The notes beneath the pieces were generated by a model. The model saw nothing but the letters and a program-made list of their open reading frames with translations. It was not told the origin of the DNA and made no database searches. Made by a program: the position numbers and the translations under genes. Below, piece after piece: positions 1-64,000 of a DNA stretch of 64,000 nucleotides. How positions within the stretch are numbered: the first letter of the stretch is position 1; every line of letters starts with the position of its first letter. Source of the DNA: an uncultured Pseudomonadales bacterium (GTDB taxonomy: Bacteria; Pseudomonadota; Gammaproteobacteria; Pseudomonadales; Azotimanducaceae); assembly GCA_958296165.1 (NCBI GenBank), contig OY282447.1:3819154-3883153 (forward strand), given 5' to 3'.

Positions 1-1
1 G

Positions 2-430
2 TTCATCCAACTGTTGCGACCGTGGATGGCCGACGAGAACGCTGATGGAGTGGCTCAGTGGAGAGTGTCACGCACAGTGGATGTATGGCGAGAACTCCAC
101 CCGACCGCAGCTGTGTTGATTCACGATGAGAGCGTTCGGTGGCCATGTACGCGAGCGTACAGGTTGGACATCGAAGGTGGTAAGCCGTGGCTTGCGCGCT
201 CACGGCCCAACGGTGCGGATGGTGCATTCGATGTGTGGTTCGCCGATGACCCCATGAAACCACAAGGCTATAGGTCTGAGCCTTTTGAGTGGTCGCTACG
301 CTCGTCGACCACCGGAGCGCCGCATGGCGGGCTGCTATACCGAACGTATGCCGACTCTGCCACCGCTTTGCGGCTGGACGTAGAGGCAGCACTCGACGAC
401 ATCGAGTACCGCCCCATCGGTTGTGGCTAA
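2..430 (+). CDS. Hypothetical protein, 5'-partial
   Basis: Open frame running in from the window edge to TAA at 428-430. The first in-window start codon is TTG at 14, but the frame stays open to base 2, so this is probably the C-terminal ~140 residues of a longer protein. The composition looks like real protein (Trp-, Asp- and Arg-rich; segments such as VDVWREL and AFDVWFADDP). No domain was recognised. It is followed by a ~600-bp stretch without a convincing gene. Confidence 0.45.
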   Translation, partial: FIQLLRPWMADENADGVAQWRVSRTVDVWRELHPTAAVLIHDESVRWPCTRAYRLDIEGGKPWLARSRPNGADGAFDVWFADDPMKPQGYRSEPFEWSLRSSTTGAPHGGLLYRTYADSATALRLDVEAALDDIEYRPIGCG

Positions 431-648
431 CGTAGCGAACCACCTGCAGGCAGTTCGAGTTGGACGCACCGGATCGCGCCGAAGGCACTCACCGGCGCTC
501 TGAGCAGAGCAAGGTTTGCGCCAGCATCCACGCCCTTACAGGACGCGGAAACTGCCGAGTTGGAAGCCGTCAACCAGTAGCCGACGACCCAGGAAAATAA
601 ACACCGTAGATGGCCGCGTCGGTGGCGCGGGAGGGCGGCGCGGCGTTA

Positions 649-677
649 TTTATGGAGATGGAGACCCACTCCATAAA
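649..677. repeat. Perfect 9-bp inverted repeat
   Basis: TTTATGGAG (649-657) and CTCCATAAA (669-677) are exact reverse complements separated by 11 bases. It could be an operator or an attenuator stem; no partner was identified. Confidence 0.5.
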
Positions 678-738
678 CCACATCTAACGATGCCGCTACG
701 CTTGGATTTATGGGCGTTCGCTAACGCTCTCTAGTGCG

Positions 739-760
739 CCAAAGGGGTGAACCCCCTTGG
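739..760. terminator. Terminator-like hairpin
   Basis: CCAAAGGGGT-GA-ACCCCCTTGG forms a 10-bp stem with one mismatch. There is no long T tract, so intrinsic termination is only a possibility. Confidence 0.3.
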
Positions 761-766
761 AACCCC

Positions 767-826
767 GTGCGGCTACGCCGCACCCACGTTAATCGCGGCT
801 ACGCCGCTCACTGGCCGCGTAGCGGC
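767..826. repeat. Three clustered GCGGC/GCCGC palindromes
   Basis: GTGCGGC-TAC-GCCGCAC at 767-783, GCGGC-TAC-GCCGC at 795-807 and GCCGC-GTA-GCGGC at 814-826. Each can fold into a tight hairpin with a 3-base loop. The clustering suggests REP-like units or binding sites upstream of the pilin-like gene. Confidence 0.55.
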
Positions 827-1024
827 ATGTCTAGTTTGGCTTCGCGTTGCAACGCATTGCAATGCCGTTGGCGCGTCTACCGACGCTGATTGTTGATGGC
901 TGGATAGTCGCGGTTGCCGCAGTATCCCCGCGCGGCGGTAGGCGCACCTGCTCGGCTGTCGGTGCTGGCCGTGGTGCCTAGCGGCGCGGTTACACTCCGC
1001 CGACTACGACACGCGGTACTCACC

Positions 1025-4000
1025 ATGAACCTACTTGAAGCTCTGATCGGCCTTGGCTTGCTGATGGGCGTGATCGGCACCGCGGCGGTTGTCCTTGAGC
1101 ACGACGCGGACAGTGCGCGTGCCGAGCACTTTCGCGATGACTGGCTGGCGCTTCACGACGCGGTTGCCGAGTACCAGCGGCGATGGCCGCTCGATGCTCC
1201 GGTGGCGTGGTTCGAGCACGGCGCACCCGACGCGGCGACCGTGCCGGCTCCGCGCTGCACGGCCGATCTTCCGTGCTTGGATGCAGACCACTTCGACTTG
1301 CTCGAGCCGGCGTTGCGCGACCGCTTCCGCGACAGCGGCCAGATAAACCGCCGGCGCATCGGCGCCACGCCGTTCTCGGCAGAGCGCCCCTACGCCATCA
1401 GGTGGGCCGCCACGGCCGCCGAACCGATGGCGCTGGCATTCGCCGTGGTGGACGGCGCGGGCGACGCGAGGGCGGCCATGCGGCATCTAACCGGCTTGCC
1501 GATCGACGTCATCCACGTCGGGCGCGACGCCATAGGCATCCTTCCAACCGACGGCCCCGCCGACGAGTACCGCTTCGAGTACCGCATCCTTCCGACGAAC
1601 AAGTCGCTGCTGGCGGCAGGCACCAAGGGCATCGGTTCCGACGTCACCTACAACGCCACCACGACTGGCGTGGTCATGCGCGAGCAGTTGTTGGATCGCC
1701 GCCTTGCCTTTGCCGCCGACCAGGTAATGAGCGAGTCGGTGTTCAGCACCACCACGCCGGTGACCATCGGCAACGCCTGCACCGTCAATGCGATGACCGT
1801 GCTGCCTTCCGGCGAGTTGGCGTTCTGCCGCGAGTCGGGGACGCCGCCGACGCGCCAGTGGGCCACGTTCTCGACCGGCGTCGCCACGGCGCCGACATGC
1901 TCCGCAGACAGGACGCTCAAGGGCACGTCGCCCGCCGACTGGCGCTGCGAGTGCAATGCGTCGTGGCCCGCCAGCGCATCGCAGGCGCTCAAGGACAGCG
2001 GCTTGTGCCCCGCCGTGGACGCCACGGCAACGGCCTCCGGCGGCGACTACGTATGCAGCGAGCTGGCGTGGGGCGGCACGCTGTATTTGGACCTTGGGCC
2101 GAAGGTGCCGGCGCGGAAGGAAACCGAAACAGACGAGGAGCGCGCAGAACGCGAATCGGCAGAAGCCATACTCGCCCGCCACAACAGCGAGCGCATCGAC
2201 GAATACCCCATGTCGATGGCGCAAACGCCCATCCGCGTCATATGCGCGCGCAAGACCGGGCTGGAGTGTCCACACCCGCTGGTCGCCGCCACGGATGGCT
2301 CCGCGAGCTGCCATGAAGGCACAACCGCTGACAAGGTCATCAAAGTGACCAGTCAAGGGATCGAGGACAACAAAGTGGACTTCGCGTGGTTCAAGTGGGT
2401 TGCGGACGGCGACATGGCGGGGCCAAGGCCGGTCAACACGCAACACATGTGTCCATTGACTCGCGGACATGGCGGTTACGTCCCGCTCAGCGGCGAGCGA
2501 CGGCCGGCGTGGGAGTGGAAGACATCGGGCTTTCCAAAGACCAAGAAGTGCATAGACGACGGCAGTTGGTTCAAGTATTACGGCACCCACAGCAACAATC
2601 TCGCCAACTCCGAACCCATATGCACCAACGTGCAGGGCAGTACGCTTGTGTACGGTAGCGCGACGCAGACGCTGTCGGTGGGTAGTTACCCGGCCCATGT
2701 CGAGGTCGATGTGGCAGCCAACCAGGGGCGTTATTCCGCGCACCGCTTCGTGGGCGCATCGTTGTGGCGCGACGGGAACGCGACGGCGGACGGCGGTTGG
2801 ACGGAGCGCATCGACACGTTCCGGGGCTGCGGCCGGACCGGGACGCCGAACGGCCCGTTGTTGGCGCTCGCGGGCGACGGCTCGAGATGCACCACGCGGA
2901 AGCTGTCCCTCATGAAGGCCGCCCACACCACGGCCAAGTGCCCGGACCCGGCGCCGGCGAAGCGCACCACCGTGGGCGAAAGGTGCCCTTTCGAGGACGC
3001 GAACGGCAACCCGCACACCGCCGTCGGCAACTCAATCACCTACCGGTACACGAAAGGCAAGCCGGCGTTGCAGGTGACCAACAGGAAGGTGGACCTTTCC
3101 TTCCACCAAGCCAGCCAGCGTTGGCTCCCGCCAAGGGTCGGAGAGGCCGGCACGGTGGAAGAGGAAGTGGTCGACCCGCCCTGCGGAGTCGACGGGTTCG
3201 ACTGCTCCGAAGGCGGCGCCGCCTGCGAGGATAATTACATAGACGCTCCTTCCACCAAGTATGGTTGTTGGGACGAAGACGGATTTGAGATATTGGACCG
3301 GTACGGCCGGGCTATCGAAGACGGGAGAGAATGCACTCGTGCGGGGGGCACTATAGGCTCGGGGGCTACCTATATATGCGTGAACAATCCTGCGTACACG
3401 CCATGCTCAAGCGTGGCGCAGCCGCCGGTCTGGCCATACAACAGCTACTGGCCCGACAGCTACCATGTGGCCCGAAGCGCGGTGCGGCACTACGAGCGCG
3501 GCGGCGCCAATCAGCTCTTGGACTTCGGCCCCGGCGTCGTCGCCGACGACATGACGCAGGCGTGGACGGCGAAGGTTGACTGCTGCGAGACCGCAAGCCC
3601 GTCAGTCAAGAAATGCACAGTCGGCGCGCCCACAGAGGATGGCGCCTGCACGATGGAACTGGCGGGCTTCGGCGAGTGCGATCGCTGTTTAGGCGATTCA
3701 GGCACATCCGACGCCGAATCGTGTTCAGTCGGGACGCGGCACCACTGCGGATTCAATCCGACAACCACCACGGCCGGCACGTCGCTCTACCGCAGGTTCC
3801 AAATCACCGCCATCACCACCGAGGTTGGCTGCGCGGCCGTTGGCGCGCAATGGCGCTCCCCGCCTGGCGAGTGCTGGCGAGACGAAACGCCGGTCATCGA
3901 GGCGCCGATGTTGGTGGGTGTCTCAGCCGGCGAGTTGAACGCCATGATCCAGTCGCAAGAGCATTGCGAAGCGTTGGCCAGCGGCGTGTGGAACGACGTG

Positions 4001-4114
4001 GCCAGCAAGTGCTCCGGCTATGCCAACACCGTGGCTTGCACGGCGTTGGGCGGCACATGGCGCACCGCCGACAGCGAATGCATCATACGGCGCTCGCAGT
4101 GGGCGGGCATGTAG
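1025..4114 (+). CDS. Large pilin-like Cys-rich protein (PilV-like N-terminus)
   Basis: Protein of 1,029 residues from ATG 1025. It opens with MNLLEALIGL followed by a long hydrophobic stretch to about residue 23, then a charged helix (HDADSARAEHFRDDW). This is the layout of type IV pilin/pseudopilin N-termini, with Glu at position 5. The frame is open further upstream (TTG 914), adding an Arg-rich leader (LRRLRHAVLT) that could be a prepilin leader; the residue before Met is Thr, not the usual Gly/Ala, so processing is uncertain. The rest is rich in Cys pairs, Thr, Ser and Trp, as expected for a disulfide-bonded surface protein. It is the only plus-strand gene of the replication module. Possible roles are adhesin tip, minor pilin or surface decoration. 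No enzyme domain was recognised. Confidence 0.6.
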   Translation: MNLLEALIGLGLLMGVIGTAAVVLEHDADSARAEHFRDDWLALHDAVAEYQRRWPLDAPVAWFEHGAPDAATVPAPRCTADLPCLDADHFDLLEPALRDRFRDSGQINRRRIGATPFSAERPYAIRWAATAAEPMALAFAVVDGAGDARAAMRHLTGLPIDVIHVGRDAIGILPTDGPADEYRFEYRILPTNKSLLAAGTKGIGSDVTYNATTTGVVMREQLLDRRLAFAADQVMSESVFSTTTPVTIGNACTVNAMTVLPSGELAFCRESGTPPTRQWATFSTGVATAPTCSADRTLKGTSPADWRCECNASWPASASQALKDSGLCPAVDATATASGGDYVCSELAWGGTLYLDLGPKVPARKETETDEERAERESAEAILARHNSERIDEYPMSMAQTPIRVICARKTGLECPHPLVAATDGSASCHEGTTADKVIKVTSQGIEDNKVDFAWFKWVADGDMAGPRPVNTQHMCPLTRGHGGYVPLSGERRPAWEWKTSGFPKTKKCIDDGSWFKYYGTHSNNLANSEPICTNVQGSTLVYGSATQTLSVGSYPAHVEVDVAANQGRYSAHRFVGASLWRDGNATADGGWTERIDTFRGCGRTGTPNGPLLALAGDGSRCTTRKLSLMKAAHTTAKCPDPAPAKRTTVGERCPFEDANGNPHTAVGNSITYRYTKGKPALQVTNRKVDLSFHQASQRWLPPRVGEAGTVEEEVVDPPCGVDGFDCSEGGAACEDNYIDAPSTKYGCWDEDGFEILDRYGRAIEDGRECTRAGGTIGSGATYICVNNPAYTPCSSVAQPPVWPYNSYWPDSYHVARSAVRHYERGGANQLLDFGPGVVADDMTQAWTAKVDCCETASPSVKKCTVGAPTEDGACTMELAGFGECDRCLGDSGTSDAESCSVGTRHHCGFNPTTTTAGTSLYRRFQITAITTEVGCAAVGAQWRSPPGECWRDETPVIEAPMLVGVSAGELNAMIQSQEHCEALASGVWNDVASKCSGYANTVACTALGGTWRTADSECIIRRSQWAGM

Positions 4115-4166
4115 ATGGGTGCCATTACCCACGTGGCGGCGACACATTGCGAGTGCTCGCGGAAAT

Positions 4167-4198
4167 TACCCAAAAACGACAATTGTCGTTTTTGGGTA
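4167..4198. repeat. Perfect 32-bp palindrome
   Basis: TACCCAAAAACGACAA (4167-4182) is followed directly by its exact reverse complement. It lies 52 bp after the pilin-like gene's stop, so it may act as a bidirectional terminator. However, the flank CTCGCGGAAATT and the CAAAAACGACAA arm recur inside the small HTH gene at 4561-4860 (minus strand, around 4600-4645), where they form a second, imperfect palindrome. An operator or replication/recombination site for the HTH protein is an alternative. Confidence 0.75.
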
Positions 4199-4402
4199 GA
4201 GTGTCTAGGCCGGTGGACGCACCACGGACTCGTGGCGAGCCTTCGGCGCGTAGGTGTGCGCGCGAGTGCCTAGCACACCTTGCTAGGGGCGCGTCGTGCG
4301 TTCGATGCCGCGTTCGGCGCTAGTTCGACATGGAGTGCGCCGATCTGCGCTTAGATGCGCTTACAGGCGCTCTGACGACATCGACCTAGTGCATCAGTTT
4401 CA

Positions 4403-4414
4403 GCACGATCGTGC
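4403..4414. repeat. GCACGATCGTGC palindrome, copy 1
   Basis: A 12-bp perfect palindrome followed by CAAAA. A second copy lies at 5140-5151 with the same 3' CAAAA. Both sit in gaps flanking the pair of small minus-strand genes at 4561-5127, one on each side. This suggests protein-binding sites. Confidence 0.5.
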
Positions 4415-4560
4415 CAAAACTCACGCTCAAGCCGTGATCTGCGAGTGCTGGCGGTCATGGGTGGCCACCAAACGCGGTTGACGGACACTTTCGGCGGAAT
4501 ATGGCCGGCGCCGACCGTCAACCGGAGTCCGGCGCCAACGCCGCAGCAGCAGTAGGCGGG

Positions 4561-4860
4561 TCAATCAGAGCAAAGGCCGTCGGCGTAAAGCAACGCCTGA
4601 AAATTGTTCATTTCCGACATTTGTCGTTTTTGAGCAATTTCCGCGAGCTGGTGGTGAACCGTCGGCCGGGGCACGTTCAGCATTTCGGCGATCTGTTCCT
4701 GCGTGTGGCAGCGCAGCCACAACGCCTTGATCCGGGCGTCTCGCTCGGCCCTGGCGTCGGCCTTGGAGCCTTGCAGCCAGCGCAGGACGCGCTTCGAGCC
4801 GCGCTCACGCTTTCGGCTGAATATGGCCGTGATGCGGAGCGCACTGGTGGCCTTGCTCAC
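4561..4860 (-). CDS. Small HTH protein
   Basis: 99 residues, GTG start directly after the TAG of the upstream gene (4863-4861), so translation is probably coupled. The N-terminal third is basic (SRKRERGSKRVLRWLQ). The middle holds a helix-turn-helix-like segment (HTQEQIAEMLNVPRPTVHH) preceded by KALWLRC, like HTH units found beside ParB/methylase domains in phages. The gene's 3' part overlaps an imperfect palindrome related to the 32-bp palindrome at 4167. A likely role is a DNA-binding regulator of the element. The upstream 88-residue protein shares the motif ERGSKR, so the two may be distant duplicates. Confidence 0.55.
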   Translation of the reverse strand: MSKATSALRITAIFSRKRERGSKRVLRWLQGSKADARAERDARIKALWLRCHTQEQIAEMLNVPRPTVHHQLAEIAQKRQMSEMNNFQALLYADGLCSD

Positions 4861-5127
4861 CTAGTTCTCAAGCACCGCCAACCGCTCCGGGCACTCGTCG
4901 CCCATCGCGCACTGCACGACATGGCAGCCAGCAGTGTCGTCGCCGCGAGCTTGCTTGAGCGCTGCGTTGGCGGCACTGCGCGTCCGCCACCAGCGCCGTA
5001 CCGTGCGCTTGCTACCGCGCTCAACCTGGCGCTTGATGGCCGCTTTGGTGAGCTTGACAGCAAGCATCTGATGGCCGCGGCCGCCCCACACAGGTTGCCA
5101 AACGTGAAAATGCCGAGGCGTCGCCAT
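4861..5127 (-). CDS. Small basic hypothetical protein
   Basis: 88 residues, ATG at 5127. The stop abuts the GTG of the next gene, and the GCACGATCGTGC palindrome (5140-5151) lies just upstream in the promoter position. The centre is strongly basic (VERGSKRTVRRWWRTR) and resembles ERGSKRVLRWL of the downstream HTH protein. Two Cys pairs lie near the end. No family was recognised. A longer frame (5183-4857) overlaps it but has implausible composition, so this one was preferred. Confidence 0.45.
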   Translation of the reverse strand: MATPRHFHVWQPVWGGRGHQMLAVKLTKAAIKRQVERGSKRTVRRWWRTRSAANAALKQARGDDTAGCHVVQCAMGDECPERLAVLEN

Positions 5128-5139
5128 GCCGCTTTTTTA

Positions 5140-5151
5140 GCACGATCGTGC
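5140..5151. repeat. GCACGATCGTGC palindrome, copy 2
   Basis: Embedded in a longer near-palindrome (CTTTTTTA on the left, CCAAAAAG on the right, about 5132-5158), 13 bp upstream of the start codon at 5127. The position fits an operator for the two small genes downstream. Confidence 0.5.
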
Positions 5152-5212
5152 CAAAAAGTGGCTGTCGTTGGGGTTCGTGCCAATCAGCCACGCAAGCGGG
5201 CGCAGCAGAAAT

Positions 5213-5851
5213 CTACTCGACAGGCTTGTCCTGCGGGTCGACCGTCACGCCAGTCGCGGCATCCTGCGGCGGTGCATCAATATCGTCGTCGCGCACGAAC
5301 TCGTAGAACTCATCGTCGGCCGGCCGCGCTTCGGTGGGGTCGAACCCGCTGGCGCGTAATTCTCGTTCAGCATCCCACCGTTCGCGGCTTGCGGCTCGGT
5401 CAACAGCCTTTGGATGGTTGCGTTCCACCATCGCCAGCACCTTGACCGCCAACTCGCCGCGACGATCATTGTCCGGGTTGCAGAGTTCATCCATCAGCGT
5501 CGACATCGCCTGCACACTCAGCCGATGCAGCGTCGCCATGTAGTCCGCATGGACTTCATCCATCGCTGTCGCCAGCGCGAGACGGAACACGGGGCGCTCA
5601 CGCCACCGCTGAATGGTGCGCACGGTGACCCCGACTTCCTTCGCCACGTCGACTTGGCGCTCGCCAGAAGCCAACAGGCGGACAGCCTGCGCTTGCTGCG
5701 GGTCAAGTTCGTCGCTGCGCATGAGACGGAAGCCATCCGGCATCTGCTCGGCCGTGGTTGGCTCATGCTCGTCGAGCATCGCGCCTTCGACGCTGGCGGC
5801 ACCTATGCCGTTCAGCGCGGCGTCAGCGTGGTCGTCGGGTGGCAGTTGCAC
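5213..5851 (-). CDS. Terminase small subunit-like HTH protein
   Basis: 212 residues. GTG start at 5851 with GGAG eight bases upstream. Residues about 48-95 contain a homeodomain-like helix-turn-helix (LDPQQAQAVRLLASGERQVD, then VAKEVGVTVRTIQRWRERP), the pattern of phage small terminase and related phBC6A51-type proteins. The C-terminus is acidic. Small terminases recognise a packaging site; satellites often carry one to redirect a helper phage. No large terminase is visible, so it might instead be a replication or partition factor. Part of the minus-strand cluster of the element. Confidence 0.6.
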   Translation of the reverse strand: MQLPPDDHADAALNGIGAASVEGAMLDEHEPTTAEQMPDGFRLMRSDELDPQQAQAVRLLASGERQVDVAKEVGVTVRTIQRWRERPVFRLALATAMDEVHADYMATLHRLSVQAMSTLMDELCNPDNDRRGELAVKVLAMVERNHPKAVDRAASRERWDAERELRASGFDPTEARPADDEFYEFVRDDDIDAPPQDAATGVTVDPQDKPVE

Positions 5852-5914
5852 GGCTTACTCCGTTGTTTGCGTCCGATCGGAGACTCGCGGTCTAACACGG
5901 ATTCCTAAGCGGGG

Positions 5915-6366
5915 CCTACGTTTGCGGCGGAGTGAACGCTATCAAGCGTTCCGCCATGACACGCCTTCCGTTCCGCCATGACACGCCTGTTGTCGAAGGA
6001 TTGATGGTCTACCGGCAGGCCGCGCCTTGGGCGGTTCTATTGGTCATCTCTGGCCGCTGCGACCAGCGCGGCATCCGTGCGGCTGCGGCGTGTCGCCTCG
6101 CGTGACACTCGGCGGTGCGCCGTCGTCTCTCGCACACCCATTCGTGGAAGCCGTGTGTAGCGCCATCGGGCGCGTTCACACACGGCCTTCCACCCTTGAG
6201 ACTAACCCTAAAGGGTTACTCAAGGGCAGCTCAAGGGGTGTTTCACCATGCCGTGCGAGTTCGTAGGCTGGGTATACGTTTGCGGCGGAGTGTTCACTAT
6301 CCATCTTCTCACAATGACACGCCTTCTTCTCACAATGACACGCCCTGTTTCTCACAATGACACGCG
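5915..6366. other. Probable iteron replication origin (two iteron clusters)
   Basis: Two clusters each begin with TACGTTTGCGGCGGAGTG (about 5917-5934 and 6275-6292). Cluster 1 has two copies of GTTCCGCCATGACACGCCT (5948-5966, 5970-5988; 22-bp period). Cluster 2 has three copies of TTCTCACAATGACACGC[C/G] (6306-6323, 6327-6344, 6349-6366; 21-22-bp period), the last overlapping the end of the initiator gene. All five share ATGACACGC and are spaced by about two helical turns, as iterons bound by a replication initiator are. The stretch between the clusters holds no convincing gene. Confidence 0.75.
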
Positions 6367-7830
6367 CCGTGCGTCGCCGCGTGGTCCGAAGATGCGCCAG
6401 TTGCCGCCGTCCCGTTGCAAGTCAATCACGCCGTCGTCGTGGAGCCGGTTGAAGGCTTCCATTGCTCTGAATCGGTGGTTGTGATCCTTCGGGTCCATCC
6501 CCGCCATGCGCGTAAGGTCGTCCTTGCTATAAACACGAACGAACTGCGCCGCCCGATTGGGTACGAGTCGCTTTGTGTCACGAACGACCTTGCCGCCACG
6601 GTGCCGTTTCTGTCTCCCGTGTGCATCTTCGATCGGTGGGTGGATGTCCTTCGTTATCAACGTGCCCTTTCGGGCCGACTCGTCCATTGCCACAGCCGCC
6701 GACAGGTATGCACAGTAAACAGGCGCGTTCTGTGTGCCGTACTCGCACAATTGGCGCCAGTTGATCCGCACTCCCTTCGCCGCCCGCATCGGCACCATCA
6801 ACGCAAACCGAACCCAAGGGTCGGTCGACTGTTCAGGTATCACCGATACAGTCATCAGCTGGACGCTCCCAACGCCTTTGATGCTGATGGCGTTGAGTCT
6901 GGATCGAATCGCCATCAATGCTTCTGGTAGACGGTGCCAATCTCGACGCTTGTTGCCCCATCCATTGGGGTGCAGCCACTCGATCACCTTGTCAGTCGGG
7001 ACGTCGATACGCCAAATCTGGCCATCGCGCTGAGCTATGTGGAGATGTAGTAAAGCACCGATGAACAAGCGCAACTCGTAAGGTGCGCCCTTGCCCTTGC
7101 GCATGATGTCACCGCCCACCTCGTTATACAGACGAAGTAGCCAAGAAACGGCACTCTCGTCTAGCCCGCCCAACGGCAGCAGTTCGAGTTGGCCTTCATC
7201 GCTCTTGGAGTTGGCATCTGTGTCGAATGCGGGCAATTCCATCGTGCTCTCGCGGTCGATGCGGTTGAAGCGCGGCAGACTGGCCTTCGTCACGGGCATG
7301 AACGGAAGCACATTCTTCGGCGACCGTTGCCAGAGATCAATAAGCGTCTGCGCATAGTGCGGCATCGGCTCCATCTTCGTGGACTCGTGCCGCCCCCCTG
7401 CCGCTTGCATCTCCGACACCCGCCCCATCGGGTGTCGGCGCAGTTCCGCCTTGGCGTTCGCGTTCGCTCGCGTGGTCTCCCACGTCAGCCACCGAGCGTG
7501 GAATCGCTCTATTGTTTCTTTGATGGCCAGTGCGGACATGCCTTCGTTGTCCCCTTCCATGTAGTGGAGTCCAACGCCCGCCATCCCCATGAAGTGCCGC
7601 ATCATGTACATCGCAAAACCAATGCTCCGCTCCATCTCGTCGTTGTTGGCAAGCAAAAGGTCCTGATGGCCACCAGAGTTCTCGATGAACTCCGCCAAGT
7701 CTCGCGGCGTCGGGATCATGTCGTCGGGGCAGTTCCTGCCCTTGTCGCTGTTGCCGTGCCTGTTCCACCAGCACCGCCTGGCCAGCACGTCGGCGATGTC
7801 ATCGTATGTCTTGGCTTCATGGAGCTTCAT
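6352..7830 (-). CDS. Putative replication initiator
   Basis: 492 residues, ATG at 7830 overlapping the helicase stop (ATGA). The C-terminal half has features of plasmid initiators: helical, Arg/Lys-rich segments with a likely winged-helix module (VYSKDDLTRMAGMDPKDHNH, then RFRAMEAFNRLHDDGVID) near residues 430-480. Family assignment rests mainly on context: it follows a primase and a RepA-type helicase in one overlapping operon, and its 3' end runs into an iteron cluster. A likely role is binding the iterons at 5948-6366 and opening the origin. No catalytic motif was seen. Confidence 0.6.
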   Translation of the reverse strand: MKLHEAKTYDDIADVLARRCWWNRHGNSDKGRNCPDDMIPTPRDLAEFIENSGGHQDLLLANNDEMERSIGFAMYMMRHFMGMAGVGLHYMEGDNEGMSALAIKETIERFHARWLTWETTRANANAKAELRRHPMGRVSEMQAAGGRHESTKMEPMPHYAQTLIDLWQRSPKNVLPFMPVTKASLPRFNRIDRESTMELPAFDTDANSKSDEGQLELLPLGGLDESAVSWLLRLYNEVGGDIMRKGKGAPYELRLFIGALLHLHIAQRDGQIWRIDVPTDKVIEWLHPNGWGNKRRDWHRLPEALMAIRSRLNAISIKGVGSVQLMTVSVIPEQSTDPWVRFALMVPMRAAKGVRINWRQLCEYGTQNAPVYCAYLSAAVAMDESARKGTLITKDIHPPIEDAHGRQKRHRGGKVVRDTKRLVPNRAAQFVRVYSKDDLTRMAGMDPKDHNHRFRAMEAFNRLHDDGVIDLQRDGGNWRIFGPRGDARRVSL

Positions 7831-9683
7831 TGCGCGAAGTCCGGTATGTCGTCTTCGTCGCCCGTGGCGTCGTCCGGCGTTGGGTTGCTGCCACGGCCCG
7901 CCGCCATCGCCTTCGCTTTCGTCGTTGCGCCGACGCTCTTGCCGCGCCGCGCCATGTCGAACAGATCCTTGTGGCGTCCCGTGACGAAGGCTAGCCCCGA
8001 CTCGGCCAGCCAGGCCGTCTTGCCATAGGCGTGGTTGGTCTTGACGACGGCGAGTCTGTAGAGCGTGACGGTCTCCAGCTTCTGTTCGGCTTTCTCCGTA
8101 CCCGGTGTTGCGTCCTTTTGCTGCTTGCCTTTGCCGCGGCGCTCGGCCCGTACTTCATTGGCGTCCCGCAGGCGGCCGCCGTCCATGCACGCTTCGAGAC
8201 GCCGAAACTCGATCGCCGCTCTCGACGCACCGACCCACGACGACGAGCCGGAGAACCCGTCGCCGCTCTTTGGCGGGTGGCACAGCATCACGACGGCGAT
8301 GCCCGTCCGCTGCGCCCATGCGTTCCAACTCCGCATGTAGGCGGCGACGTGGCTTCGCGTGTTTTCCGACGATGCGTACAGGTTGGCAAGCGGGTCCAAT
8401 ATCAAGAGTTTGACGCCTAGGCGCTCGCATTGCGCTCGCACGTCTCGGCCCACGGCGGTGAGTTCCGCCGTCGTCTCGATGTGCGTCGATCCGCTTCCGC
8501 TCGGCCCCCAGATGGCGCCGCGAGATTGGTAAAACATGACCCGCGCCATCCCACGCGCTAACTTCTCGCCCATGACGTTCTCAGGTGTTTCCTCGCCCGT
8601 CGCCTGCGCTAGGCCCTCGCGAATCCTTACGATGCGCCGTGCCGCGTCGCTCGGTTGGTCCTCGGCGTTGACGATCATCGTCACGAGCGGGCGGGGTGGA
8701 CGTTTCACCGCCACGGAGTCGCCGCCGTTGATGGCCGGTATCCAATCCTTTGTCCACAGCCCGGCCCGCAGGCTCGCGGCGGTGGCGAGTTGAAGCGCCA
8801 AGCGCGACTTTCCTACGCCGCCTTCGCCCACTAGGATCGTGGCTGCGCCCACCGGAATGATGAACGGCACCAGCCATTGCGTCTGCGGCGTTTCGTCGGC
8901 AAAGCGCATCCAGTTGGTGCCCGTGTACTTGGCGCAGGTCTCCTCGGCCCACAGCGTCGCTAGGCGGCGCTGTTGTGCGGCGGAACCGCCTGTCAGTTCG
9001 CCAAGCGAGTCGCCCTGTGACGGAACTAGGAACGCGGCGTCCTGTAGTTGCTTGTCGATGGCGGTTAGGCGATCTGTGACGCTGGCGACTGCTGTGTCCC
9101 GCGCCGTCACGAGCACCAGCGGGTCGTCGCTTCCACCCGCCAGACTGGCCTCGAGTGCGTCGCGTTCTGCTATGACCTTGTTGCGCTCGACGACGACGGC
9201 TGCGACCGCGGCGTTGCGATGCTTGCCGATCTTGTTGCCGCGCTCTAGCAGCAGCGCATCGTAGCGTTCGTCTAGTTCGCCGCGCACGTGCTTGTTCATG
9301 TCGTCGGGACTCAGTTCGTCGGCGACGGTCGCTAGTTGCGGGTCGTACTTCCGCGCCACGACGTCCACTTGGTACTGCGCGATCCGCACAGCGTCCACGG
9401 CGGCTTGCACGGGTTCCTGCTCAATGGCCTTGGCGGCTTGGTCGATTGCGTCTGCGTGCTTCTCGTGCAGCGTGGCCAGCACGTCTTCGTCGAACGCATC
9501 GTCGTCGAATCTGGCGAGCAGCCCGGCGAACCTTGCGTTGGCCTGCGTCGCGGCATCGTCGGCAAGCTCGATTGGCTTTAGCGCCTGGACTCTCCCGACC
9601 ACTTCGCGGCGCAGCGCATCTATCGCTGCGGCGTTGCCTTCGGCCGTCGCGGCATTGAATCGACGCTTGATCGTGTCGGTCAT
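7827..9683 (-). CDS. RepA-like AAA hexameric helicase
   Basis: 618 residues from ATG 9683, chosen because it overlaps the primase stop as ATGA; the frame is open further upstream but inside the primase gene. The N-terminal ~220 residues are charged and probably coiled coil. The C-terminal half is a RecA-fold AAA_25/RepA-type ATPase: Walker A GEGGVGKS, Walker B LLILDPL, then VVMLCHPPKSG and WVGASRAAIEFRRLE, the pattern of RSF1010 RepA relatives. A DNA helicase for element replication, working with the primase encoded just upstream and the initiator downstream. Confidence 0.8.
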   Translation of the reverse strand: MTDTIKRRFNAATAEGNAAAIDALRREVVGRVQALKPIELADDAATQANARFAGLLARFDDDAFDEDVLATLHEKHADAIDQAAKAIEQEPVQAAVDAVRIAQYQVDVVARKYDPQLATVADELSPDDMNKHVRGELDERYDALLLERGNKIGKHRNAAVAAVVVERNKVIAERDALEASLAGGSDDPLVLVTARDTAVASVTDRLTAIDKQLQDAAFLVPSQGDSLGELTGGSAAQQRRLATLWAEETCAKYTGTNWMRFADETPQTQWLVPFIIPVGAATILVGEGGVGKSRLALQLATAASLRAGLWTKDWIPAINGGDSVAVKRPPRPLVTMIVNAEDQPSDAARRIVRIREGLAQATGEETPENVMGEKLARGMARVMFYQSRGAIWGPSGSGSTHIETTAELTAVGRDVRAQCERLGVKLLILDPLANLYASSENTRSHVAAYMRSWNAWAQRTGIAVVMLCHPPKSGDGFSGSSSWVGASRAAIEFRRLEACMDGGRLRDANEVRAERRGKGKQQKDATPGTEKAEQKLETVTLYRLAVVKTNHAYGKTAWLAESGLAFVTGRHKDLFDMARRGKSVGATTKAKAMAAGRGSNPTPDDATGDEDDIPDFAQ

Positions 9684-10717
9684 GTGGCCGCCGCCGTTAG
9701 TTGCTCGTGTGGGTCGCTTCCCGGCCGTGCATGGATCATCCGGGCCGTCGCGCCTGCGTTTAGCAGCCGCGCTTGCAGTTCGGCCGCTGCCTTGCGGCCT
9801 GCAGGGTCGCCGTCCGGCCAGAGTTGAATGTCGCGACCTGTGGCGGCCAGTTCGCTCGCCTTGGCGGGAAGTACGCTCGCGCTGCCAGCCGCCCATGCTT
9901 CTGTTCCCGTCGCGCTCGCTATGGCCCATGCGTCAAGCGGTCCTTCGCAAATCGCCAAGGGTTGCTGGCCGGTGATGCCGTCCCGCGGCATGGCCTGATG
10001 CCATGCAGACCCAACGCGGCCGACCATGAACCCCGCACGGTTGCCGTCGCGGCGTTCGGCTTTGCCGCCCTGCCTATTCAACGGCTCGACGGCGACAGCT
10101 TCCAACGTGCCCGTCTGAGTTCGGTATGGATACAGGATCGCGCCAACCGCCTGCGCCGGTGGCTTGGCGTTCGGATAGACAGGTTCCTTCAACCGCACAC
10201 GCGGTGGCGTGTCCGTGAGATTCCGCCACGGCGTCTTGTCGAGCCACCGCACACGCTCCGCGTCAGCGGCAGCCTCGAGCACATGACGCACGGCGAGATA
10301 GGTGTGCGCCGGTGTGCCATCTGTGACGGGTGCGGCGTTTCGCCACCAACGCTTCGCTTCGTCTTTAAGCACATCGTCGTCGTACACCGTGTCGCGTCGC
10401 CGACGTTGCTCGCTGTGCGCAGCCGTCTTGCGCGGCGGCCGGTTGTCCTGGCCGTGCGGTGCCGTTGCTCGCGGCGCTCCGTTCGTCCGCCCATACCTAT
10501 CGGGGAACGCAGCTCGCAGGATGGGCGCCACATCGTTGCACTGGCGACAGCCAAACAACGCCGCCGTGCCGTCGCGGCGCCGGTCGTTGACATGAAAGCG
10601 GTCGTCGCCGCCGCAGGCTGGACATGGCCCGACCCGTTCCGCGCCCCGTTGCCGCAGGCCGAGCGCGCCCGCCACGCGGAGCCATTCCGCGTAGGTCGGT
10701 AGGCCGCCGCGGGCCAT
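9680..10717 (-). CDS. Toprim primase with zinc finger
   Basis: 345 residues, ATG 10717 with GGAGG about 12 bases upstream. The N-terminus carries a CHC2-type zinc-binding motif (CPACGGDDRFHVND then FGCRQC, residues about 32-60). The C-terminal part has Toprim signatures: ICEGPLDAWA (the conserved Glu) and WPDGDPAGRKAA (the DxD-like motif). It synthesises primers for the element's replication. It overlaps the helicase gene by four bases, so primase and helicase are probably made in step. Confidence 0.85.
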   Translation of the reverse strand: MARGGLPTYAEWLRVAGALGLRQRGAERVGPCPACGGDDRFHVNDRRRDGTAALFGCRQCNDVAPILRAAFPDRYGRTNGAPRATAPHGQDNRPPRKTAAHSEQRRRRDTVYDDDVLKDEAKRWWRNAAPVTDGTPAHTYLAVRHVLEAAADAERVRWLDKTPWRNLTDTPPRVRLKEPVYPNAKPPAQAVGAILYPYRTQTGTLEAVAVEPLNRQGGKAERRDGNRAGFMVGRVGSAWHQAMPRDGITGQQPLAICEGPLDAWAIASATGTEAWAAGSASVLPAKASELAATGRDIQLWPDGDPAGRKAAAELQARLLNAGATARMIHARPGSDPHEQLTAAAT

Positions 10718-10739
10718 CGCAGCGTTTCCTCCGCGTCAG

Positions 10740-10985
10740 CTAAACGGCGGTCTTCTTACGTTCGGGGCGCGGCGGCCGCGCAGCGGGGCGGGTCCGAGCC
10801 CACTGCTCGATGTCTATGCGACGCCATCGGATGGCGCGACGTGTCACCCGGACCGGCGGCGGAAAGCTAGGGTCCTCTGTCAACAGCGTATAGACGGTGC
10901 TGCGCGCGAGCGCGAGCATCGAGCAGACGTCCTGAAGGCGCAGGAGCTCCGGTAAGGGTTGGGGTGTAGTGGTGGGTATGTCCAC
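10740..10985 (-). CDS. AlpA-like excisionase/regulator
   Basis: 81 residues from GTG 10985, preferred because AGAGGAGAG lies upstream; the frame is open to 11057. It contains the AlpA/MerR-like winged HTH pattern (LRLQDVCSMLALARSTVYTL, then SFPPPVRVTRRAIRWRRIDI and EQW). In satellites and integrated elements such proteins activate the integrase or act as excisionase. The gene lies between the primase and the integrase operon. Three tandem 11-bp repeats (11090-11122) lie ~105 bp upstream and may be its binding sites. Confidence 0.75.
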   Translation of the reverse strand: MDIPTTTPQPLPELLRLQDVCSMLALARSTVYTLLTEDPSFPPPVRVTRRAIRWRRIDIEQWARTRPAARPPRPERKKTAV

Positions 10986-11089
10986 GACTATCTCTCCTCT
11001 GGTAGAGGTGGGATGGTCGTGGTTCCCGCGCGGGCTACCGCGTCGAGACAGGCCCACTGCGCCGGTATTCCAGGATCACAGGCCCGTCC

Positions 11090-11122
11090 ACGAGTTAGCT
11101 ACGATTTAGCTACGAGTTAGCT
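11090..11122. repeat. Three tandem 11-bp repeats, helically phased
   Basis: ACGAGTTAGCT, ACGATTTAGCT, ACGAGTTAGCT back to back; one base differs in the middle copy. The 11-bp period keeps all copies on one DNA face, as for cooperative protein binding. They lie between the small gene coupled to the integrase and the AlpA-like gene, a natural control point. Confidence 0.75.
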
Positions 11123-11127
11123 ATACC

Positions 11128-11613
11128 TTAGGGTGTTTGCTCGGACTTTGCAACACCTGCATGGACACGCCCTTGCTTGCGCGCGTGCGCCTTAAGCCGC
11201 CAAAAATAGTGCGCCTCGCTCTCGTCGTCCTGCGGCGGCAGGCTGGCGATTTCGGCTCGTTGACCGTCCAGCAACGGTGTCAACAATATCGTCGTCATGG
11301 TCTCGGCGTAATCAGCGCCGGTCTTTCCCTTCGCCAGGCAGCGCAAAGAGTTTCGCCGCTGCTTGGCGTTGGTGTGGCCGCCCTTTCTCGCGGCGCGCGC
11401 TTCCCTTTTCAAGGCTCTCTCGGCCATCCTATCCAGATAGGTCGCCGCGCTCTCTTCCGGTCGCCGTGCGCCCCACGACACTCCGGCGTAGCGGTTCTCG
11501 CGCACACGTCGTTGGCGGGCGTACAACACCCTTGCGGCCAGCTCTTGCGCGACACCTGGCGGCTCAGCCGCCAGTGCCTGCAACTCATCGGCGCTCAATG
11601 GACACTCGGTCAT
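11128..11613 (-). CDS. Hypothetical protein coupled to integrase
   Basis: 161 residues from ATG 11613, which overlaps the integrase stop as ATGA; the upstream extension of the frame lies inside the integrase gene and was discarded. Highly charged and helical, rich in Arg, Lys and Glu, with a basic centre (ALKREARAARKGGHTNAKQR) and a C-terminal HYFWRLKAHARKQGR. No family was recognised. Translational coupling to the integrase suggests a role in integration, excision or copy control. Confidence 0.6.
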   Translation of the reverse strand: MTECPLSADELQALAAEPPGVAQELAARVLYARQRRVRENRYAGVSWGARRPEESAATYLDRMAERALKREARAARKGGHTNAKQRRNSLRCLAKGKTGADYAETMTTILLTPLLDGQRAEIASLPPQDDESEAHYFWRLKAHARKQGRVHAGVAKSEQTP

Positions 11614-12848
11614 CGTGCCGCTCGCCCTTCGCCGATTGCCACCACCTCGCCGGGTGCCGCATGCACGTAGGCCGCCCACCGTTCCATCAGCGTGCGCCGT
11701 CGCTCAAACAAGTCGCTTCGCGCGTAGGCGGCTTCGGCCTGGTTGCGCACGACATGTGCCAGCGCCGCCTCCATGACTGCATGCGGCGAGTTGGTGCGCT
11801 CGGCGGCCCAATCTCGAAAGCTCGATCTAAACCCATGCGGCACGGCGTCCACGCCGAGTTCGCGCAGGAGCTTGCTTATCGTCGCGTCGGACGTCTGCTT
11901 ACCCTTGATGCTTGGGAACACCAGATCGCCGCCCGCCGGGACGGAAGCGACCAACTCCGGGAGACGTCGGGCCTCGGCCAAGATTTCGAGACAACGTCCC
12001 GACAGCGGCACGCGGTGCTCGGCCTGGGCCTTCATGCGGCTGGCCGGAATCGTCCACGTCGCGGCGGGAAGGTCCACTTCGCTCCATCGGGCGCCACGTA
12101 CCTCGCCGGACCTCGCGGCGGTCAAAACGGCGAACTCAAACGCCAGCTTGGTGCCGAGCCACGCCTGACTCGCTCTGACGCGCCGCACCGCGTCGCCCAC
12201 GTCGCGGTAGGCCAGCGCCCGATGGTGCCGCCGGGCCGTCCCCACGGCCTTTGGGAGCGCCTGCAGCACGGCCGCGCCGGCCGGATCGTCGCCGCGGTAG
12301 CCCTGCGCCACAGCCCACCGCATCACCGCGCTGATCCGTTGCCGCACCCTCGATGCCGTCACTCGCTTGCTGCTCCAGATCGGCAGCAGCACCGCCATCA
12401 CGTCGGCGCTGGCGATCTGGTCCACCCGCTTGGCGCCTATGACGGGGAATGCGTAAGCGGCCAGCGATGACGCCCACTGGCCGCGCGACTTGCCGGCGTC
12501 CCGCCAGGCGCCGGCCTGGATGTCGATTACCTTGCGGGCCGCCGTCGCGAAGTCCGGAATGTCGCGCCTTTCGCGCAGTGCCAGCGGATCGCCACCCTGT
12601 CTGGCCAGCGCTCGATTCGAGAACGCCATCTGCCTTGCCGCCTTGAGCGACGTTGCCGGGTAGCCACCCAAGCCGAAGGTGCGCCGCCGCCCGTGGATCA
12701 CGATGCGCTGAACCCAGCTCTTTGAGCCGCTCGGCTGCACGACCAACATTAGGCCGTTGCCGTCCGCGTGGCGCTCGCCGGATCGGGTTCTTCCAGAGTG
12801 AGTAACCGCCCTGACAAAGGCGGGAGAGAGCTTGTTGGCGAGAGTCAA
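11610..12848 (-). CDS. Tyrosine recombinase (integrase)
   Basis: 412 residues from TTG 12848. The N-terminal DUF4102-like arm-binding domain (GLMLVVQPSGSKSWVQRI) is followed by core-binding and catalytic domains. Active-site residues visible: R246 (AARSGEVRG), K273, H338-x-x-R341 (HGFRSSFRDW), H365 and Y375 (AAYARSDL). It belongs to the P4-like integrase family and integrates/excises the element. It is clearly paralogous to the integrase at 43990-45165, with long shared stretches such as RISAVMRWA and SSLAAYAFP. The position next to the chromosomal pnuC gene marks the element's right end. The upstream 200 bp hold the candidate attachment region. Confidence 0.9.
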   Translation of the reverse strand: MTLANKLSPAFVRAVTHSGRTRSGERHADGNGLMLVVQPSGSKSWVQRIVIHGRRRTFGLGGYPATSLKAARQMAFSNRALARQGGDPLALRERRDIPDFATAARKVIDIQAGAWRDAGKSRGQWASSLAAYAFPVIGAKRVDQIASADVMAVLLPIWSSKRVTASRVRQRISAVMRWAVAQGYRGDDPAGAAVLQALPKAVGTARRHHRALAYRDVGDAVRRVRASQAWLGTKLAFEFAVLTAARSGEVRGARWSEVDLPAATWTIPASRMKAQAEHRVPLSGRCLEILAEARRLPELVASVPAGGDLVFPSIKGKQTSDATISKLLRELGVDAVPHGFRSSFRDWAAERTNSPHAVMEAALAHVVRNQAEAAYARSDLFERRRTLMERWAAYVHAAPGEVVAIGEGRAAR

Positions 12849-12992
12849 AACGTATGCCTTTTTGTACCCTGACTTGAGCCATTTTGACGCGGACGCCCGC
12901 GAATGTCAATAGACGCCCGCAAACATCATGATCGACGTTTAGCAAGAAATATCAAACATTTATATCGTATATGACGAACGGATAAAGTGCTT

Positions 12993-13026
12993 GGCGGACG
13001 CTGCAACAGCGGAGCGTCCGTCCGCC
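12993..13026 (-). terminator. Possible pnuC terminator hairpin
   Basis: On the minus strand, GGCGGACGGACGCT pairs with AGCGTCCGCC across a ~10-base loop, 24 bp beyond the pnuC stop, followed by a short AT-rich stretch (CACTTTAT). It could also belong to the element's attachment region. Confidence 0.35.
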
Positions 13027-13049
13027 GCCGCAGCCCTCTCAGCCTCGCC

Positions 13050-13661
13050 TCACTGTGCCGACCCCGGCGCAGCGGCGGGGCTCGACATCGACCGCAGCCA
13101 GCTCGCGTACCCCCATATCGCCATCGGAATGTACAGGCCGTAGAGGGCGGCGTACCAAGGCAGTTCTTGGGCGTAGTAGAGCGGCACGGAGATCACGTTC
13201 ACCACCAACCACACCACCCAGTTCTCGATCTGTTTGCGCGCCGTTAGCCACATGGCGGCCAGACTCATCATCAGGACGCCGCTGTCCCAATAGGGGAACG
13301 CGGCGTCGGTGCTGGCAATCAGCCAGCCGAAGCCAAGGGAGCTCGCCAAGCACAAAGCGCCAAGGCTTGCGAGCACCGTCCAGCTGGCGCGCGTTACGGG
13401 CAAGTCGTCGCGCTGTGCGCCGCCGAACAGCCAGTGGTACCAGCCATACAGATTGAGCGGCAAGAAACCGATCACATGGAGCAGCAGATTGGCGTAGAGA
13501 CGCGCTTCGTTGAGCTGCGGAATGGTCACCAGCACATAGGCAACGCCCAGCGGCCACGCCATGAGCTTCTCGCGCACCAGGCACAACACCACCAGCAAGC
13601 CCAACGCGGCGCCGATGTATTCGTCGGCCCACAGCCACAACGCGAGAGTTTCGGTGAGCAT
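13050..13661 (-). CDS. pnuC: PnuC-type nicotinamide riboside transporter
   Basis: 203 residues from ATG 13661 (a TTG two codons earlier is possible). About seven hydrophobic segments with PnuC signatures: YGWYHW near residue 75, and VVWLVVNVISVPLYY with YGLYIPMAIWGY near the C-terminus; these Trp/Asn residues line the substrate path in the family. PnuC facilitates uptake of nicotinamide riboside across the inner membrane for NAD synthesis. No adjacent nadR-type kinase is present. It is the first chromosomal gene right of the integrated element. Confidence 0.88.
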   Translation of the reverse strand: MLTETLALWLWADEYIGAALGLLVVLCLVREKLMAWPLGVAYVLVTIPQLNEARLYANLLLHVIGFLPLNLYGWYHWLFGGAQRDDLPVTRASWTVLASLGALCLASSLGFGWLIASTDAAFPYWDSGVLMMSLAAMWLTARKQIENWVVWLVVNVISVPLYYAQELPWYAALYGLYIPMAIWGYASWLRSMSSPAAAPGSAQ

Positions 13662-13722
13662 TTCCAAACAGTTAGCTTAATGGGCCACGGAGCGTCGATT
13701 GACCGGAATGCGGGCGCGGGCG

Positions 13723-13814
13723 CTACGCCTGCCGGAACTCTTGCCAATCAACCCCTAACTGCCGAACGGCGGCGCGAATCGTCCCAATCTTGCGATCGCG
13801 GCCGTCCCAAATCA
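13723..13814 (-). pseudogene. Remnant of a HicA-like toxin C-terminus
   Basis: Directly after the hicB stop, another minus-strand frame reads GRDRKIGTIRAAVRQLGVDW then QEFRQA and a TAG (13725-13723). This resembles the HicA C-terminus (GTLRSILRQ-LG-EEF pattern). There is no start codon or room for the RNA-binding N-terminal half with its GSHH motif. It looks like a decayed toxin gene beside an intact antitoxin gene. Confidence 0.4.
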
Positions 13815-14009
13815 GGCACGATCGTATTGTGGCAGGGAACGCCCAAGGTCTTCGTAGAGCTCAACCACGGCGGCGAAAGCATCCTTGGCGTTCTCCAAGG
13901 CTTCGCTCATGGAGTCCCCTTCCGTCACCAACTCCGGTAGCAACGGGGACGTCACCGTGTACCCGCCAGCTGCCTGTGGCATTAAGGTCAGGGGCACTCT
14001 GTAGTCCAT
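13812..14009 (-). CDS. hicB: HicB-like antitoxin
   Basis: 65 residues, ATG 14009. It matches the small HicB_lk fold: YRVPLTLMPQAAGGYTVTSP, LPELVTEGDSMSEALENAKD, then VVELYEDLGRSLP. HicB neutralises the HicA mRNA interferase and often represses its own operon. No C-terminal DNA-binding domain is present. The partner toxin appears to survive only as a fragment downstream, so this may be a solitary antitoxin. Confidence 0.75.
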   Translation of the reverse strand: MDYRVPLTLMPQAAGGYTVTSPLLPELVTEGDSMSEALENAKDAFAAVVELYEDLGRSLPQYDRA

Positions 14010-14255
14010 TGGTCGCCTAGCGTTGAGCCGACTTCGAGCGCATCACATTATCCGCAGCTAGCCGCCAATGCAAACCGATAGGATCGACAGGCCGGCTGCG
14101 CCGTGCGCCTGCACAGCGGGTGCCGAGTGAACACGAACGCCTCACCAGCCGGAGAAGTGCTTGCCGTCTGCGAGGAAGGGCTGCTACGTTGTCTGCAACG
14201 TCGATTCCAAGGAACTCAAGCGGTTCTTCTCTTGTTCATGTTGCTCCTCTTTCAA

Positions 14256-14294
14256 TGGGATCGCTTGCAGTGGGATCGCTTGCAGTGCGATCGC
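14256..14294 (+). repeat. 15-bp tandem repeat near a gene start
   Basis: TGGGATCGCTTGCAG occurs twice in tandem (14256-14270, 14271-14285) with a third partial, diverged copy (TGCGATCGC, 14286-14294). It lies just before or within the 5' end of the CoA transferase gene. The copies change the residue count without changing the frame. Confidence 0.7.
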
Positions 14295-14320
14295 CCGACT
14301 GTTCCGGTGCTGGCCCGGTA

Positions 14321-16714
14321 GTGTCTCGAGCGCAAGTTCAACCAAGCGGAGGGTTGCTCGCTGACGTGCGGGTGCTGGAGTTCGCGCATCCGCTTACGGA
14401 ATACGCTGGCCTGATCTGGGCCGGGCTTGGCGCCGAGGTGTGGCTGGTGGAACCCCCGCACGGCGCGGCCACGCGGCGTCGGCAGCCGCAGTTGCCGGGT
14501 GCTGGCGAGTCGAAACGCGGCAGCGTGGCCTTCCTCGCCCGTAACAGTGGCAAGAAGAGCGTAGTGGTCGATCCGGGCGCGGCCGAGGGCCGGCAATTGC
14601 TGCAAGCTCTCTGCGAGCGAGCGGATGTGATCTTTAGCGCCGATGGCGGGCCGTATGCCGCTCTCCTCGCCGCGCTCCCCACCGTGCCGGTGTCCGTGCG
14701 GGTCACGGATCGGCTCGGCCTGGGCACGTCGTCCATCGTCGGCTTTGCGGCCAGCGGCGGCATGGCATCGAGCGGGTGGCCGCATCAGCCGCCGTGCAAC
14801 GCGCCTGCGTGGCTCGCGCTAGACGGCGCCGGCGTGTACGCCGCGGTGATGGCGGCGGTGGGCTTGCTGGCTACGCGGCGCACCGGCGGCAGCGTGCATT
14901 ACGAGATTCCGTTCGAGGAAGCCGCGGTGGCATCGATTACGCCGTGGACGCGCTGTTTGCACTCCTACCAGATGCAGGCGGCGGGGCAGGGCACGGTCAG
15001 CGCTCGGCTTGGGCCGGATGGCTTTCCGATCTACGAGACCAACGATGGCCATGTGCGCATATTGGCCGGCACGCCGAAGCAGTGGCAGGGTTTCGTGCAG
15101 CTACTCGGCGCACCGGAGGAGATTGTCGCCGGGCCGTTCAGCGATCCGAAGTTCCGGCGCGAGAACGCCGACGCGCTGAAGCTCCTATGCGCGGACTTGA
15201 TCCGCGAGCGCTCTACTATGGAGTTGTTCTTGGCGGGGCAGAAGCACGGCCTCACCATCTCGCCGGTGTTCTCTTTGAACCAGTTCCGCGCCGATCGACA
15301 TGTGCGCGAACGCGGGATTCTGGAGACGGTGGAAGATGACGAGTTCGGGCGCTTGGAAAGGGTGCGCGCGCCGTGGCGTTTGCAGCCCGAGGCGCTGAAC
15401 GCGGAGCAGGCGCCGGCGCCCGGGCTAAACGAACACGCCGCCGAAGCGCGCGCCATTGCCGCGCAGGCAGCGCCCAGCCGGATGGCGAGGACGGATGCGA
15501 ACTTCGATGTGGCCCGCCCCTTGGCCGGCTTGCGCATCCTGGAACTCGGCGTAGGCGCGGTGGTGCCGGAAGCGGCGTCGCTCCTGGCGCTCCTAGGCGC
15601 CGAAGTCTTCAAGCTGGAATCGCTGGTGCATGTGGACTTTCTGCGCCGCAACGGCTTGGCCGGGCCGATGGACGTGAACAACAGCCCTGGGTTCAATCAG
15701 CTGAATCTGGGCGTAGAAAGCATCGCCATCGATATGACGCAGCCCGAAGGCATCGAGGTCGCCAGAAAACTGGCGGCGCACTGCGACATCGTGATGGAAA
15801 ACATGCGCGGCCCAATCGTCGATCGCTGGGGATTGAACTACGCCGCCGTCCGCGCCATGCGCGGGGACGTCATCTACTTCGGCAGCCAGGGTTTGGGCCG
15901 CGGCCCCTACGATGGCTTCCAAACCTACGGGCCGAACTTGCAGACTTTCTCGGGTGTTACGCACCAGTGGGCGCACCCGGACGATCCCTTTCCCACCGGC
16001 ACAACGCTGAATCACCCGGATCACATCGCTGGCAAGCAAGGGCTGGTGGCTCTCTTGGCCGCATTGCTGCGCCGCGACGCCACTGCGCAGGGCTGCTTCA
16101 TCGATGCCACGCAAGTGGAAGGCGCTGCGTTCTTGATCGCTGATCGGTACTTGCAGCAATCCGTTACCGAAGGCGATGTCGCGCCGCTTGGCAACCGCAG
16201 CCTGGATATGGCGCCGCATGGCTGCTATCGCTGCGCCGACGACGCCGACGGCAACGAACGCTGGCTGGCGCTCGCGGTGGAAGACGACGCGCAATGGGCG
16301 CAGCTCAAAGATGTCGTCGGCGACGACCGCTTGGCGGACGCCGCGCTCGATGGCACTGCGGGACGCCTCGCCGATGTCGAACTGTTGGACGACGTCTTGG
16401 TCGCGTGGCTGCGCTCCCGGTCGGTGGACGATGCGGAAGCCACCCTGCGTGGAGCTGGCGTACCGGCGTCGCGCGTCGTCACCGGCGACGACATGGCGGC
16501 GCTGGATACATCCTTCTTCCCGGCGCTCGCGCACCCCACAGCGGGCCTGCGCCGCTACACCGGCGTGCCGGTGCTACTCGAAGGCAAACATCGGCTAGCT
16601 GCCCGCCGTCCGCCCTTGCTAGGCGAACACACCGAGCGTGTGCTGCACGATGTGCTCCGGCTGCCGGCGGGCGCTGTCGGTCGACTCACGGCTGGCAAGG
16701 TGGTCGGCCACTAG
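14321..16714 (+). CDS. Two-domain CaiB/BaiF CoA transferase
   Basis: 797 residues from GTG 14321; the frame is open to 14120, but homology-like sequence starts at LLADVRVLEFAHPLTEY. Two class III CoA transferase domains are fused. The first runs to about residue 370 (LIWAGLGAEVWLVEPP; SGKKSVVVD). The second starts near LAGLRILELGVGAVVPEAA (LLALLGAEVFKLES; DIVMENMRGPIVDRWGLNY). Class III enzymes move CoA between organic acids through an Asp thioester; the second copy's segment around DATQVEGAAFLIA is in the region that usually follows it. A single fused chain probably replaces the homodimer. Substrate unknown. The convergent downstream operon encodes a hydrolase, a dioxygenase and an aldolase. 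Confidence 0.82.
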   Translation: MSRAQVQPSGGLLADVRVLEFAHPLTEYAGLIWAGLGAEVWLVEPPHGAATRRRQPQLPGAGESKRGSVAFLARNSGKKSVVVDPGAAEGRQLLQALCERADVIFSADGGPYAALLAALPTVPVSVRVTDRLGLGTSSIVGFAASGGMASSGWPHQPPCNAPAWLALDGAGVYAAVMAAVGLLATRRTGGSVHYEIPFEEAAVASITPWTRCLHSYQMQAAGQGTVSARLGPDGFPIYETNDGHVRILAGTPKQWQGFVQLLGAPEEIVAGPFSDPKFRRENADALKLLCADLIRERSTMELFLAGQKHGLTISPVFSLNQFRADRHVRERGILETVEDDEFGRLERVRAPWRLQPEALNAEQAPAPGLNEHAAEARAIAAQAAPSRMARTDANFDVARPLAGLRILELGVGAVVPEAASLLALLGAEVFKLESLVHVDFLRRNGLAGPMDVNNSPGFNQLNLGVESIAIDMTQPEGIEVARKLAAHCDIVMENMRGPIVDRWGLNYAAVRAMRGDVIYFGSQGLGRGPYDGFQTYGPNLQTFSGVTHQWAHPDDPFPTGTTLNHPDHIAGKQGLVALLAALLRRDATAQGCFIDATQVEGAAFLIADRYLQQSVTEGDVAPLGNRSLDMAPHGCYRCADDADGNERWLALAVEDDAQWAQLKDVVGDDRLADAALDGTAGRLADVELLDDVLVAWLRSRSVDDAEATLRGAGVPASRVVTGDDMAALDTSFFPALAHPTAGLRRYTGVPVLLEGKHRLAARRPPLLGEHTERVLHDVLRLPAGAVGRLTAGKVVGH

Positions 16715-16765
16715 ATCTCTTGCACCGCGGCTGCCGCTCGCCTCGCCCGCGCAAGGCGATGCTCG

Positions 16766-17500
16766 CTACATTGCGGCCAGCCGAGTGCTGAGAAAGTCGA
16801 AGGCGTGGGCCACTTCTTCCGCCGGCACTTCAGGGTGCAAGCCCGGATTTGCGTGCAGGCGCTTGTCTGTGCTCGCGATCGCGTCGAACAGCGTGAGGTA
16901 GCCGTCGCGCGGAAATAGCTCGTCTTCCAGCTGCATCAGGAACAAGACCGGACAGACGATCCGCCTAGCGTCCGCCAGCACACGTTCGGCGAACGGCTTG
17001 CCGGCCTTTGTGGTGCCAAGCAGGCCAAGCACTGCCGCCTTCGCCGCTGGAAGCTGCGCAAGCAGCGGAATGCCGAACATCGAACCCATGGACAAGCCGA
17101 AGTAGGCGACGTCCGTGACTTGCGCGGCTTGCCGAGCCGTGGCCAGTGCAGCCTGCCAATCGGCCACCATGTCGTCGACGAAGGCGCTTCTCTTCATTTC
17201 ATTGCCTAGCGCCTCGCGCCCGCCCGGGCCGGCTTGGCGCAGGCCGTGAACGGGGCCGTCGATGGCGAGCGAATGGCAGCCGGCTTCATCCGCCAAGCGC
17301 CGCGCCAAGTGGCATATGGGCGCTTGATAGCGGTCGCCCGAAGCACCGTGGCCGAATAGCACCAGCGGGGCCGGGCCGGCGCCCGGAGACCACATAGCGC
17401 CGGTAATCGGCCGGCTTGTGCCCGGCCGACGAATCCTGAACTCGCGCACCGCCCGGCCGGTAGGATCAGCGGCCTCCCAGCAGCGCGCGCTGTCGCTCAT
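16766..17500 (-). CDS. Alpha/beta hydrolase (dienelactone hydrolase-like)
   Basis: 244 residues from ATG 17500, which overlaps the dioxygenase stop as ATGA. Alpha/beta-hydrolase hallmarks: LVLFGHGASG (oxyanion region), the nucleophile elbow FGLSMGSMFG (Ser), VLFLMQLEDELFP (acid strand) and a late His (HPEVPAEEVAHAFDF). Likely cytoplasmic ester, lactone or thioester hydrolysis. Third gene of an operon with the aldolase and the PhyH dioxygenase, so it may act on the same compound. Confidence 0.78.
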   Translation of the reverse strand: MSDSARCWEAADPTGRAVREFRIRRPGTSRPITGAMWSPGAGPAPLVLFGHGASGDRYQAPICHLARRLADEAGCHSLAIDGPVHGLRQAGPGGREALGNEMKRSAFVDDMVADWQAALATARQAAQVTDVAYFGLSMGSMFGIPLLAQLPAAKAAVLGLLGTTKAGKPFAERVLADARRIVCPVLFLMQLEDELFPRDGYLTLFDAIASTDKRLHANPGLHPEVPAEEVAHAFDFLSTRLAAM

Positions 17501-18390
17501 GCGAACGGGTCCGTTCCCGTGCGCATGAACGGCGCTACGCGGTCCGGGTGGTCGTTGTGCTCCTTGTAGGGATAGAGGTGGTTGTTGCCGAGAATGGTGG
17601 CGAGCTCCGGATGCTTCTCCACTAGAGCCGGGTCGAGCGGCGCGTCCTGCCACATGTTGATGGGCCGCATGTGCATGCGCATGTACACCTGCACCAAGGT
17701 GATGCGCAAGCCGGGATTCGAGCGCGGCGTGGAGCCGTGCCAAGTGGCGCCGTGCCACACTGCCAACGAGCCGGCTTGCGCCTTCAACGTAACCGTCTTG
17801 AATGGGCAATCGGCGAGCTTCTGCTCGTGCGGCAGCGTCGCGCGGCCGTAGCGGTGGCTGCCGGGCACGAAGACCGTGGGGCCGTCCTCCGGCCCCGCAT
17901 AGTCCGTACACAGCCACGAAAGATTCGCCACATGCGCGATGTGGCCGCCGCCGGGCGGGATGCCATGCGCGTCGCTGTGCAAGCTGAGGTCGTGCGAGGT
18001 GCGCGGCTTGATGATCCATGTGTGGCCGGCCAGGATGGCGCTGCGGCCTAGCAGCCAACGAGCGATGGCGAGCGCAGCCGGATTGGTGGCCGCTTCCGCA
18101 AACACCGGGTCTTCCTGCAGCAAGTACCAGGAGTTCTTGAACAGGCCTTCGCCCTTCGCTTCGGAGGTGTGGTAGTCGCCGATCTCGATGCCGTTGCGCT
18201 GCTCGCAGGCGCGGATGATGGCGCCGCGCAGGCGCTTCACGAAATCTTCGGAAACGCCCATCGTCTCGGGCGGGATGAGAGTTACTCCGTAGGCATCGAG
18301 TTCCAAGGCGTGCTTGACGAGATCGTGCTTGTCCAGCTCCTGCATCACCGCGTCCGTATCCGGGCAGGCGCCGAGTTCGGCAATGTTCAT
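17497..18390 (-). CDS. Phytanoyl-CoA dioxygenase family protein
   Basis: 297 residues from ATG 18390, preceded by AGAGGAA at good spacing. Fe(II)/2-oxoglutarate dioxygenase motif: HSDAHG (HxD) near the middle, and the distal His and Arg in WHGATWHGSTPRSNPGLRIT. PhyH enzymes hydroxylate lipids, acyl-CoAs or small metabolites. 57 bp after the aldolase gene and overlapping the hydrolase gene, so one transcript. The plus-strand protein at 26893 shares the WHGATWHG motif and is a distant paralogue. Confidence 0.85.
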   Translation of the reverse strand: MNIAELGACPDTDAVMQELDKHDLVKHALELDAYGVTLIPPETMGVSEDFVKRLRGAIIRACEQRNGIEIGDYHTSEAKGEGLFKNSWYLLQEDPVFAEAATNPAALAIARWLLGRSAILAGHTWIIKPRTSHDLSLHSDAHGIPPGGGHIAHVANLSWLCTDYAGPEDGPTVFVPGSHRYGRATLPHEQKLADCPFKTVTLKAQAGSLAVWHGATWHGSTPRSNPGLRITLVQVYMRMHMRPINMWQDAPLDPALVEKHPELATILGNNHLYPYKEHNDHPDRVAPFMRTGTDPFA

Positions 18391-18447
18391 CTGTTGGTTC
18401 CTCTTTCTAACCTGGTTGACTGGCCAACTGATGTCGGCCACCGCGCG

Positions 18448-19194
18448 TCATCTAACGCTGGCGAGACCGTTGCGAATGCCTTCCGTCGCCCACCCCGCCC
18501 AACGTAGCGTAAAGAATCGGAAGCCTTTTTCCACTAGCACGGCGGGCTCGATGCCTGGCGGCACGAAGAACATCCCGGCGGCAACGCCGGCCTTTTGGCA
18601 GGCGGCGCCGATCTTGTCGAGCGCGGCGTGGTATTTCGGGTTGGTGTAGTCGAGCGGCACATCGATGTTGATGGAAAGATCCGAAGGGCCCACCAGCAGC
18701 ACGTCGATGCCGGCAACGGCGAGAATGTCGTCGATGGCGTCTAGCGCTTCCTGGGTCTCGATCATCGGCACGATCAACAGTTGTTCGTTCACCGCATCCA
18801 TGTACTCGCGGTAGCTCTTGAACTCGCCCCACTCGCCCCGCATGCCGGCCGAGCTGCGCACGCCTTCGAACGGATACCTGCACCACTTCACCATGTCGGT
18901 GGCTTCGGCGGGCGTGTTCACCATTGGCACTACGATGCCCTTGGCGCCGATGTCCAGCGCGTAGCAGATCTGGTCTGGCCGGAGATCGCCGACGCGCACG
19001 ATCGGCGCTGCGCTGGTGCCGCGCGTGCCGGCGACGGCGCGCGCCAAGCCTTTGATGTCGTCCGTCGAGTGCTGTGTATCGAAGAGCAGAAAATCGAAAC
19101 CGGAGTTGGCTAGGAAGCGGCTGTCGCCGGCCGCGCTGGAGGTGGTGCCGATGGCGGTCTTGCCGGCTTTGAGCAAGTCCTTGACGTGGTTCAT
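18448..19194 (-). CDS. HpcH/HpaI family aldolase
   Basis: 248 residues from ATG 19194. Class II pyruvate-aldolase signatures: FDTQHS near the N-terminus, GAKGIVVPMVNTPAEA, VPMIETQEAL (metal-binding Glu) and LLVGPSDLS. The family cleaves 2-keto-4-hydroxy acids to pyruvate or glyoxylate plus an aldehyde. First gene of the aldolase-dioxygenase-hydrolase operon. Substrate not determinable; HpaI-type keto-acid breakdown is the best guess. Confidence 0.87.
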   Translation of the reverse strand: MNHVKDLLKAGKTAIGTTSSAAGDSRFLANSGFDFLLFDTQHSTDDIKGLARAVAGTRGTSAAPIVRVGDLRPDQICYALDIGAKGIVVPMVNTPAEATDMVKWCRYPFEGVRSSAGMRGEWGEFKSYREYMDAVNEQLLIVPMIETQEALDAIDDILAVAGIDVLLVGPSDLSINIDVPLDYTNPKYHAALDKIGAACQKAGVAAGMFFVPPGIEPAVLVEKGFRFFTLRWAGWATEGIRNGLASVR

Positions 19195-19326
19195 TCGTGG
19201 ACCCTTAGGTGGAGTAGGTGGTAGGTGAGTGGGCGGAACAAGCCGCACAACATAAGCGCAATCGCTCGAAAGTGCCAGCGCAGCGCTGGTGGCCAGCCGG
19301 TGTCGTACACTGCTCGAAGGCGACGA

Positions 19327-19869
19327 TCAGAGCGATTCTGGTGGATTTGGCGGCAGCGCGTAGATGCCGGAGAGCTGGCGAAACGCGCCGTCGCAGTCCA
19401 TGCCGCGGCCGACTAGGAACTCGTTCGGCGCTTCGAGAGCCACGTAGTCCACCTGACCAGGCGCACTCGGAACGGCCTTGCGCACCAGCACGGCGGTGAG
19501 CACTTGCGATGCGCCTCGAGCGGCCACGGCATCCCGCACCGCACAAAGCGTCACGCCTTCGTCGAATACGTCGTCTACTAGCAGTACGGTGCGTCCTGCC
19601 ACTGGTCGCTCCAAGGCGCGCAGGAAGCGCAGGTCGCCGCCGGCGACGCCACGGTAGCGAGCCGCGTGGACGTAGTCGAGCTCCAGATCGAAATAGAACC
19701 GTCGCAGTAAATCGCCGGTGAACGGCAATCCGCCGGTCATCACGCACACGACGATGGGCTTGGCGTCCCACAGCCGCACCGCCATTTGCACCGCGACGCG
19801 ATCCACCGCGGCATCCACTTCGGCCGCCGAGTACAAGCAGCGTGTACCGTCCGGCAGCGACTGCCCCAT
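19327..19869 (-). CDS. hpt: Hypoxanthine-guanine phosphoribosyltransferase-like
   Basis: 180 residues from ATG 19869, sharing one base with the channel gene's stop (TGATG). The PRPP-binding loop is clear: VLLVDDVFDEGVTL. CVMTGGLPFTGDLLRRF matches the N-terminal phosphate loop, and LEAPNEFLVGRGMDCDGAFR the C-terminal base-binding part. It salvages purine bases with PRPP. Coupling to an MscS-type channel is unusual; guanine versus hypoxanthine preference cannot be told. Confidence 0.85.
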   Translation of the reverse strand: MGQSLPDGTRCLYSAAEVDAAVDRVAVQMAVRLWDAKPIVVCVMTGGLPFTGDLLRRFYFDLELDYVHAARYRGVAGGDLRFLRALERPVAGRTVLLVDDVFDEGVTLCAVRDAVAARGASQVLTAVLVRKAVPSAPGQVDYVALEAPNEFLVGRGMDCDGAFRQLSGIYALPPNPPESL

Positions 19870-20960
19870 CAGGCGTTTGGCTCTGCGGCCGGAGGCGTGA
19901 GATGCAGCGTGCGAGTTGGGAAGGCGATCTCGGCGCCATGCTCTGCAACGATGGAGGCGATCTTGAACAGCACGTCTTCTTTCACCGCATGGAACTCCGT
20001 CCAAACCGTGGTCTTGGTGAACGTGTATACCATCACGTCCAGCGACGACTCGCCGAAGTTGAGGAAGTTCACCATCAGCGTGCGGCGGGTGTCGATCTGC
20101 GGGTGATCGAGCAGCATGGCGCGAACGTCGTCGATGATCGGGCGCAGCGTGGCGAGATCGTCGTAGCGCACGCCGATGATCTCGTAGATGCGACGGTTGC
20201 GCATCCGCGAAGGATTCTCCACGGTGAGCGTTGAGAACACCGCATTGGGCACGTAGAGCGGGCGCTGGTCGAACGTGCGGATGCGCGTCATGCGCCAGCC
20301 GATGTCCTCCACCGTGCCTTCGATGTCCCGGTCGCTGGAGCGGATCCAGTCGCCCACCGCGAACGGCCTGTCGAAGAAGATCATCAAGGTGCCGAAGAAG
20401 TTGGCCAGCATGTCGCGGGCGGCGAAGCCCACGGCCAGGCCGCCGAGGCCGCCGAACGCCAACACGCCGGCAATGGAAAAGCCGAGCGAGTGCAGCACGA
20501 GCAGCAGGGCCGTGACGATCACCGACGCCCGCAACAGCTTGTTGATGACCGCGGCAGTGGACTGGTCGACTTCCTTGCGGCCGTACTCGGCGTCCGCGAG
20601 GTGCTGTTCGATGAAGGAGATGAAGCGGAGCGCGGCCCAGGCGAGCAGGGCGATGGCGGCGACGTCGCGGGCCGGATCGACTAGCGTGAATATCTCGGCC
20701 TCTGAACCGCGCCCGGCAACTTGCGCGGCAAAGAGGATGCCGAACGACCAGATCGCCCAGCCGACCGGCTTGCGCAGCGCCGCTAGCACGGCGTCGTCGT
20801 AGAGATTGGCGGTGTCTGCGAACCGCTTCGCCAAACGGTCGAAGGCGAGCTTGGCGGCCAAGCGCAGCAGCGCGCTCGCCAGCACTATGGCAAAGACGGA
20901 CAGTGCTCGTGCGCCCGCCAGTTCTTCCACTATGTTGCCGACGGCGAGGAACTCATTCAC
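19869..20960 (-). CDS. MscS-family mechanosensitive channel
   Basis: 363 residues from GTG 20960. Hydrophobic segments fill the N-terminal ~170 residues. The pore helix is Gly/Ala-rich (GVLAFGGLGGLAVGFAARDM, then LANFFG), followed by the MscS beta domain (FFDRPFAVGDWI; EGTVEDIGWRMTRIRTFDQR; VPNAVFSTLTVENPSRM). It relieves osmotic stress or carries small solutes. Likely starts an operon with the phosphoribosyltransferase. It diverges from lexA with about 140 bp between, which holds the lexA operators. Confidence 0.87.
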   Translation of the reverse strand: MNEFLAVGNIVEELAGARALSVFAIVLASALLRLAAKLAFDRLAKRFADTANLYDDAVLAALRKPVGWAIWSFGILFAAQVAGRGSEAEIFTLVDPARDVAAIALLAWAALRFISFIEQHLADAEYGRKEVDQSTAAVINKLLRASVIVTALLLVLHSLGFSIAGVLAFGGLGGLAVGFAARDMLANFFGTLMIFFDRPFAVGDWIRSSDRDIEGTVEDIGWRMTRIRTFDQRPLYVPNAVFSTLTVENPSRMRNRRIYEIIGVRYDDLATLRPIIDDVRAMLLDHPQIDTRRTLMVNFLNFGESSLDVMVYTFTKTTVWTEFHAVKEDVLFKIASIVAEHGAEIAFPTRTLHLTPPAAEPNA

Positions 20961-21060
20961 GCCTGCCACTCTCCCGCGTCGCTCGCGCCACCCGCGTCGC
21001 CCGCGCCACTGCTTCGCACGCCAAGCATACGAAAAAAAGCCCCTTCCCATCTGCTAGGCG

Positions 21061-21096
21061 CTGTATATAATCGCAGCCATCTGGATGCATTCACAG
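21061..21096 (+). promoter_or_regulatory. Tandem SOS boxes (LexA operators) of lexA
   Basis: Box 1, CTGTATATAATCGCAG (21061-21076), and box 2, CTGGATGCATTCACAG (21081-21096), both fit CTG-N10-CAG, with starts 20 bp apart as in gammaproteobacterial lexA promoters. TATAAT (21066-21071) inside box 1 is a plausible -10. The start codon is 8 bases after box 2, so LexA should repress its own gene. Confidence 0.85.
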
Positions 21097-21103
21097 GCAA
21101 CGC

Positions 21104-21703
21104 ATGGAAAAGCTCACCAACCGTCAAGCGCAAGTGCTCGATTTCATCAAGTACCACATCGCCGACAGCGGCTATCCGCCCACCCGGGCAGACATCGCCA
21201 AAGAGCTCGGCTTCAGATCTCCCAATGCCGCCGAAGAGCACCTCAAGGCGCTTGCCCGCAAGGGGGCCATCAAGATGGTGCCCGGCACCTCGCGCGGCAT
21301 CCGCTTGAAGGAGGAGATGGGCCTGCCGGTGGTAGGGCGCGTCGCCGCCGGAGACCCGATCCTCGCGGCGGAGAACATTGAGGAAACTTGGCAGGTGCCA
21401 ACCGACCTGTTCCAGCCCGTGGCGCACTTCCTGCTGCGCGTGCGCGGAGACAGCATGATCGACGCTGGCATATTGGACGGCGATCTGCTGGCGGTCCACA
21501 AGACGCAAGAGGCGCGCAGCGGCGAGATCGTCGTGGCGCGGATCGAGGACGACGTTACGGTCAAGCGCATGGGGCGCAAGTCGCGCAACACGCTCACTCT
21601 GCTGCCGGAGAACGTACACTACGATCCCATTGAAGTGGATTTGCGCCGCCAGCAATTCGCGATCGAGGGCTTGAGCGTAGGCGTTATCCGCCGCAGTCTG
21701 TAG
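21104..21703 (+). CDS. lexA: LexA repressor
   Basis: 199 residues, full family length. N-terminal winged HTH ([40 protein letters not shown]). C-terminal S24 autoprotease: cleavage bond Ala82-Gly83 in VGRVAAGDP, catalytic Ser117 (GDSM) and Lys154 (VTVKR). On RecA-ssDNA activation it cuts itself and derepresses DNA-repair genes. The two SOS boxes just upstream support autoregulation. It converges with the iorAB operon (17-bp gap). Confidence 0.97.
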
Positions 21704-21720
21704 CGGCTTGGCCCGCCGCG

Positions 21721-23940
21721 CTAGGCCAAATCCTGCCGCGGCGTACCCAAATCGTGCTTCGACAGCGGCAGTTCGCGGATGCGCCGCCCGGTGGCAGCGA
21801 AGACGGCGTTGGCAAGAGCAGGAGCAAGCGGCGGCGTGCCCGGTTCCCCGGCGCCGCCGAGCGGGCCGCCGCCGTTGACGATCACGGTGTCGATCAGCGG
21901 CATCTGGTCGATGCGCAGCACGGGGTAGTCGTGGTAGTTGCTTTGCCGCACGCGGCCGCGCTCGATGCTGATTTCGCCGAACAGCGCCGCGCTCAGGGCG
22001 TACACGATGCCGCTCTCCATCTGCGCCACTAGGCCGTCCGGGTTCACGGCGAAGCCCGCGTCCACTGCGCAGACGACGCGCTCCACCGTTGCCTGGCCGG
22101 CAACGATGGCCACATCCACCACCTGCGCGACGATGGTGCCGAAGGAGTCCTGCAGGGCGATGCCACGCCCGCGCCCTGCGCCCATCGCGGTGCCCCAGTC
22201 GCCGGCTTTCGCAGCGGCGTCCAGCACTTGGCGGTGGCGCGGCGCGTGGGCGAGCAAGTCGCGCCGGAACTGGTAGGGGTCTTTGCCCGCGGCGTGGGCC
22301 ACTTCGTCCACGAACGATTCCGTGAAAAAACCGTGCTGCGAGTGGTCCACGCTGCGCCAGAAGCCAAACGGCACGTGGGTAGGGCTGGCAGCGTGCTCGA
22401 TGCGCCGATTGGCGATGGCGTAGGGGATGTGCGGGGCTGGCGCGGGTTCGTGCTTGTCCACGTAGAGGTTGTGCCACGCCACGGGTGTGCCGTCGGGGTC
22501 GATGCCGGCGCGGAAGCGGCTGAGGCTGGCTGGCCGGTAGCGGTCTTGCGCGATGTCCTCTTCGCGGGACCAAATCAGCTTCACCGGCGCGCCGGCAAGC
22601 GCTGCGATACGCGCCGCTTGCACGCCGTAGTCGTGGTAGGCGCGGCGCCCAAAGCCGCCGCCCAGATAGCCGTTGTGGACGCGAACTGCGGCCGGTTCCA
22701 AGTCCAGCGCCTCGGCTATTGCGGCGCGCAGCCCCAGTGGATTCTGTGTGCCGGTCCAAACGTCGCAAACGCCGTCGCGCACCCAGGCGGTGCAGTTCAT
22801 GGGTTCCATCGTCGCGTGGGCCAGATAGGGCACGCGGTATTCTGCCTCGAGGCGCAGCGCTGCGTCGGCCATGGCCGCATCCACGTCGCCGACGTCCACT
22901 TCCACATCGCCGCCTTCCACATCGGCTTGGCTCAAGTCGCGGGCGAACTGCGCGAATATGTCGGCTTGGCTGGCGCCTCCCCAAGCGCCGCTCGCCCACT
23001 CGACATCGAGCGCCTGCAAGCCTCTGCTGGCGTGCCAGTAGCCGTCTGCCACGACTGCCACGGCATCGCCGAGATCGATCACTTTCGTCACGCCCGGCAT
23101 CGCCAAGGCCGCCGCATCGTCCACCGAGGCCACCGTGCCGCCGAACACGGGCGAGCTACGCACCGTTGCTACCAGCATGCCGTCCACTTGGGCGTCGATG
23201 CCAAACGCCGCTCGGCCGTCGACCTTGGGCGGCAGGTCCAGGCGCGCTGCCGAGGTGCCCATCAGGCGGAAATCGGCCGGGCTCTTCAATGGCGGTTTCG
23301 CGGGCGGCGCGAACTGCGCCGCCACGGCGGCGAACTCGGCGTAAGGGGCGTCTTGGCCGCTGCCGGGGTGCGAGATGCGGCTGTCGCGCAGCACGAGCTC
23401 GCGCGCCGGTACCTGCCAAGCGGCAGCCGCCGCCTCGGCAAGCATCTGCCGCGCCGCGGCGCCTGCCACCCGCATGCCGTGCGTACCCGTGGCGCGCACG
23501 CTCATGGAGCCGCCGGTGATCTGCATGTCCATGGCCTGCATGATCTTTAAGAATGCGCCGTCCGCGCTGCCGACGAGAAACCGCGGCAGCTCCGTTTCGC
23601 CGAGCAGCAAGCCTTTGGCCAAGTTGTGATTGGCGTATTCCTCGTGCGCCGGCGCTTCCAGCACGTCCACGAGCCGCCAATCGGCGTCCAGTTCGTCCGC
23701 CAGCATCTGTGCGAGCGTCGAGTGCGCTCCTTGGCCCATCTCCGCGTGCGGCACGATGGCGGTGACGCGGTTGTTCGGCGCAATCTTCACCCACACGTTC
23801 AGCAGCGCTTCTTCGTCGTTCGCCACCAGGGCGCGCACTCTGGGCGCACGGTGGCCGGGTCGAATGGCCACGCCCACCACCAGAGTGGTGCCGGCCAGCA
23901 CGCCGGCCGTCAGCAGTCCCCGTCGCGTCCACTTATTCAT
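21721..23940 (-). CDS. iorB: Isoquinoline 1-oxidoreductase-like molybdenum subunit
   Basis: 739 residues from ATG 23940; the frame upstream lies inside iorA. A twin-arginine leader ([15 protein letters not shown]) indicates export of the folded holoenzyme to the periplasm. Xanthine-dehydrogenase-family molybdopterin features: [38 protein letters not shown] and a C-terminal [20 protein letters not shown] with the catalytic-type Glu. The N-terminal insertion pattern is that of IorB-type single-chain subunits. Works with the [2Fe-2S] subunit encoded upstream (8-bp overlap). Substrate, an N-heterocycle or aldehyde, is unknown. Confidence 0.85.
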
Positions 23941-24409
23941 GGTCAACGCTCGGCTCGCTGCTCTTGGCGGCCCGCTTGATGGCGCGTCGAATGCGCGCAT
24001 ACATGCCGCAGCGGCAGATGTTGCCGCGCATGGCGGCGTTGATGTCGGCGTCGTTGGGGGCAGGATTGCTGGCCAGCAAGGCCGCCGCTGCCATGATCTG
24101 GCCGGATTGGCAGTAGCCGCATTGCGGCACCTGCTCTTCGATCCAGGCTTGCTGCACCGCGTGCAGTGCGCCATCCGAGGCGAGGCCCTCGATGGTGGTG
24201 ACGGTGCGCCCAACGGCCACCGAGAGCGGGGTGGTGCAAGATCGAATCGGTGCGCCGTCGAGATGCACGGTGCAGGCGCCGCACTGGGCGATGCCGCAGC
24301 CGAACTTCGTGCCCGTGAGGCCCATGTTCTCGCGGATGGCCCACAGCAAGGGCATCGCCGGATCCGCGTCTATGCGCTGCGGCTTGCCGTTGATGTTGAG
24401 TTCTATCAT
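23933..24409 (-). CDS. iorA: [2Fe-2S] subunit of isoquinoline oxidoreductase type
   Basis: 158 residues. Two iron-sulfur motifs: plant-ferredoxin type CGIAQCGAC with a later Cys (RSCTTP), and the helical-domain CGYCQSGQ with ICRCGMY. It passes electrons from the molybdenum subunit to a carrier. ATG 24409 overlaps the stop of the dehydrogenase gene by ATGA. It has no Tat signal of its own, so it would be co-exported with IorB. Confidence 0.9.
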
Positions 24410-25236
24410 GTATCTGCTCCGCCTAGCGCGGCAAGCACGGCATCGATGTCCGCGCCGCCTGGGATGTCTTTCAAGTCCGCCATTCTGGCGTAGAGCTCAG
24501 CCGCTGCAAGGTGGAAGCCGGCTGGCAGTTCGGCGGCGGCGAACGTGGCGGCGATCTCGCGCATCTCGCCGGCAAATCGCCACGCCTTGGAACTGGTGGA
24601 TTTCGCCGCGGCGTTGCTGCGCGCGGCCAAGCCAGGTTGCGAGATGTCCCACTCGGCGAGCAAGTCGGCGCTGACGCCGTTGTGCTCGGCCAGCGCCCGA
24701 ATGCCAAGCAACAGCGCCGACGAGCCCTTGGTGAAGGCGGCGTAGCACATCTTCAACGCCGAAGCCGCGCCGCTGCCGCCAGCGATGGCGCGAGCGTCTA
24801 CCAGCGAACCGGCGAACAGCGCCGCAACGTCGGCGGCAGCGGCGCCAGACAAGTAGAAGCGCATGGCGCCTTCTCGCCACGCCGGCGGGCCGATGATGCC
24901 GCCGTCTACGTAACGTTCGCCGAACAACCTCTCTATCTTCACTGCCGTGGCCGGAGCGACTGCATTGCCGTCCAGATAGAGGCCAGCGAAGCCCGTCTCT
25001 CGAACGGCCTGCGCGACCTCGAAGGCTGCTTCCGGCGGACACACGGAGATCGCAAGCTCAGTGCCTTGGAGACCTTTCTCCAGCGTGGCCGCCGGCCTCA
25101 ATCCGGCGTTTTCGGCGCGCGTTCGCGTTTCTTCGCTGCGGCCGGCGACGACCCACTGAACGGCGTGACCGTTGGCGACGAGAGCGGCGCCGACGGACGC
25201 TCCCATCGCGCCGGGATGGAGCAGCAGGATGTTCAC
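24406..25236 (-). CDS. NAD(P)-binding 6-phosphogluconate/DUF1932 family protein
   Basis: 276 residues, GTG 25236 overlapping the M20 gene stop. N-terminal Rossmann fold with [20 protein letters not shown], then [19 protein letters not shown]. The C-terminal helical part ([20 protein letters not shown]) matches the DUF1932 domain of 3-hydroxyisobutyrate-dehydrogenase-like enzymes. Probably an oxidoreductase or imine reductase. Tight coupling to an exported M20 amidase and an Ior-type hydroxylase suggests one pathway for an amide or N-heterocycle. Confidence 0.75.
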
Positions 25237-26654
25237 AGCCGGTAATCGAGCGGCGGCGCTCGGTCTCCGAGCAGGGGCCGGTACTCGAAGTTCGCGCCGC
25301 GCCGCTTGTGGAACTCGGCCTTGGCCTTGGCGACGAGCTGCGGTTCTTGATAGAGCTGCTGCGCCGTGGCAGCGAGCACCTGCGCGGCCAACATCATGCC
25401 CTTGTGGCCGATGCTCATGCCGCCGGCGGCGACAGCCTGCCAGCTATGCCCGGGCGTGCCCGGCACCCATGTGGCGGTACCGAAGCCAGCGGTGGGCACA
25501 TGCCAGCTCACGTCGCCCACATCGGTGGAGCCCATCTTCTGGCGAAACTCGAACGGTGCGATTTGCTGCGCCGCCTCGAGCGGCCTCTTCTTGCCGATGA
25601 CCGTCTCGCGGATGGAATGCGCGAACTCTAGCTCGGCGCTGTCGTAGCGGACTCCGCCCAGCGCCGAGAGGTGCGCGTGGATGGCCGCGGCAAGCGCGTC
25701 GTTGCGCAGCAGCGGGTAGTTGCCGTGTATCACTTCGTACTCCATGCGGGTCTCAGTGCCGAGCGCGGCGCCCTCGGCGGCGGCGACCACGCGCTCGAAC
25801 AGTTCCTCGACCATCTCCGTGCGTGGATGGCGAACGTAGTAGTACACCTGTGCGAACTCCGGGACGATGTTCGGCGCCCGCCCGCCGTCCGTGATCACAT
25901 AGTGCATGCGTGCGCTGCTCGGCATGTGCTCGCGCATCAGATTGGTCATGTAGTTCATGGCTTCCACGCCATCGAGGGCAGAGCGACCGCGCGCCGGCGA
26001 GCCGGCCGCGTGGGCGGCGATGCCGTGGAAGCTAAAGCGTGCGGACTTGTTGCCGGTGCTGCTCTCCGGCGAAGCGACGTTGCGGTCGCTCGGATGCCAG
26101 TGCAGCACGATGTCTACGTCGTCGAACAAGCCCGCCCGCGTCATGTAGACCTTCCCGGAACCGCCTTCTTCGGCTGGCGTGCCGTAAACGCGCACGGTGC
26201 CGGATGTCCGCGTCGCCTCCAGCCAATCGCCGATGGCCGCAGCGGCCACGGCGGAAGCGCTGCCGAACAGGTGGTGGCCGCAGGCATGGCCTGCACCGTC
26301 CGCCACGAGCGGCTGGCGATGCGGCAGCGGCGCTTGCGAGAGGCCCGGCAAGGCGTCGAACTCGGCCAAGATGCCGATCACCGGAGCGCCGCGACCGCGG
26401 CTGGCGACGAACGCGGTGGGCAGTTCCGCCACGCCGTCTTCCACTTGAAAGCCATTGGCATCGAGATAGTCGCTCAAGCGCTGTGCGCTGCGCAGTTCCA
26501 GATAGCCGAGCTCGGCATAGTCGAACAGATCGGCGGCAAGCGCTATCGCCTGATCGCGGCGCTGGTCGACCTGCCGGACGATGCCCGGCGCACTGGTTGC
26601 CGGGGCCGCAGTCAGGGCGAGCAAGGCAGCGCAAGCGAGCAGGCGTGGATGCAT
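25233..26654 (-). CDS. Secreted M20 family amidohydrolase (AbgB-like)
   Basis: 473 residues from ATG 26654. Signal peptide MHPRLLACAALLALTAAPAT then Ala-Pro. Metal-dependent M20/AmhX-AbgB features: GILAEFDALPG, GHACGHHLFG (metal ligands Cys/His), GTPAEEGGSGKVYM (catalytic Glu), dimerisation segment FHGIAAHAAG and a late SWHVPTAGFG plus HSWQ. Family members cut aromatic amides such as p-aminobenzoyl-glutamate. First gene of the four-gene overlapping operon leading to iorAB. Confidence 0.85.
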   Translation of the reverse strand: MHPRLLACAALLALTAAPATSAPGIVRQVDQRRDQAIALAADLFDYAELGYLELRSAQRLSDYLDANGFQVEDGVAELPTAFVASRGRGAPVIGILAEFDALPGLSQAPLPHRQPLVADGAGHACGHHLFGSASAVAAAAIGDWLEATRTSGTVRVYGTPAEEGGSGKVYMTRAGLFDDVDIVLHWHPSDRNVASPESSTGNKSARFSFHGIAAHAAGSPARGRSALDGVEAMNYMTNLMREHMPSSARMHYVITDGGRAPNIVPEFAQVYYYVRHPRTEMVEELFERVVAAAEGAALGTETRMEYEVIHGNYPLLRNDALAAAIHAHLSALGGVRYDSAELEFAHSIRETVIGKKRPLEAAQQIAPFEFRQKMGSTDVGDVSWHVPTAGFGTATWVPGTPGHSWQAVAAGGMSIGHKGMMLAAQVLAATAQQLYQEPQLVAKAKAEFHKRRGANFEYRPLLGDRAPPLDYRL

Positions 26655-26892
26655 GGCGTTGGGCGCTGGCTGTGGCGCGTCCGCGAGAGTGCGGGCAGTG
26701 TACGCGGGCAGCCGGGCAGCGGCAATGTGGGCAGCGGTCTTGTGCTCCAAAGCGTCGGTCGCCGGAACGGAACGGATTGCGTTCCCTCCACGAGAGCATG
26801 TTCCACAAGGGCGCCGGCGAAGGCCCGCCGACGTATACTGGCAAGCGCGACATCACGCGCTTTAGTGTCGCCCACGGATGCTTGAGGAACAT

Positions 26893-28158
26893 ATGGCCAC
26901 TGAACCAACCGTCGCGCTGCACGAGCGCGTGCAATACGCCTCCAAAGAGTGGCTGGGCGAGGCCGAGCGGTTTCTCAAGCAACGCGCTGCCGCGCTTCCT
27001 GCCATGCGCTTGAGCTTCGCCGTGCAGCTGACGAGCCCGCCGCCGCATCTGCACGATGGCCGCAAACCGTTCGGCTACAGCGTGCGGATCGAAGCAGGCG
27101 ACGTACACATCGGCAACACGCTCGATCCTGCTGCGGATGTGCAGCTATGCGTGGACTACAACGCCGCCCTCCTGGTCAGCAGCGCGACCCATGCGGGCGA
27201 TGGCGCGGCACAGCGGCGACTAGAGCGCGAATACATCCTGCTGGTCGGCGACCGGCAGCCCATCCTCGCCAGTCATTGGCCCCGCGACACGGCCGCGGCC
27301 GCATTGCTCGCCGAGTTCCAAGATCACATGGCGCGACGCACTGTCAACAACCCGGACGTTCGCCATCGCGCCACGCAGTTGGGGCTGCAAAGCAATCTCG
27401 AAGATCTCGACGACAAGGGCTACACGGTTCTCGAGCGAGCGTTCTCGGCAGACTTCGCCGACGAACTGCGCGCCGAGGCGCATCGCAATCACGATTCGGC
27501 GCCGCCGGACAGCGGCTTCCGCGCCACCATGCTGTTGCGCCGCGGGCGCATTTGGGAGGAAGCCGCGATCCATCCTTGGGTACTGGCGTTGGCGGAATAC
27601 CTGTTGGGCCGTGGTTGTCTGATCTATCAGTCGGATACGATCGTCAAGGGCCCGGGGCTTGACACGCACCCCGGCTTGCACGCCGACTACGGCGCGTCGA
27701 GGGTGGCGGAGCCCTTTCCCGAATACTGCCTGGAAGCAACGGCGATTTGGGCCATCGACGACTTCGACCTGCCGGCCGGCCCCACGGTCATCGTTCCTGG
27801 CAGCTTCCGCAACCGCCGTCAAGTGCCGGCCGGCACCACCCGCGAAAGAGCCATTCCGCTGGAACTGGCCAAGGGTTCCATCGCTTTCTGGCACGGCGCG
27901 ACTTGGCACGGCGCGATGCCACGCCAAACCGCCGGCCGTCGCACGTCGCTGCACAATGCCTACGCGCGCTTCTTCATGCGTCCGTTGGAGCGTTACGACG
28001 ACATCGACCGCAGTGTCGTCGATCGCAATCCGCCAGCCTTCGCCACGCTCTGCGGCTTGGACGATCCATTCGGCAAGAGTGGCGACACCGGCGCCGATTT
28101 CGAGCGCATGCGCTACGCGGCAAGCGCTGGCTACGGCAGCACTGCGCCGGTTGCGTAA
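26893..28158 (+). CDS. PhyH-like dioxygenase with SCP2-like N-terminal region
   Basis: 421 residues from ATG 26893, chosen for GAGGAAC upstream; ATG 26878 is in frame. Residues ~1-135 resemble an SCP2-type lipid-binding fold (MRLSFAVQLTS; YSVRIEAGDVHIGNTLDPAA). The C-terminal ~260 residues are a phytanoyl-CoA dioxygenase domain with HADYG (HxD) and FWHGATWHGAMPR plus a following Arg. A lipid or sterol hydroxylase that carries its own substrate-binding domain is plausible. TATACT at 26834-26839 may be its -10. Divergent from the M20 operon, convergent with the ankyrin gene. Confidence 0.75.
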   Translation: MATEPTVALHERVQYASKEWLGEAERFLKQRAAALPAMRLSFAVQLTSPPPHLHDGRKPFGYSVRIEAGDVHIGNTLDPAADVQLCVDYNAALLVSSATHAGDGAAQRRLEREYILLVGDRQPILASHWPRDTAAAALLAEFQDHMARRTVNNPDVRHRATQLGLQSNLEDLDDKGYTVLERAFSADFADELRAEAHRNHDSAPPDSGFRATMLLRRGRIWEEAAIHPWVLALAEYLLGRGCLIYQSDTIVKGPGLDTHPGLHADYGASRVAEPFPEYCLEATAIWAIDDFDLPAGPTVIVPGSFRNRRQVPAGTTRERAIPLELAKGSIAFWHGATWHGAMPRQTAGRRTSLHNAYARFFMRPLERYDDIDRSVVDRNPPAFATLCGLDDPFGKSGDTGADFERMRYAASAGYGSTAPVA

Positions 28159-28196
28159 GGGCTCAACCCACTAGCGCTCCGTCTCCATATCTACGC

Positions 28197-30506
28197 CTAT
28201 CGCGTTTCCGGCGCAGCGACACCGAGCGCCCTGGCGAGCGCCGGATGGGGCCGCGACAGATTCGCCAGCACATCGACGGGCGTTAGGCCATTGGCGTCTT
28301 CGAGCGCAGGATCGGCGCCGCGTTCGACCAGCCACGCCGCCATATCCGCGAAATTCGAGCGCACGGCGACGTGCAGCAGGCTCGTGGGCTGCGAGTCGTG
28401 CATAGGGAACAACTGGTTTACGCGATCGCCGAGCTCGCGATGCAAGCGCTCGAACGACTTCATCGCCACGAGATCCAACAGCGTATAGCGCGCGCCGCCA
28501 TCGATTAGCGCAAACACGCTCGCGCGGGTACGCTGGCCTTGGTCGAAAGCCCAGTTCAAGGGTGAGCGCTCGCGCACAAGCGCGTTAGGATCGGCGCCGG
28601 CGGCGAGCAGGAATCGCACCATTGCCGAGTTGTCGTTCCATGCCGCACAGTGCAGCGGCGTACCGCCACGGCAGTGGGATTGGCCGCCGGTCTCGTTCGC
28701 GTCGGCGCCCGCGGCAACCAGCAATCGAGCGATTTCGATGTTGTCGCGCTCGAACGTCGGCCCCCGGCGACCCCACGGATTGGTGTTGCGCATGAGGTAG
28801 GTACTGCCTTCGGGAGGGCCATCCGGCGCCAGAAAGCGCGTTGTGGCAAGTCGTGGGTTGGCCGCAAGCAATCGTCTCACCGCCGCCACGTCCTGTTCGT
28901 CGACCGCGACCAGCATGGCGAGGCGTTCGCCGATGTCTTCCGCCGCGTAGATTGGATAGTCGTCGGTGCCGGGATCCAGCGTGAACGCCGCCAACTCGAC
29001 GTCCGGCAAGCGCATCTTGAGCTGCGCCGCATCCGCGCCGTAAGGCGGAAACCACTCTTTCACGAACGGACGCAGGGCCACGTCCCGATAGCCGTCGCCG
29101 GTGATCTTGGTGGACTCGGCGCCAGCGCCGCGCATAGCGACTCCGGCGACGAGCGTTAGCGATTCGTTGTATTCGCCGGCGGCGAGATGAACGACGTCGC
29201 CGTCGTTGGCGGCGTCCAGTGCCGCTTGGATGCTGACGTAGTCCTTGCCCACATGATGATCTCTGCCAATGTCCTGCAAGACGAAGTCGATCTGCTGGCG
29301 GTGCTGTGCGTCCACGGCGCGACGTTCGCCGTGGTAGCCCTTGGCAGTGGCTTCAAGCTGGTAATCGCCAGCGCCCAGGCGCAGTCGATAGCGGCCGTCC
29401 GCCTGCGTGATGAAGGTGTAGCTACGCTGGTCGTCGCCGACCGGTCGCTCGCGCAGCGTGACGTGCGCGTAGTCGATCGGTTGCCGCGTCTCGGCGTCTA
29501 GGATTTCGCCATGCAGCCAAGCGAGATCGCTGGCCGTCTCCGCTTCGTCGCCGACGCCCGAAGCGACCGATCTCGGCGCTTGGCTCGCCCATGCGAGAGA
29601 CGCAGTCGGTCTTGCCAGTTGGCGGTTCTTGGAGTTGATGTGCATGTCGATGCCAGGCGACTCCACGGCAATCGACTGGATGAGGCCGGCATCCGCCGGA
29701 AACGGCGTTTCGTTGAACGATTCGGTCCACAGCGCGATGGCCGTCAAGTCTCTGCCCGACCCGATGTCGGCCAGCGACTTCGGTTTGATGGCGTCTGGTC
29801 CGTTTAGATCGACATACACGGCACCGTCGTCGCGCTGCCCGGCGACGCCGATAAACGTGGTGCCGCGCGAAGAAGAACTCAGCGTATAGATGTCGCCGCG
29901 CCGTTCCAACGTAAGCGTCTCGGCCGTGCCCGTTGCGTCGAAAGGCTGAACGTAATAGCTCCAATGGGAACCGCCGACCAGCGCGAATGGACGATTGCCA
30001 GGCGGGATGTCGGGATCCGGCCCGAAGTCGGCGTCGAAACCAAAGATGACATACGAGCCGCTGTTCAACGTCTTGCCGTTGTAGGTGCCGAACGTGCCGC
30101 CATCGAATTGCAGATACAAACCGAAGCGCTGACCTTGGCGCTCCGAATGTTGTTCCAGCGCCGCCGAATGCGGGTGCAAAGTGATGCTGGCGACGAAATC
30201 GGCGCTGCCGATTTTCGCGGCCAAGTTCGGATAGATGTCGCTGACGAGCTCCGGGTGGAAGTTCGGCCATGTGTCGTCGTAGCCACCTGGGCCAAGCGTA
30301 TGCGCGTACCAGTCCTTGTAGGGTGCGTCGCCGTTGCCAAGGCGATAGCCGTCCGAGCGGGCGACCAGCGTATCGCGCAGATAGCCGACGCGCAGAGGTT
30401 CTTCGTCGGCGAGGCCGACGAAGACCACGCTACCAGCCTGTGCTTGCGTTTGAAGCAATCCGACCAGCGCCAAGATCGCGCTGGCGACGATGTTTTTCCG
30501 TTCCAT
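28197..30506 (-). CDS. Secreted multidomain protein with ankyrin repeats
   Basis: 769 residues, ATG 30506. Signal peptide (IVASAILALVGLLQTQAQAG). Residues ~25-280 look like a laminin-G/concanavalin-type beta sandwich (FGLYLQFDGGTFGTYNG; FIGVAGQRDDGAVYVDL). Then a carboxypeptidase-regulatory-like domain (GEILDAETRQPIDYAHVTLR; YRLRLGAGDYQLEATAKGY), a short right-handed beta-helix start (DYVSIQAALDAANDGDVVHL) and C-terminal ankyrin repeats (GGTPLHCAAWNDNSAMVRFL; TSLLHVAVRSNFADMAAWL). An exported binding protein, perhaps for host or surface contact. Nothing catalytic recognised. Confidence 0.7.
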   Translation of the reverse strand: MERKNIVASAILALVGLLQTQAQAGSVVFVGLADEEPLRVGYLRDTLVARSDGYRLGNGDAPYKDWYAHTLGPGGYDDTWPNFHPELVSDIYPNLAAKIGSADFVASITLHPHSAALEQHSERQGQRFGLYLQFDGGTFGTYNGKTLNSGSYVIFGFDADFGPDPDIPPGNRPFALVGGSHWSYYVQPFDATGTAETLTLERRGDIYTLSSSSRGTTFIGVAGQRDDGAVYVDLNGPDAIKPKSLADIGSGRDLTAIALWTESFNETPFPADAGLIQSIAVESPGIDMHINSKNRQLARPTASLAWASQAPRSVASGVGDEAETASDLAWLHGEILDAETRQPIDYAHVTLRERPVGDDQRSYTFITQADGRYRLRLGAGDYQLEATAKGYHGERRAVDAQHRQQIDFVLQDIGRDHHVGKDYVSIQAALDAANDGDVVHLAAGEYNESLTLVAGVAMRGAGAESTKITGDGYRDVALRPFVKEWFPPYGADAAQLKMRLPDVELAAFTLDPGTDDYPIYAAEDIGERLAMLVAVDEQDVAAVRRLLAANPRLATTRFLAPDGPPEGSTYLMRNTNPWGRRGPTFERDNIEIARLLVAAGADANETGGQSHCRGGTPLHCAAWNDNSAMVRFLLAAGADPNALVRERSPLNWAFDQGQRTRASVFALIDGGARYTLLDLVAMKSFERLHRELGDRVNQLFPMHDSQPTSLLHVAVRSNFADMAAWLVERGADPALEDANGLTPVDVLANLSRPHPALARALGVAAPETR

Positions 30507-30611
30507 TGCAGCGCCTCACGCTAACGACAAGACGATCCGCTCGGCCGGCCGACGTTCGTGACCGTTACGGGCGACGATCGGCGAGGAATCCCACAGCTTC
30601 TACTGCTTTTT

Positions 30612-30630
30612 GCGCTTGCATTGCAAGCGC
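30612..30630. repeat. 19-bp palindrome upstream of tRNA-Gly
   Basis: GCGCTTGCA-T-TGCAAGCGC, perfect 9-bp arms. It overlaps a plausible tRNA promoter (TTGCAT at 30617, TACGCT at 30640, 17-bp spacer), so it may be regulatory. Confidence 0.4.
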
Positions 30631-30655
30631 GCCTAACGCTACGCTTTGGCTCGCT

Positions 30656-30731
30656 GCGGGAATAGCTCAGCCGGTAGAGCACAACCTTGCCAAGGTTGGG
30701 GTCGCGGGTTCAAGTCCCGTTTCCCGCTCCA
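30656..30731 (+). tRNA. tRNA-Gly (GCC)
   Basis: 76 nt including encoded CCA (30729-30731). Acceptor arm GCGGGAA pairs with TTCCCGC. The anticodon stem CAACC/GGTTG encloses loop TTGCCAA with anticodon GCC at 30689-30691. The T arm contains GGTTCAAGTCC. It reads GGC codons. No integrase or island is attached to its 3' end here. Confidence 0.97.
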
Positions 30732-30774
30732 ACTCTTGCGTGCTTGGGCGCTCTCATCCTCGCACTTGGTGCCC

Positions 30775-31182
30775 TCACTGCATGTCCGCCAGTACGAGAT
30801 CGCGCAGCGTCACCATGCCTACCGCGTCGCGGTCGTCGTTCACCACCACCGCGCGAGTCAGGCCTTGCTTAACCAGCAAGCGCACTGCGTAGCGCGCCAA
30901 CATGCCGGGCGGCAGCGTTACCACTGGCTTGGTCATCGCTTCGTACACGCTTACGCGGTCGCGCGGACGGTTCCTGGCCACGACTTCGGCAGCCACGTCC
31001 GCCACCTCCAGCAAGCCCACTTCGTCGTCCTTGTCGCGCCTTGTGACTACCAGGGAGCTCACCGCGTGCTGCCGCATCAGCTGCATGGCCTCGTCGACGC
31101 TCGCCAAGCCGTCGACGGTGTGCAGTTCGGTGGTCATCACGTCCTGCACGCGCTGCTTGTGGTTCATGGCTTCTTCGCTCAT
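30775..31182 (-). CDS. CBS domain pair protein
   Basis: 135 residues from ATG 31182 (GGAG seven bases upstream), overlapping the PII-like gene by ATGA. Two CBS motifs: VQDVMTTELHTVDGLASVDE with AVSSLVVTRR, and VYEAMTKPVVTLPPGMLARY with LTRAVVVNDD. CBS pairs bind adenine nucleotides and act as energy sensors. Last gene of the run with the DUF1538 membrane proteins and the PII-like protein, so it probably gates or tunes them. Confidence 0.85.
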   Translation of the reverse strand: MSEEAMNHKQRVQDVMTTELHTVDGLASVDEAMQLMRQHAVSSLVVTRRDKDDEVGLLEVADVAAEVVARNRPRDRVSVYEAMTKPVVTLPPGMLARYAVRLLVKQGLTRAVVVNDDRDAVGMVTLRDLVLADMQ

Positions 31183-31529
31183 AGCTCGTCTCCGATCTCT
31201 TCCCGCATCACCGGCAGCTGGGTGGACAGGCCCACCACGTCTTCGATGGCGATCTGGAACGCGACGCCCGCGCCGGCTTCCTGATCGAACCGTGCCGCGG
31301 CGCGGATCCGTTCGAGGATGTCCCGTGCTCGCGTCTCCACCACCAAGGAGAGCACGATGTTGGCGGACGAGTTCAGATCCAGCCCTAGAAAGGTCTTGCC
31401 GGGCTTCAAGCCCTCGCCGCGCACGCTGGTGATCACGGTCGCGCCGGTGGCGCCGCCGGCGCGGGCGGCTTCGACTACTGCGTTCGTTTTGTCGTCGCTC
31501 ACCAAGGCGACGATCAGTTTCATGCGCAT
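31179..31529 (-). CDS. PII-like signalling protein
   Basis: 116 residues. Ferredoxin-like PII fold: MKLIVALVSDDKTNAVVEAA, GATGATVITSVRGEG (T-loop base region; the loop is short), then IVLSLVVETRARDILERI and a C-terminal GVAFQIAIEDVVGLS. PII proteins bind ATP/ADP or other nucleotides and bind transporters. The gene starts 3 bp after the second DUF1538 gene and overlaps the CBS gene, so its partner is probably the DUF1538 pair. No uridylylatable YRGxEY motif is seen. Confidence 0.8.
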   Translation of the reverse strand: MRMKLIVALVSDDKTNAVVEAARAGGATGATVITSVRGEGLKPGKTFLGLDLNSSANIVLSLVVETRARDILERIRAAARFDQEAGAGVAFQIAIEDVVGLSTQLPVMREEIGDEL

Positions 31530-31532
31530 CGT

Positions 31533-32312
31533 TCAATTGTCCTCTTTTTTGGTGCGCCGTCGCGAGCGGCGCGAGCGGTCCAGCCAGGAAGCCGCCATGG
31601 CGTAGCCCAGCACGGACATGATGGGAAACACGCTGGCAAACGCTATCAGGCCGAAGCCGTCGATCAACGGGCTGCGGCCCGGCACGCTGGCGGCCAAGCC
31701 CAGCCCGAGCGCGGCCACCACCGGCACGGTCACGGTGGAAGTGGTCACGCCGCCGCTGTCGTAGGCGAGCGGGACGATGTTGGGGCTGGCGCGGAACGTC
31801 TGCGCGATCACGATGCAATAAGCAACCGCGATGTACCAAGGCAACGGCGTGCCCGTGACGATGCGCAGGCAGCCGAGCGCAACGCCGAAGGCCACGCCAA
31901 CGGCCACGGCGATGCGCAGTCCCCACGCATGCACGGCACCGCCGGAGACTTCCTGAGCCTTCAACGCCACCGCGATCAGCGGGGGTTCCGCCACTGTGGC
32001 GGCGAAGCCGATGGCGGCGGCGAAGGCGTAGACGAGCAGGTAGTCGCTCCAAACGGCGTACGCGCCGGCGGTCTCCGGCGCGGCAAGTTGGTTGGCCATG
32101 GTCTCGCCGATGGGAAACAGCGCCTTCTCGAGGCCGATCAGGAACAAAGTCAAGCCGAGCAGCACGCAGACGAAGCTCGCCACGATGCGGCGCAGGTTCG
32201 GCAGCTTGCGGCGCAGCACGGCTACTTGGAACGCCACCAGAATGCCGACGATGGGCAGCACGTCCAAAGTGGTTTGCCATGCCGTGAGCGCGAAGGTAAC
32301 GACGAAGTCCAC
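31533..32312 (-). CDS. DUF1538 membrane protein (second of pair)
   Basis: 259 residues from GTG 32312, two bases after the previous gene's stop. About seven hydrophobic helices. DUF1538-type motifs: [68 protein letters not shown]. The family is of unknown function; the conserved TVAEP and DSGGVTTS motifs suggest ion coordination in a transporter. Ends in a basic tail (RSRRSRRRTKK). Confidence 0.8.
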   Translation of the reverse strand: MDFVVTFALTAWQTTLDVLPIVGILVAFQVAVLRRKLPNLRRIVASFVCVLLGLTLFLIGLEKALFPIGETMANQLAAPETAGAYAVWSDYLLVYAFAAAIGFAATVAEPPLIAVALKAQEVSGGAVHAWGLRIAVAVGVAFGVALGCLRIVTGTPLPWYIAVAYCIVIAQTFRASPNIVPLAYDSGGVTTSTVTVPVVAALGLGLAASVPGRSPLIDGFGLIAFASVFPIMSVLGYAMAASWLDRSRRSRRRTKKEDN

Positions 32313-32314
32313 GC

Positions 32315-33049
32315 TCAGGTCACCAAGCCGTAGGCGAGCACGAAGATTATGGGCGCCAAGCACGCGAAGGCGATCAGGCCGAAGCCGTCAAGCATGGGAT
32401 TGCGGCCCTTGATGGAGCTAGCGAGGCCAACGCCTAGCGCGGTGACGAGCGGCACCGTGATCGTGCTGGTGGTAACGCCGCCGGAATCGTAGGCAACGCC
32501 TATGATCTCGGCCGGAGCGAACAACGTCATCGTCGTCACCAGCAGATAGCCGCCGATGATGAGCCGATGAATCGGCCAGCCTTTCAGAATGCGCAGCACG
32601 CCGAGCACGATGGCGACGCCCACGGAAACCGCAACCACCATGCGCAAGTTGAAGGCATAGCTCGCCCGCGTCGCCGCGCCGTCGGCAATGAAGCCGGCCT
32701 CGGCGGCGACCTTGGCGGCTTCGCCTGCGACCGCGATCAACGCCGGCTCGGCCACTGTGGTGCCAAAGCCCAAACAGAACGCGAACGCCAACAAGGCCGT
32801 GGCGCTGCCCTTGCGGGCGAAGGCGTGGGCGATGGCTTCGCCGAGCGGAAACAGGCCACTCTCCAAGCCTTGAATGAACAGCGCGAGCCCCACGACTACG
32901 CACGCCAGCCCCACCAAGACTTCCGCGAGGTTGGGGAAGGGCTGTCGCAACACCACGATCTGAAAGAACGCGATGACGGCGATGATCGACGCGAGATCCC
33001 GCAGCGCACCCAAGATGCGCCGACCCAGCGCAGTTGCGACTTCGATCAT
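32315..33049 (-). CDS. DUF1538 membrane protein (first of pair)
   Basis: 244 residues. Same layout as its neighbour: [66 protein letters not shown]. The two probably form a heterodimeric membrane complex. Starts 13 bp after the aminotransferase stop. A role in solute or cation transport under PII/CBS control is inferred from the operon. Confidence 0.8.
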
Positions 33050-33062
33050 TCGGCCACGCGGG

Positions 33063-33989
33063 CTATACGTAGTACAGCCAATGCTCGAAGTCCGGTTCCT
33101 CGCCGGCCACCACGGCGCGGTACTTGTCGCGCAGCTGCGCCGTCATCGCGCCGATGCGGCCGTCGCCTACCAATTGCCCGTTGACGCGCAGTACCGGCCA
33201 AACGCCCACCGACGTGCCGGTGAGAAACATCTGCCGCGTGTTGTGCAGCTCGTCTGCGGAAATGTCGCGTTCTTCGCACGCGATGCCCATTGCCCGCGCC
33301 AGCGTTAGAACGGAATCTCGCGTGATGCCGAGCAGCACCTTCTGCGCCGGCGGCGTCGCCAAGTGGCCGTTGCCGTCTACCAGGAATACGTTGGTGGTAG
33401 GCGCCTCGGTGACGAAGCCGCGCTCGTCGAGCAGGATGATGTCGTCGAATCCCTGCGCCCGCGCCTTGCACTTGGCCATCATCGCCGCCGTGTAGTTGGC
33501 CGCCACTTTCGCGTGCGGCGGAACGAGATCCTCGCGGCGGCCTGTCTTGTCGCGCTCGATGTAAAGCGACAGATCGGTGCAGCGGCGAAACTCGCCGCGG
33601 TTCTTGGCGATGATGTCCGCATCGCTGTCGTAGGCGGCTATGAACACCGTTACGTGAGGGTCCTGAGGCACGAGTTCCACTTCGATGGAAGGGATCAACG
33701 CGCTGATCTTGACGGACGTGGCGCCGTCGTTCCGCCGCACGGTGGCCGCGCAGGCATCCATCAGCTCCTCGGTTGCGTAGCCGAGCGGCAAGCCGACGAT
33801 CTGGCAAGTGCGCACGAGCCGTTCGACGTGGTCGCGCAAGCGAAATGCGGCCACGCCGCGCGGGGTTCGATGCACGCTCAAGTAGTCGAAGGCCAGCGAG
33901 CCGCGCTGCAGGCTCTGCGCTAGAACATGCACCGTGGCGTCTTGCCAGGCGACGAACTCGCCGTCGCGCCAGATGGTTCGCTCGGTCAT
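33063..33989 (-). CDS. ilvE: Class IV aminotransferase (branched-chain/D-amino acid type)
   Basis: 308 residues from ATG 33989; the frame upstream is read-through of the DUF1501 gene. PLP-binding Lys in [12 protein letters not shown], and [20 protein letters not shown] with the conserved Glu. The N-terminus ([20 protein letters not shown]) matches class IV enzymes. Branched-chain amino acid transamination is the most likely activity; D-amino acid or aminodeoxychorismate lyase activity cannot be excluded. The symbol is tentative. Confidence 0.82.
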
Positions 33990-34059
33990 TGCCTTCGATC
34001 CGCAGTGGCGAGATCCCATTGTGCGCTTCTTGGCTGCGCCCGGTACCGCGATCGTGCCG

Positions 34060-35361
34060 TTAAGCGAAGAACGGGAAGTCCTCGACATTGGCGAATGGGA
34101 ATCGTGCCGCCGCGGGCGAGTGCTCCAATCCCAAATGCATGCGCAGCGCCTTGTGGATGTGTTTGGGATGGATGATGGCGCCGTCGGCGTGCGGGCGCAG
34201 CGTCGCCGGGTGGATGCGCTCGGCGAAATGCAGCGCGTTGGTTTCGCCCACCACGCGATTCGTCCAAGGCTGATTCTTCTCCATCACCACGACGCTGCCG
34301 ACCGGCCAGTGATCCTTGCCCTGTTCGGAGTTGTAGCGGTTGGTGCGCCCGAAATCGGAACCGAGCACCACCACCAGGCGATCCGCCACGCCGTGCCGTT
34401 CCGCATATTCCCACAGGTAGTCCACCGCGTTCGTGAGATTGCCGAGCAGCCAGGCGTGGTCGCCGTCGTGGTAGGAGTGGGTGTCGAAGCCGTCCAGCCA
34501 CAAGTCCGCGCTTACCGCCACGCCGGTCTTGAAGGCCAGTACGGCGAGCTGCGCTTGGCGGCGCAGCTCGCTCCGATATGTGCGATTGCCGCCCGTGTAT
34601 TCCTGCACCTGCTCGAGTTGAGGCGCGGCCGAGATCGCATCCGCATATGCCTTCAGGCCGTCCACCTCGAATGCTGATTTGTAGTGGGCGCGTTGGCGCG
34701 CTTCGGCTGGCAGCAGGTTCGGCGAAGCAGCTAGACGCTCGGCATTGGCGGCCAGACGCGCCCGCAGCAGCGCCCATTCGTCGTCGTTGAAGAAGCGCCT
34801 GTCTGCGTCCCAAGCCGGCACTTGCGGCGTGGCGATGTTGCGCAGCAAGTCGGGATCGCCCAGGCGCGTGGAGCGCACCGTGTTGCCGGTTGCGGAAAAG
34901 CCGCCGAAGCTCAAGTAGGGGAGGGCAAGGTCGGTGCCGTCGCGCGCCGCCTGCAATGCCGTGAGGGTCGGATAGCCTTCGGAGTTGCGCCCGCTCCAGT
35001 TGTACACGACGCCAACGGTGTGCGAGTTGGTCTGCGTGTCTACGCCGTTGATTACCAGCATGCGTTGGTGATATTTGCGAAAGAACGCGCGATTGTTGGC
35101 GAACGGGGCGTAGGCGATGTTGCCGGCCTGTTCGACTGCGTCGCGCTCGGCCCAGTGGTTGATGGTCGGTTCGCCGCGTACATTGGTTTTGGGATCGCAG
35201 AAACTGGTCGGATCCCAGCCGCCGTCGGCCTGCACGGAAACCAAGAGCTTGCCGCCCTGGCGCGGCGCTGCCGCCAGCGGCAGTCGAAATCCGCACGCGG
35301 CGCCAGCGCTGGTTGCCAGCAAACCCCTGAGAAGACGGCGTCTATTCATGTGCTCGTTCAT
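34060..35361 (-). CDS. DUF1501 protein with Tat signal
   Basis: 433 residues, ATG 35361 (ATG 35349 also possible). Twin-arginine leader NRRRLLRGLLATSAGAACG. Sulfatase-like fold features of DUF1501: VLGSDFGRTNRYNSEQGKDH (metal-site region), HWPVGSVVVME and GFDTHSYHDG. DUF1501 proteins are exported and usually paired with a large cytochrome-like partner, as here: the 1,713-residue gene ends 12 bp upstream. A role in periplasmic degradation of an unknown substrate is inferred. Confidence 0.82.
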   Translation of the reverse strand: MNEHMNRRRLLRGLLATSAGAACGFRLPLAAAPRQGGKLLVSVQADGGWDPTSFCDPKTNVRGEPTINHWAERDAVEQAGNIAYAPFANNRAFFRKYHQRMLVINGVDTQTNSHTVGVVYNWSGRNSEGYPTLTALQAARDGTDLALPYLSFGGFSATGNTVRSTRLGDPDLLRNIATPQVPAWDADRRFFNDDEWALLRARLAANAERLAASPNLLPAEARQRAHYKSAFEVDGLKAYADAISAAPQLEQVQEYTGGNRTYRSELRRQAQLAVLAFKTGVAVSADLWLDGFDTHSYHDGDHAWLLGNLTNAVDYLWEYAERHGVADRLVVVLGSDFGRTNRYNSEQGKDHWPVGSVVVMEKNQPWTNRVVGETNALHFAERIHPATLRPHADGAIIHPKHIHKALRMHLGLEHSPAAARFPFANVEDFPFFA

Positions 35362-35373
35362 TCGACAGTCCGG

Positions 35374-38300
35374 CTACAGGTGCAGATAGCGGTAGTCCAT
35401 CATCAAGTACGCCAGCATCACGACCCAAGTGCGGGCGACGTGGTGGGCGTCCAGTGTGTCTGCCTCGCGCCAAAACCGGTTGACTTCGGGCCAGTTCCAG
35501 CCGAGATAGCGGCTGTCGCCGTTCTCGACACGGCGCACGGCGTTGTCCAGCAGGCCGTCGAAATAGCGGATGTCGCTGCCCCAGTCGCATGCACGATCGC
35601 GGAACCAGATGCCGCCCTCTGTGCGCCTCCTTTGCCAGACGTCCACGAATAGCGCGTAGGTGGCGTCTACCTCCGCGCCATCCGGCGCCGCCTGCACACC
35701 CAGCAGTTTGTCGTGCAACTCCGCCAGCTTGTTGCGGATGGCACGCTCGCCGGGTGTGTCGCCGGCGGCGGATTCCACCACCAGCTGCAAGCGCGCCGCT
35801 TCGTCTCCAGCTTGGTCGGCCCATCCCACCACGAACAACTGATAGGCGCCGGCCGTTGGAATGTCGATAGGCACCTCCACTGTCAAGGGGCAAAGCACCA
35901 GCAGGTGGTCGTCAGCCACTTCCGCACAAGCGCCAGCCGGCAGCGCTACCCGTTCCAGCTCATGGTCGACCACGACTCGCCCGGCCGCATCGCGCACTCG
36001 CAAGCGATCCAGCCGCAAGTTCCGATCCTGCTCGCCGCCATCCCAGAAGTCGTTCACGAAGCTCAAACGCACGGTCTTGGGGCCGGCCGTCAAGGTGGCG
36101 CGGGCGGATACCGTTTCGCGGTAGGCGCGCGAATCCGCCTCGATGTCGAAAGAGGCGCCGAATACGAAACGCGGTGACGTCATGGCATCGATGCCGCCGA
36201 ATAGGAGGCGCCGATGTTCCGGCCACAGCAGGAACTCGCGCAGCACCACCGGGCAACTCACCTGCACGGCGTGGCTTTGCGCCACGGCGGCCATCGTGGA
36301 GGTCATGTCGCGCTGCCGTTCGACTACGCCTTCGGAATCGATGCCGCCGTACAGCAGCCGGTAGGCCCCCGCATCGCGCAACGCGCTGGTGTGCTGGCGA
36401 TGCGGGCGCGCCCAGATGTGGTTCCAGCGACCCCACTCGAAGCCCATCAGCGCGTCTGTCTTGGCGGCTAGCTGTTCTGGCGTTAGGAGCCGGCCGGCGC
36501 TTGCGTAGCGCAGCGCGTCGCGCCGCAATGGATCGGCGTCGGTGAGCGCGTCGGCTCGGAACCAAGGCGAGAGAGCGAGCTCCGCGAGCAAATCCTTCAA
36601 CATGAAAGGAGAGCCGCCGTGGAAGCCGCGCTGAAAGCCAGTTGCCAAGCGCTCCGCCAGCGCCGCTTGCGCGTTGGCCGCCAGTAGGCGGCCGTCGAAG
36701 TCGGCGTCCTGTGCGTTTGCCGGTGGCTCGGCCATGTCGCTGCCCAGCACGGCTGGCCACCAGAACTTCACCGTCGCGGCGGCGAACCGATCGTCGGCCG
36801 CTATCCGTTGGGCGAGCCACGGCAGGCTGGCATCCGCATCCGGGACGACGTCCTCGCCAAGGCCGGGCGGCAGCATGTCGCGGTACCAAGTATCGCCGCG
36901 TCGATAATGAACGCCAGAGGGCCAGATGCGCAGCTGCGCCTCAGCAGGGCCTTGCGAACCTTGGTCTAGGATCCACGCCGCCACTCCCACGCGATAGGTG
37001 CCTGCTTGTGGCACTTCCACCGGCACGCGCAGCATGCAATTCCATATCTTGTAGCTGCGGCCGGCGCCGGCGGTAGAAGCCAGTGGGTGGCCGCAATCTC
37101 CGCCACTGAGTTCTTCCAATTGGTAGCGGCTCAGCTCTTCGCCACTCTCTAGGCGGATCGTTAGGAAATCCAAGCCGAGGGTGGACCATGTGTCGTCGCC
37201 AGGGGGATTTGCCACCTTGAGGCCGATCGTGTTCTCGCCTGCTGCCAGCGTGCCGACGACGGAGACCTCTCGCCGCAGCTGCCAGGATCGCGCTTCCACG
37301 GCAGCGTTCTGGCCGTTCGGCGGATCGTATTTGTAGAACCGATCGAGGGCGTCCATGCCGCCCGTCTGATCCCTATAGAAACCGGCATTGCCGTAGTTCT
37401 GGAAAGCGCCGGCGAGCGGGTCCAAGGTGGCATGACAGACGGTGCAGGCGGGGTTCTTCAAAGTGGGATTGTCGGTATCCGCCAACGCTACAGGGTCGGT
37501 AGTGCGCGGTGCGGACTTCTCCACGTCGAGCCCCAGAAAGTGGTAGTAGGCCCACCGCGAACGGGCGCGATTGCGGTTGGTTGGCGTGGTGGGATAGCGC
37601 TGCAGGAACACCTTGGTATTGAGGACGCCGGCATGGGGATGATCGGTGGCCAGCGCTCCAACGTTGGCCACCCGCACGCCGTAGAGGGGGTGGTACTCCA
37701 GCCGGTGGCCTCCGCCCTTGCGAAAATAGCGCTCGATGTGGGAAGGCCGGAACTCGAACGGGTCGCTCGGATCGTCGAAGACCGTGTTGGCGCCGTAGGC
37801 TTGCGCGGCATAGGGGTTGGCCATGATGTAGTCGGCGGTGAGAATCTCGGTATAGGGCAGGTTGTTCTCCACCACGTGAGCGATCAGTTCCAGCGCCGCG
37901 CGGCCGGCCCCGAACTGCACGGGCCAGTCCCAATCCAATACGCTTCTGCGGAAGCCGCCGGCCGCTTTGCGCAGCTCGTATTGCTTGTTGTCGTATTCAA
38001 CCAGCAAGCCATCGTTCTGGATGGTGGAACGACGCAATTCACGATCCGTGAGCAGCCGATCGTTGGCGCCGCGCAGCAGGAAATCGTGGAATGCCGGCCC
38101 TTCCATCAGCGCTCGAATCGCGTTGCGCAACGACCGCTCGCTGCCGATGCGCACCGCAGCGTATTCCTCATCGGTAGGTATGCGGCCGGCGAAGATCAAC
38201 GCCGCGCGCCGCAACGTTTGGCGCGCCGAAGCGAACTGCACGCCATCGAAGAGGTTGTCTGGCGCAAGCGTTGGCGACTCGACCGCCGCACCCAATCTGC

Positions 38301-40515
38301 CCAGAAAATACGCCATGTTGGCGTAATCCGTGCTACCGGCGGCGATTTGCACGCCGCCACCGTGATCTACGCCTTGGATCTTGTTCAAGATCAACTCCGC
38401 GCCGTCGCCCTCTTGGCGCAGGAAGTCTGTGAACACGGCCAAGTTCTGCGCCACGTGGCTAGCGTCGCCGCCGGCGAAGATCAGCCGCGTACCTGCTGCG
38501 GCGCCGTCACGAACGTGGCAGCGGATGCAGCGCGTCTGCACGATGGATGCGCTGACCAGCGTGCGGAAGGCATCGTCCAGCGTCTCCACGCCGCCCAGCC
38601 GGGCGCCGCGCGGCGTCGTGGAAAGATTGCTGAGGTGCCCGTTGGCGCTCTCCAGCAACGCCATCGCCGCGATGGCTTGATCGGCTTCGACCACTAGCCG
38701 CCACTTGCCGGTGCCGTCGCCCAAGGCGCCAGTCAGTCCTTCGCCGGATTCCAACTGCCCGGCGGAGAGCGTCCGCGCCCCGTGTGCCGGCAGCGTCAAC
38801 CGGACTGCGTCGCTTGTGGCGACTCCCTGGTCGTCGATGCCCGTGATCGCGACTTCGGCCTGCTCGCCCATGTTGACGAGCCGCAGCCAACTCGGTTGGC
38901 TCGTATTGCTGGCGGGGTTTAAGAAAGGGATTCGGTGCCGATTGCCAACGCTCGGCGCTTGGTCATGTACGGTGGTGAGAAAGCCGTCTCTGGTGCGGAC
39001 GTAGGCCAACACTTCAATGGCCAGGGTCGAGCGCAGGTGCAAGCGCCAGCTGCCCTCGCCGCTGCCGACGCCGGCAATGCCCTTGGCGGCGTTGCCGAAC
39101 TCCAAGTCGTTCGAGTTGAAGTGCATGGCTTGGCCGGCGCCGATCGCAAGCGTTATCGGGCGGTAATCGTGCTGCGACGCATCGAATGCTTGTATCTCCA
39201 CGACGCCGTCGGTTGTCGAGTGGTTCACAACACGGATGAAACCTTGGCGTTCAGGGTGGGAGGCGGACGGAAATAGCGGCACTCGATGCACGGTCGCATC
39301 GGTTTGAGTTGGTGTGGAGGGCGCGGAGGGTGCGGAAGACAGGTTGGCAAGGTGCCCGCTGGCGCTCGCCAAGAGGCTCATGACGCGCACGGGCGCATCG
39401 GCCGTCACCTCTAGCCGCCACTTGCCGTCGCCGTCTCCCAATTGCCCGCTCAGGATGCCTGCGCCGTGGCCGGATTCCAGCTGCTGCGCCGTGAGCGTGC
39501 GGGAAGCCATTGCCGGGACGGACACCTCCACGACGCTCTCGCCGCCCTGGCCGAGGTCGTCCGTGCCACGCACGGTTACGGTTGCGGCCTGCTCGCCTGG
39601 GTTGATGAGCCGCAGGCGGCTCGCTTGCTCCACGTTGCTGCCTGGATTGAAAGTGACAACCCGATGCGTTCCTTCTTGTTCGGGTACGAGATCGTGCATG
39701 GCGGCGAGAAAGCCATCGTGCGTGCGCAGGTAAGAAAGCGCCTCGAAATCGAGGCTGGACGTTAGCAGGAGCCGCCAGTCGCCGTTGCCATCGCCGACCG
39801 GTGCCAGCCCTTTGTGCGCGTTGCCTTGCTCCAGTTCCTGTGCGTTGAAGTGAACCACCGCGCCGGCGGCAACGGCCAACTGCACCGGGCCGAATCGTTC
39901 GCCGCGGTCGTCTATCGCTTCGACTTCCACCACGCCAGCCTGCGCGGTGTGGTTGACGATCCGTACGAAGCCTTGCCGCTGCGTATCAGACGCGGCTACG
40001 AACAAGGGAATCGAGTGCGAGACTTGCTGGGCAGTGACTGCAACGGGCGCGGCCTGTGCAGCCTGGTGTGCCTTCGAGGGTCGTTGCGCAGCTGCCGCTC
40101 GCTGTGCCTTCTGTGCCTTCGTGGAGCGGCTCGGCAACAAGCGGCCACTCGACCGACCATTGATTAGCGTAGCCCTCGGTACGCCGGCAACGCTTTGCGG
40201 GTGTGCCGCGATGCCCGGCGAGCCGGTCGCAACCGGCACCGGGCAAGACTGCACTGCGGCTGAGTGATTCGCGGCGCTCCACGCCTGTTCTTCCGAGAGG
40301 CTCGAAAGCCCCATGCGCGCATGGGCTTGCGCCCGCCGCATAGCCTCCAGTGCGCGCTGCCGCTCGGAGCGCTGCATCTCTAGCCACGCCTGCGCAGCGT
40401 GGCGCCCAGCCGCATCCGCGCCTGCCGAACCTTGCTCTGCGAGCGAGACGCACGCGAAAAGCGCGGTCACGATTGCCAGCAGCACCCAACGCGCCACGAT
40501 GTGAACGACCTCCAT
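35374..40515 (-). CDS. Very large exported protein with two c-type haem motifs
   Basis: 1,713 residues from ATG 40515 (GAGGGG upstream). Signal peptide or lipoprotein leader (VLLAIVTALFACVSL). Residues ~160-630 hold four related ~115-residue beta-rich units: two start IPLFV-ASD and VPLFPSASH with RQGF-RVVNH, two carry LRLINPGEQA or LRLVNMGEQA. Haem-binding motifs: CIRCH (~663) and CTVCH (~1024), the latter followed by ATLDPLAGAFQNYGNAGF, like the DUF1588-type segment of Planctomycete-style DUF1592/1588 cytochromes. Two later beta domains with LRLDRLRVRDAAGR follow. Probably a periplasmic redox protein paired with the DUF1501 protein. The gene begins 60 bp from an IS. Confidence 0.75.
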   Translation of the reverse strand: MEVVHIVARWVLLAIVTALFACVSLAEQGSAGADAAGRHAAQAWLEMQRSERQRALEAMRRAQAHARMGLSSLSEEQAWSAANHSAAVQSCPVPVATGSPGIAAHPQSVAGVPRATLINGRSSGRLLPSRSTKAQKAQRAAAAQRPSKAHQAAQAAPVAVTAQQVSHSIPLFVAASDTQRQGFVRIVNHTAQAGVVEVEAIDDRGERFGPVQLAVAAGAVVHFNAQELEQGNAHKGLAPVGDGNGDWRLLLTSSLDFEALSYLRTHDGFLAAMHDLVPEQEGTHRVVTFNPGSNVEQASRLRLINPGEQAATVTVRGTDDLGQGGESVVEVSVPAMASRTLTAQQLESGHGAGILSGQLGDGDGKWRLEVTADAPVRVMSLLASASGHLANLSSAPSAPSTPTQTDATVHRVPLFPSASHPERQGFIRVVNHSTTDGVVEIQAFDASQHDYRPITLAIGAGQAMHFNSNDLEFGNAAKGIAGVGSGEGSWRLHLRSTLAIEVLAYVRTRDGFLTTVHDQAPSVGNRHRIPFLNPASNTSQPSWLRLVNMGEQAEVAITGIDDQGVATSDAVRLTLPAHGARTLSAGQLESGEGLTGALGDGTGKWRLVVEADQAIAAMALLESANGHLSNLSTTPRGARLGGVETLDDAFRTLVSASIVQTRCIRCHVRDGAAAGTRLIFAGGDASHVAQNLAVFTDFLRQEGDGAELILNKIQGVDHGGGVQIAAGSTDYANMAYFLGRLGAAVESPTLAPDNLFDGVQFASARQTLRRAALIFAGRIPTDEEYAAVRIGSERSLRNAIRALMEGPAFHDFLLRGANDRLLTDRELRRSTIQNDGLLVEYDNKQYELRKAAGGFRRSVLDWDWPVQFGAGRAALELIAHVVENNLPYTEILTADYIMANPYAAQAYGANTVFDDPSDPFEFRPSHIERYFRKGGGHRLEYHPLYGVRVANVGALATDHPHAGVLNTKVFLQRYPTTPTNRNRARSRWAYYHFLGLDVEKSAPRTTDPVALADTDNPTLKNPACTVCHATLDPLAGAFQNYGNAGFYRDQTGGMDALDRFYKYDPPNGQNAAVEARSWQLRREVSVVGTLAAGENTIGLKVANPPGDDTWSTLGLDFLTIRLESGEELSRYQLEELSGGDCGHPLASTAGAGRSYKIWNCMLRVPVEVPQAGTYRVGVAAWILDQGSQGPAEAQLRIWPSGVHYRRGDTWYRDMLPPGLGEDVVPDADASLPWLAQRIAADDRFAAATVKFWWPAVLGSDMAEPPANAQDADFDGRLLAANAQAALAERLATGFQRGFHGGSPFMLKDLLAELALSPWFRADALTDADPLRRDALRYASAGRLLTPEQLAAKTDALMGFEWGRWNHIWARPHRQHTSALRDAGAYRLLYGGIDSEGVVERQRDMTSTMAAVAQSHAVQVSCPVVLREFLLWPEHRRLLFGGIDAMTSPRFVFGASFDIEADSRAYRETVSARATLTAGPKTVRLSFVNDFWDGGEQDRNLRLDRLRVRDAAGRVVVDHELERVALPAGACAEVADDHLLVLCPLTVEVPIDIPTAGAYQLFVVGWADQAGDEAARLQLVVESAAGDTPGERAIRNKLAELHDKLLGVQAAPDGAEVDATYALFVDVWQRRRTEGGIWFRDRACDWGSDIRYFDGLLDNAVRRVENGDSRYLGWNWPEVNRFWREADTLDAHHVARTWVVMLAYLMMDYRYLHL

Positions 40516-40599
40516 CCGGCCCCTCAGCACGACTTGGAATACCACCCATCGAGCGCGAGTTCAAGCACTTGAACTGGTTCAGTAGTTATGGCACAGGGG

Positions 40600-40677
40600 C
40601 TAGGCAGCCTCCCGAGCGACAAGGTACTCGTTGGGGGCGAGGTAGTCGAGGGCCGAGTGCGGGCGTTCGTAGTTGTA
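40600..40677 (-). pseudogene. IS transposase, C-terminal piece
   Basis: The last 25 codons of the transposase (YNYERPHSALDYLAPNEYL then VAREAA and TAG). The motif YERPHSALDYL is the classic end of IS3/IS481 integrase cores. It joins the piece at 43815-43366 in frame at the Tyr codon once the 2.7-kb element is removed. Confidence 0.85.
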
Positions 40678-40715
40678 CAACTCGACTCTCGAACACCCAC
40701 GGCACCGCCGAACGC

Positions 40716-41048
40716 AGGATTCTCTACGAGTTCCACCCGTGGCACGGGCAGGAGGTCGCCATTGACCAAGTGTTCGCCAAGGGCGGCGTTTCCGTAGCCC
40801 ACTGCCGCCTGGCCAGACGGGCGCGAGGTCCGCGGCTCGAAGTGCCGTTGTGGATGTTCGACCGGCAGAGTTGCTCGACCGTTCGCAGACGGGAGCGGCC
40901 CCATGTCGATTTGGCGGCGCTCGAAGCGCTGGCGGACTTGCTGGCCGCGGCTGGCCGCGGCGATGGCGGCGCTTCCGTTTCTCCGTCGGCCACTCCGTCG
41001 GTCGTTTCCGACCGGCAGGCAGACTTGCGGTTCCGCGACCGGAGTCAA
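40716..41048 (+). CDS. Accessory protein of recombinase element (DUF5372-like)
   Basis: Open frame carrying RRILYEFHPWHGQEVAID, RLEVPLWMFD and VDLAALEALADLLAAA, the pattern of DUF5372 proteins that precede such recombinases (FHP-HG-E near the N-terminus, then a Leu-rich end). There is no ATG/GTG/TTG ahead of RILYEF inside the element, so the start is unclear; a rare ATT at 40719 is possible. The frame stays open to 41261 but overlaps the next gene there, so the true end is uncertain. Confidence 0.4.
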
Positions 41049-41058
41049 GGAGCCGATC

Positions 41059-41268
41059 ATGCGCCCGTCCCCCCCGAAGTCCATTCAGCTGGATTTGTTC
41101 GGTCCGTCGAACGACGGCCGACCTCTCGACGTGCCGCGGTGGCTCGGTCTGCCGGACCGGACGCGGCGGCGGGCGACGGTGCTGATGGCTCGGATGCTGC
41201 TGGAGCATCGCCGCGGCCAGGCCGGGGGAGCGGAGACCGGGACCGGCGGGGAGAGCGGTGATGTCTGA
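41059..41268 (+). CDS. Small protein preceding the recombinase
   Basis: 69 residues, ATG 41059 with GGAG eight bases upstream. It contains SIQLDLFGP and TVLMARMLLEHRRGQ, a layout commonly seen in the short gene between DUF5372 and the recombinase in this element type. It overlaps the recombinase start by 8 bases. Function unknown. Confidence 0.6.
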   Translation: MRPSPPKSIQLDLFGPSNDGRPLDVPRWLGLPDRTRRRATVLMARMLLEHRRGQAGGAETGTGGESGDV

Positions 41269-43341
41269 CAAGGTCCAGCGCCGCCATCTGGAACGCAAGG
41301 CGATCCTGTGCGTTCGCCAGTCTTCCGCGCATCAGGTTCTGCACAACCGCGAGAGCGGCGCGCTGCAGTACGCGATGCGCGACCGGCTGCTGGGGCTGGG
41401 CTTTGCGCAGATCGAGACCATCGACGACGATCTCGGCCGCTCGGCGTCCGGCAGCGCGGAGCGCGCCGGATTCGACCGCATGGTGGCGCAGGTCTGTCTC
41501 GGCAGGATCGGCGCGGTGGCCGCGCGGGAAGCGTCGCGGTTCGCGCGCAACAGCCGGGACTGGCAGCAGCTGATCGAGATGTGCCGGGTGGTCGACACGG
41601 TTCTGGTGGACCAGGAGGCCGTCTACGCGCCCCGGCAAAGCAACGATCGTCTGCTGCTGGGACTGAGGGCTCGCTGAACGAGTACGAGCTCGACCTGCTG
41701 CGGCAGCGCTCGCTGGCGGCGCGCCACGAGAAGGCAAGGCGCGGCGAGTTGATCGTCGCCGCGCCGGTCGGCTGCGTGAAGAACGGCGATCGTCTGGAGA
41801 AGGATCCGGACCGCCGAGTGCGGGAGGCGATTGCGCTGGCCTTCGACAAGGTCGAGGAGCTGGGCAGCGCCCGCCAGGCGCTGCTGTGGTTTCTCGAGCA
41901 CGGACTCGACCTGCCCGCCAAGCGTCCGGACGGCAGGATCGTGTGGCGCCGGCCCCGGTACGCTACGATCCACCAGTTGATATCCAACCCGGCCTACGGC
42001 GGGGCCTACGCCTACGGCAGGAGCCGCGCCGTGGCGGCCTACGGCGAGTCGGGCGTTCGGGTCGGGCACGAGCGCAGGCCGCGCGACGAGTGGCTGGCGC
42101 TCAAGCCCGGAGCCCACGAGGGGTATGTCGACTGGGACCGCGCCGAGGCGATACGCACGATGGTCGGCAACAACCGGCCTGCCAGCAAACATCATGGCGC
42201 CGCCAAGCACGGCGACGCGCTGCTGGCCGGCCTGGTGCGCTGCCGGCGTTGCGGACGCAAGTTGACGGTTCGGTACAGCGGCCGCCGGCACGACATTCCT
42301 CGATACGCCTGCCGCCGGGGCTGGCTGGACAACGGCGAGCCCAGCTGCATCTCCTTCGGCGGTCTTCGCGTGGACGACGCCGTCGAGGCGGCCCTCCTCG
42401 AAGTCGTCGGGCCCGGCGCGGTCGACGCCGCCGCGCGGGCGGAGGCCGAGGCGGCCGCCCGGCGCGACGAGGTTCGGGAGGCGCTGGCGCGCGACCTGGA
42501 GGCCGCCCGCTACGCGGTGGACCGCGCCTTCCGCCAATACGACGCCGCGGATCCGGCCAACCGTCTGGTGGCGTCGGAGCTGGAAGCGCGCTGGGAAGCG
42601 GCCCTGGAACGGCAGCGCGAGGTCGAGGCGAAGCTTTCCGCCCACGACGGCGCCAGCCTTTCGAGGCCCGATCCGAGCCCGGTGCCGTTCGCCACGCTGG
42701 CTCGGGATCTCCAGGCGGTCTGGAACGCGCCGGCCACCGACGCCCGCCTCAAGAAGCGCATCGTGCGCACTCTTGTCGACGAAGTCGTCGCCGACATCGA
42801 TGCGGACGCCGCGAACGGGACGGGCGAGGTGGTGCTGGTGGTTCACTGGGCGGGGGGCGTGCATGCGGAACTGCGCCTGCCGAGAAGACGACGCGGACAA
42901 CGCAACAGCACGCCGCTCGAAACGGTCGAGGCGGTCCGCCGCCTCGCCCTGATCGCCAGCGACGACGTGATCGCCGGCGTGCTCAATCGCAACGGGCTGC
43001 GCACCGGCAACGGCAACCGCTGGACGCGCGAACGCGTCTGCGCGTTGCGCCGCTACCGCAGGATCCCCGCGTTCCGCCCGGCTCCGGACGGCGTCGAGCC
43101 CTGGCTCAATCTCGCCAACGCGTCCGCGCTGCTCAATCTGACTCCCCGGACGCTCAGACTCGCGGCGCAGGCCGGAGAACTCGATTCGCTCCGCCCCTTG
43201 CCGGACGGTCCCTGGCTCTTCAAACGCGCGGATCTCGAAGGTCCGGCCGGACAATCGCTTGCCGCGAGAGCGAAAAGTCGGCGCAAGCACGCCGCAGTAC
43301 CGAACCCGAATCAGCAAAACCTAATCGAATCAACAGCATAG
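41261..43341 (+). pseudogene. Large serine recombinase, frameshifted
   Basis: The N-terminal resolvase domain begins at ATG 41261 with catalytic-type Ser near residue 21 (AILCVRQSS), then FARNSRDWQQL. The frame stops at TGA 41675-41677. The family sequence continues one frame over: GSLNEYELDLLRQRSLAARH, a recombinase domain (RPRYATIHQLISNPAYGGAY), a zinc ribbon (LVRCRRCGRKLTV then YACRRGW) and a coiled coil. One G missing from AGGG at 41667-41669 would restore the 693-residue frame. Either a true inactivation, programmed frameshifting or a sequencing error. Confidence 0.8.
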
Positions 43342-43365
43342 AAAGATGGGCGTTATGAAACAGAC

Positions 43366-43815
43366 TTGTAGAAGAATTCGTGTTTGAGGAGCTTCCTGGA
43401 GACGGCCTTGACGGTGAGGTCGCAGTCGAGGAAGTTCCAGAACTCGATGCGGGCGGTGCGGTTGGCGCGTTCGACGTGTCCGTTCCACTGCGGTCGCCGC
43501 GGCGGCAGGACTCGGAGGTCGATGCCGAGTTCCCTGCAGGCGTCCTCGAACTCGGCCATGAACTCGCTGCCGCCGTCGACCTGGATGGAGAGCACGGGCG
43601 CGGGGAAGGACTCGACGACGGCGTCGAGGAAGCGCCTGGCGTTGAAGGCGGTGGCGCGGGAGAAGACGCGGGCGACCATGAACCGGCTGACGGGGCAGAT
43701 GGCGCGGAACTCCTTGATGGTCTGGCCGTCGCGGGAGAAGGTCATGTGGTCGATCTGGACGAGCTGGCCGGGGCGCTCGGCCTTGTCGCCGTACTTCCAG
43801 CGCCGCGCCCAGCCG
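43366..43815 (-). pseudogene. IS transposase, middle/catalytic piece
   Basis: Reads GWARRWKYGDKAERPGQLVQ then IDHMTF (first Asp), PVLSIQVDGGSEFMAEFEDA (second Asp) and RPQWNGHVERANRT (Glu): a complete DDE rve core. The frame continues from the N-terminal piece at 63605-63116 through the shared GWA codons. It ends at the TTGTA junction. Confidence 0.88.
43805..43815. repeat. attL core candidate
   Basis: GCGCCCAGCCG, left copy of the 11-bp direct repeat that bounds the island. It falls in the codons for GWA of the IS transposase. Confidence 0.7.
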
Positions 43816-43989
43816 CCATCCTCTTGTTCTCCCAGTTCCGACAGCGTCCGCGTTTGTACTTCAAGTCATTGTTTATTCTGGAAATGTTGTCCTTAGTCGT
43901 TCTTTTTAGTCCGTGGCCGCTTGACGACAGCCAGAACGGAATGGTATAAGCTATGGTCTAAGCCCCGGGATCGGCGAGAAGGGGAAGGC

Positions 43990-45165
43990 ATGGACAGGAA
44001 AGGGCCGCTGACGGTCGCGTTCGTGCGCGCCGTCAAGCACTCCGGGAAGGGCGGCATCGACTGGCACATCGACGCGCTGGGGCACGGCCTGATGCTGGCC
44101 GTCCAGCCGTCCGGAACCAAGAGCTGGGTGCAGCGCATCGTGGTCCGGGGCAGGCGGCGCAGCGCGGGTCTCGGCGGCTATCCGCTGGTGTCGCTCGCCG
44201 AAGCGCGGGACGCCGCGTTCGCCAACCGCCGGATCGCCCGGCGCGGCGGCGACCCCTTCGAGTACCGCCGCCGGCCGTCCGCGCCGACGTTCGCCGACGC
44301 CGCCGCCCAGGTGATCGACGCCCAGGCCGTCGCGTGGACGAATCCCAAGAGCCGGAAGCAGTGGGAAAGCTCCCTCGCCGCCTACGCCTTCCCCGCGATC
44401 GGCGACAAGCGGGTCGACGCAATCGACAGCGCCGACGTGATGGCGGTGCTCGCGCCCATCTGGGGCGACAGGCGCGAGACCGCGGGCCGCGTTCGGCAGA
44501 GGATTTCGGCGGTCATGCGGTGGGCCATCGCCCACGGCCACCGAGCCGACGACCCGGCCGGCCCGGCCGTTCTCCAAGCCTTGCCGAAAGGCGCCGGCAA
44601 AGTGAAGCATCACAAGGCGCTGCCCCATGCCGAAGTCGCCGACGCCCTCTCGAGAGTGCGGGCGAGCAACGCCTGGCAGGCGACGCGGCTGGTTTTCGAG
44701 TTCATCGTGCTCACCGCCTGCCGAAGCGGCGAAGCGCGCGGCGCCACGTGGTCCGAAATCGACGGCGACGCCTGGACGATCCCGGCCGAGCGAATGAAGG
44801 CGCAGTCCGAACACCGAGTGCCGCTGTCGCCACAAGCGCTCGCCGTGCTCGAGCAGGCGCGGTCGATTCCGCGCACCGCCGCGGCCGGCGATCTCGTGTT
44901 CCCGAGCGTTCGGGGACGCCAGCTCTCGGACAGCACGATCAGCAAGCTCCTGCGCGCGCTCTCCGTGGACGCGGTGCCGCACGGGTTCCGCAGCAGCTTC
45001 CGCGACTGGGCGTCGGAATGCACCGACGCGCCCCACGCCGTGATGGAGGCGGCGCTCGCGCACGGGATCAGAGACCGGGCGGAAGCGGCCTACGCGAGAA
45101 GCGACCTGCTGGCGAAGCGGCGCGAGCTGATGGACGCCTGGGCCGCCTACGCGGCCCCTTCGTAG
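43990..45165 (+). CDS. Tyrosine recombinase (island integrase)
   Basis: 391 residues from ATG 43990 with GGGGAAGG upstream. DUF4102-like N-terminus (GLMLAVQPSGTKSWVQRI) and catalytic residues R245 (ACRSGEARG), K270, H331-x-x-R334 (HGFRSSFRDW), H358 and Y369 (AAYARSDL). It is strongly similar along its whole length to the integrase at 11610-12848. It should cut at GCGCCCAGCCG to insert the island. AATGGTATAAG lies 40 bp upstream and again near the right end, perhaps as arm-binding sites. Confidence 0.92.
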   Translation: MDRKGPLTVAFVRAVKHSGKGGIDWHIDALGHGLMLAVQPSGTKSWVQRIVVRGRRRSAGLGGYPLVSLAEARDAAFANRRIARRGGDPFEYRRRPSAPTFADAAAQVIDAQAVAWTNPKSRKQWESSLAAYAFPAIGDKRVDAIDSADVMAVLAPIWGDRRETAGRVRQRISAVMRWAIAHGHRADDPAGPAVLQALPKGAGKVKHHKALPHAEVADALSRVRASNAWQATRLVFEFIVLTACRSGEARGATWSEIDGDAWTIPAERMKAQSEHRVPLSPQALAVLEQARSIPRTAAAGDLVFPSVRGRQLSDSTISKLLRALSVDAVPHGFRSSFRDWASECTDAPHAVMEAALAHGIRDRAEAAYARSDLLAKRRELMDAWAAYAAPS

Positions 45166-45283
45166 CCCGAGTCCGCGCCGAGAAGTTCGCCAGCGCCGCG
45201 CGCCGGAGACGCAGCGCGCGACGGATTGGGGGGTGGCTTACGCTGCGCGTCATGGTTCTCGCCTCCTCTGGAACACAGTTGGC

Positions 45284-46968
45284 CTAGGTTCCTTCCTGTC
45301 CCGCGCCGACAGGGAACTCGGCCACCCATATCTGGTCGCCTGCGGGGGTGAACTGCCCGGTGCGGATGCGGGCGACGGGATAGTCGGGGAGCGTCCGCTC
45401 CGCGATGCACTGGCCGCCAAAAGCCAGGGCGGCGTGTTCCCCGGCGTGTTCCCCGTAGTGGAAGTTCATACCGCCGAAGCCGTACTGCCGGCGGTCGGCC
45501 GGCAGGTCCTCCACGTCTTCCGGTACGATATGCAGGAAGAACTCCGCTTGCACGTCCGCCGCGCTGCACGGCGACTTGAGGTAGGCCACCGTGTTCTCGC
45601 CGGCATAGACGTCGAAGACGGAGCGGGCCGCCGGTTCGCCGGACGCGACGGACTCGTAGTCCGTCCGCCAGGAAGGATTCGGCGCGGGCGCGGTCGGGCT
45701 CTTTCGCATCGTGCAGATATCCTGGTTCCGCTTCAGGTACTCGAGCAGGACTTCCGCCGCCCATCGATGGCCGGCGGCGTTCCAGTGGCCGTCGTGCGCC
45801 AATATCGCATCCGTCCACTCGGCACCCTGGCGGCGTATGTAGTCGTGCTGGTCGATGACGGGAATGCCCCGCGATTCGGCCAACGCGGCCAGGCGGTCGA
45901 ATCCGAGGTCGCCCCAGATGCGCATGGTGTGCGTGGACAGAATGACCAACGCGGCGCCGTCGCGGTCCGCGCGTTCCCTGAACTGGTCCAGCGCGAAGGC
46001 CGTGAAGTCCAGTGCGTCCTCGTAGACCGTCGGCAAATCCTGTGCGTGCAGGAACGGACCATCCATGCCTTCCGGCGTCGTCGGCCGCCACCCGTCGAGC
46101 AGCGCGGCGTAGCCGGGGGAGCGCCGGCTCAGCAGCGTCACCCTGGCGATCAGTTCGGGATCCGCGTCGTCCGGGAAAGAAGCGCTCATCTTGGTGTCCA
46201 GCCAGTTCGCGAAGCGAGATACGCCGGTCAGGCGGTCCGCGGCGCGCGTATGCCGGGATGGGACGGCCAGTCGGGACTCTTGGGAATAGGGATGGGGCGG
46301 TCGCAGCGTGATGATCCCGTCCGCGCCTCGTGTCGCGGAAACAGCGGGGAGTCGGTCCGGGTCCAGTCCCTGGCGCAGCCCTTCCAAAATTGGCGCATTG
46401 TTCACGAAGTCGTTGTTCACGAAGACGAGGACCAACAGAGAGGGCGCAGATACCGCGCGAATTCGTCGTAGTACGCCAGTTGGCTGACTTGGCCGGTGCC
46501 GGAGATCCCGAACGCCGAGGTCGTGATGTCCAGATGTGGGAGTTCCTCGGCGGCGAGCTCTTCCAGCCGAACGTGAAATTTCTCGGCGATGGGAACTTGG
46601 ATTGCCTCCACATAGGAATCGCCGATCGTGGCGATGTGGCAGCTTGCCGCAGCCCGCTCGAGGCCGATGGGTTCGCGATCCACGAAGCCCAGGCCGTTGA
46701 TTCGCGACTCGGTCCAGAAATCAAGGTGGTTCGTCCAACGCACATCCGCGTGGGGTTTGTATATTCCCCCGACATCGGGAGACCAGGCGTACGGACGGAA
46801 CGTCTCCCCGAAGGGCGCTCGCAGCCGCCAATACGTCTCGCCGACGACTCCGATCAGCGCCAGGCCCGCCACGAGAAACAGCGCGTTCCAGCCGGCCAGA
46901 CGCAGCGCGCGGCGGATTCCCCCGGGGGAATTGGGTGGCTTCACGCCGTGTGTTCTCGTGGAAGACAT
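45284..46968 (-). pseudogene. SGNH/GDSL hydrolase-like membrane protein, frameshifted
   Basis: The N-terminal part (46968 to about 46440) has a membrane anchor (GWNALFLVAGLALIGVV), then CHIATIGDSYVEAIQ (GDS block). The C-terminal part (46435-45284, next frame) continues LVLVFVNNDFVNNAPILEGL and has DGHWNAAGHRWAAEVLLEYL (Asp/His block). They join at YYDEFARYLRP / LLVLVF in a CT-rich run around 46436-46445, so one base was lost or misread there. Such proteins often deacylate or modify surface polysaccharides. Function lost if the shift is real. Confidence 0.65.
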
Positions 46969-47193
46969 CCTGTGCGCTGTTCTCCTGTACTCGTGGGTTG
47001 GCCGTATACGTCATCATTCCTGTGCGTACTCATTCGACCGCGCCGCCCATCAGCGGAGGACGCCTATGCGCTATTCGGAAACCTGAATCTGGACCCGCGT
47101 CGCTCCGGCAGCGCGAGTGGAGTGGAGGTCGCTCCCGTTTTCGCCCGATGGGTTCTGGAGACCATTAGGGACAAGCTCCGACCGCGCTTTCTT

Positions 47194-47379
47194 TGTCTGT
47201 CTCGGCCTCAAACCGGCCGCAAGCATCTCCGCGTGAACGCCTACAAGCGCATCAAGCGTCTGGAAGGCCAGCTGGCCCAGGCCGCCGATCTGGTGGGCTT
47301 GCTGCAACGGCGCTGGAAGCGAGCGGCCCAAACGCCGGCGCAGCAGGCGGCCGTCGCTGGCCGCCTCGGTGTTTGTTAA
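47194..47379 (+). pseudogene. Remnant of mobilization protein C-terminus
   Basis: The frame reads YKRIKRLEGQLAQAADLVGL, LQRRWKRAAQTPAQQAAVAG, then TAA. This parallels the C-terminus of the Mob-like protein at 49388-50293 (YKLLKGLEERALYAIR, RRRWRQRARTRQQEAAV). Only the end of the gene remains. The rest of 46969-47396 shows no gene. Confidence 0.45.
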
Positions 47380-47396
47380 CCGCGCTCGCACCGGTG

Positions 47397-48071
47397 TCAC
47401 CCAATGTGCGGGCGAAGCTTGGCGATCGCCTCATCCCAGCTTTGCTTCGCCCTCGGTTTGTTCGCTTCCGGAGGGCTCAATGCTCTGGCGCTCAACCAGT
47501 CCGCGTTCATCCCGTCGTGTTTCGTGCGGCGCTGTGCCCTCCCTCCGAATGCCACGACACGCGCATGCCGCAATAGCTTGATCTGCGGAGCGAGGTAGCG
47601 CTTCGCGCAAACTGTATCGTTCTCACTCCCGTCGGAGCACAGCCGACTTTGAGTTATCCAAACGTGCCGCAATTGCGCGTCGAAGGAGAGCTTGGGGTAC
47701 AGTTGTTGCAGGAAGCATCTGGCATTCTTATGGAATGGATCCCTGCAATCGCGGAAGCACTTGTAAGTGTGCTGTACGCTGGCTAGAAGCAATTCGATTG
47801 GATCCGCTTTGGGGCCGTAGACCTTGCCCTCGTCTTCATGGGGGCGCCCCGGTTCAGCGAACAGCATGACCAACTTGACGTCTTCCAATTTCCCGGTGGC
47901 ACCAAGAAACCCCCGCGGTATGTGACCGTCAGCCGGAGCCCATTTCGCTTTGTGGCACACGCGGCAGCGCACGTCGATATACGAACAGGGCGGATAGGCG
48001 CACCGAAGCACCTCGATCAATTTAGGATGTGGCCGAATTCCCATGTGCTTCTCATGTAGTCTGTTGGTCAC
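47397..48071 (-). CDS. Uracil-DNA glycosylase-like protein
   Basis: 224 residues from GTG 48071 (ATG 48044 possible). The pattern VKLVMLFAEPGRPHEDEG, RHVWITQSRLC, CAKRYLAPQIKLLRHARVVA, FGGRAQRR follows UDG-superfamily layout: motif 1 with a Pro-Gly and acidic residue, central TN/TQ-type strand, Cys-led helix and AFG-A. Cys pairs (CRVCH; CFRDC) might bind a cluster or zinc. Catalytic identity not provable. Role in repair or in defence against modified phage DNA is a guess. Confidence 0.5.
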   Translation of the reverse strand: MTNRLHEKHMGIRPHPKLIEVLRCAYPPCSYIDVRCRVCHKAKWAPADGHIPRGFLGATGKLEDVKLVMLFAEPGRPHEDEGKVYGPKADPIELLLASVQHTYKCFRDCRDPFHKNARCFLQQLYPKLSFDAQLRHVWITQSRLCSDGSENDTVCAKRYLAPQIKLLRHARVVAFGGRAQRRTKHDGMNADWLSARALSPPEANKPRAKQSWDEAIAKLRPHIG

Positions 48072-48351
48072 ATCCTAGCGTGTAACCGGCCACGCAGCGT
48101 AAGCGCCGTCGCCGCAAGCCTGCACTGGAGAGTGTCGAAGGCAGCACTCTTGATGACACATCTGACATCACCGAAGCTGCCAACACCGTCGACGAAGCTG
48201 TCCACATCGAAGACGTGGCCAATTTCATGTGGTGGACGCAAGTCGTGTGCTATGGACTCTTGCTTCTGACGCCACTTGTGTTCGCACCAAATGCCCGTTG
48301 GACAGCAGCACTTGTACTGTTCGCCGCAGTGGCGCACCGCCGAGCCTTGCG

Positions 48352-49116
48352 TCAATTCCCATTGTTGGCACGCCTGCCGGCATCGGTCCACAGCTCCGAG
48401 AGCAAGGTGCCGCCGCCTTCTTGGACATCGCTGCCACCGCACACTTCTGCCACATCGTCAAGAAGCGTGCGGTAGCCCTGCCGTCCGCAGTTAGGTTCAC
48501 AAGCTGCCCGATGCATCGAAACGAAACGGGCCGCGCAACACACCCATTGGTGTTTTGGCGGACAAGCCCACTTTGCGCGTTCGAGAGTTTCTATGTCGCC
48601 GGGCGTGTAGGGGCAGAATAGCTGGAACTGGTTGGGCTGAAACTCGTTGGGCTTGAAGTCGCAACGTACCTGATAGGCGGCGCGCCCGTCAGGGTCCGAC
48701 CAATTGAGTTCACGGATCGACGGATCGAACTGTGACGAATCCACCGTTGGTCGCTCGCACGCGCCGGGACCGAACTGGGACCGCGCCTCCCGACATGTGA
48801 CCGCGAGTTCGACGTCGCGGGTGGTCGAGTTCACGACGACCAGGTAGGCGTCGTCGGTGCATCGAGCGCGCATCAGGAACCGCCCCTCGGCGCGTTGTTG
48901 CCTTCCGGTGCTGAACGCCTGCGACTGGCCAACGAACAGCTTTGGACACATGGACGGATGCGCCAAAAGATGTCGTCCCGCCACTCGTTGCGCATCCCTG
49001 AGCGTGAATGCGAGCTCTTCCTGCTCCGCCTCAGTTTCGTTGGCGTGGACGGGCTCGTCACGACTGTCGAGTCCGCCAACCAAGACGATGAGGGCGATTT
49101 TCAGTCCGGGTTTCAT
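48352..49116 (-). CDS. Exported Cys-rich hypothetical protein
   Basis: 254 residues, ATG 49116, with AAGAGGAA upstream; it overlaps the stop of a small upstream frame by ATGA. N-terminal KIALIVLVGGL is weakly signal-like. It has ten or more Cys (CTDDAYLVVVNS; FCPYTPGDIE; WVCCAARFV; ACEPNCGRQGY), suggesting disulfides or metal. No family was recognised. It could be periplasmic. Confidence 0.5.
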   Translation of the reverse strand: MKPGLKIALIVLVGGLDSRDEPVHANETEAEQEELAFTLRDAQRVAGRHLLAHPSMCPKLFVGQSQAFSTGRQQRAEGRFLMRARCTDDAYLVVVNSTTRDVELAVTCREARSQFGPGACERPTVDSSQFDPSIRELNWSDPDGRAAYQVRCDFKPNEFQPNQFQLFCPYTPGDIETLERAKWACPPKHQWVCCAARFVSMHRAACEPNCGRQGYRTLLDDVAEVCGGSDVQEGGGTLLSELWTDAGRRANNGN

Positions 49117-49367
49117 GCGCGAGGTTCCTCTTCGGTCGCATCAAGCGTGTACTCAGTTGCGTGCAGGAGCCAAACTGACACACACTTCTCGGAACGGACG
49201 TCCAAGGCGGCGTCGGTGCGAAAGTAGTATGGTGGGGTCGAGTCTGCAACCGACGTCCTAGCGTACGCGCCGGAGCACGACAACGACGCGCCGGCCACCG
49301 CATGCCTCGACAGGCCGTAGCGCTTGGCGCGGCCTTCCGCGAGCGCCGCGCACGCGAAGGGGGTCAA
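49113..49367 (-). CDS. Small hypothetical protein coupled to 48352-49116
   Basis: 84 residues from TTG 49367, stop overlapping the next ATG as ATGA, which is the main reason to accept it. The C-terminal half (YYFRTDAALDVRSEKCVSVW then LLHATEYTLDATEEEPRA) looks protein-like. The start is uncertain. No family was recognised. Confidence 0.35.
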   Translation of the reverse strand: MTPFACAALAEGRAKRYGLSRHAVAGASLSCSGAYARTSVADSTPPYYFRTDAALDVRSEKCVSVWLLHATEYTLDATEEEPRA

Positions 49368-49387
49368 GGGGGGAACGCGCGCTCTAC

Positions 49388-50293
49388 GTGCGGCGCTCGG
49401 ACGATGGCAAGCGGTTTAGCATCGAGCGGCCCAAGCTCGAGGCCGTCGAGCGCTCGGATGCGGAGCGCTCGGATGCGGAGCACGATGCGGAGCGCTCGGA
49501 CGACGACGCGGAGCTCGTCTACGTCGCTCCGCCGGCCGCCGATCTCGTGCAGCTGCACGAACGGCACTTGAAGCGCTCCGGCGCATCGCTGCGCAAGGGC
49601 GCGGCGGTCGCGATGCATCTGCAGCTCGGAATCTCTCCGGGCTGGTTCGGCGACCAGTTGTTCGACCCCGGCAGCGACCGCGTCCGCAAGGTGACCAAGC
49701 TCGCCACGCAGTTCGTCGAGAAGCGCCTTGGCGGCGGAGTGTTTGCCGCCAGGTTCGACGTCGACGAGGAATCCGGGGGCGGCGTGGTCGATGTTTTCGC
49801 GTCGCCCGTCCACGAAAACGCCCGGAGCGGACGCAAGGTCGTGTCCTGCCGCAAGAGCGTCCAGGCGCTCGGCAAGGCGTCCGGGCACGCCGGCAAGCCG
49901 CTGCGCGGCCTGCAGGACCTGTGGCACCGGGAGTGCGCGAGCAAGCTCGACGAGGCCATCGAGCGCGGGGCGCCCGTCGAGGAAACGCAGGCGGTCCACT
50001 TGGGCGTGGACGAATACAAGCTGCTGAAGGGCCTCGAAGAACGCGCGCTGTACGCCATCCGCGCCGTTCGCCGACGATGGCGACAACGCGCCCGGACGCG
50101 CCAGCAGGAAGCGGCCGTCGACAAGGATCCGTTGCTGGCCCTCCTCGAAGCCGTCGTGAAGCCCGACTTGACCGACGAGGAATATGCCGAGCTGAGCAGC
50201 GCCATCGAGGACCGGCTCGAGAGCGAGCGCGAAGCACTTGGGCGGGCGCGGCCGGGGCAGCGCAGGCCGTCGAACCACTCGATCCGTCGATAG
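49388..50293 (+). CDS. Mobilization (Mob/Pre-like) relaxase, N-terminus unclear
   Basis: 301 residues from GTG 49388. A middle segment resembles Mob_Pre/MobV proteins: GAAVAMHLQLGISPGWFGDQ, VEKRLGGGVFAARFDVDEES, then GGVVDVFASPVHENARSGRK, GLQDLWHRE. The usual HxExxPHxH metal triad is replaced by FDVDEESGGG, so nicking activity is doubtful. Tandem SDAERSDAE repeats near the N-terminus (49455-49510) look like microsatellite expansion. The C-terminus is coiled coil. Suggests part of the island came from a mobilizable plasmid. Confidence 0.5.
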   Translation: MRRSDDGKRFSIERPKLEAVERSDAERSDAEHDAERSDDDAELVYVAPPAADLVQLHERHLKRSGASLRKGAAVAMHLQLGISPGWFGDQLFDPGSDRVRKVTKLATQFVEKRLGGGVFAARFDVDEESGGGVVDVFASPVHENARSGRKVVSCRKSVQALGKASGHAGKPLRGLQDLWHRECASKLDEAIERGAPVEETQAVHLGVDEYKLLKGLEERALYAIRAVRRRWRQRARTRQQEAAVDKDPLLALLEAVVKPDLTDEEYAELSSAIEDRLESEREALGRARPGQRRPSNHSIRR

Positions 50294-50298
50294 GACGC

Positions 50299-50432
50299 TC
50301 CGTGTTGCGTTCCGAACGTGCGACGGAAGGGTTCTCCGGCGCGGATCTGGAAGGCGTCGTTCAAGAGGCCATCCGACGGGCATTCGTGCAAGGGGGGAAG
50401 AGGCTAACGCTGGACCACTTGCGCCGAGGGAT
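50299..50432 (+). pseudogene. Fragment of AAA ATPase C-terminus
   Basis: The frame reads RATEGFSGADLEGVVQEAIR then RAFVQGGKRLTLDHL. GFSGADLE--V-EA is the AAA+ lid-helix signature found after the sensor region. The P-loop part is missing. It abuts a methyltransferase fragment on the other strand. Confidence 0.55.
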
Positions 50433-50443
50433 GGCGGCTTCTG

Positions 50444-50645
50444 CTAGGGTTGCTTTGTGTTGTGCGCCAAGGCGTGTTCGATGACGCTCAGCAGATAAGT
50501 GCCGGTGCCTACCGCGGGATCCAACGTCGTTACGTCGAGGTCGGCGAATCCAAGCGGCCGGCGCAGGCGATCGGTTAGCAGCTCGTCGACGAGGCGCACT
50601 TGCGCCGTCGAGAGTCCGCAGTAACGGATCGCTGGCGATGTGGGG
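50444..50645 (-). pseudogene. Fragment of type ISP-like DNA methyltransferase
   Basis: The frame reads STAQVRLVDELLTDRLRRPL then GFADLDVTTLDPAVGTGTYL LSVIEHAL in the minus strand. DPAVGTGTYL is SAM-binding motif I of N6-adenine methyltransferases. Catalytic and other parts are absent on both sides, so this is debris of a restriction-modification enzyme. Confidence 0.6.
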
Positions 50646-50716
50646 AGAGGTGGCATGACGACCGAACGAAGATGGCCGCCGTCTTCGACTTGCCCCGTCT
50701 GTAAGACGACTAAACA

Positions 50717-51241
50717 GTGATTGTCTATCGGATCCAGCAGGCCGAGAGCTTGGTCGTAACGGACGCCGTATTGGCCCACTTCGACCGCTATAGACAGACT
50801 AGGGGCTGTAGGGAAGCAGGCGGCCAGCTCTTTGCCACCTTTGACGGGACCACCACGCGCATAGAACGTGCCACCGGGCCGAAACCAGGGGACCGACGTG
50901 GACCGAACTCCTTCGTCCCGAATCGTCGGAAAGAGCGGCACGAAATCAAACACATGTTCAACAGCGGCCTGCACTATGTCGGCGACTGGCACACTCACCC
51001 AGAGAGCAGACCTGTACCCTCTACTACGGACATCGCCAGCTTCCGTGCAATGTTCCTGGAGTCTCGGCACGAGTTGGCCAGCTTTGTCATGGTAGTCGTC
51101 GGCGTCGACCGGGTGCCAGCAGGGCTTTACGTTGGCATCTGTGATGGCCAGCGCATGACTCGCCTTCACCGTACCACACGACCACCTTCCCGCCTTGACA
51201 AGCGGCTGCCTGCGGCCACGGCATTGCACCTCTTGTCATGA
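50717..51241 (+). CDS. JAMM/MPN metalloprotease (JAB domain)
   Basis: 174 residues from GTG 50717. Complete JAMM motif: Glu33 (REAGGQLF), His92 and His94 in GDWHTHPE, Ser102 and Asp105, with exact H-x-H-P-x6-S-x2-D spacing, so a zinc isopeptidase is expected. In bacteria such JAB proteins cut ubiquitin-like conjugates (Cap3, Bil systems) or mature small sulfur carriers. No E1, E2 or ubiquitin-like gene is visible nearby. It converges on the IetS-like protease gene with a 50-bp gap, so it may be an accessory of that system or a leftover of another. Confidence 0.8.
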   Translation: MIVYRIQQAESLVVTDAVLAHFDRYRQTRGCREAGGQLFATFDGTTTRIERATGPKPGDRRGPNSFVPNRRKERHEIKHMFNSGLHYVGDWHTHPESRPVPSTTDIASFRAMFLESRHELASFVMVVVGVDRVPAGLYVGICDGQRMTRLHRTTRPPSRLDKRLPAATALHLLS

Positions 51242-51291
51242 CAATTGCATCAACTGAACGTCGACTCGCAGCCCGTTCAGACCTTCCCTAT

Positions 51292-53877
51292 TCACGCCAC
51301 CTCCACCAACGCTTCCACGCGGCTGGCGACCTCAGCGTAGAGATCCACGTTGGCTGCAGGTGCCTCGATGCTCACGACCAAAGCGTAAGGGGCTGGGCGG
51401 GCATATCTTTTAAGGGCGGGGCGCGTCTTCCACCAGCCGGATGTTGGGTACACAGCAATGCGGTCCCTGCTCGCCAGTTCCGCTGCCGTGCCTCGCCAGA
51501 TATCGCTATGAAGTGAACCCTTGTGCCGGCGCTGGCCTATCAGCCAGTGTGGATCTTTGGTTCCTGACGGCCGACCGCCGTCTTCAGCGCTTGCCGCAGC
51601 GTTGATGCGCTGGCGGAATGCATCGACCGTCTCTGTGGGTCGGCGGACATCAAAGCGTAATCCGTGGGATTGGTACGCATACCGCCGGCCGTGGCCGCGC
51701 CGCGAAGGGTTCGGCTCGATGAAGTAGGAGAGCGTAACGCGCATCTCGACCGGAAGTTCGCCCAAGCCCTCCAACGCCTCGGTAGGCCAAGGCAACTGGT
51801 GAAGGTGCATGTCCCACAGACTTGGCTGCTTCCCATGGTCGCGCTTAAACGGAGTCAGCGTCTGCTGAACTACCATCGTGAGGGAATCGGACGCACTATG
51901 GAGGGCGCGATTTAGATCGGGCGCCCCGAAACCGCACCGGCGAATCAGTTGCTCGTAGTTCTCCTTCGTGGGGCGGCTTGATGTTAGATAGGCGGACTTC
52001 ATAGCCTCCGTCCACTGTGCGGCATGCACCATCAACGCTCGGATCGTCTCCGGCCAAAGCTCGGGATACTCAGCTGCCACTTGTGCTGCCATCCGAGTTG
52101 CCAAGGCCGTCGCTGCGCTGGTCGCGTTGGTCGTCGTTAAGAGACGCTCTGTAGGGCGATAGTACGTGGTGAGCAGGCTGAGACTACGCATCTCGACAGG
52201 GCCTAGGTCGTTCGTACCCGCGTTCCCGCCTTCGAGCAAGATATCCGGCTTCATGGGCCACTGCGACTGCCAAGTGAGCGATGTGGTGCTGAAGGGGCTC
52301 AGGCCACCCTCTGGAGCGACTGGCGAGTAACCGTCGGCGTTGTCTTCGGTGATGTGTATGCGTTCAGTGTATGCGCCAATGACCAGCGCGTTCCACGATT
52401 GCGCAGGATCGTGGACGCCATCCGTGTCGTTTCCGTCGGGATAGTTGGCTATAGAACTTTGGGCGGCGTTGCCGCCTGAGATAACCACCAGCCGGCGGCT
52501 GTCTCCCGCACCGTTGGCATCGGCCGCCAGCGAGTCTATCGCTGCCGACCAAGCGGAGGGCTGGCCCCGGTCTCTATCGTCTGGCGCCGTCACAGCCATG
52601 CCGAAGACGCGCTTCCGATGAGGTTCGGCAAGTTCCGCTCGCGCAACGGCCTCCTGCGTGACGTAGCCGTGGTGCCTCGCGTCAGTGGCTGGGGAGCCGG
52701 CACCATCGAACAGCTTGACCGACTCCAAGCGATGTTCTATTGACACTGCCTCAGTGCTGCCAAGCAGGGGCGTCAGGTCGCCCAGCGTGGCCAAGCCTGC
52801 CATCTCGGTGCCATGACCGTGGTTATCTCCAACGGCCCAGTTAGGATCGATAGTGCGCATGTCCCCAGCGTCGACCAGAGGAGCAAGAAGTGGATGTCCT
52901 CTGTTCACGCCAGTGTCTAGCATGCAGACATACGGCACGTTGGCGCCAGACGGTACAAAGGTCGTTCTTGCCCGCAGTTCCTCCACCCATTCCGATTGTT
53001 CCTCAACCGGCAACGCATCAAAGAACTCGGCGGTATCCTTCGCTCGCCGGAGCTCAGCGATGTTGTTGAGCACGTACATGGAACTGCGTAACTGCTGTAC
53101 CGTCGCGTAGACCAGCAATACGGCGCGTTCCGGGAAGAATAGTTCACCTTCCCCAACACGCGGCACAAGCAAGGTCGCCGGACTGTCGAGCGGCTGGAAC
53201 AGGTCATCCTGCTCTCCCCGCACACGAGCATCTCGCCGCTGGACCGATCTGCTTCCTAGGAGATCTATGCGCTTTCGAAAACCGGCTACCGCAGCAGCAG
53301 GGCCCTCTCGAGCCGGAAGCCACACTTCCCACCAAAAGGCAGAATATTCGTCTGTTGGAAACTCTTCGGCCGAGTCTGTCCACAGCGCTCGGAGAGGTGC
53401 GCTGCCGATTTCTTGGATCGCATCCACCAGTAGCCGGTTGTCGCGTGGCTGTCCCGCACTGTCCTTGCGTTCATCGGCGTAGTCTTGGACGATGCGCTCG
53501 AAGTGGCCAAGGTGGCCGTCTGGGACCAAGACGGTGGCGTGCGTGCGTCTAGTCGCCGCATCTTCGCGAACATTCAGCAGTTCTATGCCCAAGCGTTCGC
53601 GTGACAGGCGTTCCGCAACAAGCTCGACGTCGGGAAAACTCCGAAACTCGACTTGGATGCCGATGCCGTCCATGACTCCAGCATCTCTTTGTACCGTGTT
53701 TGCTTGATCCGCTACGGCGTGTAGTGCCTTCAGCTGCCTCCGCAAAGTCGTAGTGTGTGACGCACGGTCTTGCGGTGGAACTATCGGAGTGCGTCCCTGG
53801 CCGCCGCGCAAGAACGGTTCCGTCGTAGCAGTGCCATCAAGGATGAAGTGCCGGTGTCGCCGTCGATCGTCCGCCAT
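51292..53877 (-). CDS. ietS: IetS-like subtilisin family serine protease
   Basis: 861 residues. S8 catalytic triad visible: Asp321 (CMLDTGVNRGHP), His355 (DNHGHGTEMAG) and Ser587 (NATSAATALATRMA). Long N-terminal (~300 residues) and C-terminal extensions without signal peptide indicate a cytoplasmic protease. It starts two bases after the AAA ATPase stop. An AAA ATPase plus S8 protease pair is the composition of the IetAS system, first tied to plasmid incompatibility and later to phage defence. The ATPase probably senses or unfolds and the protease cuts. Confidence 0.82.
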   Translation of the reverse strand: MADDRRRHRHFILDGTATTEPFLRGGQGRTPIVPPQDRASHTTTLRRQLKALHAVADQANTVQRDAGVMDGIGIQVEFRSFPDVELVAERLSRERLGIELLNVREDAATRRTHATVLVPDGHLGHFERIVQDYADERKDSAGQPRDNRLLVDAIQEIGSAPLRALWTDSAEEFPTDEYSAFWWEVWLPAREGPAAAVAGFRKRIDLLGSRSVQRRDARVRGEQDDLFQPLDSPATLLVPRVGEGELFFPERAVLLVYATVQQLRSSMYVLNNIAELRRAKDTAEFFDALPVEEQSEWVEELRARTTFVPSGANVPYVCMLDTGVNRGHPLLAPLVDAGDMRTIDPNWAVGDNHGHGTEMAGLATLGDLTPLLGSTEAVSIEHRLESVKLFDGAGSPATDARHHGYVTQEAVARAELAEPHRKRVFGMAVTAPDDRDRGQPSAWSAAIDSLAADANGAGDSRRLVVISGGNAAQSSIANYPDGNDTDGVHDPAQSWNALVIGAYTERIHITEDNADGYSPVAPEGGLSPFSTTSLTWQSQWPMKPDILLEGGNAGTNDLGPVEMRSLSLLTTYYRPTERLLTTTNATSAATALATRMAAQVAAEYPELWPETIRALMVHAAQWTEAMKSAYLTSSRPTKENYEQLIRRCGFGAPDLNRALHSASDSLTMVVQQTLTPFKRDHGKQPSLWDMHLHQLPWPTEALEGLGELPVEMRVTLSYFIEPNPSRRGHGRRYAYQSHGLRFDVRRPTETVDAFRQRINAAASAEDGGRPSGTKDPHWLIGQRRHKGSLHSDIWRGTAAELASRDRIAVYPTSGWWKTRPALKRYARPAPYALVVSIEAPAANVDLYAEVASRVEALVEVA

Positions 53878-53879
53878 TC

Positions 53880-54881
53880 CTAGTCGACTTCCGCCAAATT
53901 ACCGGGGCGCAGTCGTTCCATGATTGTCTTGCGCTCCGAAAGCATCGCGGCCACGTCCTGTTTCTTTAGCTTCGGCTGCTCGTGGATGATCGCGTCCTTC
54001 AACGCTTCGTTTGCCGCCTGCGTAATATCCGCGAAGCTCAATCCGGCTGCTACACCCGCGAGCGCTTTCCAACTGACATGCGGCTCCGTTCGGTGCCCAA
54101 GGCGCACCTTCAGCAGGCGGATGATCTGCGCCTCGTCTGGTCTTTCGTAGTGCAGTACGTCGTCGAAACGGCGGAACAGTGCCGTATCTAGGATGCTTGG
54201 GTGGTTGGTGGCGGAGACGATCAGGCTGTACGATCGATCTTGTTCGATCATCTGCAGAAAGCTGTTCAGCACACGTCTGATCTCGCCGACGTCGTTCGCA
54301 AGCCCACGTTGAGATCCGATGGCGTCGAACTCGTCGAAGAAGTACACGCCGCGTGTGCGGCGCGTAGCGTCGAAGATGAGCCGAAGTTTCGCCGCCGTCT
54401 CGCCCATGAACTTGGTGATGAGCCCGTCTAGCCGAACTTGCAGCAGCGGCAGACCTAGCTCGCCAGCAAGAACCGACGCGGTGAGCGTTTTCCCTGTGCC
54501 AGATGGTCCCATGAACAGCAGCTTCCTCCGCGGTGAAAGACCGTGTTCCAGAATTCGCTCCGCGTGACGCTGCTCTCGAATGACGCGCCGAATCTGCTCG
54601 GCTAGAGCGTCATTGAGCACCATGTCCGACAACCGTGCCTTGGGATAGATGGCCTCTAGCAGCGTTGCCAACTCTCCGCGCGGTCGACTGATCGGCACAG
54701 GCGAGATGGTGTCTATCCTACCTTTTGCATCGTCCACCAGTGCCCGCAATTCTTGCGCCAGCTTGCCGTGACCGTGTTTGGCCTCTTGAGCAGCAAGTTG
54801 CATGGCAACCGCGCAGAAGCGCTCGTCGTCACCTTCCAAGTGGGATTGGAGCAGTGCCTTGATGTGCGTTCCGCTGGCCAT
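53880..54881 (-). CDS. ietA: IetA-like AAA ATPase
   Basis: 333 residues, ATG 54881. Classic AAA domain: Walker A GPSGTGKT (125-132), Walker B FFDEFD (181-186), sensor-1 in IVSATNHPS, Arg-finger region LFRRFDDVLHY and lid helix LSFADITQAANEAL. The N-terminal ~100 residues are helical (TPR-like spacing). It forms the ATPase partner of the IetS-like protease in a two-gene unit. The SMC-like ATPase gene ends 94 bp upstream on the same strand, so all three may be co-transcribed. Confidence 0.85.
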   Translation of the reverse strand: MASGTHIKALLQSHLEGDDERFCAVAMQLAAQEAKHGHGKLAQELRALVDDAKGRIDTISPVPISRPRGELATLLEAIYPKARLSDMVLNDALAEQIRRVIREQRHAERILEHGLSPRRKLLFMGPSGTGKTLTASVLAGELGLPLLQVRLDGLITKFMGETAAKLRLIFDATRRTRGVYFFDEFDAIGSQRGLANDVGEIRRVLNSFLQMIEQDRSYSLIVSATNHPSILDTALFRRFDDVLHYERPDEAQIIRLLKVRLGHRTEPHVSWKALAGVAAGLSFADITQAANEALKDAIIHEQPKLKKQDVAAMLSERKTIMERLRPGNLAEVD

Positions 54882-54975
54882 CTTTCTTTACCTATGTGCT
54901 CGCCGCCATGAGCCTGGCGACATACATCCGCCAGTCTCGATAGGGGCTTCAGTCACCGTCACGGGTGGTATGCGT

Positions 54976-57564
54976 TCATTTCCGTCTCTCTCTGATACTC
55001 TTCACCCAAGCGGCAAATGCGCCAATGTCCTGTTCGATCTCTTCCGGCCCGGGAAAGGGCTGATTGTCAGCAGCGGACATGTCATGACCACGCATGTGCG
55101 TTGAACACTTCGACATTGCTGCCTGTACAGCTTCACAGTCAATCTTTGAAATATCAGACAGTTTCAGTATCTTGTGTTGTGTCTGCACACTTGGCCTATA
55201 TCGTTCCACAATGCCTTCCAACAGCACCTCTTCGACTCCACGCTCCCAAGTCTCACGAAGAAATCCGTAGATGTCCGCTCCCTGCACTTCGTAATCTTGT
55301 TGATTCCCCTTCCGATGCAGGCTGCCAACTGCTTCACACCTGTCTCTGAGATATTTCAAGCGTTTCCTTACCGTCATCGCGGGCGATGGTACATTCTCGG
55401 CAAGCACTCCGACGCCGATCGCCGTTCTTCGAATGAATTGACTACGATTGTCGACTCCGACATTCTTCGCCTCTTGGGACAACGCGTGCCAAAAGACGAG
55501 ATCGTGCGTAAATACGACTACTTGCCGCCTGCGCGCCTCATCGGCGAGCCGCTTAGCTACGTTATGTCGCCAGTTGTGGTCCAAAGATGAAACCGGATCG
55601 TCGAACAAGATCGTTGAGCGATCTTCGGCGGTACTAAGTTCTGAAAAAAAGGCTGCCATTGAAAGGCACCTAGCTTCGCCCTCGCTCACGACCTCGGCCA
55701 CTTCTGCACTTGGTGCGCGGGTCAACGTAATTTGATGATATAGGGATCCGCGGGATCCGCCTGCGCCCTTAAGTTCTACCTCTATTTCATGGAAGTTCAG
55801 GCGCTTCAGTTCTCGCTTAAACGCCTCTATGAGCCGCCCAGTCACGGCCCTCTTTGTGACTTCACTGCTCTTGCGGGTAATAGTATTTGTCCGAGTTTGG
55901 AGGATACACTGATGGTATGCAGCGACACGCCGCTTTCGGACTATATCGTTCAATACAGCATCGATGTTATCAGCGAGTATTTTGCGCGCCTCCAATTCTT
56001 CCAACTCGACACGTATTGTACTGACAAGTTCCGTTGTTGCGTGTGCTCTAATCTCCTCTGACCGAGTTACGAGATCGTCTATGTATCTTCGGAGAGTAGA
56101 TAGATCCAGCGCTGGCATGTAAGTCGGAGGTGAACCTCCGTCTACGGCCTTCAAGATCGTCTCGCGCCGCTCAGTCAAAGTACGAATACAGGTACGAGCA
56201 ACTACGGCAATATCCGGCCGATCTAGAGTAAGCTCATCGACAACATTGGTGAGCGAGTCGTCAACAATCACCGCTGAACCAACCGATGATAGGGCCGAGT
56301 CGAACTCGTGCTTCGCCCGCCGGTAATCTTGTTCGACGGTAGACGCTAAGTGGTCGCGGAGATCGATCAGACGGCGACTGCCCGCACCTGAGAGGGGTTG
56401 CTGGCAAAGAACACATCGCGCTCCCTTTCCTACGTTAGGAAAAATCGTTGCGGGATAGGCATCTTTAGAAGAAAATTCACGAGCGCACTCCCAGAGTTGG
56501 TGCCAAGAATCTGACCCGGTATTGGGTAACGGCATCGACATCAATACCGCAGAGTGAGACTCGAGTGTAGCCTTTTTGACATCATGTACGTGTAGAGTCT
56601 CGAACAAAGATTGGACTGAATCATCAGACAATTGACTTTGACACTTCTCAAGTTTTTTCAGAAGACCTCTTACACGATCGGCGCGAAGGCTCAGGTCTTT
56701 TGCTCGATGAAGCGGATTGTCGGCCGTCAGATCGGCGAGACGCTCTCGTAGCTCCGTAATACGGGTCCTTTCTTCGTCACTTACGGCAGATAGGCTTCTC
56801 ACCTTGTCAGAGCTAGTGAGTGCTGTTAGGTTATCCAAGAGATCACTTACAACAGTTCCGTCGGGAACAGTCGGCAGGTTCAACTCCTGACTCTCAAGCG
56901 ACGTTCGTTCTCTTTCCAAGACTTTCTTCACTTCTTCGCACGTTTGCGCGAGGTAGTCAAATAGATCGAGCCCCATTGGGCGAAAAGCAACATCTGTTGG
57001 CTTACTGACGTAGACTCCGGCGCAATGGCTATCGAAGACGCTAACGCCCCTGAGGGCACTATCGGTACCGTGATCATCCCAGTCATAGTCAATCGAGTCG
57101 TTGCCGATGCTGTAGTTTATGGTGGCCGAAGGCATCTTAGGTGGTCCACCAGACGTGACGTCGCCAAGAATCCGCTCCACACCGCGAGCTCTACAGGCAC
57201 GCTTTAGAATCCTGGTGTAGCCGGATTTCCCTGTGCCGTTATCACCGTACACTACGGTCAGATTCGGACCAAAGGTGATGGTCTGACCGGGGGCAAGTGC
57301 ATTGACGCCGGCGTGGTGTGTAAGGCTGTTCAAGGTGACAGTCTTGCCAATTTCGGACCGGTTGGGAAGCTGACTTGCACGAAGGGGTTGCGACTCAATC
57401 CCTTCGTCGAGCCCGTAAGAGGACTTGCAGAGCGACACGAGATCATTGATGTCGGCGTCGTCGACCGCTCCCTTCGTCACGAGCCGACGCAGCGCGTCTT
57501 TCTGCCACTCGGGCCTATCGACGGACCAATCCAAAATCTCTTGATATATGTTGACGCTGGCCAC
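54976..57564 (-). CDS. Rad50/SMC-like AAA ATPase with CxxC hook
   Basis: 862 residues from GTG 57564 (AGGAAGAGA upstream). The N-terminus has RPEWQKDALRRLVTKGAV, then Walker A YGDNGTGKSGYTRIL (107-114). Coiled coil surrounds CVLCQQPL (~384-387), a zinc-hook-like CxxC. The C-terminal half has SEGEARCLSMAAF (ABC signature region), STILFDDPVSSLDHNWR (Walker B/D-loop) and VVVFTHDLVF (His switch). AAA_13-type proteins such as RloC/PrrC have this plan and act in defence. No anticodon-nuclease motif could be assigned to the C-terminus. Base composition is visibly lower in GC than that of its neighbours. Confidence 0.78.
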   Translation of the reverse strand: MASVNIYQEILDWSVDRPEWQKDALRRLVTKGAVDDADINDLVSLCKSSYGLDEGIESQPLRASQLPNRSEIGKTVTLNSLTHHAGVNALAPGQTITFGPNLTVVYGDNGTGKSGYTRILKRACRARGVERILGDVTSGGPPKMPSATINYSIGNDSIDYDWDDHGTDSALRGVSVFDSHCAGVYVSKPTDVAFRPMGLDLFDYLAQTCEEVKKVLERERTSLESQELNLPTVPDGTVVSDLLDNLTALTSSDKVRSLSAVSDEERTRITELRERLADLTADNPLHRAKDLSLRADRVRGLLKKLEKCQSQLSDDSVQSLFETLHVHDVKKATLESHSAVLMSMPLPNTGSDSWHQLWECAREFSSKDAYPATIFPNVGKGARCVLCQQPLSGAGSRRLIDLRDHLASTVEQDYRRAKHEFDSALSSVGSAVIVDDSLTNVVDELTLDRPDIAVVARTCIRTLTERRETILKAVDGGSPPTYMPALDLSTLRRYIDDLVTRSEEIRAHATTELVSTIRVELEELEARKILADNIDAVLNDIVRKRRVAAYHQCILQTRTNTITRKSSEVTKRAVTGRLIEAFKRELKRLNFHEIEVELKGAGGSRGSLYHQITLTRAPSAEVAEVVSEGEARCLSMAAFFSELSTAEDRSTILFDDPVSSLDHNWRHNVAKRLADEARRRQVVVFTHDLVFWHALSQEAKNVGVDNRSQFIRRTAIGVGVLAENVPSPAMTVRKRLKYLRDRCEAVGSLHRKGNQQDYEVQGADIYGFLRETWERGVEEVLLEGIVERYRPSVQTQHKILKLSDISKIDCEAVQAAMSKCSTHMRGHDMSAADNQPFPGPEEIEQDIGAFAAWVKSIRERRK

Positions 57565-57578
57565 TTGTAGGTCTCTTC

Positions 57579-57776
57579 CTAGTTGGTCTCGCTGATCGCC
57601 ACGTTTGACTGAAACATCACAACCAACGTTGAGTTGACGGCACCATCGTCGATACCGAGCTCTGCTGACAGGAGCGATGAATAGCCGATGGCCAGTTCTC
57701 TATGTCTGACGTGGCGACTCGAGAGCCAAGTTTTCATCACACTGCACATGCTCACTGATTGGATGCCCGTTTCCAA
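57579..57776 (-). CDS. Possible small protein or fragment
   Basis: 65 codons overlapping the end of the methyltransferase fragment by 25 bp and ending 14 bp before the SMC-like gene. [20 protein letters not shown] then [11 protein letters not shown] looks protein-like. It may be the tail of a broken gene. No family recognised. Confidence 0.22.
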
Positions 57777-58922
57777 GCAGTCAAGTAGCCCACGTCGCTC
57801 TGGCAGAAGTCGAACGGAGCAACCCAGCGATGTACCGTCGCCCCCACGTCACCACATCGTAGGGAATGGGTGGTGTGGTCCTTGCCGCGATGTACGACAC
57901 CCCGCTCGAGGTCGTGGACATCCTCCCAGCCCAACGCTATGCCCTCCTTCGTCCCGTCCGACATCGTCAGTGAATAGCTGGTGTCTCCTTTGATGGCCTT
58001 GCGGCTCAGCCCCACGCCCGGCAAGCCCTTTGATGGAGTGAAGACGACGCGCCCGTTCGCGTCATAGTATGTCTCGGCTTCGTACTGCCGCATGACGGGG
58101 AACTGGATACGGTAGATGGCGAGAAGTTCGTCGAAGGTCAATCCTAGGGCTTTAGCGGCTAGGACGTCGATTTCAACTAGCGCTTGCCGACGGGCGTAAT
58201 CCGTGCGTAGGGCGTGGTCTCGGTGCCATTCTGATGTGAGCTCCGACCAGTCGTTGGGGAGGCGCGGGTCTTGGCGCATCCAAGCGTCTTGGCGGAAGGC
58301 GTCGATGGCGGTCATCGTGGTGCCGTTGGCTGATGTCTGTTGAGACGTACAAGCAGCGTACCACAGGTCGGCGTAGTGGTTGGTGAGGCAGCACAGGCGT
58401 AAGGCTCTGATTCTTAAGGCGGCTCGGATGCGTGGGTCGCAACCTTCGGTGAGGATGGGGAGGCGGCTTAGCCAAGAGAGGTTGGCGTGGCCGGACCCTG
58501 TCGTCTTCATGAAGAAATCGAGGACGATGGACATTGAGAGGGCAGCGAAGTCGAGCAGTTGTCCTGCATCACGGAAGGCGGTGGCGACGCAAGTATTGAT
58601 GAGGCCAACGCCCTTGGGGATGATCGCCGGTACAAGAGTGCGTTCAAGAGCGGCGCTAATCATCTCTCGGTGGATTAGACGGTAGTAGTCCGTCATCTTG
58701 CGCGGTTCATCCTCCCCCGGCTCACACTAGGCCACCCGTGGCGTCCGCGCCTTGTACTCCTCGGCACTACAAGCCGGAACGTAGTTCGTGCGCGGCAGGT
58801 AGTCGTCTGGCAGCGTGGCGAGGTCGAGCACATCGTAGTGGCTGTTCTGCGTACACACGCGGCGCGGCGTCTTGTTGAACGGGTTGCCCACGAAGAAGTG
58901 CGGGCCGGAGAGAGGATCAGCT
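57752..58922 (-). pseudogene. C-terminal part of large Eco57I-type methyltransferase, with nonsense mutation
   Basis: Starts abruptly at about GADPLSGPHFFVGNPFNK, continues LTTLP-like DLATLPDDYLPRTNYVPA, then hits TAG (58729-58727) where the same frame goes on as [17 protein letters not shown]; the expected Trp codon TGG has become TAG. It continues with [37 protein letters not shown] and [20 protein letters not shown]. These are C-terminal features of the very large adenine methyltransferases of phage-restriction systems. The N-terminal and SAM-binding parts are missing. The end is also diverged. Confidence 0.7.
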
Positions 58923-59448
58923 CCGAGGCGTCCGCAGGAAACCGCGTTTCGCGGCGGATAGGCGCTGCCACGCGAGCCACCTGCGGCGCTTGCAAGGCTG
59001 GCTGGACGAGCGCGGCGCCACGCTCGGCTTGACGACGGGACTGCTGGCGGTCGGGTTGGCGGCGGCAAAACCGCGTGGCGACGCGGCTGGCGTTGGTTCT
59101 AGCGCTCGACGACCGGCAGCATGGCCTCGGCACAGCGGAAGTCGACGAGCCCCTGGCCGAACTCGCGATCGACGCCGGGTTCCCCGACGTCTTCCGTGCA
59201 TCTACCCAACGCGAACCGTTGTCGCCGTCCTCGTTGAGCAGCAACGCGCTATCTACCCTCCTCAGCCTTGACAGGAAGCCAGCCAAGCCGCGCTATCGCC
59301 GACGGGCCCAGTCGGCGAACTACCTCGCCGAACCCGTCTCGCCCACGTCGTATTGCCCTAGGGGGATGCCTGGGTGGACGCGCTAGTGACTGGTCAATCG
59401 GCGAGTTCACGACTGAGTTTCTGAGCCTCGGCAATCTGCGTCCGGGTC
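58923..59448. other. Stretch without a recognisable gene
   Basis: High GC with overlapping Arg/Ala-rich frames in all directions, none with domain-like sequence. It separates the two inverted methyltransferase fragments and may be scrambled remnant DNA. Confidence 0.4.
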
Positions 59449-60264
59449 ATGTTTGCCGACAAGTCTGCCCGGATGCTCGACTTCGCCGCGTTGTCCATGT
59501 CCATTGTGTTGGACTTCCTGATACGGACAGCGGGAGCCACCCACGTGCGCTTCTCGCAGCTACGCGGCCTCCCCATCCTCACCGAAGATTGCGACCCACG
59601 CATCCGTGCCGCCTTAAGAGTCAGAGCCTTACGCCTATGCTGCCTAACCAACCACTACGCCGACCTGTGGTACGATGCTTGCACATCTCAACTTCCAGCG
59701 CCGACGGACACCCAGCCCATGACCGCCATCGACTACGCCCGCCGCCAAGCCCTAGTCGAAATCGACGTCTTGGCTGCCAAAGCCTTGGGGCTGACCTTGG
59801 ACGAACTCCAAACCATCTACCGCGTACAATTCCCCGTCATGCGCCAATATGAAGCCGAGACCTACTACGACGCCAACGGACGCATCGTCTTCACGCCATC
59901 GAAGGGACTGCCGGGCGTGGGTTTGCCCCGTAGAGCTATCAAGGGCGACACCAGCTATACGTTGACAACGCCGGAGAGCACAAAGGAGGGCGTAGCCACC
60001 GCCGACGGCAGCCCGCCAGCGCTGATCGACTGCGTCCACCGCCTGATGCACCTGTGGAAGACCGGCGAGCAGAGCCGCGTGGACGCCTACTTGGAAGCCC
60101 AGGGCCTATGGCGCAACGAACTCTGCCGGCAGGTGGTGCAGGCCATCCTGGAGCTTGCCAGGCCGGGCACGGACGAGCGTGCTACGCTTGAGTACATCCA
60201 GAACCACTTGGCGGCCCACGGCGGAACGCCCATGCCGCGGCAGCGAGCCCTGTTGGACGAATAG
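59449..60264 (+). pseudogene. Inverted, chimeric methyltransferase fragment
   Basis: The first ~180 codons duplicate the fragment on the other strand at 57752-58696: [53 protein letters not shown], then [20 protein letters not shown]. About 40 residues between TAID and YARRQ are missing relative to that copy. After KEGVA the sequence switches to [38 protein letters not shown], resembling the C-terminus of DUF1156-type methyltransferases. The frame is open from ATG 59449 for 271 codons, but neither parent is complete. Confidence 0.6.
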
Positions 60265-60393
60265 GATTCATGTCGGTCCCGACGACCTTTCGGCTACGCG
60301 GTCTCAAAGGCGGGTCTAGCGGGCGGCCGGACGGTGTGCCTCTACCAGCCGAGCCTGAGCGCGGTCGCACGGCGTCGCCGCCGCCCGGGACAA

Positions 60394-60735
60394 TCAGGCT
60401 ACTCTTTGGATGGATCGCTCCGAGATTGACGGTTCGCCTACCGCTATACGCTTCATTTTGCCGAACGACCGGCGTTCTTCCGCGGTTAGATACCGCCACG
60501 ACTGCGGGACAACGAAATTGGCGAACTTCCTACGCAAGTCCGCTAGGGGGAGTGGATGCTTGTGTTCCCACGCATGTGCAATGTTCAGTGCGAACGCCTT
60601 CGATCGTCCTTTGTAGTAGGACTCAAAGGTAGCTTCGTCCACACGCGCCAAGTGCTTGACTTTCCGCCAGACGACTTCGGGCGTGTCTTCCCACACCTTG
60701 TCTACTCTGAAGCCACCCGGTCGGATCGTACGCAT
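60394..60735 (-). CDS. ASCH-like domain fragment
   Basis: 113 residues from ATG 60735. DKVWEDTPEVVWRKVKHLAR, YYKGRSKAFALNIAHAWEHK, then FVVPQSWRYL follow the C-terminal half of ASCH/PUA-like proteins (W-x-TP, YYKGR-KA-A, PPQS-RYL). The usual N-terminal strand with the RNA/nucleotide-binding loop is missing, so it may be truncated. Confidence 0.45.
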   Translation of the reverse strand: MRTIRPGGFRVDKVWEDTPEVVWRKVKHLARVDEATFESYYKGRSKAFALNIAHAWEHKHPLPLADLRRKFANFVVPQSWRYLTAEERRSFGKMKRIAVGEPSISERSIQRVA

Positions 60736-61136
60736 TCGGAATCCCGCAGGCCAAGCAAAGACGTTCACCTTCGACAAAGGCTGGCTCGCCGTGGCGGAGC
60801 GCGATTGACGATGGCGAGCAGGTGGGCGTGCAGGCCAAGCGCTACGAGGAGAGCGCGGGCGGCCGTGTCCGCAGCCGGCTGGCTGTCGCCGAGACCCACG
60901 CGACGGAGTTGCGCGAAAGAAATTCGTCGCCCGCTGCGTGACTCGTGCAAACGGGTTTTCGCGGCATGTCGGACATGAACGGCACTTGGCCATGTCCAAT
61001 CTCAGAGAGCTCCCCACCTCGCCGGGCAAAGTCCTCATCCAAGAGCTCCGACGCTGGGGCCGCCGCCGGCGGCGTTCACCGTGGTGGCCGAACCGGCGGA
61101 AGCTGGTTGCACCCGTTTCGGCGCATCCATCGTCAG
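60736..61136. other. Stretch without a recognisable gene
   Basis: Only mutually overlapping low-quality frames are present. A minus-strand CPTCRENP motif at about 60950-60990 could be zinc-ribbon debris, but nothing continuous supports a gene. Confidence 0.35.
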
Positions 61137-61799
61137 TTATGAAGCAAGGTGTCTTACATCCTCCCATTTCAGTATGTTTTCCTTCTTGAGCCAGCCTTGT
61201 TTGCACATAAACTGGACCTGCCCTCGTCGCTTCGCTTCCTCCACGTTGTTTACGATGAGAAAAGGTGTCACTTCTATCTCGCACTTGAGTATTTCAACCA
61301 ACAAGCTCGCCGTGACGTATTGGCGGACGAGTTGATGAACCAGAAACAGATTTGTACTTGCGCTGAACGCCATCTCGCTTTTGGCCTCTCCAACGAACAG
61401 ATGATTTGGAGTTTGCAGAACAATATCTATTTCGGTGTTGCGGAGATTGTCGAATAGCTTGACCCATCTCTGCCCGCTTGGGCGATAGTTCCCTTGCCCT
61501 TTGAGGCCACCGAAATCTGCTTGATGTAGAAGTGGGAACCGGTCCTCGTAGAGTGTCTTCCACTCATGATCGGTCTCACGGCCCGCCTCCTTTTGGTGCA
61601 AGTAGTCTCGCACCCCGCTCCAATACAATTCGAGGCTCACCTCATCCGGGCGAGTCTCTTTAGGTTCACCAAGCAGCCTAACGAACTCTAAGCGGGCCGT
61701 ATCGTTCTGAAGCAACGGGACGAAATGCAGCGCCGTCTTCCAATTTTCCGTTCGGTTCTCTATTCCCAAGATCATTCGGCTCTCTGCCCCCAAGATCAA
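61137..61799 (-). CDS. PD-(D/E)XK nuclease-like protein
   Basis: 220 residues from ATG 61799 (several in-frame ATGs follow). The core NTEIDIVLQTPNHLFVGEAK gives D125-x12-E138-x-K140, the PD-(D/E)XK nuclease signature, followed by a helix with Gln/Tyr (LVHQLVRQYVTASLL) typical of the fold. The C-terminus (CKQGWLKKENILKWEDV) is intact-looking. It likely cuts DNA as a stand-alone defence nuclease. No partner methylase gene is adjacent. Confidence 0.55.
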   Translation of the reverse strand: MILGAESRMILGIENRTENWKTALHFVPLLQNDTARLEFVRLLGEPKETRPDEVSLELYWSGVRDYLHQKEAGRETDHEWKTLYEDRFPLLHQADFGGLKGQGNYRPSGQRWVKLFDNLRNTEIDIVLQTPNHLFVGEAKSEMAFSASTNLFLVHQLVRQYVTASLLVEILKCEIEVTPFLIVNNVEEAKRRGQVQFMCKQGWLKKENILKWEDVRHLAS

Positions 61800-61920
61800 T
61801 GTCCCCTTCCCGACCGGGTTGGCCGTCGCCGCCGACCTCGGGTTTCGTGTGTCCCGGACGCTCCAAGCGTCCAGATGGCAGGATCGTGTGGCGCCGGGCG
61901 TTGAGGGTCAGAGACCGGCA

Positions 61921-62787
61921 CTAATTGGCGTCAGAGGGCACCGATGTCCGAAGCTGATTCACGAATTTCTTGACCGTGGCAACGGTGCGTGACACGCTCT
62001 CGGCTGAGGTTGAAGTCGACGCATAGTCGTTCCCGTGAGCGAGGTTGTCGCGAAGTTCGCAGATCGCCCGGAAGTCCTTCCTCAGCTGGGAGTTACTGCC
62101 AGCCACGAGGCCTCCTCTGCGTATGATGATGGTTGCCTTGTCGGCTAACTGGGTTGAAGCGATGTCGCTCACAAAGGTGTCGTTCCCCTTTGTTTCGGCA
62201 ATCCGGTCTGTGACGTTCTTGCGCCGAGCAGGGCTGAGCAAGTCGAGCCAGCCCCTTGGTCTGTCCTGCCACGCGTCATCGATACGGTCGGCCATGGCCA
62301 TTTCCAACGCAGTGACGACGCTGAACAGCGCTGCCCGTACGGGTAGCTTGTGGAGGTCCGCCATGCACACCAGACCCACGATATCGGTGCCGGAAACGAC
62401 AAGCCGCGTCGGGCGTTCGACTCCCTTCTTGATGAATTCCAAGATGCCGGCGTTGCTACCAATTAGATGGTCCTCCGTGAGGGGTTCGAAGTCGTCACCT
62501 ATTGATTCACCCGGAGTTGGCGCCTCTTTGAACCACCGCTCGGCGCGGTAGAGCCCAGTAATGCGGTAGAGCCCAGTAATGGGGTCGGCCTGCTCGACGG
62601 GAAGAAAGCTGAATTGGTCGACGTTCTTCGCCATGAGGCAGCCGATACAGTCGTTGGGCCTGCAAGTCATCAGCTTGTCTCGGGGCGTCATGATGAGGCC
62701 CACAGTCAAACCTGCTTGCATGGCCTGGACCGTTTCGGGTGTAGTGTCGGCAGGAGTGGCCCACGGGGGGTCCCCTACTGTTGTCAT
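61921..62787 (-). CDS. CBS-domain protein with HEPN-like C-terminus
   Basis: 288 residues, ATG 62787. Residues ~20-155 form a CBS-like pair (GLIMTPRDKLMTCRPNDCIG, FSFLPVEQ, then RLVVSGTDIVGLVCMADLHK LPVR). The C-terminal half is helical and ends with ELRDNLAHGND (R246-x4-H251), the R-x4-6-H motif of HEPN ribonucleases. A ligand sensor joined to an RNA-cutting domain is a plausible abortive-infection layout. A perfect 18-bp tandem duplication gives ITGLYRITGLYR in the linker. Confidence 0.5.
   Translation of the reverse strand: MTTVGDPPWATPADTTPETVQAMQAGLTVGLIMTPRDKLMTCRPNDCIGCLMAKNVDQFSFLPVEQADPITGLYRITGLYRAERWFKEAPTPGESIGDDFEPLTEDHLIGSNAGILEFIKKGVERPTRLVVSGTDIVGLVCMADLHKLPVRAALFSVVTALEMAMADRIDDAWQDRPRGWLDLLSPARRKNVTDRIAETKGNDTFVSDIASTQLADKATIIIRRGGLVAGSNSQLRKDFRAICELRDNLAHGNDYASTSTSAESVSRTVATVKKFVNQLRTSVPSDAN
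62545..62580. repeat. Perfect 18-bp tandem duplication inside a gene
   Basis: GCGGTAGAGCCCAGTAAT twice in a row (62545-62562, 62563-62580). It adds six codons in frame to the CBS/HEPN-like protein. Perfect identity implies a recent slip. Confidence 0.85.
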
Positions 62788-63115
62788 CTGCTGAGGCGTA
62801 TCCTGTCCAAGTCATTTTGGGCAATCATAGTGCTCGCTCCAGTCAGCGTAAAGGTTCTGAACTGGTTCCGGCCAAGACGTTCACCCCATGAATTCGCTTG
62901 ACACCATGACCGCGGCTTAGACCGGCCGCCAGCGTATCGCGGACTGGCGCGGACGCCTGCGGAACCATGCGAACCAACGATTGGCGACGTTCGCCCAGCG
63001 GAAAATCCCGCGTCCGGCGCGGCCGTGGCGCGGTATATGAAATGGTATAAGTGCGGAACGCCGATAGCAGAGTTAGCCCTTGAAAATCATATAGTTACGT
63101 GCATAGATCGGCGGT
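62788..63115. other. Non-coding right end of the island
   Basis: No gene seen. AATGGTATAAG at 63041-63051 repeats the 11 bases at 43940-43950 near the other island end, and GTATATGA precedes it (63033-63040). These are candidate integrase arm sites. Confidence 0.45.
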
Positions 63116-63126
63116 GCGCCCAGCCG
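63116..63126. repeat. attR core candidate
   Basis: GCGCCCAGCCG, right copy of the island-bounding direct repeat, within the IS transposase N-terminal piece. Confidence 0.7.
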
Positions 63127-63605
63127 TCGAACCTGCGGCGGCGCCTGGGCTTGACCCGGCCTTCGCAGATGCTGGCGAGGGGCACGGCGCCGGCGGCGAT
63201 GGCGCGCGAGAGGATGCGCCCGACGGTGGACACGCTCAGGCGCAGGCCCTTGCGTTCGAGCATGCGCTGGATCGGCGCCTTGCCCATGAACGGATGCCTG
63301 CGGCGCAGATCCAGGACGGCCTTCACGTCGCTCGGCTTGTACGACCAGCGCCGGACGCGGCGCGGGCGGGTGGACTTCGGCGCCAGGCCGCGCTGGCCGC
63401 TCGCGGCCAGCGCGGCCTTCCACCGACACATCGTGCGGCGGCTGACGCCGATCTCCCTCAGGGCGGCCGGCGCGGCGCAGCCGGCTCCGCGCAGTTCGTC
63501 GTACCGGCGGATCGCCGACAGGCGCTCGCGGGCCTCGGCCGGCAGCTCGGCGTCGTCGACCTTGAAACTGCGGTACGATCGCGTCCGCATCGATTCGATC
63601 TTCAT
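63116..63605 (-). pseudogene. IS transposase, N-terminal piece
   Basis: ATG 63605 with AAAGGAGA upstream. The HTH region (CAAPAALREIGVSRRTMCRW KAAL) and second HTH (MLERKGLRLSVSTVGRIL) are followed by RRRRRFDGWA, after which the frame leaves the family sequence (RSMHVTI). The next residues expected (RRWKYGDK) are found at 43805 downward, in the same frame. Residue 162 (Trp) is the joint. Confidence 0.88.
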
Positions 63606-63716
63606 GGTTCGGGTCTCCTTTCAGTGGGTTTTGCGTTCACTGAAGGCTACCCGATCCGGCGTCGGCGGCGGGTCTTCCGTCGCCGGCGCCGCCTCAGCCA
63701 ATCACGGCCCGGGCTG

Positions 63717-63780
63717 TGCCAAATCTATCTGAGCCGGCACAGCACTTGTGCCGGGTTGTGCCGGCCTAGCGGATTTGGCA
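63717..63780. repeat. Inverted repeat with inner GC-rich hairpins
   Basis: TGCCAAATC (63717-63725) and GATTTGGCA (63772-63780) are exact complements. Between them CCGGCACA and TGTGCCGG can also pair. It lies between the IS end and the downstream gene, and may be a terminator or REP-like unit. Confidence 0.55.
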
Positions 63781-63815
63781 CTGTGCCAGCCCTGACCGAC
63801 TGAGGCGGAGATCGC

Positions 63816-64000
63816 ATGGGCACAACGCACGTCACCGCGCAGATCTTCGATCTAGGGCGCACCGGCACTCCGTTCGAGGCGGAGTTTCTAGTCGACACGG
63901 GATCGCTTCACTGCATGGCGCCGGCGAGCCGGTTGCAGGAAGCTCGAGTGAAGCCCGAGGGCAGGCAGGTGTGCGAGATCGCTAGCGGCGAGCCGGTTGA
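63816..64000 (+). CDS. Retropepsin-like aspartyl protease, 3'-partial
   Basis: ATG 63816 with AGGCGGAG upstream; the frame is open to the window end (61 codons). AEFLVDTGSLHCMAPAS carries the DTG active-site motif of clan AA single-lobe aspartic proteases, preceded by short beta strands. Such bacterial proteins are usually ~110-130 residues. First chromosomal gene right of the IS. Confidence 0.7.
   Translation, partial: MGTTHVTAQIFDLGRTGTPFEAEFLVDTGSLHCMAPASRLQEARVKPEGRQVCEIASGEPV

What the first reader, a model, noticed from the sequence alone, without database searches (positions are those of the whole stretch)
40575..63645. One transposase gene split into three pieces by two unrelated site-specific elements
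Joining 63605-63122, 43811-43370 and 40677-40600 on the minus strand gives a continuous 333-residue DDE transposase with no stop and correct frame at both joints (GWA and FFY-NYERP). So a tyrosine-integrase island and a serine-recombinase element both chose the same short IS gene. The IS is acting as a landing pad for larger elements.
Basis: partly seen in the sequence, partly recalled or inferred. Interest (0 to 1): 0.85.

Follow-up and report, generated by a model that had tools for sequence, protein, structure and literature searches.

The report
Serine-recombinase elements that parasitise insertion sequences
A small jumping gene in this bacterium was split by two larger mobile elements, and one of them belongs to a family of tiny DNA elements usually found inside other jumping genes, at conserved and often active-site codons.

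Summary
Confirmed and extended. The three minus-strand pieces are one 1168-bp IS481-like insertion sequence: six intact copies lie in the same genome, and the split copy keeps its 5-bp duplication (GCACT) at both outer ends. It is interrupted by a 2.7-kb serine-recombinase element (core TTGTA) and a 19.3-kb tyrosine-integrase island (core GCGCCCAGCCG). In this genome and a same-genus one, all six element loci of 150 bp or more sit at the same IS position, in diverged IS copies. Relatives on alphaproteobacterial plasmids sit in IS3-family transposase genes at the same Tyr-Asn codons (YN..RPH). More distant relatives sit at other conserved points: IstB P-loop, IstA, IS66 TnpC and TnpB, IS91, IS110, IS5, a group II intron RT. 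In an evenly spread plasmid sample, 14 of 16 lay in IS or IS-associated genes. The island lineage is looser: 6 of 7 mapped ends lie in transposase genes of four families, one in tRNA-Arg; 0 of 7 diverged integrases in the genome flank an IS gene. Ten paper searches found no such family described. No activity was tested; the recombinase frame in the window is broken.

The parts
40565..40569 (.). left copy of the 5-bp target duplication of the IS (GCACT)
40570..40677 (-). left end of the IS and 3' part of the transposase gene (resumes in the YN-YERPH motif; stop at 40600)
   Evidence: IS positions 1-108, 1 mismatch before the joint
40673..40677 (.). core TTGTA, left copy (serine site)
40678..43365 (+). 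serine-recombinase element, about 2.69 kb
41059..41268 (+). small ORF just upstream of and overlapping the recombinase gene; a small ORF is annotated at the same place in relatives L150-L153
   Evidence: no Pfam match
41258..43341 (+). large serine recombinase gene (Resolvase, Recombinase, Zn ribbon, weak HTH_17); reading frame broken in this copy
   Evidence: recombinase genes annotated whole in L149-L153
43366..43370 (.). core TTGTA, right copy
43366..43815 (-). middle part of the IS, with the DDE (rve) domain
   Evidence: IS 104-553, 10 mismatches of 450
43805..43815 (.). core GCGCCCAGCCG, left copy (tyrosine site)
43816..63115 (+). tyrosine-integrase genomic island, 19.3 kb
   Evidence: related islands with both ends in G001
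43921..45165 (+). tyrosine integrase (Arm-DNA-bind_3, Phage_int_M, Phage_integrase)
50717..51241 (+). JAB-domain protein (cargo)
51292..53877 (-). subtilase, IetS-like (cargo, candidate anti-phage defence)
53880..54881 (-). AAA ATPase, IetA-like (cargo, candidate anti-phage defence)
54976..57564 (-). PDC-S06-like protein (cargo, candidate anti-phage defence)
57752..58696 (-). fragment of a type IIG restriction enzyme-methyltransferase (cargo)
63116..63126 (.). core GCGCCCAGCCG, right copy
63116..63741 (-). right part of the IS: 5' part of the transposase gene (HTH domains; start at 63605) and right end
   Evidence: IS 543-1168, 1 mismatch
63742..63746 (.). right copy of the 5-bp target duplication (GCACT)

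Best explanation
One IS481-like insertion sequence entered the chromosome (5-bp duplication) and was then used as an integration site by two unrelated site-specific elements. The serine element is a two-gene (small ORF plus large serine recombinase), roughly 2.5-kb integrative element. It recombines a core of the form TA(C/T)AA in its circular form with the Tyr-Asn codons of the YN..RPH motif of an IS3/IS481-type transposase gene, splitting and silencing the transposase. It belongs to a wider family whose subclades sit at conserved codons of other IS genes (IstB P-loop, IstA, IS66 TnpC and TnpB, IS91, IS110, IS5). Because these codons are conserved and ISs are multicopy and mobile, an IS gene is an easily found site of low cost to the host. 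The tyrosine island uses a relaxed P4-type integrase that, in this lineage, mostly lands in transposase genes. Shown: anatomy, joints, recurrence, target identity. Inferred: recombination chemistry, circular intermediate, silencing, and the reason for the preference.
For: Target duplication and six intact copies. Serine element at the same IS site in six of six loci of 150 bp or more in two genomes, 5 left and 2 right joints seen; IS flanks 87-98% alike while element ends are 95-100% alike. Same Y-N codons in IS3-family genes: L148-L153, L160, L181, L183, L185; joint DNA. Other targets: IstB P-loop in L144, L154, L155, L159 and one side of L157; IS66 TnpC in L158, L162-L164, L166, L182, L184 and one side of L187; IS66 TnpB in L179, L180, L188, L189; IS110 L156; IS91 L171; IS91-associated integrase, one side, L165 and L178; group II intron RT L167; IS5 L190; IstA, one side, L143 and L186. 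Curated models place joints consistently: IS66 pieces end at profile position 342 in L162 and L166, IS21 pieces at 228 and 227 in L143 and L186, and the two IS5 pieces of L190 cover 1-224 and 219-257. Tree. Tyrosine islands; diverged integrases.
Against: No activity was tested; the window recombinase frame is broken, and the other five copies in the two genomes are truncated or internally deleted. The element search scored only 40 of 220 and 40 of 241 candidates; besides the six loci and the L144 relative it returned short rows, one of which (107 bp, 84%, L136) has no IS481 piece beside it, and one (43 bp, L138) lies in a rearranged IS remnant not at the usual joint. Of 16 places outside G000 in the phylum search, 10 had a joint in a mobile-element gene (L175 and L176 one side only; G501 and G641 look like the same insertions twice); L170, L172 and L174 were unresolved, L161 and L168 showed no target, and L169 lies by phage-like genes. 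IS110 and IS91-integrase users are nested among IstB users in the tree, so targets switch. Diverged integrases were judged by eye on the integrase side only; an IS481 fragment lies about 0.9 kb from the other side of one of them (L050). Two other IS481 fragments (G000 349.6 kb and 4218.9 kb) break within 12 bp of the island site but show no island end.
Confidence: 0.85

Rival explanations
1. Random insertion plus survival bias: both elements insert widely, and insertions in IS genes are merely the harmless ones that persist in an IS-rich genome.
For: These genomes carry many IS fragments, and the tyrosine island does use several sites including a tRNA gene.
Against: The serine joints fall on the same codons in different IS families and genera, and in two genomes six of six substantial loci are at one position. 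Diverged integrases in the same genome flank tRNA or apparently other genes, 0 of 7 an IS gene (Fisher p = 0.0047).
Confidence: 0.07
2. Copying, not repeated insertion: one IS carrying the serine element was duplicated (by transposition in trans or recombination), so the repeated joints within the genus count one event.
For: All six loci share the joint and element; one IS haplotype (115T, 190G, 193G) occurs next to the element in both genomes.
Against: The IS flanks of the copies differ more than the element ends do (87-98% against 95-100%), two loci sit in a different IS subtype, and the plasmid relatives lie in other ISs.
Confidence: 0.1
3. The three pieces come from different IS copies brought together by recombination rather than from one split IS.
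For: The middle piece is more diverged than the ends (10 of 450 against 2 of 730, p = 0.0018).
Against: Matching target duplications at the outer ends and exact core repeats at both joints. Partial conversion or cassette exchange of the middle piece remains possible.
Confidence: 0.06

Closest known systems
Helper-embedded PICIs: tyrosine-integrase satellites whose integrase clade repeatedly targets prophage late genes (PMC10111431; abstract and passages seen)
   Same: An integrase clade specialises on genes of another class of mobile element, with subclades following site groups and an occasional tRNA-gene user
   Different: Tyrosine integrases and phage satellites in prophage genes; here a serine-recombinase family in IS genes, with two genes and no satellite functions recognised
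Large serine recombinases and their mapped targets, site-specific and multi-targeting (PMC10083194; passages seen)
   Same: Serine recombinases that insert inside genes, with clades that are single- or multi-targeting
   Different: The passages seen report target enrichment for DNA competence genes and a DUF4368 multi-targeting clade, and do not mention IS catalytic-motif codons
fdxN element excision recombinase XisF (NCBIfam NF041201)
   Same: Only NCBIfam hit of the window recombinase piece
   Different: 41.2 bits against a cut-off of 375
IS481 family insertion sequences (the target)
   Same: NCBIfam IS481 is the best family (176.8 bits), HTH plus rve, related inverted ends, 5-bp duplications in five of six intact copies and 6 bp in one
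   Different: Score is below the equivalog cut-off of 224, so called IS481-like
P4-type (Arm-DNA-bind_3) integrase islands in tRNA genes (typical target recalled)
   Same: Domain layout, integrase next to one end, core repeat; one sister island in tRNA-Arg
   Different: Six of seven mapped ends of this lineage lie in transposase genes
Inteins and other homing elements at conserved active-site motifs (recalled, no call)
   Same: Insertion at a highly conserved coding motif, P-loops included
   Different: Those are spliced out of the product and preserve the host protein; here the gene is cut

Membership tests
Large serine recombinase elements | Resolvase N-terminal domain, Recombinase domain and zinc ribbon in one protein | tested here: met
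   L151 and L154; in the window the domains are on two broken frames
Large serine recombinase elements | short identical core at both ends, no long target duplication | tested here: met
   TTGTA at both joints; TA(C/T)AA in the relatives
Large serine recombinase elements | directional attP x attB recombination through a circle | not testable with these tools
   no reads or bench
IS481 family | transposase matches the curated IS481 model above its cut-off | tested here: not met
   176.8 bits against 224; therefore called IS481-like
IS481 family | inverted terminal repeats and short target duplications | tested here: met
   5 bp in five of six intact copies and in the window copy, 6 bp in one
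P4-type integrase genomic island | Arm-DNA-bind_3, Phage_int_M and Phage_integrase domains, with the integrase beside one end | tested here: met
   the ORF as listed starts about 0.1 kb from the left core
P4-type integrase genomic island | integration in tRNA genes | tested here: not met
   the window island is in the IS481-like gene; one of seven mapped ends of the lineage is in tRNA-Arg
XisF-type excision element | match to NF041201 above cut-off | tested here: not met
   41.2 bits against 375
Integrative and conjugative element (island) | relaxase and type IV secretion genes on the island | not tested
   no dedicated search; none among the island ORFs scanned

The most novel reading that the evidence does not exclude
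There is a broad, apparently undescribed family of minimal serine-recombinase elements that live as dedicated parasites of other mobile elements. Each subclade recognises the codons of a conserved, often catalytic, motif of one transposition protein: the YN..RPH motif of IS3/IS481, the IstB P-loop, IstA, IS66 TnpC and TnpB, the HUH motif of IS91, the IS110 C-terminal domain, IS5, group II intron RT. They switch hosts by moving from one conserved motif to another. They disarm the IS they enter, so they may act as natural brakes on IS expansion while using IS copies as self-renewing integration sites.
Probability: 0.7. Interest if true: 0.85.

Novelty: new variant of a known kind. Interest (0 to 1): 0.74.

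Why it matters
Integration sites are usually explained by tRNA genes or conserved host genes. Here the conserved, multicopy site is another mobile element's gene, at codons that element can hardly change. That gives a testable host-parasite system among mobile elements, predicts the attB sequence of a recombinase from its clade, and offers a catalogue of serine recombinases with paired sites. It also offers a mechanism by which IS load could be held down in IS-rich genomes.

Tried and rejected
Rejected: (1) chance joints: six intact copies, target duplication and core repeats rule it out. (2) Tyrosine island as a specialist for this IS: sister islands use other genes. (3) Two further IS481 fragments (G000 349.6 kb and 4218.9 kb), first noted as island-site breaks, carry no island end and are not counted; a G001 locus with an island-end fragment beside IS 829-1168 fits an insertion followed by deletion but is not counted. 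(4) A first tree used too strict a pattern and kept 9 of 26 sequences; replaced.

Led nowhere: one search used an arbitrary pattern and served only to place the window. Searches returned errors (coordinates, frame or term limit) and the script stopped part-way; they were redone correctly or dropped. No structure was predicted. Viral contigs, phages and E. coli genomes were not searched. Paper searches: searches were on this subject and 53 on the likely host. None listed a paper that I recognised as describing serine-recombinase elements specialised on IS genes; six papers were opened for passages, the rest seen as listings. The library is open-access only.

Counting and dropped rows: one search gave 16 rows; eight rows form the six loci counted, two belong to the L144 relative, and the other six (at most 107 bp) were left out; of these, L136, L138 and L140 were looked at. 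One search gave 13 rows; seven island ends were mapped and six weak rows (29-38 bp, or 71% over 108 bp) were not. Searches scored 40 candidates per genome, and searches scored at most 3, so their counts are lower bounds. Plasmid loci: 12 chosen by hand from the best hits for variety of organism (all 12 in IS genes; L152 and L157 recognised on one side) and 15 more to complete an evenly spaced 16-row sample, best place of each record only (L154 is in both); 25 of 27 lie in IS or IS-associated genes, and L191 and L192 (63% and 28% of the query covered) were unresolved. L165 and L178 are in an integrase gene beside an IS91-type transposase gene, counted as IS-associated. Some panel queries came from the loci themselves, so their self-matches are not evidence; family models, annotations and matches between loci are. 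Short second halves (for example of L158, L162, L167, L171) were read by eye.
Full report
THE OBSERVATION. The window is G000:C1:3819154-3883153 of a 5.07-Mb single-contig genome. Piece 1 of the transposase has six full-length matches at 100% protein identity elsewhere in the genome, each in an open frame of 338 codons; the middle piece matches the same six at 97-98%. The intact IS is 1168 bp with related inverted ends and target duplications of 5 bp in five copies and 6 bp in one. The window copy is IS 1-108 at 40570-40677, IS 104-553 at 43366-43815 and IS 543-1168 at 63116-63741, and its outer ends carry the same duplication, GCACT. It is one IS copy, split twice, with repeats of TTGTA at one cut and GCGCCCAGCCG at the other. 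NCBIfam puts the transposase nearest IS481 but under the cut-off (176.8 against 224 bits), so I call it IS481-like.

THE SERINE ELEMENT IN THIS GENUS. The element is 2.69 kb with a small ORF and a large serine recombinase (domains); in the window the recombinase frame is broken. A DNA search of the own genome and of G001 (OY282460.1, an uncultured Pseudomonadales genome; by its size and match positions it is G384, same genus) gave six element loci with matches of 150 bp or more at 94% or more: two in G000 and four in G001. Only 40 of 220 and 40 of 241 candidates were scored, so this is a lower bound. All six join the IS at the same position: five left joints and two right joints were seen, the window giving both. 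Two shorter bits do not fit so neatly: 43 bp in a rearranged IS remnant (L138) and 107 bp at 84% with no IS481 piece beside it (L136). Across the five loci with left joints the IS flank is 87-98% identical while the first 156 bp of the element are 95-100% identical (best local matches), and two loci sit in an IS subtype with a different flank. That favours repeated insertion into diverged IS copies over copying of one interrupted IS, although the five copies other than the window's are partial. In an order-level sample of 390 genomes, 3 had a recombinase match at E 1e-30, at most three candidates per genome being scored: the own genome, G384 and G118.

THE WIDER SERINE FAMILY. Relatives on alphaproteobacterial plasmids at 66-70% identity (L148-L153: Microvirga, Alloyangia, Acidiphilium, Rhizobium, Sphingomonas, Methylocystis) lie in IS3-family transposase genes. 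One flank ends in ...YN and the other resumes at YN..RPH, the codons used in the window's FFYNYERPH; for L152 only the 3' side was recognised, with a stop beside it. One search lists the joint DNA: TA(C/T)AA at each of the 21 joint sides found (11 left, 10 right). L160, L181, L183 and L185 repeat it, and fragments L175 and L176 lie beside the same IS3 joint on one side. A second recombinase in the own genome (43% identity, L144) splits istB of an IS21-type element at the P-loop codons, GPP|GVGKT; L154, L155 and L159 do the same on both sides and L157 on one. IS66 TnpC is split in L158, L162, L163, L164, L166, L182 and L184, and on one side in L187; IS66 TnpB in L179, L180, L188 and L189; an IS110 transposase in L156; an IS91 transposase at its HHPH codons in L171; an integrase gene beside an IS91 transposase gene, one side each, in L165 and L178; a group II intron RT in L167; an IS5 transposase in L190; IstA, one side each, in L143 and L186. 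Curated models agree on the cut: IS66 pieces stop at profile position 342 in both L162 and L166, IS21 pieces at 228 and 227 in L143 and L186, and the two pieces of L190 cover 1-224 and 219-257 of the 258 positions of the IS5 model. That the HHPH, P-loop and YN..RPH motifs are conserved or catalytic is partly recalled knowledge of these families.

HOW GENERAL. In 16 plasmid records taken at even steps down a ranking of 444, 14 recombinases lay in IS or IS-associated genes (L178, L186 and L187 recognised on one side) and two partial copies were unresolved. All 12 hand-picked plasmid loci were in IS genes. In a phylum sample of 398 genomes, 12 had matches, the own genome included. Of 16 places outside G000, 10 had a joint in a mobile-element gene (L160, L162-L167, L171, L175, L176; the pairs L162/L163 and L175/L176 from G501 and G641 look like the same insertions seen twice); L170 adjoined an rve transposase without a resolved joint; L172 and L174 had IS pieces nearby; L161 and L168 showed no target; L169 lies by phage-like genes. 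A tree of 26 recombinases groups the YN users (support 1.00, with L161 of unknown target among them) and the TnpC users (1.00); the IstB users fall in a group that also holds the IS110 user and one IS91-integrase user. Specificity thus follows ancestry, with switches.

THE TYROSINE ISLAND. The island is 19.3 kb, carries a P4-type integrase at one end and cargo resembling IetAS and PDC-S06 defence genes. G001 holds four complete relatives with integrases 92-95% identical. Two (E1, E4) sit at the same site of an ISAs1-type transposase gene (66.4 bits against a cut-off of 70, E1 piece), in opposite orientations; one in an ISKra4 gene (219.5 against 205); one at the 3' end of tRNA-Arg(CCT). In G000, two more island right ends, without their integrase, adjoin a second IS481-like copy at the same site and an IS110-type gene piece (60.6 against 140; Pfam model passed). 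So 6 of 7 mapped ends of this lineage, the window included, are in transposase genes; six weaker rows were not mapped. Seven more diverged integrases in G000 (53-74% identity) flank tRNA-Asp, tRNA-Ser or what reads as ordinary host sequence, 0 of 7 an IS gene, judged by eye on the integrase side only (Fisher p = 0.0047); one of them (L050) has an IS481 fragment about 0.9 kb from its other side.

MECHANISM. Shown: exact joints, core repeats, recurrence, target genes. Inferred: a circular element recombines with the IS gene by serine-recombinase chemistry; the split transposase is inactive; multicopy mobile ISs renew the supply of sites; conserved codons keep the site from drifting away. The orientation of the element against the target gene varies, so a fixed transcriptional relation is not required.

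UNEXPLAINED. The middle IS piece is more diverged (10 of 450 against 2 of 730 positions) and shares three of the four informative alleles that could be compared with the IS piece beside another serine element in G001. The diverged tract lies between the two att sites. Conversion between IS copies or exchange of the segment between att sites could explain it.

LITERATURE. Closest in logic are helper-embedded satellites whose integrase clade targets prophage late genes (PMC10111431, abstract and passages). A survey of large serine recombinases describes site-specific and multi-targeting groups (PMC10083194, passages). Passages of PMC9203015, PMC4701971, PMC7371123 and PMC3925955 describe other systems. 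Of ten searches, nine were on the subject and one on the host; none listed a paper that I recognised as describing serine elements specialised on IS genes. Subscription papers are mostly not covered.

I recounted, added (family models for the IstA, IS5, IS91, IS66 and IS110 pieces; short element rows), and marked one-sided joints.

Noticed in passing
window 43366-43815: Middle IS piece carries 10 differences from the intact copies against 2 in the outer pieces, and shares alleles with the IS next to another serine element in G001; possible conversion or cassette exchange.
   Followed up: partly
G000 whole genome, including window 11664-12836: Eight near-full-length integrases of the same family in one genome, one of them elsewhere in this window beside what reads as a pnuC-like gene; two use tRNA-Asp and tRNA-Ser.
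   Followed up: partly
window 57752-60264: Two similar stretches lie in opposite orientation (57752-58696 minus, a type IIG restriction-modification fragment, and 59449-60264 plus), an apparent inverted duplication inside the island.
   Followed up: no
G001 islands E1 and E4 (L113, L118, L119): Two islands occupy the same site of an ISAs1-type gene with an upstream DruA-like (DUF4338, recalled) region, but in opposite orientations, which suggests a near-symmetric core.
   Followed up: partly
L143, L170, L186: These related serine elements also have a helix-turn-helix gene upstream of the recombinase (Pfam tested for L186 only).
   Followed up: no
L161 (G423): A recombinase of the YN clade with no YN joint found; its 3' end is cut off beside what reads as an IS630-like gene.
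   Followed up: partly
L138 (G000:2018.7 kb): A 43-bp piece of the serine element abuts IS 1-38, with IS 1079-1168 about 1.2 kb away: a rearranged IS-plus-element remnant.
   Followed up: partly
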